The translations under genes and the position numbers were made by a program. A stretch of 64,000 bases of DNA, from contig NZ_JAJFZL010000001.1 of the NCBI RefSeq assembly GCF_020733635.1, forward strand, positions 1,860,001 to 1,924,000, read 5' to 3'. The stretch comes from Nocardia spumae (lineage in GTDB: Bacteria; Actinomycetota; Actinomycetes; Mycobacteriales; Mycobacteriaceae). Under the pieces are notes generated by a model. It made no database searches. It was not told the DNA's origin and saw nothing but the letters and a program-made list of their open reading frames with translations. Shown here in pieces: positions 1-64,000 of the stretch. Every line of letters begins with the position of its first letter. The first letter of the stretch is position 1.

Positions 1-178
1 GGTGACCGTCTCGGTGGCCGCCGGCGACCGGGTCGAACCGGGTGAGATCGTCGCGACGATCGAGGCGATGAAGATGGAGGCCGCGATCACCGCCCAGCGC
101 GCCGGTGTCGTCGACCGGCTCGCCGTCGCCACGATCGCGCAAGTCGACGGCGGTGACCTGCTGCTGACCCTGTCCTGA
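1..178 (+). CDS. pyc: Pyruvate carboxylase-type biotin carboxyl carrier domain (3' end)
   Basis: Only the last 59 codons are present; the reading frame starts at base 2 and ends in TGA at 176-178. They encode a biotinyl domain with the biotin-attachment motif EAMKMEA, where the lysine carries biotin, and a tail ending QVDGGDLLLTLS. The QVxGGDLL ending is typical of actinobacterial pyruvate carboxylase, which makes oxaloacetate from pyruvate in the cytosol. Other biotin carboxylases also end in such a domain, so the family is firm and the exact enzyme is likely but not proven. The gene is cut by the window edge. Confidence 0.75.
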   Translation, partial: VTVSVAAGDRVEPGEIVATIEAMKMEAAITAQRAGVVDRLAVATIAQVDGGDLLLTLS

Positions 179-285
179 CGTCCGGACTGAAGAGCCCTTC
201 AGCTCACTTCAGGCTGCCCTCAGCCGCCGCTTGCGATCGTTGCCGTGTCCGGAACACGACACGGCACACGAGAGGGGAGCAGGGT

Positions 286-483
286 ATGGACTCGACACTG
301 CGGATCGGTGGGCACCTGTATCGGCTGGTCGCGAAGTCGCGGCTGGCGCCGGTTTCGCGCGCGTGCTACGGCAAGCATCGATACACGCTCGAGCGGGTAG
401 CCGACGGTTCGGTGTGGGAGGCGTACGGGGCGCGACTCACTCCGGGGTCGGAGTTGCTGTGCCGGGGCGGCCGCTATCGGTAA
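286..483 (+). CDS. Small hypothetical protein (65 aa)
   Basis: This encodes a basic 65-residue protein without signal peptide or membrane segment. The ATG at 286 is preceded by a purine-rich ribosome site (gaggggagcagg). I do not recognise a family. It is short, arginine-rich and ends tail-to-tail with the peroxidase-like gene on the other strand, overlapping its last bases by about 10 nt. Codon use looks normal for the window. It is probably a real lineage-specific gene, but a spurious frame cannot be excluded. Confidence 0.45.
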   Translation: MDSTLRIGGHLYRLVAKSRLAPVSRACYGKHRYTLERVADGSVWEAYGARLTPGSELLCRGGRYR

Positions 484-1055
484 CCGCGTTTGAGCAGAAA
501 CTTGGCACCCGCCGCGTAGCCGGCGGGGCTGAGGAGTTCGAAGCCGAAGGCATCGGCGAGCCGGTTGGTGGTGTCGAAGGCAGCGCACACCGCGAGCGCG
601 TCCTCGATCTGGCGGCGGGTGACGCCCGCGGCCAGGACATCCCACATGTCATCGGCGCTCACCGTGCCCTCGCGGGTCAGTGTGCCGAGCATCAGCAGCG
701 TCGCGCGCAGGCCGTCGTCGATCGGGGCGGACTGCGGATCCGCCAGTACGGCACGGACTTTCGCCTCATCGCCGTACGCCTGATTCGAGGTCGCGGTATG
801 TGCGCCGACGCAGAACGCGCTCTCGTTGACCTGTGAGACGTAGGCCGCCATGAGTTCTCGATCCGCGACCGACCAGGGCGAGGGCCCGCGCATCGCCCGG
901 TGGGTGAATTCCTTGGCCCGGGCGCCGTAGAAGTCGGGGCGGTAGAAGACCAGTTTGGCGGCATCGGGTAGCGGCTGCCCGGAGAACACCCGGATGAGGG
1001 TGAACAGCATCTTGGTGGTGGGCTTGTAACCGTGCCGGAGGATGTCGAGTCGCAT
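474..1055 (-). CDS. AhpD/carboxymuconolactone decarboxylase-like peroxidase-related protein
   Basis: A 193-residue all-helical protein of the AhpD-like superfamily. The signature ESAFCVGAH (E-x3-C-x3-H) is visible near residue 80. It keeps one cysteine and the histidine but not the CxxC pair of true AhpD, so it belongs to the one-cysteine peroxidase-related group. Such proteins act in peroxide or thiol redox chemistry or in decarboxylation; the substrate here is unknown. Its ATG follows immediately after the stop of the upstream gene (TAG then ATG at 1056/1055), so the two are co-transcribed and probably form one functional unit. Confidence 0.75.
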   Translation of the reverse strand: MRLDILRHGYKPTTKMLFTLIRVFSGQPLPDAAKLVFYRPDFYGARAKEFTHRAMRGPSPWSVADRELMAAYVSQVNESAFCVGAHTATSNQAYGDEAKVRAVLADPQSAPIDDGLRATLLMLGTLTREGTVSADDMWDVLAAGVTRRQIEDALAVCAAFDTTNRLADAFGFELLSPAGYAAGAKFLLKRGYR

Positions 1056-1376
1056 CTATCCGGTCTCCCCGCCGGTCGCCTCGGCCAGCGCCGCCAAGCC
1101 GGCCTCGTATATCCGCGACGAGCGGCCGACCGCCGCGGCGACCACCAGTTCGAACAGCTGATCCTCGCTGAAGCCCGCCGCCTCGGCCGCGCGGAAGTCC
1201 TGGTCGGTGATCTGCGCGGGTCGTGTGACGACCTTGTCGATCAGCGTGCGCAGTGGCGGCGGAACATCGGTATCGCGGAACGCGCGGTCACGTTCCCGCG
1301 GTGATGTGGTGCCCGCGCCGTGGCGAATGCGGTCCACCAGAGCGCGGTGTGCTGTCCGCTTCTCGTCCTCCGGCAT
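1056..1376 (-). CDS. Small helical protein paired with the AhpD-like gene
   Basis: A 106-residue protein, first gene of a two-gene operon with the AhpD-like gene, to which it is directly abutted. The C-terminal half (TDQDFRAAEAAGFSEDQLFELVVAAAVG) resembles the helical region around the active site of AhpD-like folds, but no catalytic cysteine is present. In other actinobacteria short proteins of this kind sit beside AhpD-like genes. Role as a partner subunit is inference from the context. Confidence 0.6.
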   Translation of the reverse strand: MPEDEKRTAHRALVDRIRHGAGTTSPRERDRAFRDTDVPPPLRTLIDKVVTRPAQITDQDFRAAEAAGFSEDQLFELVVAAAVGRSSRIYEAGLAALAEATGGETG

Positions 1377-1575
1377 CGCGGCCTCCGTTCTCGTCGACTC
1401 GGCTACCTACGCGCACGCGCACCACCCTAGGCCGGTCGGGTCCGGATCAGGTGGTATCGGCCAAGCTCGCGCGCCGGTCACGTCAACTCGACCTCGTCGA
1501 CGGTTCCGCGACCGTTCACCGTGAGTGAGGAATGTGCCGAGCGCCGAGCGGCCGCGCGCGTGGCAGGCTGCGGAC

Positions 1576-2259
1576 ATGGATCCCTCGCGCTGTGTGGTGC
1601 TCGTCCCGACTCAGGGGTCGATAGCACCGGATTTCGCCCGCAACCTCACCGGACTGGAGCGGCGTGGGTACCAGGTCCGGTTGGTCACCGGATTCGCGGC
1701 CATCGATCAGGGGCGCAGCCAGATGGCCACCGATGCCCTGCGCGACGGATTCGAAGGCCTGATGTGGATCGATTCCGATATCGACTTCGAGGTGGCCGCG
1801 GTGGACCGATTGCTCGCCCACGACCTGCCGATCGTCTGCGGGATATATGCCAAGAAGGGGGTGCGGGGTCTGGCTTGTCACGTACTGCCCGGAACCGGGA
1901 ACATCCTGTTCGGCGAGGGCGGCGGGCTCGTGGAAATCAAGTACGCCGCAACAGGTTTCCTGTTCACCCGTCGCGACGTCTACGACACCGTCGCCGAGCA
2001 CGAGAAATTGCCGGTGTGCAATATGCGGTTCGACCGCCCCACCGTCCCGTACTTCCTGCCCATGCTGGTGCCCGACGGTGAGCACACCTGGTACCTCGGG
2101 GAGGATTACGCCTTCTGTGAGCGGGCCCGGCGCAGTGGATTCGAGGTGATGGCCGACACCACCATCCGGCTCGGGCACGTGGGCAGCTACCGCTACGGCT
2201 GGGAAGATGCGGGGGCGGACCCGCGCCGCTACGCGACCTACAACTACCGGCTCACGTAA
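1576..2259 (+). CDS. Glycosyltransferase-like protein (GT-A type)
   Basis: About 227 residues from the ATG at 1576; an ATG at 1525 is in frame but its extension looks non-conserved. The N-terminus (CVVLVPTQGSIAPDF) and the acidic motif WIDSDIDF match the nucleotide-binding start and the DxD metal site of GT-A glycosyltransferases. Near the C-terminus LGEDYAFCERARRSGFEV resembles the ED acceptor-site region of family 2 enzymes. There is no membrane segment, so it may be cytosolic. The donor and acceptor sugars cannot be told. It stands alone, with a convergent gene downstream. Confidence 0.6.
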   Translation: MDPSRCVVLVPTQGSIAPDFARNLTGLERRGYQVRLVTGFAAIDQGRSQMATDALRDGFEGLMWIDSDIDFEVAAVDRLLAHDLPIVCGIYAKKGVRGLACHVLPGTGNILFGEGGGLVEIKYAATGFLFTRRDVYDTVAEHEKLPVCNMRFDRPTVPYFLPMLVPDGEHTWYLGEDYAFCERARRSGFEVMADTTIRLGHVGSYRYGWEDAGADPRRYATYNYRLT

Positions 2260-2354
2260 AGCGCTGCGATCGTCGAGGACTCGCGACGGCGGTGTGCGCC
2301 GGCCGGGCAGGCGCCGAGTGGCCCGGCGCGGATCAGCTCGGTCCGGCCGAACGC

Positions 2355-3056
2355 TCACGGTGATTCGCCGGACTCGAATCGCGCGAGATTCCGGCGGTAG
2401 ACGTCGGTGGGGCTGATGACGATGGTGTCCTCGCGCTGCCGGGTGGTTGCCGCGAGCTCCAGGGATCCGGGTCGCCACCAGTACACATGGGAGTTGATCG
2501 GCCACGGGTCGGCGGTGTGCAGCGCGGCGAGCAGCGCCAGGAGCTCGATGGATCGGACGACTTCGGCGCCGAGAACGGGGTAGGCGTAGATCGCTTCCTT
2601 CGACGGCATCGTCAGCACCGCCCCTTCCGGGCCGCCGATGGCATGGTCGCCGAGCCAGCGCGCGTGCGCGGTCAGATACTCCGGGCCGGTGAGCAGGGCC
2701 ACCCGCGGGAGATCGTCGGCCCACGGCAACCGGTCGAAGCGGTCCCGGACGATATGTACGCCACCGTCGCCGCGCACGTGCTGTTCGGCGAGTTCGAACA
2801 GCTCCCATTCGCCGATCGGCCACCGCGCGAGCATGTCGTAGGTGACCGGGACGACCGTATGCGGCCGGTCGATCACCACCCGCTGTACCAGCCCCGGAGC
2901 GATGACCCGCCGCACACCGTCGCCGAGAGAGGTGGTGCCGTAGAGACGGGTACGGAGCAGGTCGCGCACGACGCTGAAATCGGAATAGTCGAGCGGTCCG
3001 CGGCGGTCGGTGTCCGCGGTGCGCACCTGCCACCTTCGATCCACATCGCTCGTCAT
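2355..3056 (-). CDS. Hypothetical protein (233 aa)
   Basis: Translation from the ATG at 3056 is supported by a strong ribosome site (AGGGGGACG) just upstream; longer upstream frames are GC-rich noise. The product is soluble, acidic and rich in tryptophan and arginine, with no signal or membrane segment. I do not recognise a family. A stretch around residues 60-110 (MLARWPIGEWELFELAE) suggests a compact globular fold. Downstream it faces the glycosyltransferase-like gene. No function can be given. Confidence 0.6.
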   Translation of the reverse strand: MTSDVDRRWQVRTADTDRRGPLDYSDFSVVRDLLRTRLYGTTSLGDGVRRVIAPGLVQRVVIDRPHTVVPVTYDMLARWPIGEWELFELAEQHVRGDGGVHIVRDRFDRLPWADDLPRVALLTGPEYLTAHARWLGDHAIGGPEGAVLTMPSKEAIYAYPVLGAEVVRSIELLALLAALHTADPWPINSHVYWWRPGSLELAATTRQREDTIVISPTDVYRRNLARFESGESP

Positions 3057-3315
3057 CGCACGTCCCCCTGAATCCCGTTGTCTCACACCTGCGCACTGTG
3101 CGGTCACGAGACTTCGCCGCGCCGCCACCCGATTGTGTCGCACGGCACCGACAGAACCGACGAGGGCGGTCGTCGGCCGGCGGATGCGCCGGAGCCACAA
3201 TGGAATTCCTGTCGAGCGCGGTAGGCGCTCATGCTGGTGGGGAACCGGGCAGCCGGCCGACGCCACGATCCGGGACAGCTTCTGATGCGGTCGAGCCGAC
3301 GAGTCGTACCGCGGA

Positions 3316-3546
3316 TCAGTGGCCGGCGAGTGCCGCCGACGCGGGACGGTCCGGCGTATGTGGCGCCGAATCCGGTTCGCAGGCCCGATGCCGTCCGGTC
3401 CGGCGTGTGCCGGTGGGGAGCACGGTGGTTGTCGCGGCGATGTCCGCTCGTAGTCGTTGGAGTACGGCAAACATTTCGTCGACCGACCCGTAGCGGGCGG
3501 TGAGCTCGTACAACAGCCGTTCGATCGAACTCGCTGGCGTCGTCAC
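3316..3546 (-). CDS. Possible small protein (76 aa)
   Basis: From a GTG at 3546, preceded by a G-rich stretch (GGGGGATC), comes a 76-residue frame. Its first half (SSIERLLYELTARYGSVDEM) looks like a normal amphipathic helix with ordinary codon use. The second half is arginine/proline-rich and may be out-of-frame sequence. The flanking 3057-3315 and 3547-3733 show nothing I can support. It is reported as a weak candidate only. Confidence 0.3.
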   Translation of the reverse strand: MTTPASSIERLLYELTARYGSVDEMFAVLQRLRADIAATTTVLPTGTRRTGRHRACEPDSAPHTPDRPASAALAGH

Positions 3547-3733
3547 GATCCCCCGGTACCCATGGCGCATATCGGGCAAACCTTGCGAGGGTGGTTGGTG
3601 GCACATTGTCGGCGCGTCCTGCCCCGGACGTGTCTGTTGCGCGGCGTGTCGCTCGGGATGAAACGCCGGCTGAGCGGGCCCTGCGGCACCACCGCATCAC
3701 TCGAACCAGACGTGACCGACCGGCACCACGATG

Positions 3734-3975
3734 TCAGCGGGCGGTGCCGCCGGTGGCCGGTGTGCGGCCGTGCTTCATCACCATCGCCAGCGCGACGCCC
3801 ATGGACTGCATGACTCCGAGCATGCCGAGACTGATGCCCTGCTGTCGGCGGTCTCGGCGATGTCGCGGTCTTCCAGCACGACCCCCGCGGAGTCGGGCTG
3901 CGCCATGCCGCCGGCGGCTGGAGTCAGCAGCACGGCCGCCGCCGCGGCGAGCAGGCGGCGAGCGGAAGTTCTCAT
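3734..3975 (-). pseudogene. Frameshifted small secreted protein
   Basis: Starting at the ATG at 3975, which overlaps the stop of the TetR gene (ATGA), the frame encodes a signal peptide (RRLLAAAAAVLLTPAAGG) followed by an acidic stretch (VVLEDRDIAETADS). It then runs into a tryptophan/arginine tail that stops at 3778. One base shift near 3845 gives a far more protein-like continuation, QGISLGMLGVMQSMGVALAM and then a basic tail ending at 3734. The gene therefore looks like a small exported protein broken by a single indel, or a sequencing error at that site. The overlap shows it was translated with the repressor. Confidence 0.5.
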
Positions 3976-4589
3976 GTCGTACTTTCGTGGTGGACAGCGA
4001 GAGTGACCAGTGCCGCGGCGGTCTGGCGGCAGAATTGCTCGCCGTCCTCGTCGCCGCGGGTGAGGGCGTGCAGTAGCGTTGCGCCGCGCAGGAATTCGAA
4101 GATCAGGCCAGGATCGCAGCCGGCGGGCACCTGACCGGATTCGATCGCCGCGTCGATGGTGGCGCGCAGGGCGACCCGCGCCAGGCCCTCGCCGCGTTCG
4201 CGCAACCGCCGGTAGCTCTGCTCGTCGTCGTGGTAGGCCGAGAGCAGCCCGGGGATGCCGGAGCGGGCCGCGGGGTGGGTCGCGGCGGCGAAGAACAACT
4301 GGGTCCAGGCGAGCAGGTCGGCGCCGATATCGCCGGTGGGCTGCGGCACCACTCCGGTGTCGAGAGCGAAGATCGCGTCCTCGACGAGGTGGATCTTGTT
4401 CGGCCACCGACGGTAGATCGAGGTGGCGACCACCCCGGCCCGGCGTGCGACGCCTTGGATCGTCGTCGCCTGGAACCCCTGTTCCACCAGCAGTTCCTGA
4501 GTGGCGCGCAGCACCTGCTCGTCCAGTTGCCGGTCACGCGGGCGGCCGGGGCCTTGCCGGGCCTCGCTGTGTTCGGTCACCGATGACAC
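3972..4589 (-). CDS. TetR-family transcriptional repressor
   Basis: 205 residues with an N-terminal TetR helix-turn-helix (TTIQGVARRAGVVATSIYRRW, in two parts around residues 43-63) and a helical ligand domain with the TetR_C-like segment after it. It is transcribed away from the operon beginning at 4705, with a 115-bp shared promoter region holding a 13-bp palindrome and other dyads. By the usual TetR arrangement it probably represses that operon and itself in response to a hydrophobic ligand. Its stop overlaps the start of a small exported-protein gene. Confidence 0.9.
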   Translation of the reverse strand: MSSVTEHSEARQGPGRPRDRQLDEQVLRATQELLVEQGFQATTIQGVARRAGVVATSIYRRWPNKIHLVEDAIFALDTGVVPQPTGDIGADLLAWTQLFFAAATHPAARSGIPGLLSAYHDDEQSYRRLRERGEGLARVALRATIDAAIESGQVPAGCDPGLIFEFLRGATLLHALTRGDEDGEQFCRQTAAALVTLAVHHESTT

Positions 4590-4625
4590 CTCCTTCGATG
4601 AGCGCAGAGCATAGCCGAACTGGGA

Positions 4626-4638
4626 GTTTTTGAAAAAC
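4626..4638. promoter_or_regulatory. Palindrome GTTTTTGAAAAAC, candidate TetR operator
   Basis: A perfect 13-bp palindrome lies in the 115-bp divergent region between the TetR gene and the operon at 4705. A second, wider dyad TTTGAA...TTCAAA overlaps it to the right (4629-4657). The region is AT-rich, unlike its surroundings. Position and symmetry suit an operator of the adjacent TetR protein; this is inference. Confidence 0.4.
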
Positions 4639-4704
4639 GCTTCATACCGTATTCAAATTGGCTAAATTGAAACCCGTTCTACTCCTGCACTCGAAGGACA
4701 TGCC

Positions 4705-5820
4705 GTGCTGACTCCTCAGGACGAACTGCTCTGCCATCAACTGCCAACGACCTTCGACCACGTAGCCCAGAGCGATCTGCGCTGGACCGAGCGCATCGTC
4801 CTCTACGGTTTCGACACCACCAGGCGGGTCAGCGTCATGACCGGCATGGCGCGCTATCCCAACCGCAACGTCATGGATGCCTACGCCATGGTGACCGTGG
4901 ACGGTAAGGCGCACGTGGCGCGCCTGTCGCGCGAGATCGGCGGCAACTACGACGATCTCGGCGCCTGGCAGATCGGGCCCTACCGGTACGAGATCACCGA
5001 ACCGCTGCGCGGTGTGCGTGCCACCCTCGGCGACAACGACCACGGCCTGCGTCTCGAGCTGGACTTCCACGGCAGGTTCCCGGCCTACGAGCAGGAGCCC
5101 GCGTTCTTCCGCACCCGCGGCCGGGTCCGCGAGGATGCGCGCCGCTACTACCAGAACGGCACGATCTCGGGCTGGCTCGAAGTCGACGGCGAGCGCATCG
5201 ACATCGATCCCGACACCTGGTGGTTCGGCCGCGACCATTCCTGGGGCACCCGCCACGGTGGCGGTGGCGGCAGCCTCGGCGAGGGCGCGGGCCTGCAGCC
5301 TCCGGAGATCCCCGACGGCGTTCTCTACTTCATGGGCATCTTCCAGTTCGACGACGAGCTGGTGCATTTCGCGCAACGCGAGACCGCCGACGGACAGCGC
5401 TGGCATTTCGAGGGCTCCATCCAGCAGCCCATCGAGGCGCGGGCGCCGATCGTGCCGATCGTCAGCGTGACCCACGACCTGCGGTTCCGAGACGACTTCC
5501 GGATCGTGTCCGAGGGCTCCTTCACCGTGAACGTCGCTGAGGGCGGTACCCGCACCTTCACTGTCGGTGCGCTACAGGACTTCTGGCCGGGACTGGCGGG
5601 CTACGACATGTATCGCGGATACGCGTCGGGCATCTGGAAGGGCCCGTCCTACAGCGACGGCTTCACCATCGACCTGAACGACACCGACGAACTGCGTCAG
5701 GTCAGCATGCTCACCGAGACCTTCTGCAAGGTCGAAAGCGGTGACGGCAAAGTCGGGTACGGGCTGGTGGAGATGGTGTTCATGGGTCGCAACGACCGCT
5801 ACGGATACGAGGGCTACTGA
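4705..5820 (+). CDS. Conserved hypothetical protein, DUF7064/7065-like (lipocalin-like)
   Basis: 371 residues from a GTG at 4705 with an aagga ribosome site; an ATG five bases earlier is out of frame. The central motif WWFGRDHSWGTR and the many beta-strand-like segments resemble the lipocalin-like proteins related to hydroxyneurosporene synthase/AttH, now split into DUF7064/DUF7065. No signal peptide. Such proteins commonly sit beside aminoglycoside-phosphotransferase-like kinases and acyl-CoA genes in mycobacteria and nocardiae, as here. It is the first gene of a four-gene operon with overlapping ends. Biochemical role is unknown; binding or hydration of a lipid-like substrate is a guess from the fold. 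Confidence 0.65.
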   Translation: MLTPQDELLCHQLPTTFDHVAQSDLRWTERIVLYGFDTTRRVSVMTGMARYPNRNVMDAYAMVTVDGKAHVARLSREIGGNYDDLGAWQIGPYRYEITEPLRGVRATLGDNDHGLRLELDFHGRFPAYEQEPAFFRTRGRVREDARRYYQNGTISGWLEVDGERIDIDPDTWWFGRDHSWGTRHGGGGGSLGEGAGLQPPEIPDGVLYFMGIFQFDDELVHFAQRETADGQRWHFEGSIQQPIEARAPIVPIVSVTHDLRFRDDFRIVSEGSFTVNVAEGGTRTFTVGALQDFWPGLAGYDMYRGYASGIWKGPSYSDGFTIDLNDTDELRQVSMLTETFCKVESGDGKVGYGLVEMVFMGRNDRYGYEGY

Positions 5821-6851
5821 TGATCGCTCGACCCACGGCAGCCGATCTGCCGACCGCTGTCGTCCCCGTGCTGCGCGCCGGATTTCGAGGTGCGGACGCC
5901 GTCCGGGTGGCGAACTGGTCGGCCAGCCCGCGCGGACTGGCGACCGAAACCTTCCTGTTCGACCTCGAACGCGACGACGCCGACCCGGTATCGCTGGTAC
6001 TGCGGCGCCCGCCCGAGGTGGCGTTGTTTCCCGACTACGACCTGCTGCGACAGGTGCTGGTCATGCGCCGGCTCGCCGACACCTCCGTCGCGGTTCCCAC
6101 GGTGCGGTGGCTGGATCGCGGCAGCGAAGCCCTCGGTAGTCCGTACTTCGTGATGGACCGGATCGAGGGCAGCGCGCCCGGTGACCTGCCGTCCTACCAC
6201 TGCGCCGGACTGTACTTCGATGCCGAGCCGGCCCAGCGGGCGACGATGTGGTGGGGCTGTGTCGACACCATCGCCGAAATCCACCGGCTCGACTGGCGCG
6301 CACTGAATCTGGACTTCCTGTCCTTTCCACAATTCGGCACCGCGCCGCTCGAACAGATGATCGGTTATGTCGACGCCGCGGTCGACTGGGCGTCCACCAC
6401 CCAACCACCCGCGCTGCGCCGAGCCGTGGACTGGCTGCGCGCCAATCTGTACGAACCCGAGCACGTCACGCTGTGCTGGGGCGACGCCCGCATGTCGAAT
6501 ATCCTCTACGACAGCGACTTCCGGGTGACCGGTGTCCTCGACTGGGAGATCGCCTACATCGGCGACCACGAGGCCGACCTCGCCTGGATGCTGTTCCTGG
6601 ATTGGGCGTGCTCGGAATTCCAGGGCACCGAGCGGCTACCGGGAACGCCCACCCGGGCCGAAACCATCGCGCGCTACGAGGAACGCACCGGGATGACAGT
6701 ACGCAACCTGCGCTACAACGAGATACTGGCGGCCGTCCTGCTCAGTATCCCGCTGCTGCGCATGGCGCACCGGTTACAGCTGCCGCCGGAGGTCGATGTG
6801 ACCGCGTTCTGCGCCGCACGGATCGAGCAGCTGCTGGCGGCCGAGCGATGA
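5820..6851 (+). CDS. APH-family phosphotransferase-like kinase
   Basis: 343 residues of the aminoglycoside phosphotransferase/choline kinase superfamily. The catalytic loop is WGDARMSN (usual HGDxxxxN, with W for H) and the metal-binding motif is GVLDWE. Members beside acyl-CoA genes are usually small-molecule or acyl-CoA-associated kinases rather than resistance enzymes. The start ATG shares its first base with the stop of the gene before, so translation is coupled. The substrate is unknown; antibiotic resistance should not be assumed. Confidence 0.8.
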   Translation: MIARPTAADLPTAVVPVLRAGFRGADAVRVANWSASPRGLATETFLFDLERDDADPVSLVLRRPPEVALFPDYDLLRQVLVMRRLADTSVAVPTVRWLDRGSEALGSPYFVMDRIEGSAPGDLPSYHCAGLYFDAEPAQRATMWWGCVDTIAEIHRLDWRALNLDFLSFPQFGTAPLEQMIGYVDAAVDWASTTQPPALRRAVDWLRANLYEPEHVTLCWGDARMSNILYDSDFRVTGVLDWEIAYIGDHEADLAWMLFLDWACSEFQGTERLPGTPTRAETIARYEERTGMTVRNLRYNEILAAVLLSIPLLRMAHRLQLPPEVDVTAFCAARIEQLLAAER

Positions 6852-7861
6852 AGGTCGATCTCCAGCTGAACGGTCGCCCCGACGAAGCCGTCTCGCGGGC
6901 AACCGAATTGATCGCCTGCGGCGCCGACGGCCTGTTCACCTTCGAGGGCCCCCACGATGTCTTCCTGCCGCTGACCTTGGCGGCGACCGGCGCCGAACCG
7001 GTCGACCTGATGACCAATGTCGCCATCGCCCTCCCGCGCAGCCCGGTGCATCTGGCGCACGCGGCCTACGATCTGCATCTGCTCAGCCGCGGCCACTTCC
7101 GGCTGGGCCTGGGTTCGCAGACCCGCGCGCACATCGACAAGCGGTACGGCGGCCAGTGGTCGCGGCCGGCGGCACGGATGCGGGAGACGGTGCTGGCGAT
7201 CAAGGCCGTCCTGGACTCCTGGCAGTACGGCACACCGCTGCGCTTCGAGGGCGAATTCACCCGGCACACCCTGATGCCGCCCACCTTCGACCCCGGCCCC
7301 AATCCCTATGGCATACCGCAGATCTGCCTCGGCGCGCTCGGCCCGATCATGACCAGAACCGCGGCCGAGGTGGCCGACGGGCTGCTGGTCATGCCGTTCA
7401 ACAGTGCCCGGCATTTCGCCGAGCGCACCCAGCCCGCCATCGCCGAGGGGTTGGCGCGCGCCGGTCGCGATGCCGCGGACCTGATGATCTATCCGCAGGT
7501 GATCGTCGGAATGGGCCGGACCGCCGCCGAACTCGAGGCCGCCGCCGTCGGTGTCCGGCGGCTGCTCGCCTTCTACGGATCGACGCCCGCCTACCGTCCG
7601 GTCCTCGATGTCGAGGGCTGGGGGGAGCTGCAGCCCGAACTGAACACGCTGTCCAAACGCGGCCGGGTCGCCGCCATGACCGAACTGATCGATCACCGGA
7701 TGCTGGAAACACTCGCCGTCTACGGCACGCCCGAAGAATGCGCCACGGAGATCATGGCGCGCTTCGGTGCCGTCGCCGACCGGATCTGTTGCTATTTCCC
7801 GGGCTACGCCGTGCCCGACGCGCACATCAGGGATCTGATCGCCGAATTGCAGATCGCATGA
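6848..7861 (+). CDS. LLM-class F420-dependent oxidoreductase
   Basis: 337 residues beginning MKVDLQLNGRP at 6848, overlapping the previous stop (ATGA). Motifs of the luciferase-like monooxygenase TIM barrel are seen: TNVAIALPRSPVHLAHAA near residue 60 and GLGSQTRAHIDKRYG near residue 90. The type resembles the mycobacterial F420 family often annotated TIGR03617. It would use coenzyme F420 or FMN to oxidise or reduce a substrate, probably the one handled by the neighbouring hydratase. The substrate is not known. Confidence 0.85.
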   Translation: MKVDLQLNGRPDEAVSRATELIACGADGLFTFEGPHDVFLPLTLAATGAEPVDLMTNVAIALPRSPVHLAHAAYDLHLLSRGHFRLGLGSQTRAHIDKRYGGQWSRPAARMRETVLAIKAVLDSWQYGTPLRFEGEFTRHTLMPPTFDPGPNPYGIPQICLGALGPIMTRTAAEVADGLLVMPFNSARHFAERTQPAIAEGLARAGRDAADLMIYPQVIVGMGRTAAELEAAAVGVRRLLAFYGSTPAYRPVLDVEGWGELQPELNTLSKRGRVAAMTELIDHRMLETLAVYGTPEECATEIMARFGAVADRICCYFPGYAVPDAHIRDLIAELQIA

Positions 7862-8670
7862 GCGAGGTGCGGATCGATATCGCCGACGGCGTCGCGGTGG
7901 TGACATTGGACCGCCCCGAGCGCCGCAATGCCTTCACCGCCGCGATGGGCCGTGCCCTCGGTCGGGCGTACCGCGATCTGGACGCTGACGACGCGGTCCG
8001 GGTCATCGTGCTGACCGGGGCCGCCCCGGCCTTCTGCGCCGGGGCGGATCTGGGCGGCGGTGCGGCGACGTTCGAAAAACCCGACGACGCGGCCTTTTCC
8101 GCGTCACCGGTCAACCCGCCCGCCTTCACCCTGCGAAAACCGGTGATCGCCGCGGTGAACGGGCACGCGATCGGCATCGGGCTGACCTTGGCGATGCAGG
8201 CCGACATCCGGTTGGTCGCCGACGACGCCCGCTACGCCATTCCCCAGGTGCGTCTCGGCGTCGTGCCCGACGCGATGGCGCACTGGACCGTGGCCAAGGT
8301 CGCGGGGATGTCGGTCGCGGCCGACATCCTGTTGTCGGGAAGGACTTTCGACGGCCCCGAGGCGGTGCGACTCGGCCTCGCCACCCGCTGTCTTCCCGCC
8401 GCCGATGTGCTGCCCGCCGCTCTAGCGATGGCCGCCGACATGGCCGCCCACGTCGCACCGATGTCCGCGGCACTGAGTAAGAGGTTGCTGTGGGACACCG
8501 CGATCCACGGCTACGACCCCGCCCGTGTCGCCGAACTCGAAACCGAACTGCACCTGCGGGTCATGGGCAGCCCTGATGCCGCGGAAGGGATACGCGCCCG
8601 GCTCGCCCGCCGCAAACCGGTGTGGTGTGCCCGGCTGTCGAGGGAGTGGCGGGACCTGCCGCATTCCTGA
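7858..8670 (+). CDS. Enoyl-CoA hydratase/isomerase family protein
   Basis: 270 residues of the crotonase fold, starting at the ATG that overlaps the LLM stop. It has the N-terminal VVTLDRPERRNAF, the oxyanion-hole motif FCAGADLGGG and the second motif AVNGHAIGIGLTLAM. In the segment IPQVRLGVVPDA the usual catalytic glutamates are not obvious, with a valine-proline-aspartate in place of the second. Activity on a non-standard acyl-CoA or an isomerase role is therefore possible. Last gene of the operon starting at 4705. Confidence 0.85.
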   Translation: MSEVRIDIADGVAVVTLDRPERRNAFTAAMGRALGRAYRDLDADDAVRVIVLTGAAPAFCAGADLGGGAATFEKPDDAAFSASPVNPPAFTLRKPVIAAVNGHAIGIGLTLAMQADIRLVADDARYAIPQVRLGVVPDAMAHWTVAKVAGMSVAADILLSGRTFDGPEAVRLGLATRCLPAADVLPAALAMAADMAAHVAPMSAALSKRLLWDTAIHGYDPARVAELETELHLRVMGSPDAAEGIRARLARRKPVWCARLSREWRDLPHS

Positions 8671-8694
8671 CCCTGCGCCGAAAACCCACCAGGG

Positions 8695-8859
8695 CTACCG
8701 AAGCCGCGTCGACCCGTGCCAGGCGACGCCTGCCGGCCGGTCGAGCGCGAAGCCGATCACCGCAGAGCCCACCCGGTGGTCACCGTTGTGCGGCTCCGGA
8801 TCTACTCCTTGCGCAGCGAATGCCTCGCCGGCGTCCCGGAGCAGCCGATGCTCGCGCAC
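8695..8859 (-). CDS. Possible small ORF or gene fragment (54 aa)
   Basis: A minus-strand frame from a GTG at 8859 to TAG at 8695 has protein-like composition (REHRLLRDAGEAFAAQGVDP, later VGSAVIGFALDRPAGVAWHG). It has no convincing ribosome site, and a stop lies just upstream. It may be the remaining 3' end of a gene whose 5' part is lost close to the repeat at 8957. No family recognised. Confidence 0.25.
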   Translation of the reverse strand: MREHRLLRDAGEAFAAQGVDPEPHNGDHRVGSAVIGFALDRPAGVAWHGSTRLR

Positions 8860-8956
8860 GGCACGCGCGCCTCACACTGTTGTGACTGATCGTTTTTCGC
8901 GTGGTCGAGTAGGGCTCGGATACGCGGACGCCGAATATGTCACCGATGACCGGAAA

Positions 8957-8975
8957 CGGTGCGCGAGGGGGGACT
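8957..8975 (-). repeat. Copy of tRNA-Leu 3' end (att-like direct repeat, distal)
   Basis: On the minus strand this reads AGTCCCCCCTCGCGCACCG: the end of the T-loop, the 3' side of the T-stem, the acceptor strand, discriminator A and three following bases of the tRNA-Leu at 62174-62255. Identity stops inside the T-loop and no anticodon arm follows, so it is a fragment and not a tRNA gene. It fits an attachment site formed by integration at the tRNA. Confidence 0.65.
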
Positions 8976-9112
8976 CGTAATCCCCGATGCGGCAGATTTC
9001 CCTAAACCATGTGTTCGATGACATCTAACATATGTGGACTCTTGTCGTTTTTCAATACAGCTAGGTGGAGTCTGAATGCAAATCTATTGACTCCCGAAAC
9101 CTTACTTCAGCG

Positions 9113-9319
9113 GTGGTGAAGAGCTGGCTCTCGACAGCCGCTCTGGAAGGCCGGAGTGGAATGATGATCTGCTGCTTGATGCCATAGCGATGGTGCATGG
9201 GATGGAACATTCATGGCTGGACACCGCGGCACTTCGCCGCCAATGCCGGCACCCCCGACGTCGTGGCTTGTCTGCTCGCCCACGGCACCGATCCCCTACG
9301 CGGAACCGTCGGACCCTAG
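9113..9319 (+). pseudogene. Ankyrin-repeat gene remnant
   Basis: In one frame, 9206-9319 encodes TPRHFAANAGTPDVVACLLA followed by HGTDP, a good match to one ankyrin repeat (TPLHxAAxxGxxxVVxxLLxxGADP). Upstream in the same frame a stop occurs around 9180, and there is no start. The 8860-9112 stretch before it is AT-rich and holds the att-like repeat but no gene. The rest of this interval, 9320-9451, has only a short GGGCT/AGCCC hairpin (9323-9336). Confidence 0.45.
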
Positions 9320-9451
9320 TTCGGGCTGAAAAGCCCCTGCATTTCATCGCCGAGCCTGCAACAGACCGGAAATTTGTGCCGAGTTTCGGGCCGGACGGCC
9401 GCTGATCAGCCGATTCGAGGAACGACGCGGGCTCGGCCGGACCGCGCCCGG

Positions 9452-10057
9452 TTATTTGATCGGAAGTACGCCGGATCCGCCCACATCGGATACCTTCCAG
9501 CTGTTGCCGTCGAGGGTGACGACATAGCCGACGGTGGTGCGTGCGCCGTCGGGGGTCTGCGCACTGGTGGAACGCACGTCGACGAATACGTCGACGGTGT
9601 AGGTGCCGGAGGACTTCGAGGTGACCTTGGCGGTGAGCGGGTTCGCACTGGAGGTCCACTTCAGCGGAGTGAGGATCTCCTGCAGCTTCGGTGCCGTGGC
9701 ATCGAATTTGGCGGCGAGCTGGGGCGTGGTGTTGGCCTTCAGTTTGGCTGCCCAGCCGTCGAAGTCCTGATAGTTGATGGTGGACGCGCCGATCGCGTAG
9801 TCGGTGGCGACCTGTTCCGCATGTGCGTCGTCGGCGACTGCGCGCCGCATCGACTGCAGGTCCGCGCGGGCCGACGACCACAGCACAGCGAAGACCGTAA
9901 CCGCCGCGATCGCGACAATTGCGGCGCTCGCGGTGCCCAGTGTCCGCACGGATACCGCGATCGTCCGCTTCGGCCCGGACGGGGCGCCGGCCGCACCAGC
10001 CGGGGCGGATTCGAGCTGTGCGGCGTTCTCCGGTGCGGTCTCTACCTCGGTTGCCAT
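9452..10057 (-). CDS. Mce-associated membrane protein (Mam)
   Basis: 201 residues: a variable alanine-rich cytosolic head, one transmembrane helix at about residues 38-60 (ASAAIVAIAAVTVFAVLWSS), and an extracytoplasmic domain ending in a conserved-looking GNSWKVSDVGG segment. This is the layout of the Mce-associated proteins encoded after mceF. They are thought to stabilise the Mce transporter. It lies 21 bp after mceF on the same strand with its own ribosome site (gaaagg), so it is the last gene of the mce operon. Confidence 0.8.
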   Translation of the reverse strand: MATEVETAPENAAQLESAPAGAAGAPSGPKRTIAVSVRTLGTASAAIVAIAAVTVFAVLWSSARADLQSMRRAVADDAHAEQVATDYAIGASTINYQDFDGWAAKLKANTTPQLAAKFDATAPKLQEILTPLKWTSSANPLTAKVTSKSSGTYTVDVFVDVRSTSAQTPDGARTTVGYVVTLDGNSWKVSDVGGSGVLPIK

Positions 10058-10078
10058 TCGATTTCCTTTCGGGCGAGG

Positions 10079-11038
10079 CTATTTGACATCGACGCGGAGG
10101 TGGACGGCGCCTGCGGGGCTGCTCGCCTGAGCGGCGCGGCCGATCAGTTGACTGAGGTCGATGGTGGGAATTGCGGTGGTCGCGGTCTCGGCCAGCGGCT
10201 GGATCGCCGGCGCCAGTTCCTTCAGATCCGGGCCGGCCTTGTCGATCCAGGCGGTGAGCTTCGCCAGGAACGGCACCAAGCCGTTGCCCTGCTGATACAT
10301 CGACGGTGTATCGCCGACACGCGCCAGTCCTTCGACCGCCTCGGCGATCTGGTTCACCCGCAGCGCGAACTCGCTGAATTTCGGTGAGGCGGCTTGGAAA
10401 GAGGGCGCGGCCCACTCCATATCCGCCGCGGTCGCCTGCAGGTTGTCGAGTATGCGGCCGATTTCGGGGGAGCGGCTCAGCAACATCGCCGCGATCAGGT
10501 CGCCGGCCCTTGCCAGACTCGGCACCGCGGCATCGGTGCCGCTCAACGCTGTATCCGCGGCGTCGACCAGAGCGCTCATCGCACGCGGGTCCAGCTGATT
10601 CATCACCTGGGTGACGAGGTGGGAGACCTGCGCAATCGACATCGGCGCATGGACCTGATGTCCTTCCAGTACCTGTCCGGCATGCAGTACAGGACCGCGG
10701 TCGACATTCGGCGCGAACTCGATGTAGGGCTCGCCCAGCGCCGAGAGGCTCTCCACCGTCACCGCACTGTCGGCGAGTACCGGCGTGCGGCTGTCCAGTG
10801 CCAGGCTCAGTTCGACCTGTCCCCGGCCACGCCGAATATCGGTCACCTTGCCCACTCGCACTCCGGTCAGCAGCACCGGTGAATTGACTTCGATCCCTGT
10901 GGAATTCGGCACCACCAGGGTGACCGGGATATCGCGTCGCAGCGGATCGACCCGCACGACGCCGAAGGCGAGATATCCGACTCCCAGAAGGGTGATCATG
11001 GCGATACCCGCCAGCGACGCCACCGATTTCAGTTTCAT
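10079..11038 (-). CDS. mceF: Mce family protein MceF
   Basis: 319 residues from the ATG at 11038, which overlaps the mceE stop. It has an N-terminal signal-anchor helix (ASLAGIAMITLLGVGYLAFG), then the MlaD/Mce domain with LVVPNSTGIEVNSPVLLTGV and VGKVTDI, then a long helical tail. MceA-F form a hetero-oligomeric channel that carries lipids across the cell envelope to the YrbE permease and the MceG ATPase. MceG is not encoded here. Family and position in the operon are clear. Confidence 0.9.
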   Translation of the reverse strand: MKLKSVASLAGIAMITLLGVGYLAFGVVRVDPLRRDIPVTLVVPNSTGIEVNSPVLLTGVRVGKVTDIRRGRGQVELSLALDSRTPVLADSAVTVESLSALGEPYIEFAPNVDRGPVLHAGQVLEGHQVHAPMSIAQVSHLVTQVMNQLDPRAMSALVDAADTALSGTDAAVPSLARAGDLIAAMLLSRSPEIGRILDNLQATAADMEWAAPSFQAASPKFSEFALRVNQIAEAVEGLARVGDTPSMYQQGNGLVPFLAKLTAWIDKAGPDLKELAPAIQPLAETATTAIPTIDLSQLIGRAAQASSPAGAVHLRVDVK

Positions 11039-12138
11039 CGCACGGCCCCGATCATGCGCAGGGTGTCGGTGATCCGTCCGACCTGGTCTTCGGTGGACAT
11101 CGGCGGAGACGTTCCCGCGGTGATCGTCGCGCCGACGATATTCACCTTCGGCCCGCGCTCCACAAACGGAATGATCCGATCTCTGATCAGCGCTACCAGC
11201 GCATTCAGATTGGACGGTGCGCTCAGATCCAACGGGTGCGAGGTGAATGCCAGCGGGACGAACGCGCGCGCAGCGGCATCGCCCGCCTGCGCCAGCGGAG
11301 CCAGCCAGACCAGGGAATGCGCGACCCCGCCGAGTGCGCCTAGCACGCCGACGACATTCACGATCGAGGAAACGGAGTCCGAAATCTGTTGCACCGCAGG
11401 GTCGGTGAGTAGTGCGCCGAGGGTGTCGCCGTTGCGATCGACGGTGGTCGCGGTATCGGTCAATCCCTGGAGAAGTTGGTCGACCTGCTCCAGGTTGCCT
11501 GCCAGGTCTTTCGCGTCGCCGCCGATGACCTGGGCGATCCGCGCGGTCTCCCGGGGATCCGCCGGCAGCGCCGCGTTGAGTTGATCGACGATGTCCTGGA
11601 ATCGCGTCACCGCACCGCCCTGCACGAAGGTGGCGATACCGGCGAGCATGTCCTCGACCTGGGTAGGCGGGGTGGTGTGATCGAGTGCGATCGTCGCGCC
11701 TGATCCGAGGGTTTTGCCGAATCCTTCTGCCGGCGTGGCGAGTTCGATGTGAATATCGCCGAGGACGGTGTCCTGGCGAAGCTGAGCGGTCGTATTCGCC
11801 GGCAGTTGCACCGACTTGTCGATGTCGGCGTTCACCACTACATACCCGCGATGTGATGGTGACTCGGCCGGATCGACGACCGATACGCCCGTTACGGTGC
11901 CTACTCGGGCGCCATTGGCCATCACCTTCGCTCGGGCGGGCAGGTTGAGCGCATTGGCGAACTGAATATGGATGGGGATGGTCGCACCTGTCGTGCCGGT
12001 GCCGGGTACCGGGATGGAGGCGGGATCGAATGCGCAACCGGCGGTGGACACGACGGTGGCGGCCACCATCGCGGTCAGCGTCGTGCGCAATCGGACGCGA
12101 GGCCGTCGTGTCCGGCGGTGGGTCACAGTCAGCCTCAT
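11035..12138 (-). CDS. mceE: Mce lipoprotein MceE (LprN-like)
   Basis: 367 residues with a twin-arginine-containing lipoprotein signal and lipobox VVSTAGC; Cys35 would be acylated. The Mce domain follows (IQFANALNLPARAKVMANGA), then a helical region with a hydrophobic segment around residue 245. MceE is normally the lipoprotein subunit of Mce complexes, as here. Its start overlaps the mceD stop and its stop overlaps the mceF start. Confidence 0.9.
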   Translation of the reverse strand: MRLTVTHRRTRRPRVRLRTTLTAMVAATVVSTAGCAFDPASIPVPGTGTTGATIPIHIQFANALNLPARAKVMANGARVGTVTGVSVVDPAESPSHRGYVVVNADIDKSVQLPANTTAQLRQDTVLGDIHIELATPAEGFGKTLGSGATIALDHTTPPTQVEDMLAGIATFVQGGAVTRFQDIVDQLNAALPADPRETARIAQVIGGDAKDLAGNLEQVDQLLQGLTDTATTVDRNGDTLGALLTDPAVQQISDSVSSIVNVVGVLGALGGVAHSLVWLAPLAQAGDAAARAFVPLAFTSHPLDLSAPSNLNALVALIRDRIIPFVERGPKVNIVGATITAGTSPPMSTEDQVGRITDTLRMIGAVR

Positions 12139-13229
12139 CGTGCCCCCGCGAATCCGAGAACCAATTGGGTGAGCGGCACCGCGACTGCATCACCGGACAC
12201 ACCGGTACATTCCGGGCGGCCGAGTTGCTGGGTGAGGGCACACAACTGTTGCGCCTGCACCCGCGGAACCACGACTTTCGGTGGCGCATAGGCGATTCCG
12301 CGCGTGGGATCCAGCGCACCGGTCGCGCCCGTCACCAGGACCGGGATCTTCGTCAGGATGTCGTGCAGCGCATCGGTATTGGTATGGATCAGATGGACCA
12401 GCGGCACGGCGGCATCGAGGACCTGCAGGATGGGATCGCCGAACATCGTGGTGATGTCGTTGAGCATCGGTAAGACGCGCTGAAAGCCGTCGATAATGCT
12501 CACGGCCCGGCCGAACAGTTCGTTGTTCACCTGGTCCAGAACATCGGCGAGCCGGGTGAGCATCGCTTTGATATCTCCCCAGTGGGTGGCGACGCTGCCG
12601 GAAACGGCGGTCAGTGAATCGACTACTCCCGCCAGATGACCGATCGCGGCGTCCGGGGAATTCATCGCCGTGCTCAGCCTTTCGATGATGTCGTGCAGTT
12701 GGGGGCCGGTTCCGGTGGTGGCGGCGTCCAGCGCGCGGATCCCGCGCAGCATGGCGTCCTGGCCGTCGGGTCCCGGGCCGAGGGTCTGCTGCGACAACTG
12801 GGCGAGGGCGTCGAGGGTTTGGGTCATCGATTTGGGGGTGAGTGTTTTGGTGATGCACTGGGCCGGATCGTGGCGAGGGCCGGATCCGGCGATACCCAGC
12901 ACCGCCAGATGCCGGTCGGCGACAAGAGTGTCCGACACCGTGGTGGCCGAGGCGTCGGCGGCAACGGGATAGCGGTCGTCGACGGTGAAATCCACACGAA
13001 CGGTGCGGCCCTGCGGATGAATGGCGGTGATGCCGCCGACGGGCATTCCGCGCATGGTGACGTGGTTGCCGACGTAGAGTCCGATGCTGTCCGGGAGAAG
13101 GGCGCAGTAGGACCGTGTCTTGGCGGTGGGGTGGACGAACAGGATGTAGGCGGCGCCCACCACCGCTGCAATCACGACGGTGGCGGCTATGGACATGAAT
13201 CCTCGGGAGCCGAGCAGTTTTCGAAGCAT
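12135..13229 (-). CDS. mceD: Mce family protein MceD
   Basis: 364 residues from the ATG at 13229, which shares one base with the mceC stop. An N-terminal transmembrane helix (MSIAATVVIAAVVGAAYILF) precedes the Mce domain, which has DSIGLYVGNHVTMRGMPVGG at about residues 50-70. A long helical tail follows, ending with cysteine-containing segments typical of MceD. It is part of the envelope lipid-uptake complex. Its 3' end overlaps mceE by 4 bp. Confidence 0.9.
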   Translation of the reverse strand: MLRKLLGSRGFMSIAATVVIAAVVGAAYILFVHPTAKTRSYCALLPDSIGLYVGNHVTMRGMPVGGITAIHPQGRTVRVDFTVDDRYPVAADASATTVSDTLVADRHLAVLGIAGSGPRHDPAQCITKTLTPKSMTQTLDALAQLSQQTLGPGPDGQDAMLRGIRALDAATTGTGPQLHDIIERLSTAMNSPDAAIGHLAGVVDSLTAVSGSVATHWGDIKAMLTRLADVLDQVNNELFGRAVSIIDGFQRVLPMLNDITTMFGDPILQVLDAAVPLVHLIHTNTDALHDILTKIPVLVTGATGALDPTRGIAYAPPKVVVPRVQAQQLCALTQQLGRPECTGVSGDAVAVPLTQLVLGFAGAR

Positions 13230-14287
13230 CAGCAGCTCCGACCGGCGACCGGGACGCAGAACTGCAGCGCCGCATCTGGTTTGAGGCTCGACGCAGCGTC
13301 GACAGTTGCCTTCGACTGGTCCACGCGCACCTGTCCGGGTTCGGGGACCAGACGTCCCAGCGTGTCGCCGAGTTGGCGTACGGAGTCGATCAAAGGTTGC
13401 AGTTGCTCGCCCAGTGTGCGCAGTTCTGGTATAGAGGCGGCGATTTCGGCGGCCATCGGCCGCAGCGTGGACTGCCACGACGGTTGCAGAGCCGTCAACC
13501 TGCCGACCACCCGATCCAGTTGCTCGACGGCTGTGCGGACCTCACTTCGCTTGTCGGACAGTGTGGTTTCCAGAAGGTCGATCTTCTGCACCAGTCGGCC
13601 CAATTCCCCGCGGGCCTGGTCGACCGAGCCGAGATATTCGTCGGCGATCGAGATCGCTTTGGAGACGTCCTGGCGCTGGCGGTCCAGAGCGCCGGCGAAC
13701 TGTTGCACTCCGTCCAGCATCTTGCGGACACCGTCCGGTGCCGCCTGGATGGAATCGGCGATCGCCTCCAGATTCTTGCGCAATCCTCCTCCGTCGATCG
13801 CGGCGAGCGGCGCGGTGGCGTCCTGGAATGCTTGGGAAAGGTTGTAGGGCAGGCGGACTCGGTCTGCCGGAATGTGTTGGGAGCCGAGCGGCTGCGTTCC
13901 GGCGGGGAACAGGGCGACATAGTGGCCGCCGACGATGGTCAGCATGCGGATGTCGAGCGAGGTTTCGCGCCCGACGAATACCGAACTGTCGGCGGTGAAT
14001 GTCATCACCACATGGTCGGGATGCAGCTGTAGGGATCGCACCGAGCCGACCGAGATGCCCGCCAAGCGAACGTCATCGCCCACCCGAACCGACTCCGCTT
14101 CCGCCAGCCATGCGGTATAGGTTCGTTTGCCGAAGGGAACGGCGTAGAGAACGGCGACCGCGGTCAATGCCATCGCCACCAGGACGACTCCGATAACGCC
14201 CCAGCGCAATTCCCGGCGCGCGGCTGTTGCCGTATCGCGATGATGTGCCGGCGCCGCGGTGCGCCGTGGCAACCTCAGCGTTTGCAT
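13229..14287 (-). CDS. mceC: Mce family protein MceC
   Basis: 352 residues with a basic head, a transmembrane helix at about 28-50 (WGVIGVVLVAMALTAVAVLY), the Mce domain (VGDDVRLAGISVGSVRSL) and a long coiled helical region with repeated leucine heptads (residues 170-300). It ends CVPVAGRSC, a short cysteine-containing tail seen in Mce proteins. The start lies 13 bp inside mceB, showing translational coupling. Confidence 0.9.
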   Translation of the reverse strand: MQTLRLPRRTAAPAHHRDTATAARRELRWGVIGVVLVAMALTAVAVLYAVPFGKRTYTAWLAEAESVRVGDDVRLAGISVGSVRSLQLHPDHVVMTFTADSSVFVGRETSLDIRMLTIVGGHYVALFPAGTQPLGSQHIPADRVRLPYNLSQAFQDATAPLAAIDGGGLRKNLEAIADSIQAAPDGVRKMLDGVQQFAGALDRQRQDVSKAISIADEYLGSVDQARGELGRLVQKIDLLETTLSDKRSEVRTAVEQLDRVVGRLTALQPSWQSTLRPMAAEIAASIPELRTLGEQLQPLIDSVRQLGDTLGRLVPEPGQVRVDQSKATVDAASSLKPDAALQFCVPVAGRSC

Positions 14288-15282
14288 ATCGTCACCTTCT
14301 GTCCCGCGATCAGCACGCCGAACGGCCCGGGAACCGCTGCCGGACCGTGGCTGCAGGTGGTGTTCATCCCTGAAACACCTTGTGACAAAGTGGAATTCAA
14401 ACCACTCAGCACGGCTGGAAACTGTGCGAGGAGGTCGAGCAATTGCTTGGGGTCGGGAAACAATTCGTGCACGATGTGGTCGACATCCGGATTGGTGCCG
14501 ATCGTCAGGCCCAGGGTCGCCAAGAGATCGTCGACCGGGCCCAGTACCGGCGGCGCGGTGTCGGCGAAGTCGATCAGCCCGTTGATCTTGATCTGGAGCG
14601 CATCGAAGACATCCGCCAGCTTGCCCAGCAGAACCACCAGATTCTTCGACCGTCCGCCGATCTTGTCCGAGACTTCGGACAGATTCCGGATCAGGGTGCC
14701 GATCACCTGCTGCCGGTCGCGGGCGTAGGTCCCCAGTTTCCCGATGGCGTCCAGGGCGGGACCGATACCGCTTCCGTCGCCCTCGATGACCGCGAGCAGC
14801 GAGGCGGTGAACCGGTTGAGGGCCTCCGGAGACAGGGTGCTCAGGACCGGTTTCAGCCCGTTGAACAAACTCGTGACATCGAACGACGGAATCGTGCGGT
14901 CGGTGCCGATCGTGGCGCCCGGCCGGGTCCTGGCGGCCGCGGCAGGTTGCGGCTGCAGATCCAGATAGCGCTGTCCGGTCAGATTCTGATAGCGGATTGC
15001 CAGGCGGGTGTTGTCGTAGATTGCCGACGAGGTGCGCACCGTGATCGTCACCGCGGCCTGAGCGCCGTGCAGCGCAATGGATTCCACCTTGCCTACCTGC
15101 ACGCCGTACATCCGCACGTCGTCACCGGACTTCAGCCCGTTCGCGTCGGTGAACAGCGCGCGATATTCGGCTGTATCACCAGTGACCGGGCGTTGGATCG
15201 CGGTCATGATCAAGACGAGCGCCGCGACGATGACTGCGGCGAAAACCGCCAGCCGCCACGCGGATCCGACGATCGATTTCAC
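14275..15282 (-). CDS. mceB: Mce family protein MceB
   Basis: 335 residues: N-terminal helix (LAVFAAVIVAALVLIMTAI), Mce domain with GLKSGDDVRMYGVQVGKVES and RYQNLTGQRYLDLQP, and a helical tail. The C-terminal FGVLIAGQKVTICKR contains a single cysteine. All match MceB proteins. Its ATG overlaps the mceA stop (ATGA). It would form part of the hexameric Mce tunnel for lipid import. Confidence 0.9.
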   Translation of the reverse strand: MKSIVGSAWRLAVFAAVIVAALVLIMTAIQRPVTGDTAEYRALFTDANGLKSGDDVRMYGVQVGKVESIALHGAQAAVTITVRTSSAIYDNTRLAIRYQNLTGQRYLDLQPQPAAAARTRPGATIGTDRTIPSFDVTSLFNGLKPVLSTLSPEALNRFTASLLAVIEGDGSGIGPALDAIGKLGTYARDRQQVIGTLIRNLSEVSDKIGGRSKNLVVLLGKLADVFDALQIKINGLIDFADTAPPVLGPVDDLLATLGLTIGTNPDVDHIVHELFPDPKQLLDLLAQFPAVLSGLNSTLSQGVSGMNTTCSHGPAAVPGPFGVLIAGQKVTICKR

Positions 15283-16313
15283 GGCTTTCCCCCCTGCCCG
15301 AGCAGTGGCACAGCCAATCCGGGCACTCCACGCAGGTCGAGATCGAGATTGAGCACCGGACCGTCGGGTGTTTCGGGCATCGCGGCGCGCAGCCGATCGA
15401 TCAAGGTACGAAGATCGTGCGAGCTCTGCTCGGGTGCGGGGACCATTCGTGCCATGCCGGCCAGTAACGGTGTGAGCATCGCGGTGTACGCGAAGAAGTT
15501 GCCCTGGGCATGGAACATGGTGTTCTGCAGCGTCGGGAACAGCTGCTGCACAACCATATCGACGGTCGCGTCGAACCGGGCACGATCGGTGCGCAGCGGT
15601 TCGATACGGTGAATCTGGTCGATGACGCCGATGACCGTTCCGGCGAACGGCGCCACGCCGGTCAGGGCGGTGCCGTACCGGCCGAACAGGTCCGATACCG
15701 GCATGTGCTGATGGTCGGCGAAGGTTCGCGCGGTGCTCACCATGGCCTCCAGCAGGGGAGTGAATGCCTTTGCGTCACCGGCGATCTGGGTGAGCACCTG
15801 TGCGAATTTCGGTGTGAGGACCTGGCCGCTCACTTGCGAAACGCTGCGCAGCAAGGCGCCCATGGTGGCGTCGTAGGCGTCCGCCTCCCGTGGGCCGGTC
15901 AGATCGACGACCGTATCGTCGTGCAGCGGGGCGCCGCCGGGGCCCGCAATCAGGTCGATCTCGCTGATGCCGAACAGGTTGGCTGCGGCGTAGTCCACTC
16001 GCAAGCTGTCGTCCAGACCATCGAGACGGCTGCGATCCAACTCCAGCGTGATCGTCTGGGTGCCCAGCGCGGCCGGAACGATATCGGTGACCGATCCGAC
16101 CAGCACGCCATCGGCGCGGACCTGCGTTCCGGCGACGATCCCATCGCCGATCCGCTGCGTGTGCAGGCGAACCCGCAGTCCCGAATCCTCGTGCGTCGCT
16201 GCGGCAATGCGCCAGCCGCTCACGGCCACGAGCACCGTGACCAGGGCGGCGACACCGACGATCAGTGATCGTCTTCGATTGATGGCTACGCCAGGTAGTC
16301 CGTAATTCGGCAT
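15279..16313 (-). CDS. mceA: Mce family protein MceA
   Basis: 344 residues from ATG 16313, two bases after the yrbEB stop; the upstream open extension is rejected because it crosses the yrbEB gene in another frame. It has a short N-terminus, a transmembrane helix (SLIVGVAALVTVLVAVSGW), an Mce domain (GIVAGTQVRADGVLVGSVTD), and the NLFGISEIDLI segment typical of the domain end. First of the six mce genes. The substrate is unknown; in related bacteria different mce loci import cholesterol, fatty acids or mycolates. Confidence 0.9.
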   Translation of the reverse strand: MPNYGLPGVAINRRRSLIVGVAALVTVLVAVSGWRIAAATHEDSGLRVRLHTQRIGDGIVAGTQVRADGVLVGSVTDIVPAALGTQTITLELDRSRLDGLDDSLRVDYAAANLFGISEIDLIAGPGGAPLHDDTVVDLTGPREADAYDATMGALLRSVSQVSGQVLTPKFAQVLTQIAGDAKAFTPLLEAMVSTARTFADHQHMPVSDLFGRYGTALTGVAPFAGTVIGVIDQIHRIEPLRTDRARFDATVDMVVQQLFPTLQNTMFHAQGNFFAYTAMLTPLLAGMARMVPAPEQSSHDLRTLIDRLRAAMPETPDGPVLNLDLDLRGVPGLAVPLLGQGGKP

Positions 16314-16315
16314 CC

Positions 16316-17179
16316 CTATCCCGTGAAACTGATGGCGGTGTCGAAACCCCACACCGTGATGGACACGACCATGTCGATGGCGATGATCGCGACGAAACTC
16401 GTCCGCACCGCCCGGCCCGACGCGATACCCACGCCCTCGGGGCCGCCGGTGGCGAAGAAGCCGTAGTAGCTGTGCACCAGGATGACGACGGTGGCGAAGA
16501 TGGTCACCTTGATCACCGCGGCGATCACGTCGAATCCGGACACGAACTGGAAGAAGTAGTGATCGTAGACACCGGCCGACTGTCCGTGCACCAGGGTGAT
16601 CAGGCCGCGGCAGGCCAGATACGACAGGATCAGCCCGATCAGGAAGGTCGGCACGATCGAGATGGCGCCGGCGATGACGCGGGTGGTGACTACGAACGGC
16701 ACCGACCGCAGTCCCAATGATTCGATCGCGTCGATCTCCTCGGAGATGCGCATGGACCCGATTTCGGCGGTCATCCGGCAGCCGGCCTGGGCGGCGAATC
16801 CGATGGCGGCCGCGATCGGCGCGAGTTCGCGGGTGGTCGCGTAGGCCGAGACCAGGCCGGTGACCGGGCCCATGCCCAGCATGTTGAGGGTGGCGAAGGA
16901 TTCGACGGCGACCGAAGCGCCCATCGCCAATCCCAGGACGATCATCATCGGCACGGTCCCGCCGCCGACGATGATCGAACCGCTGCCCCAGGTCATATCG
17001 CTGATCGAGCGCATGGTTTCGGAGCGGTAGCGCCGCAACGTCAACGGAACGGCAGACAGTGCGTGCCACACGAATCCGAGGGCGAACCCGATACCTTCCA
17101 CTGGCCGGGTAGCCGCCCGCAATGGGCGTCGCCCGGCCGTCCACCGCAGCCCCGGGGGCAGATACAAGGCGGCGGTCAT
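16316..17179 (-). CDS. yrbEB: YrbE-type Mce permease B
   Basis: 287 residues of the MlaE permease family with about five to six hydrophobic segments. Characteristic stretches include ELAPIAAAIGFAAQAGCRMT, AEIGSMRISEEIDAIESLG and the C-terminal TGGPEGVGIASGRAVRTSF. The EExDAIESLG loop is the contact site for the ABC ATPase (MceG). It pairs with YrbEA to form the inner-membrane permease. Its start overlaps the yrbEA stop (ATGA at 17176-17179). Confidence 0.93.
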   Translation of the reverse strand: MTAALYLPPGLRWTAGRRPLRAATRPVEGIGFALGFVWHALSAVPLTLRRYRSETMRSISDMTWGSGSIIVGGGTVPMMIVLGLAMGASVAVESFATLNMLGMGPVTGLVSAYATTRELAPIAAAIGFAAQAGCRMTAEIGSMRISEEIDAIESLGLRSVPFVVTTRVIAGAISIVPTFLIGLILSYLACRGLITLVHGQSAGVYDHYFFQFVSGFDVIAAVIKVTIFATVVILVHSYYGFFATGGPEGVGIASGRAVRTSFVAIIAIDMVVSITVWGFDTAISFTG

Positions 17180-18063
17180 GCCAGCCTCGTCGGGAGGAAC
17201 ATCTCGGTGATCTGGGTGATCACCAAGTTCACCAGGACGATCGATACGACCGACAACACCACTGAGGCATTGACCGCATCGGCGACACCGCGCGGGCCGC
17301 CCTTGGCCTCGAGTCCTCGCTGGCAGGCGATGACCACCACGAGGAATCCGAAGATCAGCGATTTCACGATCGACACCCAGACGTCGGCGACCGTGGTGAA
17401 GGATCCGAAGGTCGCCCAGTAGCTGCCCGGGGTGACGTTTTGGCCACCGATGGCGACCGCGTAGCCGGCCAGCACGCCGACGAAGATGATCAAGATATTC
17501 AGCAGCGGAGCCACGGCGAGCATGGCCACTGTTCGCGGAATGACGAGCCGGTGCACAGGGTCGACACCCATGGTGTTCAGCGCGTCGATCTCCTCGCGGA
17601 TCGTGCGCGCACCGAGGTCGGCCGCGATTGCCGCCGCGCCCGCGCCGCCGAGCAGGAAGCCGGTGGCCATCGGCGCGCCCTGTTTGATGATGCCGAGCCC
17701 GCCAGCGGCCCCGAGCAGCGAATCCGCGCCGAGCGTGTGGATGAGATTGCCCACCTGGACCGAAACGATGACGCCGAAGGGGATCGCCATAAGGACTGCC
17801 GGAATCGCGGTCACCGTGACCAGCCGCCACGCCTGCGAGATCGCTTCGCGCCATTGAAATCGGCCGCGCACGATATCGCTGATCATTCCCGTGGCCGTCT
17901 CCACCGCCATCAGGGCGGCTCTGCCGAACGTGCGCAGTGCCGATAAGACGGTGGCGCTGAAATTGTCGGCGACCACTCGGCGTAACGCCGATACGGACGT
18001 GGTCGTTGCCACCGGTTCGGACCCGGTCGAGCGACCGGGCAGGGTACTCACCAACGCGTGCAA
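17176..18063 (-). CDS. yrbEA: YrbE-type Mce permease A
   Basis: Up to 295 residues of the MlaE permease family, first gene of the mce operon. The coupling-loop motif GARTIREEIDALNTMGVDPV and the end motif AKGGPRGVADAVNASVV are present, with five or six membrane segments. The start is uncertain: TTG at 18063 has a ribosome site (AGGGGAAGG) that is too close, while GTG at 18051 or 18012 are alternatives giving a length nearer the family norm. The gene diverges from a PucR-type regulator; the 235 bp between them hold the promoters but no clear dyad I could name. Confidence 0.9.
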   Translation of the reverse strand: MHALVSTLPGRSTGSEPVATTTSVSALRRVVADNFSATVLSALRTFGRAALMAVETATGMISDIVRGRFQWREAISQAWRLVTVTAIPAVLMAIPFGVIVSVQVGNLIHTLGADSLLGAAGGLGIIKQGAPMATGFLLGGAGAAAIAADLGARTIREEIDALNTMGVDPVHRLVIPRTVAMLAVAPLLNILIIFVGVLAGYAVAIGGQNVTPGSYWATFGSFTTVADVWVSIVKSLIFGFLVVVIACQRGLEAKGGPRGVADAVNASVVLSVVSIVLVNLVITQITEMFLPTRLA

Positions 18064-18298
18064 CCTTCCCCTGCATTATCCGGCCTGTGATTCGGGCCAT
18101 AACCGTGATCGGCCACCGAATCTATGGGGATCGAGGCCCGCGTGTCACTGCACGACAGCGAGAAGTTGGCCCACCTCGATTTGTCACAGAAAACAAACTG
18201 CTCAGCTAGGTGTGACGTCGGCTGGTCTCCGTTTGTTGCGGGACGGTACGGTGACCAGCGCAGATATAGGTAGATCGGTTGGAATATTGAGGAAATTT

Positions 18299-19585
18299 GT
18301 GGCAAACACTGTCACTGGTGACAATGCCCGGGATCCGGCCCCCGCCCACCGGATCACCGCCGACTCGCCGCTGTTGGGGCGGGTGATAGCGCGCGTGGCC
18401 GAACTCGCAGACGAATTGTTCGATGCCGGTTTGTCGGCGGTGCCAGGTGCCGCGGCGCTGCCCGGTGAGCATTTCTCCGAGGATGTCGCGCAGCGGATCG
18501 TGGCTGGATCCATCGTCGTACTCGGTGCCATCGATGAGGGCCGCGATCTCGAGGAACACGAACTCGCGGAACTGGTCGCTCCGGTCATCGAACGCAGAGC
18601 CGAGGAGCGAATTCCCCTGCGCATGTTGACAACTGCCTTCTTCGGCGGAGTCGAGCGGTTGTGGGACGAGACGATCGCCCTCGCCGGCCCCGGAGATTTC
18701 GATGACCTGATCGCGATCTCGCACGTGCTGCTGCGCGTGCTGCGCCAGGTGACGATAGCCATCGCGGAAACCCATGCCGACGTGGAACAGTCGGTCTACG
18801 GAAACGAACGCGAAGCGCGCCGCGCGTTGTGTTCGGCGTTGTTACGGGGGGTGCCGATCGGAGATCTCGACGCTCGTGCCGACATCACCGTCCGGGATTC
18901 CTACGATGTCCTGGCGCTGCACGTGGTACCGCAGGATCATGCGATTCCCTTCGCGGACAACGTTGTTGCGCGCCAACGGATGCGCCTGGCGCAGCAAGTG
19001 CTGGACGAACTCGCCGCCACGACAGCGCTGCACACCTTCGACGGAATCAGTGGCATCGCCCTGCTACCGGTCAAACAAGGGGTGGGCATCGATGAGCTCA
19101 GATATCCCGAGATCGCCCTCGATCTGACGCGGTTGTTCGGCCTGCGAGTTGTCGCGGTGGAATTCGAGGATGTCGCCCGAGCGGACCTTCCCCATGCCGC
19201 GGCGCAGATCGCCGAATTCGTCGAGCTGGCACATCGGCTCGGACGGCCCGCGGGAACCTACCGACTCGACGATCTGATGCTCGAGTACCAACTCACCAGG
19301 CCGAGTGCGGCCCGTGATCGCCTGGCCGCCCGCATCGAGCCGCTGCTCGAGCATCCGCATCTGCTCGAAGCGCTCGAGGCGCATATCCGGCACGGCTCGG
19401 ACCGCAAACGCGCGGCGGCCCAAGTGCATGTTCATCCGAACAGCCTGAGCTACCGTCTGCGGCGGGTGGCGGAGTTGACCGGATTCGACCCCGCGGATCC
19501 CTACGGTTCCCGTCTGCTGGCCGCCGCCCTGACCGTGCATCGGCTGTATCCGCCGGTAGGAGCGGACACGGGGAGTCAGCCGTAG
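18299..19585 (+). CDS. PucR/CdaR-type transcriptional regulator of the mce locus
   Basis: About 428 residues from a GTG at 18299 with a good ribosome site (GAGGAAA); an in-frame GTG at 18251 is a less likely start. The N-terminal half is an RsbRD-like helical domain, the middle is a GGDEF-like PucR domain, and the C-terminus is an HTH_30 helix-turn-helix (VHVHPNSLSYRLRRVAELTG). It is divergent from yrbEA, so it is the likely local regulator of the mce operon. A decayed copy of its C-terminal 100 residues lies at 31150-31470. Confidence 0.85.
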   Translation: MANTVTGDNARDPAPAHRITADSPLLGRVIARVAELADELFDAGLSAVPGAAALPGEHFSEDVAQRIVAGSIVVLGAIDEGRDLEEHELAELVAPVIERRAEERIPLRMLTTAFFGGVERLWDETIALAGPGDFDDLIAISHVLLRVLRQVTIAIAETHADVEQSVYGNEREARRALCSALLRGVPIGDLDARADITVRDSYDVLALHVVPQDHAIPFADNVVARQRMRLAQQVLDELAATTALHTFDGISGIALLPVKQGVGIDELRYPEIALDLTRLFGLRVVAVEFEDVARADLPHAAAQIAEFVELAHRLGRPAGTYRLDDLMLEYQLTRPSAARDRLAARIEPLLEHPHLLEALEAHIRHGSDRKRAAAQVHVHPNSLSYRLRRVAELTGFDPADPYGSRLLAAALTVHRLYPPVGADTGSQP

Positions 19586-19793
19586 CCGGCATTGGTTACG
19601 CGAAACAAAACGCGGGTCCGCCATTCTCGCGAACATGCAGTGACAGTCACGAATTCGGCAGCCGATACTTGGCATCGAGCACAACCGACAGCCCGGCGAG
19701 GTGAGCCCGCCCGGCGGTGTTCGGTGCCGACGGTGGCCTGCTAGGGCGCCGTGGCGCTCGCAATCAGCACTGTCAGCTACAGGAGGGCGCCCG

Positions 19794-20786
19794 ATGAGTT
19801 CGCCGCAGCCGGACCGGTTCGCCGCAACGACCACGAGCTATCGCACCGATTTCGCCGGCGGGACGATACGCGCCAAGCTGGTCGATCTCGGGGTCCGGGC
19901 CACGGTCAAATCCATTATCGGACTGTGGGCACGGTATCCCTATCTGCCCTGGCCCTACCATCTCGTCGACTTCATCGGCGCCGTACTGCCTTCGCCGAAG
20001 GGGCTGGCGCGGACCCGTGTCATGCTGGACCACTGCCCCGCGGTCCTGACGACCCCGAAAACGGTCGACCTCGACCGTTTCGTGGTCTATCTGCACGGCG
20101 GCGGTTTCCTGGTCGGCGGACGCCGTCTACATCGGCAGATGACCGGAAGGTTCGCCTCTGATCTACGTAGCCGGGTGCTGGCGGTGACCTATCGCAAGCT
20201 GCCCGATCATCCGATCGCCACCTCGATCGCCGACGCTGTGGACGGCTACCGTTACGCGCTGCGCGCCGGAATCCGGCCGGAGAACATCACGTTGATGGGC
20301 GATTCCGCCGGTGGGTACCTGGTGTTGATGGCCGCGATCGAAATTCGCCGCCAGGGCCTGCCGATGCCGGCCGCGGTCGTCGCGATGTCGCCGCTGACCG
20401 ACTGGGATATGTCGGAAAAGCTCGCCGCGCCGACCGCAACCGAGTGCGCGGTCTTCACTGCGGCCTCGCTACCTCGCTTCCGTGAGCTCGCCGAAAAGGC
20501 GGCGGCTGGAACACCTTTGGAATCACCCGCGACATGCGACCTCACCGCGTTGCCGCCCACACTGATCCAGGCGAGTTCGTCGGAAATGCTCTACCCCGAC
20601 GCCGTGCTGATTGCTCGCCGTCTGCGTGAACACGGGGTGGCGTGCGAGCTGCAGGTATGGCCGGGACAGGTGCACGTCTTCCAAGCCGGAGTGAGTGTCG
20701 TCCCGGAAGCGGCGACCGCGGTCGCCGAGATCGGCACCTTCCTGCGACGGGCGGCCGAAGTCGCCGGACAGGAGCGTTCCGCGTGA
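19794..20786 (+). CDS. Alpha/beta hydrolase, hormone-sensitive-lipase type esterase
   Basis: 330 residues from ATG 19794 with a perfect aggagg ribosome site. It has the HGGG oxyanion motif (VVYLHGGGFLVGGRR) and the nucleophile elbow GDSAGG; the later aspartate (SEMLYPDA) and histidine (GQVHVF) complete the triad. This is the HSL (LipW/LipN-like) family that hydrolyses short acyl esters. No signal peptide is seen. It opens an operon of five genes running to 24074; the next gene starts inside its stop (GTGA). Confidence 0.9.
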   Translation: MSSPQPDRFAATTTSYRTDFAGGTIRAKLVDLGVRATVKSIIGLWARYPYLPWPYHLVDFIGAVLPSPKGLARTRVMLDHCPAVLTTPKTVDLDRFVVYLHGGGFLVGGRRLHRQMTGRFASDLRSRVLAVTYRKLPDHPIATSIADAVDGYRYALRAGIRPENITLMGDSAGGYLVLMAAIEIRRQGLPMPAAVVAMSPLTDWDMSEKLAAPTATECAVFTAASLPRFRELAEKAAAGTPLESPATCDLTALPPTLIQASSSEMLYPDAVLIARRLREHGVACELQVWPGQVHVFQAGVSVVPEAATAVAEIGTFLRRAAEVAGQERSA

Positions 20787-20998
20787 CCGAGGCAACGGCC
20801 GAGCTGCTCGCCGAGATCGGCGGGCCGCCGGAGGTGATCGCCCAACTCGACCAGCATGAGGCCGCGACCATTTTGGCGCTCTTCGCATGCGCACGCCAGA
20901 ATCAGCGCCGCAGCCTCGACCGCGCGATCGATGACGCGCTCGGCGTTCTGCCGCGACTGATCCGTATCCCCGCCCGCAAGATCCTGTTCGGAAAGTAG
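20783..20998 (+). CDS. Small hypothetical protein (71 aa)
   Basis: 71 residues starting at a GTG overlapping the esterase stop and ending two bases before the next gene, so it is tightly embedded in the operon. It is predicted to be helical (ATILALFACARQNQRRSLDR) with a basic C-terminus (RLIRIPARKILFGK) that could bind a membrane or a partner. No family recognised. The close coupling with its neighbours argues that it is real. Confidence 0.6.
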   Translation: MTEATAELLAEIGGPPEVIAQLDQHEAATILALFACARQNQRRSLDRAIDDALGVLPRLIRIPARKILFGK

Positions 20999-21000
20999 CG

Positions 21001-21975
21001 ATGGCCGACCTGCTCACTCGTTGTCAACTCCGTGTGCTCGCCCACACCCTCCAAGCCGACGAGCGTGAGCTGAGCTCACTGCTTCGCCTGGACGCCGCCG
21101 CGCTGCGGGCGCTCGAGGAGCGAATCTCCAACGCGCTCTTCGATGCTCACGAGCAGACCTTCAGCAAAGTGGCGCGGTTGGCTCCGCTGATTCCCGATGC
21201 GCTGGTCGCCAGGGTAGCGCTCGCGGCCATTCCGCCGGAGGTGGGTGGGCGAGCCGGGGGAGCGCTCGGGCTTGCCTATCCCGACCGCGTGGCCGGCGTG
21301 CTGGCACACTTGACCCCAGAGTATTTGGCCGACGCGGCGGGTTATCTGGATCCTCGCGCGATCGCGGTTCTCGCGTCACGGATACCGGCCGCGGCACTCG
21401 TTCCAGCCGCTGAGCTGCTCCTGCGGCGGCGGGATTACCTCACGACCGCGCGGTTCGTCGAACACGCGACCGACGATCTGGTCCGGGCGTTCGAGCAGGC
21501 CCTTTCCGACGATGCGGGTCTGTTGCACACCGCGGCCTCGACGGCTTCCACCGTCCGGCTCAACGAGTTGGTACGGATCTTCCCGGCCACCCGGCAGATC
21601 GCCCTGCTGCGCGCCGCGGCCGCGGATGCGGACGAGACGTTGTTGTGCGCGGTGTCGGTCTTGGCGCGACTCGACCTCGAACTACGGCAGCGGTTGACGA
21701 CGGCGTTGATCGCCGAGCTGGAAGAGACCGGTGTGCGCCGGTTGTTCCGCGTAGCCCTCGACAGCGACGCGGTGGAGGAGTTGCTGATCGCCGTCTCCGC
21801 CGCTGCCGATGCCGAGCGGGCCGCAGTGGCCGACATGCTTGGACGCGAAGGCAATTCGATGCTGATCGCACTGTCGAACGCGGCCGAGTCGCCCGAGGCG
21901 AGGCGAGCGCTCCAGGATCTCGCCGAGCTCGTTCCGAGTGGTTCCGAGCCGGTCGCTCACCCCGACACGCTGTGA
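21001..21975 (+). CDS. Hypothetical alpha-helical repeat protein
   Basis: 324 residues, almost wholly alanine/leucine-rich helices with repeated pairs such as LAHLTPEYLADAAGYLDPRA and IAVLASRIPAAALVPAAELL. This resembles HEAT-like or MgtE-N-like superhelices. No signal peptide, no membrane segment, no catalytic motif. Two bases separate it from the small protein before it. It may be a scaffold or binding subunit for the hydrolases of the operon; this is inferred from position only. Confidence 0.6.
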   Translation: MADLLTRCQLRVLAHTLQADERELSSLLRLDAAALRALEERISNALFDAHEQTFSKVARLAPLIPDALVARVALAAIPPEVGGRAGGALGLAYPDRVAGVLAHLTPEYLADAAGYLDPRAIAVLASRIPAAALVPAAELLLRRRDYLTTARFVEHATDDLVRAFEQALSDDAGLLHTAASTASTVRLNELVRIFPATRQIALLRAAAADADETLLCAVSVLARLDLELRQRLTTALIAELEETGVRRLFRVALDSDAVEELLIAVSAAADAERAAVADMLGREGNSMLIALSNAAESPEARRALQDLAELVPSGSEPVAHPDTL

Positions 21976-21988
21976 GGGGACGTTCGCC

Positions 21989-22873
21989 ATGCTGACGACA
22001 CCGTCACCGATGATGCGGGCCGGCGCCGGTGAACCGTTGCTGCTGTTGCACGAGTTGATGTTCAGCTGGCACTCGTGGGGTTCCTGCATCGACGAATTGT
22101 CGCGGTACGCCGATGTGTGGGCACCCACGCTGCCTGGTCATTGGGGCGGCGCGGCGCCGGAGCAGGGCGGCTCGGTGACCGAGCTCGTCGATTGGATCGA
22201 ATCGCTGCTGGACACTGAGGGAATTACCTCGATCCATGTGGCGGGCAACGGTTTCGGTGCGATCCTCGGTGCCGATCTGCTGCGCCGTCGACGGGTTCGC
22301 TCACTGACGATGATCGCTCCGCTGGGGTTGTGGCCACCGGGAACCGGAGATGCGCGGCGCGCTGCCGACAGGTTGATTCGTGTGCACCGTGCCGCCGCCG
22401 ATTTCGGGACAATGGCCTCGGCAACCGGCGATCTGGTGCGTCGCGTCGCGGTAGGCACCTTGCTCGGACCGATGTCGGAGCTGGGCGATAGAGCAGCGGT
22501 GCGGGATCGTTTGGTGCTGACGCACACCGCACCGACGTATTGCCCCCGCGTGCCGGAACTCCTCGCCTCGTCCGAGTTCGACCGAGGCATGGAGTTGCCC
22601 GCGTCCAATCGCTATGCCGTATCCGCCTGGTTCGGCGGACGCGACGGACTTGTCCGGCCGCCGGCGCAGGACCGACTGCTTTCGATGCGGCGTCGGCGTC
22701 CCGATATCGACTTTCTGGCCGACGGTCATCACGTGCCGATGTTCGGCCATCCCGGTGCCGTGGTCGGCAGTATCGCGGCGACGCTGCGTGCGGTCGGAGT
22801 GCAAACCATGTCAACGACGACATTGAGGAAACCCGAAAATGGTACGAAAGACGTTCTCGCCCAACCCTACTGA
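21989..22873 (+). CDS. Alpha/beta-hydrolase-fold protein lacking the nucleophile serine
   Basis: 294 residues from ATG 21989 with ribosome site tgagggga. The fold is recognisable (GAGEPLLLLHEL, later FGGRDGLVRPP and DGHHVPMFGHP for the acid and histidine). The elbow, however, reads HVAGNGFGAIL where active enzymes have G-x-S-x-G (compare HLVGHSMGG), so glycine replaces the serine. The HG oxyanion motif is also changed to HEL. It is likely non-hydrolytic, perhaps a binding protein or a lyase-type member. Its last 35 bases overlap the next gene. Confidence 0.75.
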   Translation: MLTTPSPMMRAGAGEPLLLLHELMFSWHSWGSCIDELSRYADVWAPTLPGHWGGAAPEQGGSVTELVDWIESLLDTEGITSIHVAGNGFGAILGADLLRRRRVRSLTMIAPLGLWPPGTGDARRAADRLIRVHRAAADFGTMASATGDLVRRVAVGTLLGPMSELGDRAAVRDRLVLTHTAPTYCPRVPELLASSEFDRGMELPASNRYAVSAWFGGRDGLVRPPAQDRLLSMRRRRPDIDFLADGHHVPMFGHPGAVVGSIAATLRAVGVQTMSTTTLRKPENGTKDVLAQPY

Positions 22874-24074
22874 TCAGACGTGCGACCAGGTCGGCGGGTA
22901 TGCCGCGCCGGAGTATGCCGCCGCTGTCCGCACATTTCGCCGGTTGTTCGCCGGTGGTCGGGGCGGCGGTGCCCTGGCGGTCTCTCGGCACGGGACTCCC
23001 GTCGTCGATGTCTGGACCGGTTCGGCCGACCGGCACGGTAGCGTCCCGTGGCGGGAAAACACTGCGGCACTGTCCTATTCGACCTCGAAGGGCATCACCG
23101 CCACCGTTCTGCATATCCTCGCTGCCCGGGGCGCGATCGACTACCGCGCACCCATCGCGGAGTACTGGCCGGAATTCGGCGTCGCGGGGAAGCGCTCGAT
23201 CACCGTGGCGGACATGCTCACTCACCGGGCAGGGCTTTCCCGGATAGCGCCGCTGGCCCGGACCGTCGAGGAGATGCTGGACCACCGCCTGATGGAAGAG
23301 AGGTTGGCCGCATGCGCACCGGACCGGTTCCGTGGCATACCCGCGTACCACGCGCTTTCGTTCGGGTGGCTGGTGGCCGGGCTGGCGCGCGCCGTCACCG
23401 GTAAGGGGATGGGCGAGCTGTATCGCACCGAGCTGGCGGAACCGCTCGGATTGGACGGCCTGTACCTCGGGCGGCCGCCCGCTGGCGCCGCGGTGTCGGT
23501 AGCCGGGTCACACGGGTCCCAGGTTCCGTTCGGAATATCGAACGCCGATGCCGTGCTGGCGCGGACGGCGCGGATGATCGGGCCGGGCACCAGTTTTGTT
23601 CGCGCGATACAAGCGACCGGACTCGACCGCTTGTCCTCCGGACCCGATCCGCTGATTCTTCGCGGCGAAATGCCGGGCGCCAACGGAGTTTTCACCGCCC
23701 GCGCGCTGGCGAAGGTGTACAGCACGCTCTCCTCGGAGAGTCCGTTGTTCACCCGTGCCCAGGTGCGGGCCTTCTCGCGAATTCAGACCTATCTCCCCGA
23801 CCGCAATCTGCTTTTGCCGATGGGGTGGCGGCTGGGCTATCACTCGATTCCGGTGCTCGGGGCGCCCCGAGCGTTCGGACATATCGGCTTCGTCGGATCG
23901 GGGGGCTGGGCCGACCCGGACAGCGGACTGTCGGTCGGCTTCGTCCACAACTGGCTGCCCGAGGCTCGTCGCCTCCCGCGCGACCAATTCATCCTGCTGC
24001 GGCTGCTGGCGCCGATCGTGCGGGCCGCCGCGGATTCGGCGCCGGCAGCCGCCTCTCTCCGCCGCGCCAGTTGA
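22839..24074 (+). CDS. Beta-lactamase-family serine hydrolase (EstB-like esterase)
   Basis: 411 residues of the class C beta-lactamase/EstB family. The SxxK nucleophile motif is STSK (about residue 82), the second-motif tyrosine is in YHALSFGW and the third motif region is GHIGFVGSGG. There is no signal peptide, so it is probably a cytosolic esterase rather than a cell-wall enzyme. The ATG at 22839 has a ribosome site ttgaggaaa and lies within the end of the preceding gene. Mycobacterial relatives (LipD/LipL-type) act on lipid esters. Last gene of the operon. Confidence 0.85.
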   Translation: MVRKTFSPNPTDQTCDQVGGYAAPEYAAAVRTFRRLFAGGRGGGALAVSRHGTPVVDVWTGSADRHGSVPWRENTAALSYSTSKGITATVLHILAARGAIDYRAPIAEYWPEFGVAGKRSITVADMLTHRAGLSRIAPLARTVEEMLDHRLMEERLAACAPDRFRGIPAYHALSFGWLVAGLARAVTGKGMGELYRTELAEPLGLDGLYLGRPPAGAAVSVAGSHGSQVPFGISNADAVLARTARMIGPGTSFVRAIQATGLDRLSSGPDPLILRGEMPGANGVFTARALAKVYSTLSSESPLFTRAQVRAFSRIQTYLPDRNLLLPMGWRLGYHSIPVLGAPRAFGHIGFVGSGGWADPDSGLSVGFVHNWLPEARRLPRDQFILLRLLAPIVRAAADSAPAAASLRRAS

Positions 24075-24077
24075 CAC

Positions 24078-24310
24078 TCAACGCGCGATAGTGACTGCCC
24101 GGCCGACGAATTCGTCGTTCTCCGCCGCGCGCAGATGAATCTGTCCACCGCGTTCTGCTGGGCCGGGGGCGCTACGGGTCGAAGTCCGGAAGTATCGTTC
24201 AAGGCGTCGGGTCGCCGTGCGACGACGGTGACATCGTGACCCGCGTTTCGCGCCTGCGCGACGACGAGGCGCCCGGTAGCACCCGTCGCGCCGATAACCG
24301 TCAACTTCAT
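24078..24310 (-). pseudogene. NmrA/NAD(P)-binding oxidoreductase remnant with internal deletion
   Basis: The 5' part (24310 leftward) encodes a clean Rossmann start, MKLTVIGATGATGRLVVAQA then RNAGHDVTVVARRPDAL. After about 40 codons similarity stops. The last bases (24078-24140) in a different frame encode a typical family end, ENDEFVGRAVTIAR and stop. The middle of about 120-150 codons is missing. It is therefore a collapsed NmrA-like reductase gene. Confidence 0.55.
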
Positions 24311-24332
24311 CCGACTGCTCCTTCGTCCCCGA

Positions 24333-24410
24333 TCAGACGGTGAACTCGCCGTCGACGTCGATGGTGGCGCCGGTGATGTAGCCGGCATCGGGGCTGAGCG
24401 GAGTGGCTCA
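24333..24410 (-). pseudogene. 3' remnant of a short-chain dehydrogenase gene
   Basis: Read on the minus strand the segment ends PLSPDAGYITGATIDVDGEF and TV stop, the standard C-terminus of classical SDR enzymes (YxTGxxxxVDGG). Nothing of the Rossmann core or catalytic Y-x3-K remains upstream. It lies directly before the NmrA remnant, so both may come from one degraded operon. Confidence 0.5.
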
Positions 24411-24482
24411 CTTCACCACCGGCTCACAGACTCCACCGGGCTGCATGCTGGTTCACGGTGCTCTGGTCACCGGCGCCGATGG

Positions 24483-24608
24483 TGCGGCGGCCCGCGCCAC
24501 GATTCGAGACCGGCGCAGGGCGTCGACCGCGAGGAGCTGCTGCGACTGGTCGATCTGGTGAGTTCGAATCTGCCCTGGGACAATGCGTTTCGCGCCGTGC
24601 CGCAGTAG
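24483..24608 (+). pseudogene. Unidentified gene 3' remnant
   Basis: A plus-strand frame ends GVDREELLRLVDLVSSNLPW then DNAFRAVPQ and stop. The composition is protein-like, but no start or ribosome site exists for it and no family is recognised. It sits in the 720-bp stretch between the esterase and the gene at 24794, which otherwise holds only the NmrA and SDR remnants and a short dyad. Confidence 0.25.
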
Positions 24609-24712
24609 TCCCCCGGAACATCTGGCTCGACGACGTTTCGCTTTTCTCGGGTGACAAATCGCGGGCATCCTCTTTCTCTGTTCGATGCAATGACATCGCG
24701 CCCGCGGACTGT

Positions 24713-24727
24713 CAAGATTTCATCTTG
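24713..24727. promoter_or_regulatory. Dyad CAAGAT-TTC-ATCTTG upstream of the Rv1355c-like gene
   Basis: A perfect 6+6-bp inverted repeat with a 3-bp spacer, 67 bp before the GTG/ATG region of the gene at 24794. Its size and place suit a repressor site. It is unrelated to the GTTAA-N6-TTGAC element found further right. No regulator is assigned. Confidence 0.3.
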
Positions 24728-24793
24728 TTGCGCCACCGGGTTCTCCTGTGAACGGGCGTATTCGATACTGCCGACAGATGAGGCCGGGGGAGA

Positions 24794-27085
24794 ATGACCT
24801 GCACAGATTTCGCGTCTACCGAATATGTCGAGAATTATGTTGCGCCACGGATTTTTCGGCTCTCCGTCGCGGCCGAGTTCGAGGCACTGCATGAACTTTA
24901 CGAGTCCGGGGCGATCACAATGCAGCGCGATATGCTGCAGTTGCAACTGGAAAATCTCGCGAAGATCCGCACGCCCGAGCGCGGTCGTATGGCAGATCGT
25001 TCCGACGTGGTCGAGCAGATCCTCGCCGGCCGTCCGCGCAGTCAGTTCGGTGCCTGGGTTTTCTACCCCTGGAGCGGAGCGCTGGTCCACCTCCTCGACG
25101 AGGCGGAGTTCGTCGAGGTCCGCACCGCGTCCAATCGCAACAAACTGACCGCGGCCGAACAGGAGTCGCTCCGTGGAAAGACGGTCGGCATCATCGGCTT
25201 GTCGGTAGGAAACGCGGTGGCGCTGACGATCGCTGCCGAACGTAGCGCCGGTGCGTTGAAATTGGCTGATTTCGACGAGTTGGATCTGTCCAATCTCAAC
25301 CGGCTGCGTGCGGGGGTGGCGGATCTGGGCGTCAACAAGGCGGTGCTGGCGGCCCGCCAAATCGCGGAACTGGATCCATATTTGGATGTCGAAGTTTATC
25401 CCGACGGCATAGACGATATGAACATCGACGAATTCTTCGATGCGGGCCGGCCGATCGATCTGCTGGTCGAGGAATGCGATCTGCCGTGGATCAAAATTCT
25501 GTCCCGCGAACATGCTCGCCGCCGCGGGATTCCGGTGCTGATGGAGGCCAGTGACCGCGGGATGCTCGATGTCGAGCGCTTCGATCTCGAGCCGGACCGG
25601 GCCTTGCTGCACGGTCTGGTCGGTGATCTGTCCACCGACGAACTCGAAACCATGGACCGCGACGGGCAATTGGCGGCGATGGCGACCATCGTGGGGGTGG
25701 ACGGCATATCCGACCGCACGGCGGCGTCGGTGATCGAAATGGATTCGACGCTCACCACCTGGCCCCAGCTGGCCTCGGAGGTCAATCACGGCGGCTCGGT
25801 CGTCGCGACCACCGCCCGCGCGATTTTGCTCGGGCACGCCGTCAACTCCCAGCGACGATATGTCGAGCTCCCGTTCGGAATCGGGCGGTCCGAGCTCGAA
25901 ACGCGCAGGCGCGTAACGCCTTCGGAGACCGACGCGCCGGTCGAGCAGCTGCCGCGAGATATCCGCGAAATCCTCGAGCTGGCAATGCGGTCGCCCTCGG
26001 GCGGCAACACCCAGCAGTGGCGATTCGTGGTGCGCGGGTGGGTGATCGACGTCGTGCACATGCCGGATCGTTCGGTCACTCATGCGTTGTTCGAAGGACA
26101 CCAGACCGTGCGCCGGGTGGTGCTGGGGGCGGTTACCGAAAGTATCGTCGTCGCCGCCCGGGCGCGCGGATTGTCCGCGGACGTCGAATACGACCCCGAC
26201 GGTACCGACTCGCTGATTTATACCCGCATCCGGCTGGGGAAGGACGGAGGCGATCCGACTCCCGAGGAATCGGCCTTGGGCGCAGCGCTGTCCGTGCGCT
26301 ACAGCGAGCGGACCCGGGAAGCGGGGCGCGCGTTGCGCGAGGACGAGATCGCGGCGCTGCGCGAATCCGTGGCAGCATATTCCGCGCGTCTATGGCTGAG
26401 CGGCGAGGAGCTCGTCAAACACGTGTACGGCGAGGGCACCGCCATCGGCAACAGGCTGCGCACCCTGGTGCGGGGACTGCATACCGAGACGTTCGACGAG
26501 TTCTACTTCCGGTCCGAGGAACCCGAACGCACCGAAGGCGTTCCGCTGGAGAACCTCGGAATCCTGCTTCCCGAACGCATTGCCCTGCGGATTCTGCGCC
26601 GGCCGGAGGTCGCGCGATTCCTGCACGCCCGCGGAGAGGGCGGCGGTCTGCTCGAATATTCCCGCGCCTGGGCCGCGGGAGCGTCGGCCGTGGGGGCGAT
26701 GACCACGGCCGGCACGTCGCGCCGCGACTTCGTCGAAGCCGGACGAGCAATGCAACGGTTCTGGCTGCACGCGACCACTCTCGGTCTGGGCGTCCATCCG
26801 ACCACGTCACTGATGTTCGAAGCCGAGATGCTCACCGTGCCCGAAGGTGGCATTTTCACCACAGAGGAACGTGCCGAGATAACGGCGCGCATGGCCGACT
26901 TCCGCAAAGTTCTGATAACCGATCCGGAAGCGCGAGTGGCGCTGGTGTTCCGGGTGGTCGCGGGCCCGGTGACCGCCGATCACGTGCCGACCCCGCGGCG
27001 GCCGCTGGCGCGGCATCTCGACATTCGGCCCGCGGACACCGTTTCCACCCGCGGCGCGTTAAGAGCACAGACAGAGGGGGCATGA
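24794..27085 (+). CDS. Rv1355c-family protein: ThiF/E1-like domain fused to nitroreductase domain
   Basis: 763 residues. At about 130-330 is a ThiF/MoeB (E1-like) Rossmann domain with VGIIGLSVGNAVALTIAAE and DFDELDLSNLNRLRAGVADLG, including the N..R residues that contact ATP. At about 400-700 is a nitroreductase-like domain beginning MRSPSGGNTQQWRFVV, an FMN phosphate-binding pattern. This fusion matches the Rv1355c family of M. tuberculosis, whose function is unknown. E1-like plus nitroreductase pairs also occur in peptide-modifying pathways. First gene of a four-gene cluster; the GNAT gene starts within its stop. Confidence 0.8.
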   Translation: MTCTDFASTEYVENYVAPRIFRLSVAAEFEALHELYESGAITMQRDMLQLQLENLAKIRTPERGRMADRSDVVEQILAGRPRSQFGAWVFYPWSGALVHLLDEAEFVEVRTASNRNKLTAAEQESLRGKTVGIIGLSVGNAVALTIAAERSAGALKLADFDELDLSNLNRLRAGVADLGVNKAVLAARQIAELDPYLDVEVYPDGIDDMNIDEFFDAGRPIDLLVEECDLPWIKILSREHARRRGIPVLMEASDRGMLDVERFDLEPDRALLHGLVGDLSTDELETMDRDGQLAAMATIVGVDGISDRTAASVIEMDSTLTTWPQLASEVNHGGSVVATTARAILLGHAVNSQRRYVELPFGIGRSELETRRRVTPSETDAPVEQLPRDIREILELAMRSPSGGNTQQWRFVVRGWVIDVVHMPDRSVTHALFEGHQTVRRVVLGAVTESIVVAARARGLSADVEYDPDGTDSLIYTRIRLGKDGGDPTPEESALGAALSVRYSERTREAGRALREDEIAALRESVAAYSARLWLSGEELVKHVYGEGTAIGNRLRTLVRGLHTETFDEFYFRSEEPERTEGVPLENLGILLPERIALRILRRPEVARFLHARGEGGGLLEYSRAWAAGASAVGAMTTAGTSRRDFVEAGRAMQRFWLHATTLGLGVHPTTSLMFEAEMLTVPEGGIFTTEERAEITARMADFRKVLITDPEARVALVFRVVAGPVTADHVPTPRRPLARHLDIRPADTVSTRGALRAQTEGA

Positions 27086-28125
27086 TGACCGTCCAGGTCG
27101 ATGCGATGGCCGGTGTCGCGCGGGACGTGGAGTTCCGCGCGGCGAAACCCGATGATGCCGAAGCGATAGCGGATCTGTACGACACCGTCTACCACGGCAG
27201 ATATCCGATCGCCGAATGCACCGATCCCGCGCTGACACGCCGAATCCTGCAGGCGGACAACCATATCTGGATGATCGCGGTGGCCGACGACATGGTGGTC
27301 GGCTCCAGTGTCGCCCGCCCGGAGCCGATCAACAGCACCTGTGAGCTGGGCCGGGCCGCCGTGCGAATGGAGTACGCGGGACGGGGCAACTTCGCGCTGC
27401 TGTTCGAAGCGACTGTGGAGCAGGCGATCGCGCAACCGCGGAACGAGATGATCTACGGTTACGCGCGCTCGGAACGTGCGCGGTATCTGTTCGAGCGGAT
27501 CGTCTACCGCGTGCACTGGACCGGTACCGACGGCGGTATGCATCGTGTCGGCGACACACGTGAAGAACATTTGATCGGCGGCTCGTTCAACCCGCGGCAT
27601 CAGCCGGTGCGCGTCGTCCCCGCGAATATGCCCGTGGTGTCCGGCAGCCGGATCGAGCAGGAACTCGCCGCCATGTCGGGCCGAGCCGTCACAGGCGAAT
27701 ACCCGTACGCGTTGTCGGGACGAGGGCCAGTGGATTTCGTACACGAAACCAGCTGGGGGAGAGTCGGTTACACACTGTTCGAGCCCAGCGGCGCGCTGGT
27801 GGTCGGCGAGCTCGAGGCGGAGGATCCGGTGGCCTGCCGTCGGCTGCTGCACGAGACGGTCGAGCAGGCTCCGGTGCCGGTGGAACACGTCACGCTCTAC
27901 GCGTTGGCGGACAAGCGGTCCTTCATCGAGACGCTCTGCACTCCGGTCGACGACGGAAACCGCTTCTGCGCCAGCGCTTATCTGCCCGGATGGCATACCG
28001 ACGGCACGGCTCGCTACGACTGCGTAACCCTTACTCAGCGTCGGGACCGCCGCCGGCCGGTCAGTCTCGGATTGGACGAGCGGGTGCGGGCATTGCACGC
28101 GAGCCTGCCCGCCGCGTACCGGTAA
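27082..28125 (+). CDS. GNAT-family acyltransferase-like protein
   Basis: 347 residues from the ATG overlapping the previous stop (ATGA); a second ATG follows at 27085. The N-terminal 170 residues have a GNAT fold with VEFRAAKPDDAEAIADLYDT and an acyl-CoA loop variant MEYAGRGNFALLFEA. The C-terminal half is an extra domain of unknown fold (residues 190-347). It would transfer an acyl group from acyl-CoA to an amine, possibly onto the product of the neighbouring ThiF/nitroreductase protein. The substrate is unknown. Confidence 0.65.
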   Translation: MMTVQVDAMAGVARDVEFRAAKPDDAEAIADLYDTVYHGRYPIAECTDPALTRRILQADNHIWMIAVADDMVVGSSVARPEPINSTCELGRAAVRMEYAGRGNFALLFEATVEQAIAQPRNEMIYGYARSERARYLFERIVYRVHWTGTDGGMHRVGDTREEHLIGGSFNPRHQPVRVVPANMPVVSGSRIEQELAAMSGRAVTGEYPYALSGRGPVDFVHETSWGRVGYTLFEPSGALVVGELEAEDPVACRRLLHETVEQAPVPVEHVTLYALADKRSFIETLCTPVDDGNRFCASAYLPGWHTDGTARYDCVTLTQRRDRRRPVSLGLDERVRALHASLPAAYR

Positions 28126-28161
28126 GCCTTCGAAACCTCAATCCCGAAAGGACGTTCCGAG

Positions 28162-28488
28162 ATGTCGGTGGACGGCACGTGGAAACTCGAGATCACATCG
28201 CAACTGGGCCAGCAAGTCGCCATCGTCGAGTTCGCCGGCGCGGCAGACGGTTCGATCACGGGCAATGCCCGGCATCCGCAAACCGGTGAGCTGGCGCCGC
28301 TGACCGAGATCTCACTGACGGGAAACAGTCTGCGCTGGCACCAGAAGATCCGAAATCCTATGCGGCTCAACCTGATCTTCACCACCGTCATCGACGGCGA
28401 CCAGCTCACCGGATCGGTCAAAGCCCGGATGATGCCGGGAAAGGGCACCGTCACCGGCCGCCGGGAATCGGCCGACGTGTCCGCCTGA
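28162..28488 (+). CDS. Small beta-rich hypothetical protein (108 aa)
   Basis: 108 residues beginning MSVDGTWKLEITSQLGQQ with alternating strand-like segments (GSITGNARHP, LRWHQKIRNPMRLNLIFTTV, DQLTGSVKARMMPGKG), a pattern of small lipocalin- or AIM24-like barrels. Ribosome site gaaaggacg precedes the ATG. It lies 36 bp after the GNAT gene and 28 bp before the MMPL gene. It may bind the small molecule made or exported by the cluster; that is inference. Confidence 0.65.
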   Translation: MSVDGTWKLEITSQLGQQVAIVEFAGAADGSITGNARHPQTGELAPLTEISLTGNSLRWHQKIRNPMRLNLIFTTVIDGDQLTGSVKARMMPGKGTVTGRRESADVSA

Positions 28489-28516
28489 TCGGAAAATCGG
28501 TAAAGGAGAAGCACTC

Positions 28517-30721
28517 GTGCGTGCGATGGCTCGCGGAGTAATCCGACATCGACGGGCAGTCGTCATCGTCTGGCTACTGGTCCTGATCGTCGGTGGTGCA
28601 CTGGCGAAGTTCACCACCGACCGGCTGACGGTCGATTTTTCGCTGCCCGGACAACCCGGCGACACCGCCTCGCACGCGGTGATCGACACATTCGGCACCG
28701 CCGGCCAGAACAGCTCGCCGCTGATCGTCGCGGTCACACTGCCGGACCAGCAGCGCGTCGCCGAGCACGCGGACCAACTGAAGCAGGCGTTCGGCGCACT
28801 GTCCGCGGTGCGCATGTACGACCGGCCGGTGCAGGTTTTCGACGCGTACAACACCACTTCGACCGGTACTCGGCAGTCGTTCGTCACAGATGGCGGACAC
28901 ACCGCCCTCGCCTACGTCTTCTACCCGATCACCCGCACCCCCACCCCGCAGACGCCCGCCGCCGCGGTGAGCGCCGCGATCACCCCGCTGCTCCCGCCCG
29001 GCAGCACGCTCGGACTGACCGGAACCGATGCCCTGGCGACCAGCCAGGGCGACGGCATCGGGCTGGGCGTGATGCTGGAATTGCTGATCGCGGGCGGGGG
29101 CGCACTGCTCGTGCTGGCCTTGGTCTTCGGATCCGCGCTGGCGTTCCTTCCCGTGGTGGTCGCCTCGGTATCGATCCCGGGTGCTTTGCTGTTGCTGCTG
29201 CCGCTGACCTTCCTCAGCGACTACTCGTTCATCGTCCAGTACCTGATCTCGTTGATCGGGCTCGGCATCGGCATCGACTATTCGCTGCTGGTGGTGACGC
29301 GCTGGCGGGAGGAGCGCCGGCGGGGATTCGACAACGACGCGGCAATCGTCACCGCCCTGCAGACCGGGGGCAGGTCGGTGGTGCACAGCGGGATCACCGT
29401 GGCGATCGGATTGCTCTCGCTGGTGGTACTTCCGGTGCCGTTCCTGCGCAGCATAGGTATCGCCGGCAGTCTGATCCCGCTCGTTTCGGTGCTGGCGACG
29501 CTGACCCTGACGCCCGCGATCCTCAGCTATGCCGGACCGCGGCTGGAATGGCCGCGGCGACCGGAGGCGGTCGTGGAAAATCGGCTCTGGCGACGGTGGA
29601 CAACGCTGGTAGTGCGGCGCCGGTGGAGCGCGACAGCGGTGGCGACCGCGGTGCTGGCGTTGTTGATGGTTCCGTTCGCGCACGCCAACATCGGATTCTC
29701 GGCGGCCGACTCGTTGTCGAACGAAGGTCCCGCCTACACCACCTTCGCGGCCCTGAAATCGGGCGGCATACCGACGGGCACACTGTCGCCCATCGAGGTC
29801 CTGGTCCGAACCGACCACGGGCCCGACGTCGCCGCCCGGTTGGCCCGGGTCGACGGCGTGAGCAGTGTCGTCCGCGCCGATCCGGCGGATCGCGGGCTCA
29901 ACCGGCCGCTGTCGGGCTCCGGGCCGTCGGTGACCATGGTGCTGGCGATTCCGCGCGAGCAAACGGTCAACCAGCATTCGGTCGCGGTCGTGGACCGGGT
30001 GCGGCAGCAGCTCGCCCCGGTCGACGGGGTCATCGGAATCACCGGAGTCGGCACCGCCCAAACCGATTTCCAGCACGCCGTATACGACAATTTCGGATGG
30101 GTGCTGCTCGTCTTGTCGGTGCTGACCTACCTACTGTTGGTGCGTGCCTTCCGCTCGCTGATTTTGCCACTGAAGGCCGTCGCGATGAACCTGTTGTCGC
30201 TCGCGGCGGCAATCGGAGCCATGGTCTATTTCTGGCAGAACGGCGCCGGATCGCAGCCGATCTACGGCATCGAGGCGACACACGCTGTCGCGGTGTGGAT
30301 TCCGCCGCTGGTGTTCGCGTTCCTGTTCGGACTGTCGATGGACTACGAGGTGTTCATCCTCGCGCGCATCCGAGAAGAGTATGAAACAGGTAAGACGACC
30401 GATGAGGCGGTGATCGCCGGCTCCAGCCGAGTCGGCCGGTTGGTGACCAGTGCGGCCCTGATTCTGTTCCTCGCCTTCGCCGCCCTCTCCTGCGGCCCGG
30501 GGACCGACCAGAAAGTGATGGCGGTGGGGCTCGGGTTGGGAATCCTGTTGGACGCCACCGTTATTCGATCACTCCTGCTGCCGGCCACGGTGTCGCTGAT
30601 GGGAAGGTGGAATTGGTATCTGCCGCAGTGGGTCGAACGATTCCTGCTGCTGCGGCGCGCGACCGACTCACCCGCACCGTCCGTTCCAGTTCGGGATGCC
30701 GAACCCGTTGCAGGCCCATGA
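28517..30721 (+). CDS. MMPL/RND-family transporter
   Basis: 734 residues from a GTG with ribosome site aggag. It has twelve predicted membrane helices in two repeats, each with a large outer domain. The RND-type proton-relay motifs GIGIDYSLLVVTRWREE and GLSMDYEVFILARIREE are both present. Such MmpL-like proteins export lipids, siderophores or drugs. It closes the cluster 24794-30721, so it most likely exports the product of the ThiF/nitroreductase-GNAT pair. Confidence 0.9.
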   Translation: MRAMARGVIRHRRAVVIVWLLVLIVGGALAKFTTDRLTVDFSLPGQPGDTASHAVIDTFGTAGQNSSPLIVAVTLPDQQRVAEHADQLKQAFGALSAVRMYDRPVQVFDAYNTTSTGTRQSFVTDGGHTALAYVFYPITRTPTPQTPAAAVSAAITPLLPPGSTLGLTGTDALATSQGDGIGLGVMLELLIAGGGALLVLALVFGSALAFLPVVVASVSIPGALLLLLPLTFLSDYSFIVQYLISLIGLGIGIDYSLLVVTRWREERRRGFDNDAAIVTALQTGGRSVVHSGITVAIGLLSLVVLPVPFLRSIGIAGSLIPLVSVLATLTLTPAILSYAGPRLEWPRRPEAVVENRLWRRWTTLVVRRRWSATAVATAVLALLMVPFAHANIGFSAADSLSNEGPAYTTFAALKSGGIPTGTLSPIEVLVRTDHGPDVAARLARVDGVSSVVRADPADRGLNRPLSGSGPSVTMVLAIPREQTVNQHSVAVVDRVRQQLAPVDGVIGITGVGTAQTDFQHAVYDNFGWVLLVLSVLTYLLLVRAFRSLILPLKAVAMNLLSLAAAIGAMVYFWQNGAGSQPIYGIEATHAVAVWIPPLVFAFLFGLSMDYEVFILARIREEYETGKTTDEAVIAGSSRVGRLVTSAALILFLAFAALSCGPGTDQKVMAVGLGLGILLDATVIRSLLLPATVSLMGRWNWYLPQWVERFLLLRRATDSPAPSVPVRDAEPVAGP

Positions 30722-30944
30722 CCGAGGGAGATGACTGCCATCGGTGCCACGGTGTCCACGTTCATTTCGCCGGCCCTGTGGCATCGGTGGTGACGGCGTG
30801 CGCGTTCCGTGGCTTCGCGCGACGCGTCGCCGCTCTTGGAGTTCGCGTTGCTGTCCTTCGCGCTTGTGTCGCTCGGCGGCCGCACGCACCATCGTCCGAA
30901 GTCGATCGGCTGCGCGTTGTTGACATTGGAGGGACTGCGCTCAT

Positions 30945-31090
30945 CAGCGCCCGCTGCCGGGCGTTCTTCTCGCGTTCCAGTCCGAGTGCCCAGATCCGGC
31001 GGGCCTGCTCGCCGGTGATGACATGGGGCTGAAGCGGTCCGGGAAGTCCCGCTTCATCCCGTCGATCAAGTCACGGACCTGTTTGGACAT
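30945..31090 (-). pseudogene. Unidentified frameshifted gene start
   Basis: From the ATG at 31090 the minus strand encodes MSKQVRDLIDGMKRDFPDRF. After one base shift near 31025 it continues HVITGEQARRIWALGLEREK with normal protein character. Further left (30722-30944) the frames become arginine-rich and uninformative. No family is recognised with confidence. The 900-bp interval 30722-31622 thus holds two decayed genes and nothing intact. Confidence 0.3.
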
Positions 31091-31149
31091 AGTGGGTCAG
31101 TGAGTGGATCCGCGGAGCAGTGGCTCGGGCGGATCCTGCGAGGGAACTC

Positions 31150-31470
31150 CTGCACAAGCCCGCAGGGTTTACTACCTCGACGATCTGCTGCTGGAATACC
31201 AGCTGACCAGGGCGGGAGTGGCCCGTGACCGCCTGGTCGAACGGATCGTGCCGCTGCTGGAACACCCCCGACCTGATGGCGGCGGTCGTCGCATATATCC
31301 GCCGCGGGTCCCGATCGCAAGGCGGCAACGGCCGAGGTGCACATCCATCCGAACACGTTCAGTTGTCGGCTCCGCCGGGTAGCCGAACTCACCGGGATCG
31401 ATCCGACCGATCCGCACGGTTCACGGTTCATCGCGGCGGCACCGACGGTGCATCAACTCCACCTCGACGC
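31150..31470 (+). pseudogene. Decayed PucR-type regulator (C-terminal remnant)
   Basis: Three frames together rebuild the last 100 residues of a PucR regulator: YLDDLLLEYQLTRAGVARDR (frame 1), PDLMAAVVAYIRRG (frame 2), and VHIHPNTFSCRLRRVAELTG with IDPTDPHGSRF (frame 3). These match the C-terminus of the intact regulator at 18299-19585 closely. At least two indels and loss of the N-terminal 330 residues show that it is dead. Confidence 0.75.
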
Positions 31471-31622
31471 CGCTGCGAACGGGGCGGGGAACGTCAGCGC
31501 GGTCGCGGGCGTCGTCTCGATTCACCCTCATCGGGTGATCTGTCACTCGGCCGGCGGTGGCACGGTGGGTTGCGGTCCGCTGCATGCGATTGCTCGCTTC
31601 CGCTGCCGTCGAGGAGACGATT

Positions 31623-33962
31623 ATGGGACACCGGTTCGAGGGCACGATCAACCTCGATGTGAAGGATTCCACAGAGGATTGGGGCGCGTTCCTGGCGGAT
31701 AGGGCGCCACAGGGTTCGCCGAACGTTCTCGTCGTGCTCTACGACGACACCGGGTGTGCGGCCTGGTCGCCGTACGGGGGGCGCATTCAGATGCCGACGA
31801 TGCAGCGATTGGCGGACAGGGGGCTGACATATAGCCAGTGGCATACGACAGCCTTGTGCTCGCCGACGCGGTCGACGTTCCTGACCGGTCGCAACCATCA
31901 TCAGAACGGGTTCGCCTCCATCTCGGAGACCGCGCTCGGCTTCCCCGGTTACAGCTCGCACATACCGCCGGAGAATGCCCCGATGGCGACCGTGCTGCGT
32001 GATGCGGGCTGGAGCACGTTCTGGGTGGGCAAGAACCACAACGTTCCGGTGGACGAGTGGACGATGGGCGCCTCCAAGAAGAATTGGCCGCTGGGGATGG
32101 GCTACGACCGCTTCTACGGATTCATCGGTGGCGAAACGAATCAATGGTACCCGGATCTGGCGGAGGACAATCACTACATCGACCAGCCCTATCCGCCCGA
32201 GGAGGGCTACCACCTGTCGAAGGATCTGGCGGACAAGTCGCTGGAATTCATCCGCGACAGCAAACAGACCGAGCCGGACAAGCCCTGGTATCTGTGGTTC
32301 TGCCCGGGCGCCAATCACGCACCCCACCACGCCCCGCAGGTCTACATCGACAAATACAAGGGCGTATTCGACGATGGTTACGAGGCGTATCGGGAGTGGG
32401 TGCTGCCGCGCATGATCGAGCGTGGCATCCTGCCCGAAGGGACCGAGCTGACGCCGCTCAACCCCATGCCGGAGGGGACGTATTCGCCGGGTGATGTTGT
32501 GCGGCCGTGGGATTCGCTGGCAGAGGAGGAAAAGACGCTGTTCTGCCGGATGGCGGAGGTCTTCGCCGCGTACTCGGAATACACCGACGCGCAGGTGGGC
32601 AGGATCATCGACTATCTCGAAAAGTCCGGTCAGCTCGAGAATACGATCGTCTTCTACTGCGCGGACAACGGCGCCTCAGGGGAGGGCAGCCCCAACGGTT
32701 CGGTCAACGAGAACAAGATCCTCAATTCCTATCCCGATCGGATGGAGGATAATCTGCCCCTGCTCGAGAAGCTGGGTAGCCCGGACACCTACAACCACTA
32801 TCCAACCGGTTGGGCCGCAGCGTTTTCCACGCCGTACCGGATGTTCAAGCGTTATACGTATCAGGGCGGTATCGCCGACCCACTGGTGATCTCCTGGCCC
32901 GCGGGTATGCGGGCGCGTGGCGAGGTGCGACATCAATACCACCACTGCACCGACATCGTCCCGACGATTCTCGAATGCTGCGGTGTCGAGATGCCGAAAT
33001 TCGTCAACGGCGCCGAACAGACACCGCTGCCGGGGGTCTCCATGAAATACAGTTTCGACGCCGAACCGGATGCGCAGACGCGGAAGGTGACCCAGTACTA
33101 CGAGATGCTCGGCCAGCGTGGACTGTGGCACCGAGGCTGGAAGGCAGTGACCGAACATGGCCCGATGAGCGGTGGCGGGCATTTCGGCACCGATACGTGG
33201 CAGTTGTTCCACACCGACGAAGATCGTTCGGAAGCACACGATCTCGCATCCGAAAATCCCGAGAAGCTGGAGGAACTCAAAGCCCTCTGGTACGCCGAGG
33301 CCGGCAGATACAGTGTGTTGCCACTCAACAGCTATCCGATGTCGGGGCCCGGCTTGCTCGAATTCTTCGCTCGCCAATACCATGTCGCGACGCCCAAAAC
33401 CGGCACCTACACCTACTACCCCGGAACGTCCGAGGTGCCTGAACATTCCGCGGCCAACACCCACCTCGGGTCCTACAAGATCCTCGCCGAGGTCACGATC
33501 GCCGATGCGGCCGCGCAGGGGGTGATCTTCGCGCAGGGTTCCCGGTTCGGTGGCCACGCCATGTTCCTGAAGGACCGGAAACTCGTCTACACCTACAACT
33601 TTCTCGGCATCGGCGACGAACAGCAGTTCATCGCCGACGCACCCGGGCCAGGCACCTATATCTTCGGGATGGAATTCACGAAGGAGGATGTCGGCGAATA
33701 TCAGGAACCGACCGGGACGACCAAGCTGTACATCGACGACCGTGTCGTCGCCGAGGGGCCGATGAAGACCCTCGCTATCCAATTCTCCCTGTGCGGCGAG
33801 GGCCTGTGCATCGGCTACGACGGCGGCGATGCCGTAAGTCGTGACTACACACCGAAATTCGATTTCACCGGGGGCGAGATCATCCAGGTGACCTTCGACG
33901 TCGCCGACGAGTCGTATCTGCACGCCGAAACCCGCCTGGCGGCGTTGATATCACGAGACTGA
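31623..33962 (+). CDS. Arylsulfatase (formylglycine-dependent)
   Basis: 779 residues starting MGHRFEGTINLDVKDS, ribosome site gaggaga. The N-terminal alkaline-phosphatase-type sulfatase domain has the metal-binding aspartates in VVLYDDTG (41-42) and the sulfatase signature CSPTR (Cys79), the cysteine that is converted to formylglycine. The C-terminal part adds a beta-rich domain. There is no signal peptide, so it may act in the cytosol on an imported sulfate ester. It stands alone among decayed genes, 560 bp before the first operator of the catabolic block. The substrate is unknown. Confidence 0.9.
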   Translation: MGHRFEGTINLDVKDSTEDWGAFLADRAPQGSPNVLVVLYDDTGCAAWSPYGGRIQMPTMQRLADRGLTYSQWHTTALCSPTRSTFLTGRNHHQNGFASISETALGFPGYSSHIPPENAPMATVLRDAGWSTFWVGKNHNVPVDEWTMGASKKNWPLGMGYDRFYGFIGGETNQWYPDLAEDNHYIDQPYPPEEGYHLSKDLADKSLEFIRDSKQTEPDKPWYLWFCPGANHAPHHAPQVYIDKYKGVFDDGYEAYREWVLPRMIERGILPEGTELTPLNPMPEGTYSPGDVVRPWDSLAEEEKTLFCRMAEVFAAYSEYTDAQVGRIIDYLEKSGQLENTIVFYCADNGASGEGSPNGSVNENKILNSYPDRMEDNLPLLEKLGSPDTYNHYPTGWAAAFSTPYRMFKRYTYQGGIADPLVISWPAGMRARGEVRHQYHHCTDIVPTILECCGVEMPKFVNGAEQTPLPGVSMKYSFDAEPDAQTRKVTQYYEMLGQRGLWHRGWKAVTEHGPMSGGGHFGTDTWQLFHTDEDRSEAHDLASENPEKLEELKALWYAEAGRYSVLPLNSYPMSGPGLLEFFARQYHVATPKTGTYTYYPGTSEVPEHSAANTHLGSYKILAEVTIADAAAQGVIFAQGSRFGGHAMFLKDRKLVYTYNFLGIGDEQQFIADAPGPGTYIFGMEFTKEDVGEYQEPTGTTKLYIDDRVVAEGPMKTLAIQFSLCGEGLCIGYDGGDAVSRDYTPKFDFTGGEIIQVTFDVADESYLHAETRLAALISRD

Positions 33963-34192
33963 ACGGAACCGGCTCCTGTTGCGCCGCAGGCACATCCGGG
34001 TCGTTGCCGTCACACCGCAGATGACGAGTGCGCACCGAGCCGGCGAGGGCGCCCTGCGACATACTCGCGAGTGACTCGGGGGCCACGATGGTCGCGGGCA
34101 CGGACCGAGTATCGCATCCGCCGGCCTCGACGCCGGATGTGTCCCTGTCCTGAAGTTCAGCCGCCGTTGGCCGCGTTGGCATTCATATAGTC

Positions 34193-34251
34193 GAGGTCTC
34201 CGGTAGTTGGTTCAGCTGTCGAAGAAGAACCCTCGATACCGGAGACCTCGT
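34193..34251. repeat. 14-bp perfect inverted repeat with 31-nt loop
   Basis: CGAGGTCTCCGGTA at 34193-34206 is matched by its exact complement at 34238-34251. It lies just before a transposase remnant, so it may be part of the insertion sequence (a terminal or leader hairpin). The rest of 33963-34192 shows nothing I can support. Confidence 0.5.
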
Positions 34252-34339
34252 GGCCGGCGTAGCGGTGGCGGGGCGTGCCAGCCGAATACGGGTCCTGTTA
34301 AGCGGTCTACGGGTTGTTCCGGTGCCGGCAGCGGGCTGG

Positions 34340-34468
34340 GTCGTGGGCGGGACGGGTCAGGCCGAGCCTGCCGATCACGGGTTGGGGCGTTCGCGGGGTG
34401 GATGGACCAGCAAGCTGCATCTGGCACGGGCCCGCACTCGACCACTTCGAGACAGGCCCTGGTCGTAG
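34340..34468 (+). mobile_element. IS5-type transposase remnant
   Basis: One frame encodes ADHGLGRSRGGWTSKLHLA, the well-known start of the DDE catalytic region of IS5-family transposases (HALGRSRGGxxTKxHLA). Before and after it the frames are broken, and only about 40 codons can be recognised. The element is inactive debris directly upstream of the operator at 34525. Confidence 0.5.
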
Positions 34469-34524
34469 AAACGGCAGCGCGAGGCAGCATCACCCATCGC
34501 GGCGGGTGGTCGAACCTTGATTAA

Positions 34525-34540
34525 GTTAACGATCATTGAT
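34525..34540. promoter_or_regulatory. Operator site A: GTTAA-CGATCA-TTGAT
   Basis: First copy of the 16-bp dyad GTTAA-N6-TTGAC, here with one change in the right half. It lies 154 bp upstream of the aldehyde dehydrogenase GTG, in an abruptly AT-rich stretch. The right half overlaps a possible -35 (TTGATT). Like the copies at 43597, 48956 and 58731 it heads a transcription unit of the catabolic block. Confidence 0.55.
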
Positions 34541-34693
34541 TACTATCGGTTCAACGTGAGAGTCTGCGGGTGGGTTGGAATCCTGCTGCGGAGCTAGTCG
34601 TCAGGCGGCAAATATAGGGCTTGAAGTGCGAGTATTGCGCATGCCTACATCTATGACGCGTTGCTGGAAGTCCTGATCGAGCGAGGAGAGTTC

Positions 34694-36142
34694 GTGGCAA
34701 AGAGAACGTTCATATACGAGCATCTGTTCATAGGCGGAGTCTGGACGCCGCCGGAAGGGTGCTCGTCGATCGACGTGGTGGACCCGCACTCCGGCGATGT
34801 GGTGGGACGCGTACCGCACGCGACGCGAGCCGACGTGGACAAGGCCGTCGCTGCCGCGCGCCGTGAGTTCGACTCCGGTACGTGGCCGCGGCTGCCGTTG
34901 CGGGAGCGGCTGTCCGTCCTCGATCGCCTCGGCGAACTTCTGAAATCCCGCGTACCCGAATTCGCCGAACTCATCAGCCGGGAGAACGGCTCGCCGATCA
35001 GTTGGAGCGGACCCGCGCAGGCGACGCTACCCGCGGCTGTATACGGCCTGACAGCGCAGGTGGCACGGTCGTTTCCGTTCGAGCAACGGCGACCAGGCAC
35101 ACGGTGCGAGGTCGTGGTGCGCCGAGAGCCGGTGGGTGTGGTCGCCGCGGTCGTGCCGTGGAACGCACCGGCTTTCGTGACCTCTCTGAAACTCGCTCCG
35201 GCTCTCGCTGCCGGTTGCACGGTTGTGCTCAAACCGTCGCCGGAGACGCCGTTGGATGCCAATCTGCTCGCGGAGGTCGCGGTCGAGGCCGGGCTGCCGC
35301 CCGGTGTTCTGAGCGTGCTGCCCGCCGACCGCGAGGTCAGCGAATATCTGGTCTCGCACCCCGGTGTGGACAAGGTCTCGTTCACCGGATCCGTCGTTGC
35401 CGGAAAACGCGTCATGGAAGCCGCCGCGGGCAACCTGACCCGGGTCACACTCGAATTGGGGGGTAAGTCGGCTGCCGTCATCCTCGACGACGCCGATATG
35501 GATGCCGCGATCAGCACGATCACCCGGGCGTCATGGGCATTGAACAACGGCCAGGCATGCGTGGCGCTGACCCGGGTACTCGCGCCGGCTTCACGGTATG
35601 ACGACATCGCCGCCCGATTGACCGATGCCGTAAACGCTTTGACGGTAGGTGATCCCCTGGACCCGGCTACTCAGGTCGGCCCCCTGGTGTCGCGGCGACA
35701 ACAACGACGCAGTCTCGATTACATCGACATAGGCCGGAGCGAGGGGGCGGCCCTACTGGCCGGCGGAGCGGTTCCCGCGGGGCTGGAGCAGGGTTGTTAT
35801 GTAGCGCCGACATTGTTCGGCGATGTCGACAATTCGATGCGGATCGCGCGGGACGAAATCTTCGGACCGATCGTCTGTCTGCTGCGCTACGACGGTGAAG
35901 ACCAGGCCGTGCGGATCGCCAACGACTCCGAATTCGGCTTGTCCGGAGCCGTTTTCGCCGGGGAGGTCGAGCGCGGTATCGACATCGCGCGTCGGATTCG
36001 CACGGGAACGCTGACGGTGAACGGCTTCACCACCGAACTCACGGCGCCGTTCGGCGGCTTCAAGAATTCCGGGATCGGGCGCGAGATGGGCGACGAGGGA
36101 CTGCGCTCCTTCCTCGAAGCGAAGACGATCGCCATCCAGTAA
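34694..36142 (+). CDS. Aldehyde dehydrogenase
   Basis: 482 residues from GTG 34694 with ribosome site gcgaggag; an upstream in-frame ATG at 34661 lacks one. NAD-dependent ALDH family: cofactor motif PWNAPAF and VVLKPSPETP, general-base glutamate in TLELGGK (Glu254), catalytic cysteine in NNGQACVA (Cys289), and EIFGPIV near the end. It oxidises an aldehyde to a carboxylic acid. The next gene is an alcohol dehydrogenase, so the pair would turn a terminal alcohol into an acid ready for CoA activation. First gene after operator site A. Confidence 0.93.
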   Translation: MAKRTFIYEHLFIGGVWTPPEGCSSIDVVDPHSGDVVGRVPHATRADVDKAVAAARREFDSGTWPRLPLRERLSVLDRLGELLKSRVPEFAELISRENGSPISWSGPAQATLPAAVYGLTAQVARSFPFEQRRPGTRCEVVVRREPVGVVAAVVPWNAPAFVTSLKLAPALAAGCTVVLKPSPETPLDANLLAEVAVEAGLPPGVLSVLPADREVSEYLVSHPGVDKVSFTGSVVAGKRVMEAAAGNLTRVTLELGGKSAAVILDDADMDAAISTITRASWALNNGQACVALTRVLAPASRYDDIAARLTDAVNALTVGDPLDPATQVGPLVSRRQQRRSLDYIDIGRSEGAALLAGGAVPAGLEQGCYVAPTLFGDVDNSMRIARDEIFGPIVCLLRYDGEDQAVRIANDSEFGLSGAVFAGEVERGIDIARRIRTGTLTVNGFTTELTAPFGGFKNSGIGREMGDEGLRSFLEAKTIAIQ

Positions 36143-36189
36143 CAGGCCGGCCATACCGGGTTTCGGTTTCGACGAATCTGAAGGATTAT

Positions 36190-37323
36190 GTGATGAAGAC
36201 CAAGGGTGCCCTCATACTCGGGCCCGGCCGCGATTGGGAGATCGCGGAATTCGACCTCGGTGATCCGATCGCCGGTGAAGTGCAGGTTCGCCTCGCGGCC
36301 GCCGGCCTGTGCCATTCCGATGACCATCTGCGTACCGGGGATCAGCCACCGCCGTTCTATCCGGTGCTCGGCGGACACGAAGGAGCAGGCATCGTCACAA
36401 AGGTTGGTGCGAATGTCACCGGGCTGCGTGAGGGCGACCACGTTGTACTCTCGTTCATCGCCGCGTGCGGCCGGTGTCGTGCCTGCGCACGGGGAAGACA
36501 ACACCTGTGCGACCGTGGGGCTTCGATCGGCACCGGCCGATCCATCGCCGACGGCACCTATCGGGCCGCCACCCGCAGCGGTCACCCGATCCATCCGATG
36601 ACGCTGCTCGGTGCGTTCGCTCCCTACGTCACCGTGCACCAGGACTCGGTGATCAAGATCGAAGACGACATCCCACTCGACCGTGCCGTCCTCGTTTCCT
36701 GCGGTGTCTGCACCGGGTGGGGATCCGCAGTCCATGCGGGCGGTACTCAGCCGGGCGATGCCGTGGTGGTTATCGGATGCGGTGGGATCGGCATGAACGC
36801 GATCCAAGGCGCCGCAATGGCGGGCGCGCGATTCGTCTTCGCGATCGACCCGGTCGCGTTCAAACGTGAGCAAGCTCTGAAATTCGGTGCGACACACGTC
36901 TTTTCCTCGCTCGATGAGGCGGCCTCGCATATCCAGGACCTGACCTGGGGTGCGCTGGCCGATGTCGTTGTCCTGGCCGTGGGCGTGCTCGAACCGGAGA
37001 TGATTCAGTCCGCTCTGTCTGTCACGGCAAAGGGTGGCACCGTCGCGGTCACGGCGGTGGGGCCGGCCGGTGTCGATGCCGCGGCGATGAGCCTGATCCA
37101 GCTCACCGCGCTGGAGAAGCGTGTCCAAGGCGTGATGTTCGGTGGCGCGAGCCCCCGCGCGCAGGTGCCCAAACTGCTGAACCTCTATCGCAACGGCGCC
37201 CTGAAGCTCGATGAGCTGGTCACGCGCACCTACCGGCTGGAGGACATCACCGTCGGTTACCGGGACATGCTCGAAGGCCGAAATATCCGGGGCATCATCG
37301 AATTCACCGATTCGGACTACTGA
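36190..37323 (+). CDS. NDMA-type zinc-dependent alcohol dehydrogenase
   Basis: 377 residues (GTG 36190; ATG 36193 has better spacing to the aagga site). Catalytic zinc ligands appear in GLCHSDDH and GGHEGAG, and the structural zinc cysteines in CGRCRACARGRQHLC (C-x2-C-x2-C-x7-C). The Rossmann motif is VIGCGGIGMNAIQGAAMAGA. The overall pattern resembles the NDMA-dependent group (Rxyl_3153/TIGR03989 type) that often keeps its nicotinamide bound and works with mycofactocin. It oxidises an alcohol to the aldehyde used by the preceding ALDH. Confidence 0.9.
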   Translation: MMKTKGALILGPGRDWEIAEFDLGDPIAGEVQVRLAAAGLCHSDDHLRTGDQPPPFYPVLGGHEGAGIVTKVGANVTGLREGDHVVLSFIAACGRCRACARGRQHLCDRGASIGTGRSIADGTYRAATRSGHPIHPMTLLGAFAPYVTVHQDSVIKIEDDIPLDRAVLVSCGVCTGWGSAVHAGGTQPGDAVVVIGCGGIGMNAIQGAAMAGARFVFAIDPVAFKREQALKFGATHVFSSLDEAASHIQDLTWGALADVVVLAVGVLEPEMIQSALSVTAKGGTVAVTAVGPAGVDAAAMSLIQLTALEKRVQGVMFGGASPRAQVPKLLNLYRNGALKLDELVTRTYRLEDITVGYRDMLEGRNIRGIIEFTDSDY

Positions 37324-37398
37324 TGTCCGGCGCCGCGTGCGAGCGAGCGCCCCAGCGATGCGCGCCGGGCGCGTCGCCGATACCGAGAAGGGTTGAAA

Positions 37399-38556
37399 GT
37401 GAAGAATTCCAAGCAAGGTCCACTGTCCGGGATCACCGTGCTCGAACTCGGCGGCATCGGCCCCGGACCGTTCGCGGCAATGGTGCTGGCCGATATGGGT
37501 GCCACGGTCATTCGCGTGGTGCGCGATCGAGGGTGGAGCAGGCACCCCGTGCTGAACCGCGGCCGGATATCGGTCGAGATCGACCTCAAGAATCCGGACG
37601 GGGTCGCCGCGGTCGGTCGTATCGCCGAGCACTGTGACGTGATCATCGAGGGATTCCGTCCCGGAGTGGCGGAACGACTCGGGCTCGGTCCGGACGATCT
37701 TCTCGCGATCAATCCGCGCCTGGTGTACGGGCGAATGACGGGCTGGGGTCAGGACGGGCCGTGGGCGTGGGCACCCGGTCACGACATCAACTATTTATCG
37801 CTCACCGGTGGTCTGCACGCGATCGGCCCGAAGGACGGCGACCCGGTGCCGCCGCTGAACCTGGTGTCCGACTTCGGTGGTGGCGGAATGCTTTTGGCCT
37901 ACGGCGTCGCCTGCGCCTTGATCAGTGCGGGCGTGACCGGTAAGGGGCAGGTGGTGGACGCCGCGATGGTGGACGGCACCTCGGTGTTGCTGGCGATGAC
38001 CCATGGCTTCATGGCCGACGGCAGCTGGTGCGACGAGCGTGAATCGAACATGCTCGACGGTGCCGCACCCTTCTACCGCACGTACCGGTGCGCGGACGGC
38101 AAGCATATGGCCGTCGGATGCGTGGAGCCGCAGTTCTACCGCGAGCTGTTGCGGGTTCTCGATCTCGCCGGCGAACCGTTGTTCGACGCACAGCACGACA
38201 AGGAGCTGTGGTTCGAACAGGGCGAACGCATCGCGACCGTGTTCGCCACGAAGCCCCGTGGTGAGTGGGAGGTGATCTTCGCGGATACGCAAGCCTGTAC
38301 GACGCCGGTACTTTCGTTGCGCGAAGCCGCACAGCATCCACATATGACGGCGCGCGGGACCCTCGCCGTGCACGACGGAATCGTTCAGCCGATGCCCGCT
38401 CCGCGTTTCAGCGAGACCCCGCCCGCGGCTCCGGCCCCCCAGTCCGGGGAACTCGCCGATATTGTCGCGACGTTGCGCGACATCGGATTGGCCGGTGATG
38501 AGGTCGCTTCGTTCTTCGCCGACGGTGTGCTCTGCGCACCCCCGGCAGCTCGATAG
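37399..38556 (+). CDS. CaiB/BaiF CoA-transferase, alpha-methylacyl-CoA racemase type
   Basis: 385 residues from GTG 37399 (ribosome site gagaagg; TTG 37393 also possible). The N-terminus (LSGITVLELGGIGPGPFAAM) and the motifs APGHDINYLSLTGGLHAIG and LVSDFGGGGMLLAYG match alpha-methylacyl-CoA racemase (Mcr/AMACR), including the histidine and aspartate thought to be catalytic. It would interconvert 2R- and 2S-methyl acyl-CoAs, a step needed to degrade branched isoprenoid or sterol side chains. Last gene of the site A operon, followed by a strong terminator. Confidence 0.88.
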   Translation: MKNSKQGPLSGITVLELGGIGPGPFAAMVLADMGATVIRVVRDRGWSRHPVLNRGRISVEIDLKNPDGVAAVGRIAEHCDVIIEGFRPGVAERLGLGPDDLLAINPRLVYGRMTGWGQDGPWAWAPGHDINYLSLTGGLHAIGPKDGDPVPPLNLVSDFGGGGMLLAYGVACALISAGVTGKGQVVDAAMVDGTSVLLAMTHGFMADGSWCDERESNMLDGAAPFYRTYRCADGKHMAVGCVEPQFYRELLRVLDLAGEPLFDAQHDKELWFEQGERIATVFATKPRGEWEVIFADTQACTTPVLSLREAAQHPHMTARGTLAVHDGIVQPMPAPRFSETPPAAPAPQSGELADIVATLRDIGLAGDEVASFFADGVLCAPPAAR

Positions 38557-38568
38557 ATTGTGACGAAG

Positions 38569-38601
38569 AAGTCCGCTCCGGCCATCGGCCGGAGCGGACT
38601 T
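38569..38601. terminator. Bidirectional intrinsic terminator
   Basis: A perfect 15-bp GC-rich stem with a 3-nt loop (38569-38583 pairs with 38587-38601, loop atc) is followed by TTCTT on the plus strand and by a similar T-rich stretch on the minus strand. It sits between the ends of the convergent racemase and lipase genes and would stop transcription from both sides. Confidence 0.85.
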
Positions 38602-38629
38602 TCTTGTGGAAGGGGGGCGACGACGTTGG

Positions 38630-39565
38630 TCAGACCGGCGGTGCGACGAAGTCGCATGGCGGTGTGGCGCTGGTGCTGGGGTCGAGGGCATTCAATACCA
38701 GCCGCAGCGAGATTTCGTCGTAGATCGCTCCGGTGTGCGTGGTGCCTGACTTGGGGCATACGTCCTGGGTGACGACGTTGGTCACGTTCGGTGCCGGTGG
38801 CAGTTGCGCCTCGGGCACGGTGATGACGAGGTCGCTGCGGGAGATGATTGTCGTGTAGTGCACCTGAGGCCGGGTCATACCGCCCTCTCCGATCTCCTGC
38901 ACGAACTTCGATCCCGCGGTCCCGTCGCGTCCGGCCGGCACGTACACGGCCTGCAGGAATCGCAAGAACGGCACATCGCTCACCAGCGGGGCCAGATGGT
39001 AGACATCGATGCCGTTGGTGGCCGGTTCGAGTCCGATCATGGCGTGCACTTTGTCGGCGCCGCCGAGTTTGTTGATGTAGTAGAGCGGCACGATGCCGCC
39101 TTCGGAGTGTCCGACGATGTCGACCTTGTCGGCGCTGGTCGCCGCGAGCACCTGGTCGACGAAGACGGCCAGTTGACCCGCACCGCCGCGCATATTTCCG
39201 CTGCCCTGTATCGGAGAGTCCTGGGCACCACCGTAATTCAGGCCGAACACGCAATAGCCCGCCGCCTTCATTCGCGGCGAGAACATCGACCAATTGGCGT
39301 AAGCGTTGCTGAGCGCCCCGTGCATCAAAATCACCGGGTGCGGATGAGCGGCGTCCGGTCGGCAGGACCAATCATTCATACCTTCGGCAAACACCTCCGG
39401 GTGCTGATGTGAGTACACCAGTGCCTCGGGCCAGCTGTGCTGGACAGGACCAGCCGGTGGCGTCGACTCGATCGGCGCGGCCAGACAGGCGCCCGGGCCG
39501 ATCGAGAAAATGGCTGCCGCCAGGCCCGCCGCGGTCGCGACGGCGAACCGAACCATGCTGTTCAT
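38630..39565 (-). CDS. Secreted lipase/esterase (alpha/beta hydrolase)
   Basis: 311 residues from ATG 39565 (ribosome site GAGGAG). A signal peptide (VATAAGLAAAIFSIGPGACLA) directs export. Mature features are ILMHGALSNAYANW, the nucleophile motif GHSEGG, and paired cysteines. It resembles actinobacterial secreted triacylglycerol lipases (LipA/EstA type). It could release fatty acids or sterols from esters outside the cell. A membrane protein gene lies upstream on the same strand with 62 bp between them, so the two may be co-transcribed. Confidence 0.88.
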   Translation of the reverse strand: MNSMVRFAVATAAGLAAAIFSIGPGACLAAPIESTPPAGPVQHSWPEALVYSHQHPEVFAEGMNDWSCRPDAAHPHPVILMHGALSNAYANWSMFSPRMKAAGYCVFGLNYGGAQDSPIQGSGNMRGGAGQLAVFVDQVLAATSADKVDIVGHSEGGIVPLYYINKLGGADKVHAMIGLEPATNGIDVYHLAPLVSDVPFLRFLQAVYVPAGRDGTAGSKFVQEIGEGGMTRPQVHYTTIISRSDLVITVPEAQLPPAPNVTNVVTQDVCPKSGTTHTGAIYDEISLRLVLNALDPSTSATPPCDFVAPPV

Positions 39566-39627
39566 AGTCGTACTCCTCGTGGTGGGGTTCGGTCCGGCCC
39601 GGTATCGGCCGCCCGATTCATGGCAGG

Positions 39628-40683
39628 TCAATCGTCGGCACCGACCCTGGGCTCGGCGGTGACCGGCGCGGCGACGTTCGTCGAATTGCCGCCGTTGCGC
39701 ATTCGCAGGACGCCGCTCACGACCAGTGCGATGCCGATGATCAACAGCGCCAGGGGAATCCACAGCTCGAGCATGCTCAGTGTGCGGGCATGGCTCGTGG
39801 CGGTGTCGACCAAGTCGGCGACGCTGGCATCGGTCAGTGCTGCGTTGATGTCCAGTACCGGGAGCAGTGAGACGTGCCGGTCGCCGATGTCGATGGTGGC
39901 CAGGATCTGTTCGGACAGATTCGAATTCAGCGGAACACCCAGTGTCTTGTCGGCGAGTAGTTGAGCCTTGGTGGTAGCGGTGTAGACGAGCGGGACCATG
40001 TCCGGGAGACCGGGGAGCGCGGCGGTGACGGCCTGCTGGTCCGGTCCGTTCAGCAACGGCAGGACCTGGGTGACGAGTGATTTGGGCAGGGCTTTGGGCA
40101 GGGTTGCCAGCGTATTCGGATTCTCGACCGGGCCGGTGGCATTCACGCCGTAGTTGTAGGTGTCGCGGCCGGACACGGTGCCGGTTCCGGTGTAGGTCAG
40201 CGGGAATGTCTTCCGGGTGGTGGTGTCGTAGATGGTGTAATCGGCGGCGTCCGGGTGCAGCGGGAGGGTGAAGACGATGCCCGAGGTCGATTCGATGCCG
40301 GTGTTGCCGGGTTGTTCGGTGGCCTGCATGGTCGTGCGGTCGATGGCGAAGGTGTGCCTGTCCGGTGCGGCCGGCGCGCCGGGAACATTGAGGGTGACAT
40401 CGTAATTCGTGGTGGCGATGTCGCCGCTGGTGCCGGTGACCCGGACATGACGGTCGATGGTGATCGGCACGTCCTTGGCGAGGGCGTGGGCGGTGTCGTT
40501 GGCGGCCAACGCTTTCGAGTTCAGTACAGTGGCGGTGCCGGCATAGTGGGCGGTGGTGTCGGTGTCGCCGGGCAGCTTGGTCAGCGCGGGTGCCGCGGCG
40601 AACCGGGTGACCGCGGCCGACGCGATCAGCACGATGCCCAATACGGCCAGCACGATCGACGATCTACGGAGTCGGTAACGCAT
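39628..40683 (-). CDS. DUF3068 (PorA-like) membrane protein
   Basis: 351 residues from ATG 40683 with ribosome site gaggagaag. It has an N-terminal helix (SSIVLAVLGIVLIASAAVTR), a long extracytoplasmic domain (YAGTATVLNS, DRTTMQATEQPG) and a second helix near the C-terminus (LWIPLALLIIGIALVVSGVL). This is the DUF3068 layout common in mycolata, sometimes named porin PorA family. Function is unproven. It leads a two-gene unit with the lipase. Confidence 0.8.
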   Translation of the reverse strand: MRYRLRRSSIVLAVLGIVLIASAAVTRFAAAPALTKLPGDTDTTAHYAGTATVLNSKALAANDTAHALAKDVPITIDRHVRVTGTSGDIATTNYDVTLNVPGAPAAPDRHTFAIDRTTMQATEQPGNTGIESTSGIVFTLPLHPDAADYTIYDTTTRKTFPLTYTGTGTVSGRDTYNYGVNATGPVENPNTLATLPKALPKSLVTQVLPLLNGPDQQAVTAALPGLPDMVPLVYTATTKAQLLADKTLGVPLNSNLSEQILATIDIGDRHVSLLPVLDINAALTDASVADLVDTATSHARTLSMLELWIPLALLIIGIALVVSGVLRMRNGGNSTNVAAPVTAEPRVGADD

Positions 40684-40996
40684 TCTTCTCCTCGGGGATT
40701 TCTGGTGAACCTCGATCGACCGGTGGTCCGTATCGAGCCGGCGGGCGATGATCGGCGATGGCCACCGTGTTGTGGCACCGATTCCGGATCCCGCTTCCGC
40801 GATCATGCGGGGTGACCGCTGTCACAGCAACCAGCGATGGAACAGGAGCCGCCAACTCTGTGTGGGCGCACAATCAGCCGGTCCGCGATTGGGTCCACGC
40901 ACACTTCCTGGACCAGTGTGGCCGGACTTCCGTGAACGATTGGTTCCTTCACGATGTATTGAGTACCTGGAGTGTTTAGCTATAACGTGATTTCTA

Positions 40997-41012
40997 GTTA
41001 GTAGTTGTTGAC
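40997..41012. promoter_or_regulatory. Operator site E (weak): GTTAG-TAGTTG-TTGAC
   Basis: A degenerate copy of the GTTAA-N6-TTGAC dyad lies 20 bp upstream of the PucR-like gene at 41032, in the 348-bp gap 40684-41031. The right half is perfect and the left has one change. The gap holds nothing else I can support. If real it would put this regulator under the same control as the catabolic operons. Confidence 0.4.
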
Positions 41013-41031
41013 CTATGTAGCGAAGGTGGTG

Positions 41032-42312
41032 ATGCCGGTGCGGCACGGCGATATCGCTGCCACACCCGCTCGGCAACTCGTCGGCCACGAGGGGAGCGCC
41101 GCTGCTCCGGCTGTCGCCCCGACCGGAGCGGGCGCAGCGGAATGCACGACGCCCGCGGTACTTCGCGCTGCGGCTCGGGCGCTGCTGGGAAATACCGCTG
41201 AGCTTGCTGTGGACGCCTGTGCCCACCTGCGATCGGAGCCCGCGCGCTACGGGTTGTCGGTCATCGCGCTGACCGATCTACTGGCGGCAGTGCACATCGG
41301 CGTCGAGGCGTGTGCGCGATCGCTCGCCGAGCCCGAGCGCCTGGCCGACTCCGGCGCGTTCGCCTGGAATGTCGGTGCCGGGTGCGCTGAAAGTTGTGTT
41401 CCCGCAGAAGGATTGATACGCGCATATCGCGCCGTGGCCGCGGTGTTCTGGGATCGGCTCGTGGACGCCCTGCCCACCGACGATCTGCCTCGAGGTCGGG
41501 AGATGGCGCGTTGCGCCAACGACTTCTGGCGCCACGTCGATCGAGACATCGGTTTGCTGGTCGAGTCGTATCGACGGACAGCTACGGTGCACCGGGCTCG
41601 CCACGTGCAGCCACTACTGCGTCTGCTGTTGCGCGGCAATGTCGAGGGGCTCGATGTGTCCGCTGCCGCGATCGGGCTGGACGCGCCGATCCGGGGGCGC
41701 TACGCCGTAGCGAGTCTGCGGATGGTTCCGGTCTCGGCGTTGGTGGCACGGGAACAGATCGACGATCTGACTGTCTTTCGGACCGTGAATCATGACGGTG
41801 GAGTGACTGTCGTCGCCTTACTGGGCGAACGGACACTTGCGCACTTCGGTGCGGTCATCGCGCGCGCTCATCCAGGTGTCAGCGGCGGTATCGGCCCGGT
41901 CGTCGGTGGTCTGTCGGAGCTCGGGCGGGCGCGTGAACTGGCCGACCTCGCGCTCGAGTCGGTCGCCGATCGAACCGAGGTAGTCGTGCTGGCGGACCGG
42001 ATGTGCCTCGCGTTGTTGCTGGCCCGCCGCGATCTCGCCACCGAACATGTGGCATGCGTCTTCGGTCGAGTGGTCGAGTTGGACGGCGGGGACCGCAAGT
42101 CGCTGCTCGACACATTCGGCACGTGGGTATCCTGCGGTGGTTCAGCGGTGCGGGCGGCGGAAGTGCTGTTCTGCCACCCGAATACGGTCTCGAATCGGTT
42201 GCGCCGGTTGGAGAGATTGACCGGCAAGCATCTGGACCGGCCGCGAGATCTTGCTGAACTCGTTCTCGCCCTGGACGCCTATCTGTTGCTCGCCAGGGAT
42301 GATCACCGATAG
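41032..42312 (+). CDS. PucR/CdaR-like transcriptional regulator
   Basis: About 426 residues from ATG 41032 (gaagg site 7 bp before; GTG 41029 also possible). N-terminal RsbRD-like helical domain, a middle GGDEF-like domain, and a C-terminal HTH_30 helix-turn-helix (VLFCHPNTVSNRLRRLERLT). Same architecture as the mce-linked regulator at 18299 but clearly divergent. Its 3' end overlaps the tandem-TetR gene by 10 bp tail-to-tail. Likely an activator for the surrounding catabolic genes; the target is not shown by the sequence. Confidence 0.8.
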   Translation: MPVRHGDIAATPARQLVGHEGSAAAPAVAPTGAGAAECTTPAVLRAAARALLGNTAELAVDACAHLRSEPARYGLSVIALTDLLAAVHIGVEACARSLAEPERLADSGAFAWNVGAGCAESCVPAEGLIRAYRAVAAVFWDRLVDALPTDDLPRGREMARCANDFWRHVDRDIGLLVESYRRTATVHRARHVQPLLRLLLRGNVEGLDVSAAAIGLDAPIRGRYAVASLRMVPVSALVAREQIDDLTVFRTVNHDGGVTVVALLGERTLAHFGAVIARAHPGVSGGIGPVVGGLSELGRARELADLALESVADRTEVVVLADRMCLALLLARRDLATEHVACVFGRVVELDGGDRKSLLDTFGTWVSCGGSAVRAAEVLFCHPNTVSNRLRRLERLTGKHLDRPRDLAELVLALDAYLLLARDDHR

Positions 42313-43514
42313 TGCAGGACGGCGTGGCCCAATTGGTACAGGTCGTCATCGAGGTGCGGGCGCCGACCGAGGCTGCGGGATCGGACCGATTCCGATACCA
42401 GTCCGACGAGCGCGACGACCAGGACGTTCGATTCCGGTGCGGAAAGGTCAGGGCGGCAACTCGAAAGACAGTGCGTCCACTCCTCGGTGAACAACTTCAT
42501 CGTCTTCCGGCGCTGGAGCAGCGCCTCGGGGCCGAGATAGTGTGCCTCGGTCGTGCGGACCGCGATGAGGTCGTCGATTGCCACGGCCAGGGATGTGTAT
42601 GAGCGCAGTAGTTTGTCCAACGCCTCCTCGGCCGAGGAAGCGTCGGCCAACGCGTCGCCCATGGCGCTGACGATGCGATCCCCGGAACGCAGGATCGCGG
42701 TTTCCAGAATGTCTTCCTTGTTCTTGAAATGGCGGTACGGTGCGGCCGCGGTGATTCCCACGGCCTCGGCGATCTCTGCCATGGAGACTCCGCGGAACCC
42801 GCGCTCGCGAAACAGCGAGATCGCGGTTTGCAGAATCAGTTCCCGGCGTGAAGCGCGCTCCCAGGTTCCACGCGAGGTCGGGTTGTCGGTGCTGGGCGGG
42901 GTCGATCGCATCCGGGCCGACAACATGCCGGTGACCATCTTGCATACGAGCTCGATGAGTCTGGGCCGTGTTACCGGGACCTTCGCGCGGTCGGCGCCGA
43001 TCAGCAGGCCGCTGCCGGCGCGCACGTAGAGCCCGGCGTCCTGCGGGTCGATGTGGGGGTATGCGGCGACGATGACCGGCACCCACGCATCGCGCAACGC
43101 GACGAAGCGTTCCTCGATCTGCGCGAGCCGATCCGGCCCCAGGTGCCACAGGTGCCGGATGCAGACGGTCAGTTCCGCGGTTCTGTCGAGTGCGTATTCG
43201 ACAACGGCGTGAGTGAGCCGATCCTGCTCCGGCGGGCCGGATTCGGTCATTGCCTGGTCGGTGGTGGTTCGGAGGCCGTCGAGAAAGTCGAGGCCGATCT
43301 GCGCGAGGATCGCTTCTTTTCCGGAGAAATGCCGGTAGAGCGCGGGGCCGCTGATGCCGAGGTCCGCGCCCAGGTCGTCGATGCTGACGCCGGTGTAGCC
43401 GCGTTCCTGGAACAGCCTCGCCGAGCGCAGGAGGATTTCCTCCCGTCGCTGTGCGCTGGTCTTGCGTACGCGGCCGGGGCGCGCCGCGGCTGTGCCGGTA
43501 CGGGGCGGGCTCAT
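42303..43514 (-). CDS. Tandem double-TetR repressor, Mce3R-like
   Basis: 403 residues with two complete TetR units: HTH one SIDDLGADLGISGPALYRHF (about residues 45-64) and HTH two SMAEIAEAVGITAAAPYRHF (about 243-262), each followed by a helical ligand domain. This rare double architecture and length match Mce3R of M. tuberculosis, reported to repress lipid genes including fadE17, fadE18 and echA13. Here the gene is divergent from an enoyl-CoA hydratase operon, with the dyad GTTAA-N6-TTGAC between them. It is the best candidate to bind all copies of that dyad. A single chain with two DNA-binding domains could bind one dyad alone. Confidence 0.88.
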   Translation of the reverse strand: MSPPRTGTAAARPGRVRKTSAQRREEILLRSARLFQERGYTGVSIDDLGADLGISGPALYRHFSGKEAILAQIGLDFLDGLRTTTDQAMTESGPPEQDRLTHAVVEYALDRTAELTVCIRHLWHLGPDRLAQIEERFVALRDAWVPVIVAAYPHIDPQDAGLYVRAGSGLLIGADRAKVPVTRPRLIELVCKMVTGMLSARMRSTPPSTDNPTSRGTWERASRRELILQTAISLFRERGFRGVSMAEIAEAVGITAAAPYRHFKNKEDILETAILRSGDRIVSAMGDALADASSAEEALDKLLRSYTSLAVAIDDLIAVRTTEAHYLGPEALLQRRKTMKLFTEEWTHCLSSCRPDLSAPESNVLVVALVGLVSESVRSRSLGRRPHLDDDLYQLGHAVLHYR

Positions 43515-43596
43515 CTACCGACTCTCCTTTGATAACGACCCTTCATGTAGGAGTCTAGCTGCCATCGACTCGAAGCATGCCGAACGACCACCGTTA

Positions 43597-43637
43597 GTTA
43601 ACGACTATTGACTTCTCGCCGGGGGTGGTCTTAATGT
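43597..43637 (+). promoter_or_regulatory. Operator site B within a promoter for the echA operon
   Basis: The dyad GTTAA-CGACTA-TTGAC (43597-43612) overlaps a -35 box TTGACT (43608-43613). Eighteen bases later comes TAATGT (43632-43637), a TANNNT -10. The expected start of transcription falls at or within a base or two of the ATG at 43645, and no ribosome site precedes that ATG, so the mRNA is probably leaderless. A repressor on the dyad would block the -35 directly. Confidence 0.6.
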
Positions 43638-43644
43638 CCTCGCT

Positions 43645-44427
43645 ATGCCAGCGATCACATATTCGGTAGCGGATCGTGTTGCGACCATTACCTTGAACCG
43701 ACCTGCTGCCAGAAACGCCTTCACGCTCGACATGGTTGATGCGTGGGCGGGTTACGTCGAGACCGCGCGGACCGATCCGGGTGTCGGCGCGCTGGTTCTC
43801 ACTGGCGAAGGCGAGGCGTTCTGTGCCGGGGGCGATCTGGGGCTCATCGCGGATATGGACACATCGCCGTTGATCGGTAAACAAGTACTCACCGATCACA
43901 TCCATCGCGTTGCCTACGCGATGGAGGCCATGGACAAGCCGACCATCGCGGCGATCAACGGCGTCGCTGTCGGAGCGGGCATGGATATGGCACTCATGTG
44001 CGATATGCGATTCATGGCGCGCGGTGCGCGGATGAGTGAGGGGTATATCCGGCTGGGTCTGGTGCCCGGAGATGGCGGTGCCTATTATCTGCCGCGCATC
44101 GTTGGTGTGGCGAAAGCCTTGGAACTATTGCTGACCGGCGATTCCATCGACGCGGACGAGGCGCTGCGGATCGGGTTGGTCAGCAGAGTCACCGACGACG
44201 ACGCCGTGCTGACGGAGGCACATGCCTTTGCCGCGCGCCTCGCCGCCGGGCCGCCCCTGGCCACTCGGATGATAAAGCGCAGCGTGTACCGGGGCCTGTC
44301 CAACGACTTACGGACCAGCCTGGATCTGATCTCTTCCCACATGGGCCTCGTCGCCACCAGCGATGACGCCCGCGAGGCGCTGGCAGCCATGCGCGACGAG
44401 CGCACCCCCCACTTTCACGGCCACTAG
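43645..44427 (+). CDS. Enoyl-CoA hydratase (EchA13-like context)
   Basis: 260 residues of the crotonase family: ATITLNRPAARNAF, oxyanion hole FCAGGDLG, INGVAVGAGMDMALMCD, and catalytic Glu132 in RMSEGYIRLGLVPGDGG; the second acid is Asp143 instead of the usual Glu144. It hydrates a trans-2-enoyl-CoA. First gene of the site B operon (43645-48094), divergent from the Mce3R-like repressor, just as echA13 belongs to the Mce3R regulon in M. tuberculosis. Confidence 0.92.
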   Translation: MPAITYSVADRVATITLNRPAARNAFTLDMVDAWAGYVETARTDPGVGALVLTGEGEAFCAGGDLGLIADMDTSPLIGKQVLTDHIHRVAYAMEAMDKPTIAAINGVAVGAGMDMALMCDMRFMARGARMSEGYIRLGLVPGDGGAYYLPRIVGVAKALELLLTGDSIDADEALRIGLVSRVTDDDAVLTEAHAFAARLAAGPPLATRMIKRSVYRGLSNDLRTSLDLISSHMGLVATSDDAREALAAMRDERTPHFHGH

Positions 44428-44457
44428 GTCGGTAACGGATACGAAAAGGACGAAAAA

Positions 44458-45366
44458 ATGAGTGGAATCAACGACGGCCGGGTTGTCGTCATCACCGGCG
44501 CCGGACGGGGCATCGGCCGCGAATACGCGCTCGAGTTCGCCCGCGAGGGCGCGAAGATCGTCGTCAACGACCTCGGCGCCGAGCCGGACGGACGGGGTGC
44601 GTCACGCGGGCCCGCCGACGAGGTGGTCGAGGAGATCAAGGCGCTCGGCGGCGAGGCCATCGCCAACGGCGACGACGTGTCCAGCGAAGAAGGCGCGCAG
44701 CGGCTCATCCGGACAGCCATCGACACATTCGGGGCCCTCGACGTGCTTGTGAACAATGCCGGCATTCTGCGTGACAGGATGATCGCCAGCATGAGTGTGC
44801 AGGACTGGGACGACGTGATCCGGGTGCATCTGCGCGGCACCTTCCTGCCGACCACATTCGCGGTCGATTACTGGCGGGCCGAATCCAAGGCCGGCCGTAC
44901 CCGCGATGCGCGCCTGATCAACACCAGCTCGTCGAGCGGGCTGTTCGGCAACGTCGGGCAGGCCAATTACGGTGCGGCGAAAGCAGGTATCGCCAATTTC
45001 ACCATCATCGCGTCGAAGGAACTCGCCCGCTACGGCGTGACCGCGAACGCGATCTACCCCGGCGCGGTCTCCCGGCTGACGGCGGGTGTCATCCCGGGCG
45101 CGGGCGACGGCCCGCACCCGATGGACGCGCACTACATCGCGCCGGTCGTGGCATGGCTGGGCAGCCCGGAGTCGCAGGAGGTGACCGGCCGGGTGATCGG
45201 GCTGCGTGGAAGCCGGATCACCGTGGCCGAAGGCTGGATCGACGGCCCGAGTATCGAACAGGACGCTCGTTGGGTCACGGCCGAACTCGGTCCGGTGATG
45301 AAGGATCTCGTAGCCAAGGCGAGGGCCAACGTCGATTTCACCGCGGGACAGTCGGCGCAGAAATAG
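44458..45366 (+). CDS. SDR 3-hydroxyacyl-CoA dehydrogenase (MFE2/Hsd4A-like)
   Basis: 302 residues of the short-chain dehydrogenase family with cofactor motif TGAGRGIGRE, the NNAGILRD segment, catalytic serine in NTSSSSG and YGAAK for the Tyr-Lys pair. The insert VVNDLGAEPDGRGAS and the long C-terminus are typical of the dehydrogenase half of peroxisomal multifunctional enzyme 2 (HSD17B4) and of Hsd4A. It oxidises a (3R)-hydroxyacyl-CoA. The MaoC hydratase half is encoded separately 13 bp downstream. Confidence 0.88.
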   Translation: MSGINDGRVVVITGAGRGIGREYALEFAREGAKIVVNDLGAEPDGRGASRGPADEVVEEIKALGGEAIANGDDVSSEEGAQRLIRTAIDTFGALDVLVNNAGILRDRMIASMSVQDWDDVIRVHLRGTFLPTTFAVDYWRAESKAGRTRDARLINTSSSSGLFGNVGQANYGAAKAGIANFTIIASKELARYGVTANAIYPGAVSRLTAGVIPGAGDGPHPMDAHYIAPVVAWLGSPESQEVTGRVIGLRGSRITVAEGWIDGPSIEQDARWVTAELGPVMKDLVAKARANVDFTAGQSAQK

Positions 45367-45379
45367 GAAGGGGCGCGAC

Positions 45380-46234
45380 ATGAGTATGAACCTGGGCGCG
45401 ATCGGCGCCGACAACGGCTTCGGCGAGGTCACCTGGACCCACCGCGACGCGATCCTCTACGCGCTCGGTGTCGGTGCGGGACAAGCAGATCCGCTCGCCG
45501 AACTGCAGTACACCACCGAGAACTCCGAGGGGGTCACCCAGCAGATGCTGCCGGTCTTCGGCGTCGTACTCGGTATGACCTACGGCAAGCGGCCGAATCT
45601 CGGTGACTACCACCTGTCGAAGGTGTTGCACGGTGAGCAGTCCTTCACCGTGCACACACCACTGCCGGTGGCGGGCAGCGCCAAGGTCGCCACCGTGGTC
45701 ACCGGCATCTATGACAAAGGGAAGAGCGCGCTCGCCGTCATGGAGACCACGGTCGCCGACGCCGCCACCGATCAGGCCTGGCTGACCTCTCGGACCAGCC
45801 TGTTCATCCGCGGGGAAGGCGGCTTCGGCGGCGAGCCGCAGCCGCCGGCGGACTGGCAGGCGCCCGGGCGCCCGGCCGATATCGAGGTCTCCGCGCAGAT
45901 CCGGACGGATCAGACACTGCTGTACCGGCTTTCCGGTGATCGCAACCCGTTGCACTCGGATCCGAAATTCGCCGCCAAGGCCGGATTCCCGCGCCCGATC
46001 CTGCACGGCATGTGCACCTACGGCGTCACCGGCCGCCTGCTCGTCAACGCGCTCTGCGACGGTGACACGACCCGCGTGAAAGGTATGGACGGGAGGTTCA
46101 GCAAGCCGGTCATGCCCGGTGCCGAACTCACCGTCTCGATCTGGAAAGACAACGGCAAGGCGCTGTTCCAGACCCGGACAGCCGAGGGAGATGTCGTGCT
46201 CGATCGCGGTACCTTCGACTACGAGGCGGTGTGA
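45380..46234 (+). CDS. MaoC-type (R)-enoyl-CoA hydratase (Hsd4B-like)
   Basis: 284 residues with two hot-dog halves. The C-terminal half has the hydratase-2 motif YRLSGDRNPLHSDPKFAAKA then GFPRPILHGMCTYG, with the catalytic Asp and His. The N-terminal half is the degenerate partner, as in the hydratase-2 part of MFE2 and in Hsd4B. It makes (3R)-hydroxyacyl-CoA for the SDR before it. Together the two genes equal a split multifunctional enzyme 2, used for bulky or branched acyl-CoAs. Confidence 0.9.
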   Translation: MSMNLGAIGADNGFGEVTWTHRDAILYALGVGAGQADPLAELQYTTENSEGVTQQMLPVFGVVLGMTYGKRPNLGDYHLSKVLHGEQSFTVHTPLPVAGSAKVATVVTGIYDKGKSALAVMETTVADAATDQAWLTSRTSLFIRGEGGFGGEPQPPADWQAPGRPADIEVSAQIRTDQTLLYRLSGDRNPLHSDPKFAAKAGFPRPILHGMCTYGVTGRLLVNALCDGDTTRVKGMDGRFSKPVMPGAELTVSIWKDNGKALFQTRTAEGDVVLDRGTFDYEAV

Positions 46235-46256
46235 TGTCGGGCAGGGGAGCGAACTG

Positions 46257-46517
46257 ATGTCCGGCCCGCTGGGTGGGGTGAAGATTGTCGAATCGGCCGG
46301 GATCGGGCCGGGACCGTTCGGCGGCATGCTGTTCGCCGATATGGGCGCCGAGGTTTTGCGCGTCGAGCGTGTGGGTGCGTCACACGACACCTGGAATGTC
46401 GCGGCACGCGGCGGCGTGGCCCGGCCTGGGCGCGACAGCGCCGCGATCCTGACCGAACTCGGTTACACCACCGCAGAAATCAGCGAACTCACGACCTCGG
46501 GAGTGATCGGCCAATGA
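46257..46517 (+). pseudogene. Internally deleted CoA-transferase/racemase gene, still in frame
   Basis: The 86-residue product joins the start of an alpha-methylacyl-CoA racemase-type protein (LGGVKIVESAGIGPGPFGGM then LFADMGAEVLRVERV) to its end (GRDSAAILTELGYTTAEISE then LTTSGVIG). About 270-300 central residues, including all catalytic ones, are absent, yet the frame is open. Its stop overlaps the start of the acyl-CoA ligase gene (ATGA), so it may be kept for translational coupling. The intact racemase at 37399 could have replaced its function. Confidence 0.75.
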
Positions 46518-48094
46518 ATGAACGGACCTTCTGGGGGATCGGCGCATCGGATCCCGATCGTCCGGCTGTTGTCGAAGATGGCGGCGGCACAACGACTTAC
46601 GGCGAGCTTGCTACGCTGGCCGATCGGCTGTCCAACGGGTTGCGCGCGATCGGCCTGGCTGCGGGCGACACGGTGGCCGTGCTGCTGTCGAACCGGGTCG
46701 AATTCCTCGCGCTGCAATTGGCCACGCACCAGATCGGTCTGGTCCTGGCACCGCTCAACCGTCATCTCACCGGGCACGAGGCAGGCTACGTACTCGGCGA
46801 CTCCGGCGCTCGGGTGGTGGTCGCCGACGTGGCGAGTGCGCCGGCTGCACGGGAGGCCGCCGACCTCGCCGGTCTGGCCGGTGACGCGCGATTCGGTATC
46901 GGGCCGGTACCCGGTTTTCGGCCGTTCACCGATCTGCTCGGCGCCGCCGAGCGCCCGACCGATCGGATATCCGGCAGCCTGCTGCTCTACAGTTCGGGCA
47001 CCACCGGCAAGCCGAAGGGGATCCGCCGGCCGCTCACCGGAGCGGCGCCGGAGGCCGAACACGACGCGATGGCGGCTCAGCTCATCGAGATGGGCATGAC
47101 GCCGGGCGGGGTGTATCTGGGGACCGGCCCATTATATCACTCCGCTCCGAACTCCCACGCTATCGGGGCCCTGCATCTCGGCCAAACCGTTGTGCTCAGT
47201 TCGGGTTTCGACGCCGAGCACATCTTGGATCTGATCCGGACCCACCGGGTGACCGACGCCTTCATGGTTCCCACGATGATGCACCGACTCGTGACCGTTC
47301 CGGTGACGAGCCGGGCACGCTACGACGTGTCGTCGATGCGGGTGATCCTGCAGTCGGGGGCGATCTGCCCGATCCCTACCAAGCGGGCGATGATCGAATG
47401 GTTCGGCCCGATCCTGTACGAGTTCTACGGCGCCAGCGAGTCGGGGGCGATCACTTCCATCGATTCGCACAGCTGGCTGCAGCACCAAGGGTCGGTGGGC
47501 CGACCGGCACCAGGCAAGGATGTCAAAGTCCGAGACGAGCACGGCAACGAATTGCCGCCGGGCACACCGGGTTTACTGTATCTGCTGACCGGTCGGCCGT
47601 TCGAGTACCAGCACGATCCGGACAAGACCGCGCGCAGTCATCGCGACGGGTACTTCGTCCCCGGTGACATCGGCTATGTGGACGAGGACGGCTGGTTGTA
47701 CCTGTGCGACCGGCGCACGGACATGATCATCTCCGGCGGGGTGAACATCTACCCGGCCGAGATCGAGAGCGAACTGCTTGGTCACGACGTCGTGCTGGAC
47801 GCGGCCGTGTTCGGGGTGCCGGACGACGAATGGGGCCAGCAGGTGGTTGCCCTGATCGAATTACGGGAGGGAATCGCCGGCGACCCCGCGGTGCTGGATT
47901 CCGTACTGGCCCACTGCCGCCGGAGGCTGGCGAGATTCAAGGTGCCGCGGGTTCTCGAAGTAGTCGAGCAACTGCCCCGTACGCCCGCGGGCAAAATCAA
48001 CCGTGTGCGCTTGCGTGAGCACTATCAGATGGCGTCGGGTTGCAGCATGGAGACGAACGCGCGCGCAACCGGCGAGAGTGGATCCTCGCGGTAG
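46514..48094 (+). CDS. Fatty-acyl-CoA ligase (FadD-type, ANL superfamily)
   Basis: 526 residues. ATP-binding loop LLYSSGTTGKPKGI, A5 motif YEFYGASESG, the GDIGYVDEDGWLYLCDRR hinge region, and the C-terminal lysine in RTPAGKINR. It activates a carboxylic acid to its acyl-CoA through an acyl-adenylate. Last gene of the site B operon. Its 3' end overlaps the convergent LysR gene by 70 bp, so the final 20 or so residues are constrained by two frames. Confidence 0.92.
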   Translation: MNERTFWGIGASDPDRPAVVEDGGGTTTYGELATLADRLSNGLRAIGLAAGDTVAVLLSNRVEFLALQLATHQIGLVLAPLNRHLTGHEAGYVLGDSGARVVVADVASAPAAREAADLAGLAGDARFGIGPVPGFRPFTDLLGAAERPTDRISGSLLLYSSGTTGKPKGIRRPLTGAAPEAEHDAMAAQLIEMGMTPGGVYLGTGPLYHSAPNSHAIGALHLGQTVVLSSGFDAEHILDLIRTHRVTDAFMVPTMMHRLVTVPVTSRARYDVSSMRVILQSGAICPIPTKRAMIEWFGPILYEFYGASESGAITSIDSHSWLQHQGSVGRPAPGKDVKVRDEHGNELPPGTPGLLYLLTGRPFEYQHDPDKTARSHRDGYFVPGDIGYVDEDGWLYLCDRRTDMIISGGVNIYPAEIESELLGHDVVLDAAVFGVPDDEWGQQVVALIELREGIAGDPAVLDSVLAHCRRRLARFKVPRVLEVVEQLPRTPAGKINRVRLREHYQMASGCSMETNARATGESGSSR

Positions 48095-48909
48095 TAGAGG
48101 AATCCGGTCCGGATCGGCGGGAGGTCGAGCGTTCGGACCTGTGCGCCGAGTCCACGCGCGGTGTCGGCCTCCGGCGCCGACAGTACCGCCGCACCGACAC
48201 CCGCGATCAGCAGGCTCTGAATGATGTCGCGGTGGTCGGTTTCCACGATCGACGTGGGCAGCGGCAGTTGTTCGGCCGCGAGATGGGCGGCGAACACCTG
48301 CCGGGCCGCGGACTTCTCGGGCAAACCGATGATCAGCGGGTAGCGCAACAGGTCGGCCACGGCGATCCGCTCACCAGGTGGGATGTCGGTGACCTTGGGC
48401 GAGAAGACCGCCATCAGTGGCGCCACCGGGAGCGGAACAGCCGAGTGTCGTGGATAAGGCGCGGGGTGATCGGTCAGTAGTAGCTCCGCCTCGCCGCGTC
48501 GCAATACCTCGAATCCGTCGGGCCCGAATGCCGCGGTCGCGATCCGCAATGCGATGTTCGGGTGCCGACGATGGAACTTGACCAGCAGCGGGGACAGCGG
48601 ATCGACCGCGAAACCGTGGACGGCGGCGATGTCGAGGCGGCCGGACTCGAGCGCCTCGACGGCCTCTACCGCGGCGCGTGCGTGGTCGAAGGCGCGCAGC
48701 GTTCTGCGGGCCGGACCGACCAGCGCCCGCCCGGCCGGGGTGAGCGACATCCCTCGTCCGCGCACGAACAATGGTGTCTTCAGTTCGCGCTCGAGCTCTC
48801 GCATGGTTTGCGATACCGACGGCTGACTCAGATGCAGTCTCCGCGCGGCTTCGGACAAGCTCCCCGCGTCGACGACGGTGATGAATTGTGTGAGCTGGCG
48901 GCGGTCCAT
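48025..48909 (-). CDS. LysR-family transcriptional regulator
   Basis: 294 residues with the N-terminal winged HTH (GSLSEAARRLHLSQPSVSQT at about 16-35) and a periplasmic-binding-like effector domain (DIAAVHGFAVDPLSPLL onward). It diverges from the nine-gene operon at 49079, and a T-N11-A dyad lies 8 bp before its start. It probably regulates itself and perhaps the divergent operon, in addition to the shared dyad at 48956. Confidence 0.9.
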   Translation of the reverse strand: MDRRQLTQFITVVDAGSLSEAARRLHLSQPSVSQTMRELERELKTPLFVRGRGMSLTPAGRALVGPARRTLRAFDHARAAVEAVEALESGRLDIAAVHGFAVDPLSPLLVKFHRRHPNIALRIATAAFGPDGFEVLRRGEAELLLTDHPAPYPRHSAVPLPVAPLMAVFSPKVTDIPPGERIAVADLLRYPLIIGLPEKSAARQVFAAHLAAEQLPLPTSIVETDHRDIIQSLLIAGVGAAVLSAPEADTARGLGAQVRTLDLPPIRTGFLYYREDPLSPVARAFVSMLQPDAI

Positions 48910-48916
48910 AGGTAGA

Positions 48917-48935
48917 ACCTAACACTTGTCTAGGT
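48917..48935. promoter_or_regulatory. LysR-type box ACCTA-N9-TAGGT
   Basis: An inverted repeat with the T-N11-A pattern typical of LysR sites starts 8 bp upstream of the lysR ATG at 48909. It is separate from the GTTAA-N6-TTGAC copy 21 bp further right. Autoregulation is the usual role of such a site. Confidence 0.5.
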
Positions 48936-48955
48936 ATTTTGGGGCTACACCTTTG

Positions 48956-48971
48956 GTTAACGATCATTTAC
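48956..48971. promoter_or_regulatory. Operator site C: GTTAA-CGATCA-TTTAC
   Basis: A copy of the 16-bp dyad with an intact left half, the same N6 as site A, and one change in the right half. It lies 108 bp upstream of the SDR gene at 49079, between it and the lysR gene. It may control both directions, since the gap is only 170 bp. Confidence 0.55.
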
Positions 48972-49078
48972 CTTGAAGGCAGGCGGGCTGTCCCGCTGAA
49001 CAGAACATCACAGGGCCGTGGGGCGGACAAGACGGATCGAGCCACCCCGCTTCGGCCGAACGCGAAAGGCAGGATTTC

Positions 49079-50008
49079 ATGGGCGCTTTGGATGGGCGGG
49101 TGGCGATCGTCACCGGCGGTGGTCGCGGTCTCGGCCGCGAGCACGCACTGCTGTTCGCGCAGCAGGGCGCGCAGGTCGTGGTTAACGATTTGGGCGGTGG
49201 CCCCGAGGGCAGCGGATCGGATGTGACCGCCGCTCAGTCTGTCGTCGACGAGATCACCGCGTTCGGCGGCAAGGCGGTGGCCAACGGCGACAGCGTCACC
49301 GACTGGGCCGGTGCACGGCGTCTCGTCGAGACCGCCGTCGAGAACTTCGGCGACCTGCACATCGTGGTCAACAACGCGGGCATCCTGCGTGACCACACCT
49401 TGGTGAACATGACCGAGGACGAGTTCGACAGCGTGATCAACGTCCACCTCAAGGGTTCCTTCGCGGTGAGCCATCACGCCGCGGTGTACTGGCGCGAGCA
49501 GGCCAAGGCCGGCAAGCAGGTGGACCGCTCGCTGATCAACACCTCCTCCGGATCCGGTCTGCACGGCAATCCGGGGCAGACGAACTATGGCGCCGCCAAG
49601 GCCGGGATCGCCGCGATGACTCAGATCGCCGCCAAGGAACTCGAGCGTTATCACGTGCGCGCGAACTGCATCGCGCCCGTCGCCCGGACTCGTCTCACCG
49701 AGGCAACGCCCGGTCTGGGACAGGTGATGGTCGAGTCGATCGACAAGGACTTCGACGAGTGGCACCCGGCCAATATCTCGCCGCTGGTCGCCATGCTGGC
49801 CGCCGATACCTGCGAATTCACCGGTCACACGTTCCGCGTCATGGGCGGCGAGGTCGGGCTGTATCGCGGCTGGACGGTCGTGGACGAGATCAAGAGCGAG
49901 AGCCGCTGGACCATCGAGGGCATCGCCGCGGCCACCGCGCACATGCCGATCAAGCCCGCAGAGGAGCTCAAAGGAAAACACCGCGACAAGATTGGAATCC
50001 GGAAATGA
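49079..50008 (+). CDS. SDR 3-hydroxyacyl-CoA dehydrogenase (MFE2-like)
   Basis: 309 residues: TGGGRGLGREHA cofactor loop, NNAGILRDHTL, NTSSGSG for the serine and YGAAK for the Tyr-Lys pair. Close in type to the SDR at 44458, including the VVNDLGGGPEGSGSD insert. It would oxidise a (3R)-hydroxyacyl-CoA to the 3-keto form. First gene of a nine-gene operon (49079-58550); its stop overlaps the next start. Confidence 0.88.
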   Translation: MGALDGRVAIVTGGGRGLGREHALLFAQQGAQVVVNDLGGGPEGSGSDVTAAQSVVDEITAFGGKAVANGDSVTDWAGARRLVETAVENFGDLHIVVNNAGILRDHTLVNMTEDEFDSVINVHLKGSFAVSHHAAVYWREQAKAGKQVDRSLINTSSGSGLHGNPGQTNYGAAKAGIAAMTQIAAKELERYHVRANCIAPVARTRLTEATPGLGQVMVESIDKDFDEWHPANISPLVAMLAADTCEFTGHTFRVMGGEVGLYRGWTVVDEIKSESRWTIEGIAAATAHMPIKPAEELKGKHRDKIGIRK

Positions 50009-50439
50009 GCGCCGAGCAGCAGGTCCCGACGTTCGAGATGTCGCTCGAGCGGGGCAAGATCGGGGAATTCGCCAAGGCGACCATGTCCGAAAACCCTGCC
50101 TACTGGGGTAAGAACCCGGTGATCCCGCCGACGTTCCTCACCACCGCCGGATTCTTCTGGCAGACCGCGGAATCCAAGGCTGCCGGTGCGCATGGACTGG
50201 ATCCGAAGCGGACGTTGCACGCCGAGCAGGAGTACGTCTTCCACGGCGAGCCGCCTCGGGCTGGTACCGAACTGACCGCTGCCACGCGGATCGCCGACCG
50301 CTTCACCAAGGAAGGCCGCCGCGGCGGCGCCCTGACCTTCGTGAAGATCGTCACCGAGTTCCGTGACGAGACCGGACGGCTCGTGGCCGAGCAGCGCACG
50401 ACGGCCGTGGAAACCGCACGCGCCCCGAAGGAGTCGTGA
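50005..50439 (+). CDS. MaoC/FAS1-type dehydratase N-half (hydratase subunit 1)
   Basis: 144 residues from ATG 50005. The hot-dog fold is recognised by NPVIPPTFLTTAGFF and the central GEPPRAGTELTAATRIADRF helix-strand region, as in the FAS1-type dehydratase domain of HadA/HadC and the MaoC-like subunits of steroid-degrading hydratases. It lacks the catalytic Asp-His, which the next gene supplies. The two are overlapped and should form a heterodimeric enoyl-CoA hydratase. Confidence 0.8.
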   Translation: MSAEQQVPTFEMSLERGKIGEFAKATMSENPAYWGKNPVIPPTFLTTAGFFWQTAESKAAGAHGLDPKRTLHAEQEYVFHGEPPRAGTELTAATRIADRFTKEGRRGGALTFVKIVTEFRDETGRLVAEQRTTAVETARAPKES

Positions 50440-50861
50440 TGACCACGACCGAAACGAGTTCCCTCGCAGTCGGTGACACCGTGACCGAGCAGTCCTTCGG
50501 CCCGCTGACGATCACCGACATCGTCCGCTACGCCGGTGCGTCGGGCGACATGAATCCGCTGCATCACGACGAAGCGGCGGCCGAGGCAGCCGGTTTCGCC
50601 GGCATCTTCTCCATCGGGATGTTCCAGGCCGGCCTGCTCGCCACCTTCGCGGTGAACTGGCTCGGCGCCGAGAACGTGCGTCGCTTCACCACCCGTTTCA
50701 AGGAGCAGGTGTGGCCAGGCGACACGCTGACCTGCACCGGCGAGATCGTCGATGTCCGCACTGGCGATGGCGGCACCACCGTCGAGGTCGAGCTCACCTG
50801 CACCCGCCAGACCGGCGGCGTGGCCATCGAGGGCTCGGCCGAATTCCGGCTGCCCGCCTGA
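50439..50861 (+). CDS. MaoC-type hydratase catalytic subunit
   Basis: 140 residues from ATG 50439 with ribosome site aaggag; GTG 50436 is too near the site. The hydratase-2 motif is ITDIVRYAGASGDMNPLHHD, with the catalytic Asp and His in place, then GIFSIGMFQAGLL. It pairs with the FAS1-type partner before it, like HadB with HadA/HadC or the small subunit of steroid side-chain hydratases. It hydrates an alpha,beta-unsaturated acyl-CoA. Confidence 0.87.
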   Translation: MTTTETSSLAVGDTVTEQSFGPLTITDIVRYAGASGDMNPLHHDEAAAEAAGFAGIFSIGMFQAGLLATFAVNWLGAENVRRFTTRFKEQVWPGDTLTCTGEIVDVRTGDGGTTVEVELTCTRQTGGVAIEGSAEFRLPA

Positions 50862-50892
50862 CACCGATCACGATATTCCCCAAGGAGTGGTA

Positions 50893-52338
50893 ATGACGAC
50901 ACATTCACCGATCGGGATCACCTCCTACGGTGTGCACCTGCCGATCTGGCGGGTGCGGCGCGGCGACATAGGCTCCGTGCTCGGCTCGGGCGGCGGGCGA
51001 GGTACCCGGTCGACCGCCGGATTCGACGAGGATTCCACCTCGATGGGCGTCGAGGCCGGCCGCGCCGCGCTGCGTGACGCACAGCCGCCGCGCGGCCTCG
51101 TATTCGCTACCGCCACACCGGCGTACGCGGACAAAACCAATGCCGCGATCCTGCACGCCGCGCTCGATCTCGACCGTTCGGTGCCGGCCTACGACTTCGT
51201 GGGAGCGTCCCGCTCGGCGATCGGCGCGCTGTGTGCCGCGGCGGACGCGGCCGCGGCGGGCCGACCGACGATGGCGGTCCTGTCCGACATCCGGACCGGC
51301 CTGCCGTCCTCCGCGGAGGAGCGTGACGGCGGTGATGGCGCCGCGGCAGTGGTTTTCGGCGACGGTGACCAAGTGCTCGCCGAGCTGGCCGGCCGGGGGT
51401 CCGCCTCGGCGGAATTCCTGGATCGGTGGCGAGTGCCCGGTGATTCGTCGAGCCGGGTATGGGAGGAGCGGTTCGCCGAGGGGCAGTACATCACGCTCGC
51501 GCAGCAAGCCGTGGATACCGCGTTGAAGGACGCCGGGATCACGATGGCCGACGTCGACCGGGTCGCGGTGGCCGGTTTGCATCGACGGGCCGCCAAAGCG
51601 ATCGCCAAGACCTACGCTCGGGACGCGGCACTGGTCGACGATCTGTCCGACACGATCGGTGCCACCGGGACAGCGCAGCCCGGCATTCTGCTCGCCGGTG
51701 CGCTGGACGAGGCCGCTCCCGGCGAGACGATCTTGCTCGTCCAGATCGGCGACGGCGCCGACGCCCTGGTTTTCCGCGCTACCGCGGCGCTTCCTGCCGC
51801 ACGCGAAAAGCGCGCGGCACGCACAGTTTCCGAGCAGGTCGCAGACGGCCGCGCTATCGACTATCAGCGTTTCCTCACCTGGCGCGGTTTTCTGCGCCGG
51901 GAGGCGCCGCGCCGCCCGGACCCGGACCGCCCGGCCGCGCCGCCGTCGGCACGCAACGCCGAATGGAAGTTCGGTCTCGCGGCCGGCCGCTGCACCGAGT
52001 GCGGAACCAGACATATGCCAGCGATCAGGGTATGCCGTCAGTGTCACAGCGTGGATCGGATGGAACGCGAACGCGTTGCGGAGGAGCGGGCCACGGTGGC
52101 GACGTTCCAGGCAGATCTGCTCGCCTACACCCTCAGCCCGCCGCTCATCGGCGCCGCGGTGGACTTCGCGGGCGGGGGTCGCCTGATGTGCGAGATCACC
52201 GACGCCGACCCTGCCACCCTGCGCATCGGTGACGAGGTCGAGATGACCTTCCGCCGGCTCTACACCACCGCCGATGGGGTGCACAACTACTTCTGGAAAG
52301 CGCGGCCGGTCCGCGGATCCGTCAGCAAGGAGGCCTGA
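50893..52338 (+). CDS. HMG-CoA-synthase-like (KAS III fold) protein with DUF35 zinc ribbon
   Basis: 481 residues from ATG 50893 (aggag site). Residues 1-330 have the KAS III/HMG-CoA synthase fold (GITSYGVHLPIWRVRR, STSMGVEAGRAALRDA). The place of the catalytic cysteine reads DFVGASRSAIGALCAA, so no cysteine is in the usual position. The C-terminal 120 residues are a DUF35 unit with a zinc ribbon (CTECG...CRQCH) and an OB fold. DUF35 partners assist thiolase-like aldolases in steroid side-chain loss. The next gene is such a thiolase, so this is likely its partner subunit. Confidence 0.75.
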   Translation: MTTHSPIGITSYGVHLPIWRVRRGDIGSVLGSGGGRGTRSTAGFDEDSTSMGVEAGRAALRDAQPPRGLVFATATPAYADKTNAAILHAALDLDRSVPAYDFVGASRSAIGALCAAADAAAAGRPTMAVLSDIRTGLPSSAEERDGGDGAAAVVFGDGDQVLAELAGRGSASAEFLDRWRVPGDSSSRVWEERFAEGQYITLAQQAVDTALKDAGITMADVDRVAVAGLHRRAAKAIAKTYARDAALVDDLSDTIGATGTAQPGILLAGALDEAAPGETILLVQIGDGADALVFRATAALPAAREKRAARTVSEQVADGRAIDYQRFLTWRGFLRREAPRRPDPDRPAAPPSARNAEWKFGLAAGRCTECGTRHMPAIRVCRQCHSVDRMERERVAEERATVATFQADLLAYTLSPPLIGAAVDFAGGGRLMCEITDADPATLRIGDEVEMTFRRLYTTADGVHNYFWKARPVRGSVSKEA

Positions 52339-52343
52339 ACACC

Positions 52344-53552
52344 ATGGCTACACACGGAATTCGCGACCAGGTCGCGATTGTCGGAATGGGATGCACCCCT
52401 TTCGCCGAGCACTGGAACAAGAGCGCCGAAGACCTGCTGGTCGACGCGAACGCCGAGGCGCTGGCCTCGGCCGGCATCGCCCAGGCCGATGTGGACGCCT
52501 ACTGGCTCGGCACGATGGGCTCCGGTTTCTCCGGCCAATTGCTCTCACGCACACTGAAACTCGATTACAAGCCGGTCACCCGGGTGGAGAACTTCTGCGC
52601 CACGGGCTCGGAAGCATTCCGCAACGCCTGCTACGCGGTGGCCTCCGGCGCCATCGATGTGGCGATGGCGATCGGCGTGGAGAAGCTGAAGGACTCCGGC
52701 TACTCGGGCCTGACCTCGGCGGCCCCGCCACACGACGGCACCGCGGCCGCGATCACGGCACCGGCCGCTTTCGGCCTGCTGGCGCCGGCCTACGCCAACG
52801 CGACCGGGATCGACGACGACACCCTGAAAGAGGTCATTACCCGCATCGCCTGGAAGAACCACTACAACGGCGCGCGCAATCCGCGCGCGCAGTTCCGCAC
52901 GGAGCTGTCGATGGATGCGATCCGCAACAGCCCCAAAGTGTCCGGCATGCTCGGAGTGCTGGACTGCTCCGGGGTATCCGACGGCTCAGCCGCAGCGATC
53001 ATCGTGCGCGCCGAGGACGCCTACGAGTACACCGACAAGCCGATCTTCGTGAAGGCGCTGTCCATGGTCGCCGGCCCCGGTGACGGGCCGATGGACCCCA
53101 CCTTCGATTACACCTCGATCCGTGAGGTGATCAAGTGCGCCGAAGCCGCCTACGCCGAGGCCGGTATCACCGATCCGCGCAACGAGTTCGCGCTGGCCGA
53201 GGTGCACGACTGCTTCACTCCGACCGAGCTGGTCCTGATGGAGGACCTGGGATTCAGTGAGCGCGGAAAAGCGTGGCGCGATGTGCTCGACGGAAAGTTC
53301 GACCTGACCGGCGAACTGCCGGTGAACCCGGACGGTGGCCTGAAGAGCTTCGGTCACCCGATCGGCGCGTCCGGGCTTCGGATGCTGTTCGAATGCTGGC
53401 TGCAGTTGCGCCAGGAGGCCCCGGCGGAACGCCAGATCGCCTCGATCGTCAGCGGTGAACGCACGCTCGGCCTGACCCACAACCTCGGTGGTCGTCCGGG
53501 CGATTGCGTGAGCTTCATCTCTGTCGTCGGCAATGAACCAGTCGCTGGTTAG
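52344..53552 (+). CDS. Thiolase-fold enzyme, lipid-transfer (SCP-x/Ltp) type
   Basis: 402 residues. Thiolase motifs are VENFCATGSEAFRNA (Cys85), AEVHDCFTPTE and the C-terminal GGLKSFGHPIGASG with its histidine. The final cysteine motif of true thiolases is altered (THNLGGRPGDCVSF). This is the SCP-x/Ltp subgroup, which includes thiolases and the retro-aldolases Ltp2-Ltp4 that need a DUF35 partner. It would cleave a 3-keto or beta-hydroxy acyl-CoA. Five bases separate it from the DUF35 gene. Confidence 0.87.
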   Translation: MATHGIRDQVAIVGMGCTPFAEHWNKSAEDLLVDANAEALASAGIAQADVDAYWLGTMGSGFSGQLLSRTLKLDYKPVTRVENFCATGSEAFRNACYAVASGAIDVAMAIGVEKLKDSGYSGLTSAAPPHDGTAAAITAPAAFGLLAPAYANATGIDDDTLKEVITRIAWKNHYNGARNPRAQFRTELSMDAIRNSPKVSGMLGVLDCSGVSDGSAAAIIVRAEDAYEYTDKPIFVKALSMVAGPGDGPMDPTFDYTSIREVIKCAEAAYAEAGITDPRNEFALAEVHDCFTPTELVLMEDLGFSERGKAWRDVLDGKFDLTGELPVNPDGGLKSFGHPIGASGLRMLFECWLQLRQEAPAERQIASIVSGERTLGLTHNLGGRPGDCVSFISVVGNEPVAG

Positions 53553-53564
53553 GACGGGAACACC

Positions 53565-54713
53565 ATGGAACGCAGCATTTTCGACCAGGACCACGACGAC
53601 TTTCGCGCTACCGTGCGCAAGTTCCTCGAGACCGAAGTCGCGCCCAATATGACCGAATGGGAGGCGGCCGGAGTTCTTCCGAAGGACATTTTCGTGCGCT
53701 TCGGTGATATGGGACTGGCGGGCCTGAACATTCCCGAGGAGTACGGCGGCGGTGGCGTGAGCGACTTCCGGTTCAATGCCGTCGTCGTCGAGGAAACACA
53801 ACTCACCTACTCGAGCCTCGGTGGGCTCGGTGTGCACACCAATATCGTCACGCCCTATTTCCTGCACTGCGGGAACGAGGAGCAGAAACGGCGGTGGCTG
53901 CCCGATGTCGCGGCAGGCAGGAAGATGTGTTCGATCGCGATGACCGAACCGGGCGCGGGCTCGGATCTGTCCGGCATCAAGACCACCGCGGTGCGTGACG
54001 GTGACGACTGGATCATCAACGGCGCCAAGACGTTCATCACCGGCGGCATCAACGCCGATCTGGTGATCGTCGCCTGCCGTACCTCCAAGGACGAATCCGA
54101 TCGCCGCGGCGGCCTCAGCCTGATCGTCGTCGAGGACGGTATGCCCGGATTCCGCAAGGGCCGCAAACTCGAGAAGCTCGGCACCCGCTCCATCGACACC
54201 GCCGAGCTGTCGTTCGAGGACGTGCGGGTACCCAACGCCAATCTCCTCGGCGAGGAGGGAAAGGGATTCAGCTACCTGACTTTCAACCTGGTGCAGGAGC
54301 GGCTCACGCAGTCCGTCTCCGCGGTGGCGACCGCCCAGGCGGCATTGAACGCGGCGCTTCCCTATGTGAAGGACCGCAAGGTCTTCGGACAGAGTGTGGC
54401 GTCGTTCCAGAACACCAAGTTCGTGCTCGCGGACTGCGCGACCGAGGTCGAGGCCGGCCAAGCGCTCATCGACAAGGCGATCGTGACCTACAACGAAGGC
54501 AAGCTCACCGTCGCGGACGTGGCGAAGGTCAAGCTGTTCGTCACCGAAATGGCCGGGCGCGTGGTGGACAAGTGCCTGCAGCTGCACGGTGGGTACGGCT
54601 ACATGCTGGAGTATCCGATTGCGCGCCTGTACGCCGACATCCGGCTCTCCCGGATCGCCGCCGGCTCCAGTGAGATCATGAAAACCGTTATCGCGAAGAG
54701 CCTTTCGCTGTGA
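53565..54713 (+). CDS. Acyl-CoA dehydrogenase (FadE-type)
   Basis: 382 residues of the full-length acyl-CoA dehydrogenase family: CSIAMTEPGAGSDLSGIKT flavin segment, the INGAKTFITGG substrate strand, and the C-terminal LQLHGGYGYMLEYPI with the catalytic glutamate in LEYP. FAD-dependent, introduces the alpha,beta double bond. Unlike the pair at 56371/57522, it looks complete and would form a homotetramer. Its stop overlaps the next start (GTGA). Confidence 0.93.
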   Translation: MERSIFDQDHDDFRATVRKFLETEVAPNMTEWEAAGVLPKDIFVRFGDMGLAGLNIPEEYGGGGVSDFRFNAVVVEETQLTYSSLGGLGVHTNIVTPYFLHCGNEEQKRRWLPDVAAGRKMCSIAMTEPGAGSDLSGIKTTAVRDGDDWIINGAKTFITGGINADLVIVACRTSKDESDRRGGLSLIVVEDGMPGFRKGRKLEKLGTRSIDTAELSFEDVRVPNANLLGEEGKGFSYLTFNLVQERLTQSVSAVATAQAALNAALPYVKDRKVFGQSVASFQNTKFVLADCATEVEAGQALIDKAIVTYNEGKLTVADVAKVKLFVTEMAGRVVDKCLQLHGGYGYMLEYPIARLYADIRLSRIAAGSSEIMKTVIAKSLSL

Positions 54714-56374
54714 ACCAGCCGCTGGAAGGGGAGGAACGCGCTCGGCCGAGTCTGGTGGACCTGCTGCGCGCGGTCGCTTCGGCGGTAGGTGATCGCGAGG
54801 CCGTGGTGCACGGTGATGTGCGGCGGACGTATGCGCAGACCGTTGCGCGCATCGATGCGCTGGCGCGGATGCTGGTCTCCCGACGCGGTTCCGGTGTGAT
54901 CGGCAGGGGTGATCGCGCCGGGATGGATTCGGGCCAGGGAAACGTCGCGGTGTACATGTACAACGGTCCGGAGTACATCGAGGCCACTTTCGCCGCCCTC
55001 GGGGCCCGGTACGCTCCGTTCAACGTCAACTACCGTTATACGCCGACGGAATTGACGCAGATCTTCGACGATGCGCGTCCAGCTGTGATCGTGTACCACG
55101 CATGTTTCGCACCGACATTGGCCCAGGTACTGCCCGGATTGGCAGTCGAGCCGCTGCTGATTCAGGTTGCCGATGATTCCGGGCGGGCATTGCTGCCAGG
55201 TGCGGTGGAATTCGAGGCCGCGTTGCTCGAAGCACCCGAGGTCTCGCTGCCGACGTCGTCACCGGATGATCTGCTGTTGGTCTACACCGGCGGAACCACC
55301 GGGTTGCCCAAAGGCGTGATGTGGGGGCAGCACGACATGTGGCTGGCCACCAGCGGTGGAGCCGAGTTCCCCGCAGACGTCACCGCCGCCGCGGTCGGAG
55401 AATCGGCCCGGCAATCCGAAGGTCCGCGTCTACTCGGTGCCGCACCCTTCATGCACGGTGCCGGACTGTGGTACATGGTGCGCGTCCTGGTGCGCGGGGG
55501 ACTGGTCGCCATACCCGCGACGGCGAGCAGGTTCGATGCTGCCGAGGTATGTGAACTGATCGAGCGCGAGCGTCTGGACACCATTGTCCTCGTCGCGGAG
55601 GCGTTCGCGAATCCTCTGGTCCGTCAGGTGATCCGGCGAAGTTACCGGCTCGATTGCGTCCGGCTCATCGGGCTAGGCGGCGGAATGACCAGCGCGCAGA
55701 CCAAAGACGCACTGATGACGGCGATGCCCCATGCCGCACTTTTCGACTCCGTGGGGTGCACGGAGACGGGAGGAATCCTGCGCGAGGAGGTACTGCCGGG
55801 GGAAGCCCCGGCGGCAGGTGTCTTTCGACCCTTGCCACGCGCCTGCGTGATCAGCGAGGACAAGCGTTCCTTTCTGGCACCGGGATCATCGCAACACGGC
55901 TGGCTGGCGGCCCGTACTCCGCTGCCGCGCGGCTATCTTCACGATCCGGCGAAGTCCGCGACGGCACTGATCGACGTGGCGGGCGATGTTGTGATGCTGA
56001 CCGGAGATCGAGTGGAGTACCTCGGCGATAGCCGCGTGAAGTTACTCGGGCGCGACTCGATGACCATCAACACCGGCGGCGAGAAGGTCTTCGCAGAGGA
56101 GGTCGAGCGCGCCGCGCGGGTGCACCCGAGCGTGCAGGATGTTCTGGTTCTCGGCCGTCCGCACGAGCGGTGGGGCCAGGTGATCGTCGCGGTCGTGCAA
56201 CTGGACGAGCCGATCGGCGACGACGACCTGTTGGCCGCGATGGCCGGTCGAATCGCGCGATACAAGTTGCCGAAGGCATTCATCCGAGTCGAGCAGATCC
56301 GTCGGTCCGCCGCGGGCAAAGCGGACTATCAGTGGGCCGAATCGGTGGTACGACAGGAAGGGGTACGCGGATGA
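54710..56374 (+). CDS. Acyl-CoA ligase (FadD-type, FadD19-like)
   Basis: 554 residues from a GTG overlapping the dehydrogenase stop. ATP loop LLVYTGGTTGLPKGVMWGQH with the extended WGQ, DSVGCTETGG acceptor region, TGDRVEYLGD and the terminal lysine in RSAAGKADY. The KGVMWGQHD pattern is shared with steroid side-chain ligases such as FadD19 and FadD17. It activates a bulky carboxylic acid. The downstream dehydrogenase overlaps by 4 bp. Confidence 0.9.
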   Translation: MNQPLEGEERARPSLVDLLRAVASAVGDREAVVHGDVRRTYAQTVARIDALARMLVSRRGSGVIGRGDRAGMDSGQGNVAVYMYNGPEYIEATFAALGARYAPFNVNYRYTPTELTQIFDDARPAVIVYHACFAPTLAQVLPGLAVEPLLIQVADDSGRALLPGAVEFEAALLEAPEVSLPTSSPDDLLLVYTGGTTGLPKGVMWGQHDMWLATSGGAEFPADVTAAAVGESARQSEGPRLLGAAPFMHGAGLWYMVRVLVRGGLVAIPATASRFDAAEVCELIERERLDTIVLVAEAFANPLVRQVIRRSYRLDCVRLIGLGGGMTSAQTKDALMTAMPHAALFDSVGCTETGGILREEVLPGEAPAAGVFRPLPRACVISEDKRSFLAPGSSQHGWLAARTPLPRGYLHDPAKSATALIDVAGDVVMLTGDRVEYLGDSRVKLLGRDSMTINTGGEKVFAEEVERAARVHPSVQDVLVLGRPHERWGQVIVAVVQLDEPIGDDDLLAAMAGRIARYKLPKAFIRVEQIRRSAAGKADYQWAESVVRQEGVRG

Positions 56375-57525
56375 GTGCGGTAATGAGTCGCGGCGACGTG
56401 CTCGACTTGCGGCCCGCGGAATTGCCGGCCGAGGTGGCCGGATTGCGTACGCAGGTGCGCGATTTCCTGGCCGAGCAGTCCGCCGCCGGGAGATTCGTGT
56501 CGATGCCCGACAGCTGGATCATCGGCGCCGACCTCGACTTCACGCGTGAGCTGGGCGCACGTGGCTGGCTCGGTATGACGGTCCCGCAGCGCTACGGCGG
56601 CGGCGGACGGTCATCGCTCGAGCGGTTCGTTGTCATCGAGGAGCTACTCGCGGCGGGCGCCCCGGTGGCCGCACACTGGGTCGCGGACCGGCAGGTCGCT
56701 CCGAGCCTGCTGAGCTTCGGCTCCGAACCACAAAAGCAGCGCTACCTGCCCGCAATCGCTTCGGGTGAGTGTATTTTCGCGATCGGCCTGAGCGAGCCCG
56801 ACACCGGATCCGATCTGGCGTCGGTGCGTACCAGAGCGGTTCCCACCGATGGAGGCTGGCTGGTTACCGGCACGAAAATCTGGACCAGCGGAGCGCATCT
56901 CGCGCATGCCATTCTGGCGCTGGTGCGTACCGGTGATGGCGGCAAGAGCCGGCACGAGGGCCTGACCCAGATGCTGATCCCGGTGCCCGACGAACGGATC
57001 ACGATCCGCCCGATCATCTCGCTGACCGGCGGCCACCACTTCAACGAGGTGGTGTTCGACGAGGTGTTCGTCCCCGACGACATGGTCTTGGGGCAGGTGG
57101 GTGCGGGCTGGAAGCAGGTCGGCAGCGAGCTCGCGTTCGAACGCAGCGGCCCGGAGCGAATTCTGAGCACCATACCCCTGCTACGTCTGCTCGCCGAGCG
57201 TGAGTTGCTCGATGCCGCGACACTCGGACGGCTGGTGTCGCGGCTCTGGTCGCTGCGCGAAATGTCCATCGCGATCGCCGTCTCACTCAGCGCGGGCCGC
57301 GCGCCGGACACAGCAGCCGCCCTGGTCAAGGACCTGGGCACTCTATTCGAGCGGGAGGTTATCGACGCGGCCCGCGCCACCGGCGTCGAACCCGATCCGA
57401 GCTCCGACGAGCCGCTGTCGCGCATGCTCGCCTACGCGATCGCCAGTTCACCGACCTCGACGCTGCGCGGCGGAACCAACGAGATTCTGCGCGGAATCGT
57501 CGCGCGGGCACTAGGAGTGCGATGA
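56371..57525 (+). CDS. Acyl-CoA dehydrogenase, heteromeric pair subunit 1 (FadE17/28-like)
   Basis: 384 residues from ATG 56371. It has the flavin and substrate segments FAIGLSEPDTGSDLASVRT and TGTKIWTSGAH and the C-terminal LRGGTNEILRGIVARALG. The following gene encodes a shorter dehydrogenase that starts within its stop. Adjacent, overlapping pairs of this kind form alpha2beta2 dehydrogenases in actinobacterial steroid degradation (FadE28-FadE29, FadE17-FadE18), with two FADs per tetramer. The operon context and Mce3R-like regulator favour the FadE17/18 comparison. Confidence 0.88.
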   Translation: MSAVMSRGDVLDLRPAELPAEVAGLRTQVRDFLAEQSAAGRFVSMPDSWIIGADLDFTRELGARGWLGMTVPQRYGGGGRSSLERFVVIEELLAAGAPVAAHWVADRQVAPSLLSFGSEPQKQRYLPAIASGECIFAIGLSEPDTGSDLASVRTRAVPTDGGWLVTGTKIWTSGAHLAHAILALVRTGDGGKSRHEGLTQMLIPVPDERITIRPIISLTGGHHFNEVVFDEVFVPDDMVLGQVGAGWKQVGSELAFERSGPERILSTIPLLRLLAERELLDAATLGRLVSRLWSLREMSIAIAVSLSAGRAPDTAAALVKDLGTLFEREVIDAARATGVEPDPSSDEPLSRMLAYAIASSPTSTLRGGTNEILRGIVARALGVR

Positions 57526-58550
57526 GGACCGACGAGCAACTGCTCGCCGACACCGCGGACAAGACCTTCAGGCAATGCGCCGAAGGACCGCAGGCCTGGC
57601 GACTGATCGAAGAACTGGGGCTCACGAGGATCGGGATCGCCGAGGAACTCGGCGGCAGTGGCGGCGACGCCGAACAGGCCCGAATCGTGTTGCGCAGCGC
57701 GGCATATCACGCCGTCGCGCTTCCACTCGCGGAGACACTGTGGCTCGCCGCGCCCTTGCTCGCCGACGCGAGGCTGCCGATCCCGGACGGTCCCCTGACG
57801 GTGGCGAGCGCCGCCATCGGCCAATTCCGGGTCCGTCCGAACCTGAGCGGGTCGAGTTGGCAACTGGACGGCGTCTTGCGTCGAGTTCCCTGGGCGCGCA
57901 GCGCTTCTCGTATCGTCGTCGCTGCCGACGACCGCGTCTGTCTGGTGGATCCTTCCGACTGCCGAATCACGCATGGCGCGAATCTGGCCGGTGAACCCCG
58001 GGATGAGGTGTACCTCGACGGCGTCACCGTGGACGCCGACGACCTGGGAAGTTTGCCCTACCGGGTGGACCTGCGCGAACGTGGCGCGCTGGCGCGAAGC
58101 GTGCAGATCGGTGGCGCGGCGCAGCGGGCTCTCGACCACAGTCTGGAGTACGCCACACAGCGTGTGCAGTTCGGACGGCCGATCGCGGCCTTCCAGGCTG
58201 TCCAGCAGTATCTCGCTCAGATGGCCGGTGAGGTAGCCGCTGCGAATCTGAGCGTCGCCAGTGCGGTGCACAAGACCGCGGGTCGGCCGAACGGCGCACA
58301 TCTGGTCGCCACGGCGCGGGTGAACGCCTGTCGCGCGGCAGGAATTGTGGCTGAGCTGGCGCATCAGGTGCACGGCGCGATCGGCACGACTCGCGAACAC
58401 GACCTGCGGCTGGCAACGACCCGATTGTGGTCGTGGCGCGAAGAATTCGGCGGCGAAGCCGAGTGGGCGCGGGTGTTGGGTGACAAGGCGAGCGCCGACG
58501 GAGATCCATGGCATCTGGTCACTCGATATGAGGCTCCGTACACCGCCTGA
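57522..58550 (+). CDS. Acyl-CoA dehydrogenase, heteromeric pair subunit 2 (FadE18/29-like)
   Basis: 342 residues, shorter than a normal dehydrogenase and divergent. The middle flavin-binding signature is lost (LVDPSDCRITHGANLAGEPR region). The C-terminal helical part is clear: YATQRVQFGRPIAAFQAVQQ and HQVHGAIGTTREHDL. It needs its partner to complete the active site. Last gene of the operon. No terminator was seen in the 407-bp gap that follows, which holds only operator site D and a long leader. Confidence 0.85.
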   Translation: MRTDEQLLADTADKTFRQCAEGPQAWRLIEELGLTRIGIAEELGGSGGDAEQARIVLRSAAYHAVALPLAETLWLAAPLLADARLPIPDGPLTVASAAIGQFRVRPNLSGSSWQLDGVLRRVPWARSASRIVVAADDRVCLVDPSDCRITHGANLAGEPRDEVYLDGVTVDADDLGSLPYRVDLRERGALARSVQIGGAAQRALDHSLEYATQRVQFGRPIAAFQAVQQYLAQMAGEVAAANLSVASAVHKTAGRPNGAHLVATARVNACRAAGIVAELAHQVHGAIGTTREHDLRLATTRLWSWREEFGGEAEWARVLGDKASADGDPWHLVTRYEAPYTA

Positions 58551-58730
58551 TCGATGAGCGGACGATCGCAATGCCGGTGATCGTCGAATCGTGTGTAGCA
58601 CATGCTGTTTCGATGATGTGGGTGGCTCGCATCAGCTGTGCGCTCCCTGCCGGCAGAGCCTGTGGAGTTAGTGGGTGTGTACCTGGTGGTGTCAAATTTA
58701 TGTAAGAGGGCACGAACCTTATAGATTTAA

Positions 58731-58746
58731 GTTAACTACTATTGAC
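58731..58746. promoter_or_regulatory. Operator site D: GTTAA-CTACTA-TTGAC
   Basis: A perfect GTTAA-N6-TTGAC copy in an AT-rich pocket (58690-58750), 212 bp upstream of the ATG at 58958. TTGACT (58742-58747) could be the -35 of its promoter, as at site B, but I see no clear -10 at the right distance. The long leader after it (58750-58957) shows no gene. The preceding 58551-58730 holds nothing I can support. Confidence 0.6.
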
Positions 58747-58957
58747 TCACCTTCTGGATTGCAGCATCATTCGATGAGGATGATATTCGCCGCACGGCCG
58801 GTCCGAGGCGATGATAGGTACGCGTGACATATCGCCCCCACTGTTCCGGTATCCGACGACGCTCCACAGGGACGTCACGAATTCCCGTGAGCGGGACGCC
58901 CGGTCGGTCCCGTGGTCATCCATCAGAAATCCCTTTAGAACATTCCGAAGGATCGCC

Positions 58958-60520
58958 ATGTATCTGACGCAGCCGTTGCATCGAGGTGTTCAGCAGTTCC
59001 CGGATCGGCTGTTCAGCATCTGTGGTGAGCGTAGTTTCAGCTACGCACAAACCCTCGATCTCGTAGGACGGCTCGCTGCCGCGCTGCATGAACACGGTGT
59101 CAGCGAGGAGGATCGCGTCGCGATTCTGTCGTTGAACTCCGATCGCTACGGTCAGGCGCTGCTGGCGACCGCGTGGGCCGGCGCGGTGACGGTGCCTGTG
59201 AACATCCGCTGGAGTCTGCCGGAGATCGCCTACTCGCTGAACGAGGCCCAGGTGCGTCATCTGGTCATCGACGATGCGTTCGCCCCGATGGCGCCCGCCC
59301 TGCGAGAAGCCTGCCCGCAACTCGGGCTGCTCATCCACGCCGGCGATGCGCCGACGCCGGCCGGCATGCTTGGGTTCGAGGCGCTGATTGCACAGCACGA
59401 GCCGGTTGCAGACGCACACCGTCGCGGCGATGTGATGGCGGGCATCTTCTACACCGGCGGAACCACCGGTTCCCCCAAGGGGGTGATGCTCAGTCACCGC
59501 AATCTGTTCGCCTCAGCGGTTGGATCTGCGGCCATGGGGGCGTGGACCGCGGCCGGTACCATGCTGCATGCGGCGCCAATGTTTCATCTGGCCGATTTCT
59601 CGTCGTTCATCGCCAACATCCTGCTGGGGGGCACCAACGTGATGCTCCCGGCCTTCGAGCCGGTCGCCACGATGAGCGCGATCACCGAGCACCAGGTCAC
59701 AGATACGCTTCTGGTGCCGACCATGATTCAGATGATGGTGGACCATCCGCGATCGGGCGAATTCGATCTCTCGTCGCTGCGAAACCTCATGTACGGCGCC
59801 TCTCCGATCTCCGAAACGCTGCTCGAACATGCTCGAGCAGCGTTTCCCGCGGCCAAATTCTTGCAGGGCTACGGAATGACCGAACTCGCCCCGGCCGCAA
59901 CGCTGCTCACCGACGAGTTCCATGATGATCCGGTTCGTCGACGCTCGGCCGGGCGTGCGGCCCCGCACGCTCTGGTGAAGATCGTCGACCCGGACGGAAC
60001 CGAGGTTCCGCGCGGAGTGGTCGGCGAAATCATCGTCAGCGGTGACCACGTGATGCTCGGATATTGGAACAAGCCGGAGGAGACCGCCGCCGCCGTGCGT
60101 GACGGCTGGATGCACACCGGTGACGGCGGTTATATGGATGAGGCAGGGTTCGTCTACATCGCCGACCGGATCAAGGACATGATCATCTCCGGCGGCGAAA
60201 ACGTCTACTCCGTCGAGGTCGAAAACGCCATCGCCAAACATCCGGCAGTAATCCAGTGCGCGGTTATCGGCGTCCCCGACCAGCAATGGGGCGAACGCGT
60301 GCACGCCGTCGTCGCCCTCGTCGAAGGCGCCACCCTGACCGTTGAAGAATTGCGCGAGCATACCAGGCAGTACATCGCCGGGTACAAGGTGCCGCGCAGC
60401 CTGGAAATAGTGAAGGAATTCCCTATCTCCGGAGCGGGAAAAATTCTCAAGCGTGAGCTTCGCAAACAATATGAATGGAAGAGCCGCACCTACAACGCAT
60501 CCCGCGCGGGCACGCCCTAG
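58958..60520 (+). CDS. Acyl-CoA ligase (FadD-type)
   Basis: 520 residues from ATG 58958 with ribosome site gaagga; longer in-frame starts upstream lack one. ATP loop FYTGGTTGSPKGVMLSHRN, LQGYGMTELAPAATLL, MHTGDGGYMDEAGF, YIADRIKDMIISGGENVYSV and the terminal lysine of ISGAGKILKRELR. It is a long- or medium-chain acyl-CoA synthetase (FadD3/FadD17-like in style). It stands alone behind operator site D, the third ligase of the catabolic block, so the pathway probably activates several acids of different size. Confidence 0.92.
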   Translation: MYLTQPLHRGVQQFPDRLFSICGERSFSYAQTLDLVGRLAAALHEHGVSEEDRVAILSLNSDRYGQALLATAWAGAVTVPVNIRWSLPEIAYSLNEAQVRHLVIDDAFAPMAPALREACPQLGLLIHAGDAPTPAGMLGFEALIAQHEPVADAHRRGDVMAGIFYTGGTTGSPKGVMLSHRNLFASAVGSAAMGAWTAAGTMLHAAPMFHLADFSSFIANILLGGTNVMLPAFEPVATMSAITEHQVTDTLLVPTMIQMMVDHPRSGEFDLSSLRNLMYGASPISETLLEHARAAFPAAKFLQGYGMTELAPAATLLTDEFHDDPVRRRSAGRAAPHALVKIVDPDGTEVPRGVVGEIIVSGDHVMLGYWNKPEETAAAVRDGWMHTGDGGYMDEAGFVYIADRIKDMIISGGENVYSVEVENAIAKHPAVIQCAVIGVPDQQWGERVHAVVALVEGATLTVEELREHTRQYIAGYKVPRSLEIVKEFPISGAGKILKRELRKQYEWKSRTYNASRAGTP

Positions 60521-60590
60521 CGCGCCCTGCCGCGTGCCGACGCACTCGACCGGAGTGGGGTGACGATCATCGCCGGCATTCGGCATTTGC

Positions 60591-60950
60591 ATGGACCTCG
60601 CCGACCTCGCAGCCACCGACAACCTGTTCGCCGTCGGCATCACCGACGACCCCGCCACCTGGACCCGACCCGCACCGACTCCTGAACGTGCTGCGCAACC
60701 AACTGGCCCGGCTCGACACCCCCGCCGCCCACGAGCTCGCCGCCGGGCTGCACACGTTCGTCACTGGCGGCGCATCCGCCGGACTGTTCGACGGCCCCAC
60801 CACCACCCAGCCCGACGGCGGCATGGTGGTGGTCTCCCTTCGGGACCTGCCTGATGAGCTCGAGACGATCGGCATGCTCCTTGCCTTGGACGCGACCTGG
60901 CGGCGCGTGTCCGACCCCGGGACCCGCAGGCCGCGCATTGTCACCGTCGC
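60591..60950 (+). pseudogene. VirB4-like conjugation ATPase remnant
   Basis: Two frames give DLAADTDNL-type text: DLADLAATDNLFAVGITDDP and TWTR, then after a shift near 60670 HRLLNVLRNQLARLDTPAAH. This is followed by GLFDGPTTTQPDGGMVVVSL, RDLPDELETIGMLLALDATW and RRVSDPGTRRPRIV. These match the ATPase core of VirB4/TraC-type proteins of actinobacterial integrative elements. The Walker B region that should follow (VDEAWxLM) is replaced by thiolase sequence. It is a small piece of a lost transfer module. Confidence 0.65.
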
Positions 60951-61610
60951 GGTACTTCAGGCATGCATGCAGGTCGCTACCGGTGTGAGCGACTTGATCG
61001 TCGCTGGTGGAGCCGAATCGATGAGTCAGGCCGAGTTCTACACCCATGCGATTCGGTGGGGTGTGAAAGGTGCGGGCGTCGAGCTCGCGGACCGCCTGGC
61101 CCGAGCTCGGGTGACTGCCGGCGGGGCAGGCTACCCCGTTCCCGGCGGCATGATCGAGACCGCCGAGAACCTGCGCGCCGAATTCGGCATCAGCCGTGCC
61201 GACCAGGACGCACTGGCCGCGCAATCGCACCGGTGAGCGGTCGCGGCGCAGGACAACGGCATTTTCGCGGATGAGATCGTCGCCGTGCCGGTGCCGCAGC
61301 GTCGCGGGCAACCTATTGCTGTGACCCGTGACGAACATCCCCGCGCCGACACGACGGTCGAATCCCTGGCGGCGCTGCGCCCTATCCGCGCGAACGTCGA
61401 CCCGGACTCCACGGGTGACAGCCGACAATGCGAGCGGTCAAAATGACGTTGCCGCACTGTGTGTTGTAACAACGCCGCAGCGGGCGGCACGACTCGGATT
61501 GCGCCCCATGGCGCCTCGCGGCGTGCTCGGTGACCGGGATCGAGCCCGCCCGTATGGGGTTCGGGCTGGTCGGCGCCCTGGAGAAGGTTCTGGGGCGGTT
61601 GGATCTGACG
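60951..61610 (+). pseudogene. Acetyl-CoA acetyltransferase (thiolase) remnant
   Basis: Starting in frame with the VirB4 fragment comes thiolase sequence: LQACMQVATGVSDLIVAGGA, ESMSQAEFYTHAIRWG, AENLRAEFGISRADQDALAA. A stop at 61234-61236 and a frameshift near 61420 follow, but the similarity goes on (DNGIFADEIVAVPVPQRRGQ; later EPARMGFGLVGALEKVLGRL). Both ends are missing, including the active-site cysteine and histidine. It is dead. Confidence 0.7.
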
Positions 61611-62035
61611 CTTCGGTTTCACGTCGGGCACAACCGGCGAACCCAAGGGGGTCGTGCACACGTGGAACACGGTATTCGTCGGCACCAGACCCTCCTACGA
61701 AGCCGCGCAACTCACACCGGTGGATGTGCTGTTGGCGTTCTCCTCGCTCTCACACCGTCGGCTTCACCGGTGTCACGATGCCGATGTTGTAGGGCATGAC
61801 CGTCGTGTGCATGGACATGTCGGATCCGGCCACCGCGTTGGAGCTGATCGAGCGATATCAGGTCAGCTGGACCACGGCCGCGCCAACCTTCGTCACCGAT
61901 CTGTGCGCGGCAGTCACAGTCGACAGCCCATCCATGACATCGCCGACCAGGATCAGCAGCACCGGCGCACCGATCCCGCCAGCCCTGGCCGATCAGGTGC
62001 GCAATCGTCTCGGAGCTCGTCTGCTCGCGGTGTGG
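61611..62035 (+). pseudogene. Acyl-CoA ligase remnant
   Basis: Directly after the thiolase piece the ligase ATP loop TSGTTGEPKGVVHTWNTVF appears, then TPVDVLLAFSSLSH. After a shift comes HTVGFTGVTMPML, a stop, and SDPATALELIERYQVSWTTA then APTFVTDLCAAV. It is the middle of an AMP-forming ligase with at least two frame changes and one stop. Confidence 0.65.
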
Positions 62036-62046
62036 GCGTCGCCCCC

Positions 62047-62074
62047 CGGTGTTCGAGTGGAGGCTCGAACACCG
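62047..62074. repeat. Strong hairpin, 11-bp stem
   Basis: CGGTGTTCGAG (62047-62057) pairs perfectly with 62064-62074 around a 6-nt loop. There is no T-run beyond it on the plus strand, so it is not a classical terminator. It lies between the ligase remnant and the tRNA-Leu 3' end. Confidence 0.5.
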
Positions 62075-62088
62075 AGGCACGAAAAATG

Positions 62089-62154
62089 AGGCAAATTTGC
62101 CGGGGATCTGTGTGCGAGTGGTCTCCGAGACACGCGCTTCCGGCAAATTTGCCT
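62089..62154. repeat. 15-bp inverted repeats, each containing palindrome GGCAAATTTGCC
   Basis: AGGCAAATTTGCCGG at 62089-62103 is repeated in inverse orientation at 62140-62154, 36 bp apart. Each arm holds the 12-bp palindrome GGCAAATTTGCC. The pair lies 17 bp before the tRNA-Leu 3'-end repeat, just inside the candidate island. It could be recombination arm sites of the lost integrase or ends of a small insertion. Confidence 0.45.
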
Positions 62155-62173
62155 TAAATGGGTGGTTGAGCGG

Positions 62174-62255
<82 letters not shown>

Positions 62256-62373
62256 GTGATGGTACGACCGTCCAAACTCTACCGGGCCGGGCGCCGATCG
62301 CGAAGCCACGCGGGGTGTCGTGTACCCGTGAGTAACACGACCAGGGATTATAACGATTAGGTAACTCCCAATA

Positions 62374-62555
62374 TGAGGAACCCTCAACTTTCTTACCGGG
62401 GCGTAACCCTGCCACCAGGCGGTTCAAATATGAGGGAGAGTCATGTTTGTGGACGTTCTTGTACGAGCGTCCCGAAATACTCGACGGTAGGGGTGAAGGC
62501 TGGGGGGAAACGTGAGGCTTTCCTCATGATTTTGTGCGAACCTGAGGCTTCCTCA
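62374..62555. promoter_or_regulatory. Three TGAGG-N3/4-CCTCA dyads in the fas leader
   Basis: TGAGG-AAC-CCTCA at 62374-62386, TGAGG-CTTT-CCTCA at 62513-62526 and TGAGG-CTT-CCTCA at 62543-62555, the last extended to a 7-bp stem, lie in the 383-bp region between tRNA-Leu and fas. FasR, the mycobacterial activator of fas, is reported to use several operator repeats in that promoter. Repetition, symmetry and place make these good operator candidates, though the third could also fold as an RNA hairpin in the leader. No other gene is seen in 62256-62638. Confidence 0.55.
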
Positions 62556-62638
62556 GGTCCTCAGGGGCGAGGGACACCTGTGCACGCCAGCGGCGGGCCC
62601 CTTCGGGGGAGCCGCCACGAGAAGGAAGTCGATACGTC

Positions 62639-64000
62639 TTGACGATCAACGAACGCACCGGGACCGGATCGAACGCGAAGGTCGTTGGGGGAGTTTCGGA
62701 TACTGGTATCAAGTCGTCGCTGCTGGAACGCCTGCTCGATGGTGAGAAGTACGCGCTGGCCTTCGGCGGGCAGGGTGCGCAGTGGCTGCGTGAGCTGGAG
62801 GAGATCGGGCGCGACAGCGCGCTCGAGCCCGAGCTCACCACGCTGGTGCACGAGGCCGCGGCCCGGCTGGAGCCGGTGGCGGCCCAGCTGCTGGTGGTCC
62901 GTCCGGTCGGCTTCGACCCCATCGCGTGGATGCTCGAGGACGAACTCGCCGATGGCGAGGAGCCCGAGGAGTCGGCGGCGCCGTCCGCGCAGGCGTTGCG
63001 TTCGGCGGCTGTGTCCATGCCCGGCGTCCTGCTCGCGCAGGTGGCGGCGTTGCGCGCGTTGCGGATGCAGGGCCTCGACCCGGCCGAGCACGCGCCCACC
63101 GGCATCGTCGGACATTCCCAGGGCCTGCTGGCCGCCGAGGCGGCGGCCGCGAACGGTGAGCGCGATGTCGAACTCCTCGCCCTGGCGCAGCTGATCGGCG
63201 CGGCCGCCACACTCGTGGGCCGCCGCCGCGGCATCATCCCGGTGGGCGACAAGTCGCCGATGGTCGCGGTGTCGAATGTCGACCCCGACGAGCTGCGTGC
63301 CGTAGTGGCCGAGGTGTCGGCGGGTGTGGATCCGAGCGTCGCCGCGGTGGTGTCGATTCGCAACGGCCGGCGGCGTGCGGTGTTGTCGGGCACGGTATCC
63401 CAGCTCGAGCGGGTGCGGCAGCGCTGCGCCGAGATCAACGCCGAGCAGACCCGTGACCGCGACGCCAAGAAGCGCGGCGGTGCCGTCTTCGCTCCGGTCT
63501 TCGAGGATGTGCTGGTCGAGGTCGCCTTCCATCACCCCGCGCTCGCCGATACCGTCGAACTGGTTTCGGCGTGGGCCGCGCAATGCGATATCGACACCGA
63601 ACTCGCCGCTGACCTGGCGCGCCGCATTCTGGTCGATCCCGTCGACTGGGTGCAGGCGGTCGAGGAGACGGTTTCCGGTGGGGCCCAGTGGATTCTGGAC
63701 ATCGGGCCCGGCGATCTGCTGAGCCGGCTCACCCAGGGCTCGCTCAAGGGCACCGGCGTGGGCATCGTCGCCGCCGCGACCCGTCCCGGTCAGCGCAGCC
63801 TGTTCACCCCCGGCGCCGCGCCGCAGGTGGCGCCGGCCTGGACCTCGTTCGCGCCCACGCCGATTCGCCTGCCGAACGGCCGGATCGTCGTCGAAACCGC
63901 GTTCACCCGCCTGACCGGGCGCTCGCCGATCCTGCTGGCCGGTATGACCCCGACCACCGTCGACGCGAAAATCGTTGCCGCCGCGGCCAACGCGGGCCAC
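62639..64000 (+). CDS. fas: Type I fatty acid synthase (N-terminal part)
   Basis: The first 454 codons of a FAS-I giant enzyme, cut by the window end. The start is a TTG at 62639 with site gagaaggaag about ten bases before. The N-terminal acetyltransferase domain shows LAFGGQGAQW and the nucleophile GHSQG (Ser160), then SIRNGRRRAVLSG, and the conserved ILLAGMTPTTVDAKIVAAAA just before the end. It makes C16-C26 acyl-CoAs, some feeding mycolic acid synthesis. Being a core gene, it marks the chromosome backbone beside the candidate island. Confidence 0.95.
   Translation, partial: MTINERTGTGSNAKVVGGVSDTGIKSSLLERLLDGEKYALAFGGQGAQWLRELEEIGRDSALEPELTTLVHEAAARLEPVAAQLLVVRPVGFDPIAWMLEDELADGEEPEESAAPSAQALRSAAVSMPGVLLAQVAALRALRMQGLDPAEHAPTGIVGHSQGLLAAEAAAANGERDVELLALAQLIGAAATLVGRRRGIIPVGDKSPMVAVSNVDPDELRAVVAEVSAGVDPSVAAVVSIRNGRRRAVLSGTVSQLERVRQRCAEINAEQTRDRDAKKRGGAVFAPVFEDVLVEVAFHHPALADTVELVSAWAAQCDIDTELAADLARRILVDPVDWVQAVEETVSGGAQWILDIGPGDLLSRLTQGSLKGTGVGIVAAATRPGQRSLFTPGAAPQVAPAWTSFAPTPIRLPNGRIVVETAFTRLTGRSPILLAGMTPTTVDAKIVAAAANAGH

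Follow-up and report, generated by a model that had tools for sequence, protein, structure and literature searches.

The 64,000-nucleotide stretch of the Nocardia spumae contig NZ_JAJFZL010000001.1 analysed here (the window) holds a block of 17 genes in four clusters, predicted to break down a lipid-like compound. The question raised by this locus is which protein reads the dyads standing before these genes, and why the two halves of each dyad are unlike. We consider it likely that the GTTAAC-N4-ATTGAC dyads serve as operators for the double-TetR protein whose gene lies at 42303-43514. This protein would repress four operons (17 genes) and itself by means of two unlike heads, M1 and M2, and we place the probability of this reading at about 0.8. 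The features are collected in Table 1. No description of the control of the 17-gene block was found in the open-licence literature, in searches not aimed at the Rhodococcus jostii locus by name.

Table 1. Operators, promoters and genes of the catabolic block (window positions)
Feature	Position	Strand	Remarks
Operator 1	34525..34540	+	GTTAACGATCATTGAT; 5' of ALDH-ADH-CoA-transferase; 1 mismatch to GTTAACN4ATTGAC
Predicted promoter near operator 1	34517..34546	+	TTGATT-N18-TACTAT; operator 1 inside spacer; from hexamers and spacing
Operon 1	34661..38556	+	Three genes; Pfam/NCBIfam
Aldehyde dehydrogenase (operon 1)	34661-36142	+	Pfam/NCBIfam
NDMA-dependent alcohol dehydrogenase (operon 1)	36190-37323	+	Pfam/NCBIfam
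Class III CoA-transferase (operon 1)	37393-38556	+	Pfam/NCBIfam
Weak site	40997..41012	+	GTTAGTAGTTGTTGAC; 5' of PucR-like gene; 1 mismatch to loose pattern, 3 to sharp; probably chance
PucR-like protein	41005-42312		
Double-TetR repressor (predicted)	42303..43514	-	403 aa; M1 helix SGPALYRHF, M2 helix TAAAPYRHF
Operator 2	43597..43612	+	GTTAACGACTATTGAC; between divergent repressor and EchA; exact match
Predicted operon 2 promoter	43608..43637	+	-35 TTGACT (43608), N18, -10 TAATGT (43632)
Operon 2	43645..48094	+	Four genes, EchA to acyl-CoA ligase
EchA (operon 2)	43645-44427	+	
SDR (operon 2)	44458-45366	+	
MFE-2-type MaoC hydratase (operon 2)	45380-46234	+	
Acyl-CoA ligase (operon 2)	46514-48094	+	
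LysR-type regulator	48025..48909	-	Divergent from operon 3
Operator 3	48956..48971	+	GTTAACGATCATTTAC; between LysR and SDR2; 1 mismatch
Operon 3	49079..58550	+	Nine genes, first SDR2
Two hotdog hydratase subunits (operon 3)	50005-50439, 50439-50861	+	
HMG-CoA-synthase-like protein (operon 3)	50893-52338	+	ChsH2-type domains
SCP2-type thiolase, acyl-CoA dehydrogenase, acyl-CoA ligase (operon 3)	within 49079..58550	+	
Acyl-CoA dehydrogenase pair (operon 3)	56371-57525, 57522-58550	+	
Operator 4	58731..58746	+	GTTAACTACTATTGAC; 5' of FadD-like ligase; exact match
Acyl-CoA ligase, FadD_c (operon 4)	58811..60520	+	

It had been proposed that copies of a GTTAA-N6-TTGAC dyad head every unit of the block. 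A motif scan returned all five positions named (34525, 40997, 43597, 48956 and 58731), and two of them, 43597 and 58731, match GTYAA-N6-TTRAC exactly, whereas those at 34525 (ending in TTGAT) and 48956 (ending in TTTAC) are not literal copies, since each carries one mismatch. Behind the four strong sites lie 3+4+9+1 = 17 plus-strand genes, but no convincing site was seen for the lipase/PorA-like unit on the minus strand, and its membership in the regulon was dropped as unsupported. The fifth site, 40997, is at chance level: it has three mismatches to the sharper consensus, and a tblastn comparison (E <= 1e-10) with the Rhodococcus loci that were fetched matched none of the PucR, PorA-like and lipase genes. 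Both this site and one at 62628 were discarded as members of the set, being at chance level. The AT-rich pockets were borne out, with a local AT content of 0.45-0.58 over 116 bp against 34% AT in the window.

The protein encoded at 42303-43514 contains two TetR_N stretches, and its AlphaFold model (pLDDT 92.7, pTM 0.89) displays a two-HTH helix pattern and a whole-chain fold resembling that of DNA-bound Mce3R, the best fold match being Mce3R 9b7y; BkaR and KstR2 are likewise found among the fold matches. In a phmmer comparison with Rv1963c an E value of 3.5e-25 was obtained; the alignment covers two regions, in one of which it is out of register. The original prediction of an Mce3R-type double TetR stands as regards the two HTH units and the fold, but not as regards the operator type or the mce3/yrbE neighbourhood: the window gene adjoins EchA and the PucR-like gene rather than mce/yrbE genes, and a scan of the block's genes (34.5-60.5 kb) detected no Mce/YrbE family. 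Mce3R of Mycobacterium tuberculosis is, in the words of its authors, the first double TetR to be solved, and it binds 25-bp non-palindromic sites which they set apart from the Fad35R operator. The conserved sites described here, in contrast, are 16-bp imperfect dyads of the Fad35R/BkaR type.

The likeness to the BkaR / Rv2506 (Fad35R), AccR, PccD and SACE_7040-type repressors comprises a 16-bp dyad with GTTA half-sites, a divergent gene arrangement with autoregulation (predicted for the window gene), a link to acyl-CoA metabolism, and the recognition helix GPA(L/I/V)YRHF, which is present in M1 but not in M2. BkaR itself is single-domain and, as a dimer, recognises the near-symmetric core GTTA(N)T(N4)A(N)TAAC; the window-type sites depart from this core, having one unlike half, and the window protein carries two HTH units on a single chain of 403 aa, whereas the members of the BkaR family are of about 200 aa. 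Its score against NF050111 (BkaR/SACE_7040 family) is 196.4 bits, below the NCBIfam cut-off of 250 bits. KstR and KstR2, also TetR repressors over acyl-CoA/steroid degradation genes, differ in being single-domain, and their operator motifs are different from the window dyad. Although no description of this block's control was found, the operator class is a known one, a lopsided relative of the BkaR-type GTTA...TAAC palindrome.

The search for orthologues among 397 genomes of the order returned only the window's own gene, while a search of 401 genomes of the family yielded four orthologues, 52-57% identical. All four loci carry a site between the repressor gene and its divergent neighbour, with two mismatches in one Aldersonia (L024/G567), and in G718 and G732, the two Rhodococcus genomes that share the gene set, the ALDH/ADH and FadD blocks are headed by sites as well. 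The counterparts of operator 1 stand before ALDH-ADH in G732 and, in G718, before an MFS gene with ADH and ALDH after it, those of operator 4 before FadD_c in both, and that of operator 3, ATTAACGATCATTTAC, lies in the LysR|SDR2 gap of G732 with two mismatches. In this way a 17-gene degradation block that is shared with Rhodococcus gains a likely regulator and between three and four conserved promoters.

The left end of the 13 orthologous sites is GTTA in 13/13, and the right end is TGAC, TGAT or TTAC, with TAAC in none of them. Although these sites were gathered by use of the consensus itself, an unbiased listing of every GTTAAC hexamer in the loci led to the same half-sites. The overlap with the predicted -35 box, noted for the site at 43597, is more general, a TANNNT being found 16-18 bp after the right half at 6/13 sites, all of which belong to the eight that end in TTGAC. 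In operon 2 this arrangement would place the transcription start near 43644, nearly leaderless with respect to the ATG at 43645. It is proposed that the single chain folds as an intramolecular TetR 'dimer' in which head M1, keeping the BkaR/AccR-type recognition helix, would read GTTAAC, and the altered head M2 would read RTCAAT, i.e. (G/A)TCAAT. The double TetR would then repress the four operons and its own gene by covering the promoter; at the six TTGAC-ending sites where the M2 half resembles a -35 hexamer, repressor and RNA polymerase would thus compete for the same bases. By analogy with the family, a CoA thioester from the pathway may bring about release of the DNA. Against this reading stand the empty LysR|SDR2 gap of R. 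jostii, the lack of genome-wide enrichment and the matches away from the locus given below, the double TetRs that have no dyad of this kind, a gene tree that does not settle the origin of the fusion, and two further regulators of the genome that might cross-bind.

It could be argued that the sites belong to the repressor but are lopsided only through promoter overlap, TTGAC being retained for its role as the -35 box, without any discrimination of half-sites by the protein. The TANNNT spacing just mentioned speaks for this explanation, which we regard as unlikely, though not negligible. Against it, G at position 14 is still found in six of the seven sites without a fitting -10, and at 34525 a different -35/-10 pair brackets the operator and the half is still TTGAT. 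Moreover, in a second group of double TetRs, clade B, the dyad is lopsided in 58/58 promoters, its GAAT-type half being no -35, and in both clades the M2 recognition helix differs from that of the GPA type.

Among the relatives, 85/104 single-TetR genes and 0/100 double-TetR genes are preceded by a symmetric dyad, although the latter come mostly from one genus and few clades, so that these counts are not independent events. The counts leave out two unclassified loci of 206 (L057, L202); 93 of the 119 listed double-TetR places were examined, one locus set is the best 80 of 369, one protein search scored 7996 candidates only, and a set of single TetRs comprised 37 matches, 30 with loci (the window genome's own included), 29 of them counted. 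Of 12 double TetRs that combine a GPA-type M1 helix with a different M2, 11 have no dyad of the window kind upstream, even when two mismatches are allowed. In clade B the GTTAAC half is invariant, the other half is RYGAAT in 99/106 dyads, and two dyads are spaced 19 bp apart in 48/58 promoters. Tentatively, and a little short of even odds in our estimation, the tandem TetR may be a single-chain heterodimer in which one head keeps the ancestral GTTAAC code and the other has moved, through its recognition helix, to a new half (RTCAAT, or RYGAAT in the second clade). Freed from palindromic symmetry, this half could merge with the -35, so that one hexamer would serve sigma factor and repressor across the regulon. 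If true, palindromic BkaR operators and asymmetric Mce3R-type ones would be joined in one evolutionary path. Since single and double regulators share this dyad class, they can be compared here, and a simple rule open to test follows: the ancestral helix would go with GTTAAC and an altered helix with an altered half-site.

Two further regulators of the genome might cross-bind, a BkaR orthologue (C1:1062142-1062684) and a paralogous double TetR of clade B (C1:6269128-6270186). That one of these same-lineage regulators is the actual reader of the sites seems improbable. BkaR-type repressors do bind GTTA...TAAC dyads, and the paralogue, about 30% identical to the window protein, shares with it the M1 helix SGPALYRHF, an altered M2 helix and the one invariant GTTAAC half, its own promoter holding GTTAAC dyads that include an exact match to the loose pattern at 6269030. 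However, where dyads in the genus's BkaR-orthologue promoters have one mismatch, the change gives GTTAT or GATAA, not a GTCAA half, and the clade B dyad, read in the direction of the window sites, is GTTAAC-N4-ATTC-N2, different at position 14. Furthermore, five genomes have a site of the window type together with a repressor of the window type.

Binding of the dyads by the LysR-type or the PucR-like protein is very improbable. The LysR gene is conserved next to SDR2 in both Rhodococcus loci, one of these gaps holding the two-mismatch site, but the R. jostii gap has no site (best, five mismatches) and in the Aldersonia loci, which carry the site, neither LysR nor PucR gave a match; both candidates were discarded on these grounds, and the dyad is moreover of the BkaR/TetR type.

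Finally, the notion that AT-rich promoter sequence clustered here by chance to give the repeats is scarcely credible: although neither the loose pattern (6 distinct exact sites genome-wide against 10 for the reversed control, and discarded as genome-wide evidence) nor the sharper one at two mismatches or fewer (58 matches in all against 81 for the control) is over-represented in the genome, it is contradicted by 0/400,000 random placements of seven sites with four within 24,222 bp and by conservation in four further genomes. These seven are the sites within one mismatch of GTTAAC-N4-ATTGAC in the 7.07-Mb genome, and four of them are the strong window sites. Within the window, GTYAA-N6-TTRAC at up to one mismatch gives six sites, a number reached in 0/100 shuffles (mean 1.69). 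Exact GTTAAC-N4-ATTGAC sites in the five genomes lie at the double-TetR locus in 7/7 cases, and at up to one mismatch the four orthologue genomes hold 29 matches, eight at the locus and 21 elsewhere, against 11 in all for the control. Other exact loose-pattern sites of the window genome stand at 896993, 897020 and 4791208, and the four chosen ORFs flanking them, which may not be real genes, gave no Pfam family above the cut-off; these three sites were set aside.

The gene tree allowed no decision on the origin of the fusion, or on one shared fusion for clades A and B, and no clear operator emerged from a search for shared 8-mers in clade C (M1 helix SSAALYRH). A plasmid collection yielded 23 records, with about 30% identity among the matches listed.

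The five dyads of the original prediction lie exactly where they had been placed, and the four plus-strand units behind the four strong sites comprise, as proposed, 17 genes. The idea of a shared sequence stood in part, since the loose pattern GTYAA-N6-TTRAC is matched exactly at 43597 and 58731, whereas one right-half position is off at 34525 and 48956; 40997 and 62628 are further one-mismatch matches. These six matches are unusual for the window (shuffle mean 1.69). Scanned over the 7.07-Mb genome, the exact pattern is not enriched, with 6 distinct sites vs 10 for the reversed control. The signal turns sharp with GTTAAC-N4-ATTGAC, for which seven sites with at most one mismatch exist in the genome: the four strong ones, a tandem pair at 896993/897020, and 6269030. 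Taking into account that at two mismatches the total (58) falls below the control (81), without enrichment, the evidence resides in clustering; none of 400,000 random placements put four of seven sites within 24,222 bp. Site 40997 has three mismatches to this consensus and therefore drops out.

Positions of sites, units and neighbouring features (window coordinates unless a contig is named)
Position	Strand of unit	Feature
34525	+	Strong site; three genes: ALDH, NDMA-dependent ADH, class III CoA-transferase
43597	+	Strong site; four genes: EchA, SDR, MFE-2-type MaoC, acyl-CoA ligase
48956	+	Strong site; nine genes: SDR, two hotdog hydratase subunits, HMG-CoA-synthase-like protein, SCP2-type thiolase, acyl-CoA dehydrogenase, ligase, acyl-CoA dehydrogenase pair
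58731	+	Strong site; one gene: ligase
40997		Weak site before the PucR-like gene
62628		One-mismatch match to the loose pattern
42303-43514		Double-TetR protein, putative repressor
17891-19585		Second PucR-type regulator (HTH_30), beyond the catabolic block
24794-27085		ThiF domain joined to a nitroreductase-like domain in one protein
60475-61236		ORF with Thiolase_N match confined to its C-terminal part; may be a disrupted thiolase gene lying 3' of FadD_c
62640-64000, on into L119:4640-14002		Very long type I fatty acid synthase ORF (3120 aa)
G000:C1:896993-897035 (L117:6994-7036)		Tandem GTCAAC-type dyads, 27 bp apart, directly 5' of a 141-aa ORF
G000:C1:1060060-1062684 (L114)		Further double TetR (505-aa frame), about 1 kb from a BkaR orthologue
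G000:C1:6269001-6269045 (upstream of L023)		Promoter of a paralogous double TetR; GTTAAC dyads with GAAT-type second half
G567 C5:208136/208163		Dyad pair of Aldersonia sp. NBC_00410, 27-bp spacing

In the unit behind 48956, the HMG-CoA-synthase-like protein carries ChsH2-type OB and zinc-ribbon domains. For the first member of the acyl-CoA dehydrogenase pair, the three best solved relatives include Tcur3483 and 4x28 chain A; the second shows weaker matches to Tcur3481 and 4x28 chain D, ranked behind other acyl-CoA dehydrogenases. We take Tcur3483/Tcur3481 and 4x28 to be steroid side-chain heterotetramers, a relationship that points to a substrate which may be steroid- or isoprenoid-like. The Pfam scan gave no match for three scanned ORFs neighbouring 60475-61236, nor for the equally long open frame opposite the fatty acid synthase.

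The double-TetR protein accompanies the site in all five loci examined. Close orthologues are rare: a search of a 5.8-billion-protein database (7996 candidates scored) found at least 15 other full-length proteins at 45% identity or more, and 150 Nocardia genomes held, besides the window's own copy, nothing above 34% identity or stronger than E 2.4e-46. A family search in 401 genomes gave four other orthologues, in Aldersonia kunmingensis (G551), Aldersonia sp. NBC_00410 (G567), Rhodococcus jostii NBRC 16295 (G718) and a second Rhodococcus (G732), with no further one among 28 Rhodococcus genomes. Each of the four has a dyad in the gap separating the repressor gene from the gene that diverges from it, which is EchA in Rhodococcus and a MaoC or SDR gene in Aldersonia; three of these dyads are exact, and that of G567 (locus L024) carries two mismatches. 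Across the five genomes, 7/7 exact matches to the sharp consensus fall at the repressor locus and, with one mismatch allowed, so do 8 of 29 in the four orthologue genomes (control total 11). Both Rhodococcus strains possess the gene set in changed order, with FadD_c and the ADH/ALDH block each headed by a site; that of the latter block precedes, in R. jostii, an MFS-transporter gene located 5' of ADH, and G732 has two sites upstream of ALDH. The counterpart of 48956, which separates LysR and SDR2, was not found in R. jostii (best candidate, five mismatches); in G732 it is ATTAACGATCATTTAC, identical at 15 of 16 positions, unusual TTTAC end included. The sites themselves, their clustering and their conservation alongside the repressor are demonstrated by these data. 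The proposed single regulon is probably right for three promoters and likely for the fourth; its extension to PucR is unsupported.

AccR recognises GTTAA-N6-TTAAC. BkaR recognises GTTA(N)T(N4)A(N)TAAC in dimeric form (PMC3920632), and the PccD, BkaR and AccR sites resemble one another (PMC11596240). A fully symmetric GTTAR/GTTAR dyad precedes 71 of 75 single-TetR relatives (loci from named records among the best 80 of 369 matches), three others having one-mismatch dyads only and one none, and 0/100 double-TetR genes. Single TetRs are not invariably symmetric, since only 14 of 29 Nocardia BkaR orthologues have this dyad and the other 15 have one-mismatch dyads only, changed to GTTAT or GATAA. 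In clade A, the window-type double TetRs, the deviant half is GTCAA in 3/4, the fourth being too weak. In clade B (58 paralogous Nocardia genes), GTTAAC stands 4 bp from an AAT-core half in 58/58 promoters, the second half is RYGAAT in 99 of 106 dyads, and two such dyads lie 19 bp apart in 48 promoters. In 25, GTTAAC also makes GTTAACTTA(G/T)GTTGAC on its opposite side; 6269030 belongs to these, and the loose pattern matched there may therefore not represent an operator in its own right. Clade C (M1 helix SSAALYRH; L020, L124, L186 and others) has a GTTAA-type dyad in 0/25 cases, and TGTCGACA recurs 5' of 12 of them.

Dyad form correlates with the recognition helices. Single TetRs carry (S/T)GPA(L/I/V)YRHF, with rare variants; GPA is kept in the first head (M1) of clades A and B. 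The second (M2) carries TA(A/G)(A/T)(P/S)YRHF among the close members of clade A, and clade B has NASSVYRYF at this place; in 16/16 clade A rows the core is GPA in M1 but not in M2. We infer a ligand-responsive protein that would bind and repress the promoters of the catabolic block, M1 reading GTTAAC and M2 the changed half. Against this helix rule, among 12 double TetRs with GPA-type M1 and a different M2, 11 lack the dyad even at two mismatches and the twelfth has a GCTAA half only. The dyad is likewise absent at L027, a double TetR whose M1 helix lacks GPA.

As the main alternative to two heads of unlike specificity, the right half could be TTGAC solely through promoter need. A TANNNT motif lies 16-18 bp past the right-half hexamer at 6 of 13 clade A sites (48 control offsets: mean 0.08, maximum 1), where TTGAC probably serves as the -35 box, an overlap that favours this alternative. 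At 43597 the predicted start, about 43644, adjoins the ATG at 43645; the operator at 34525 sits inside another pair, TTGATT-N18-TACTAT. However, 12 of the 13 sites have G at position 14, as do 6/7 of those without a fitting -10, a count partly circular because the consensus was used to find the sites. A neutral check covered 153 kb from the five loci and listed all 15 GTTAAC copies; 12 of them are at operators, and not one of the 15 is flanked, left or right, by another GTTAAC-type half. Moreover, the clade B dyads are lopsided too, and no -35 signal goes with them, TANNNT occurring 14-20 bp downstream in 0/25 of its GTTAACTTA(G/T)GTTGAC sites.

The tandem dyads at 896993-897035 look like the operator of another regulator; the 141-aa ORF behind them has no Pfam match. 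Their spacing recurs in G567; G551, G718 and G732 contain GTCAAC...ATTGAC as single copies. The double TetR of L114 and its neighbouring BkaR orthologue could possibly reflect a local duplication.
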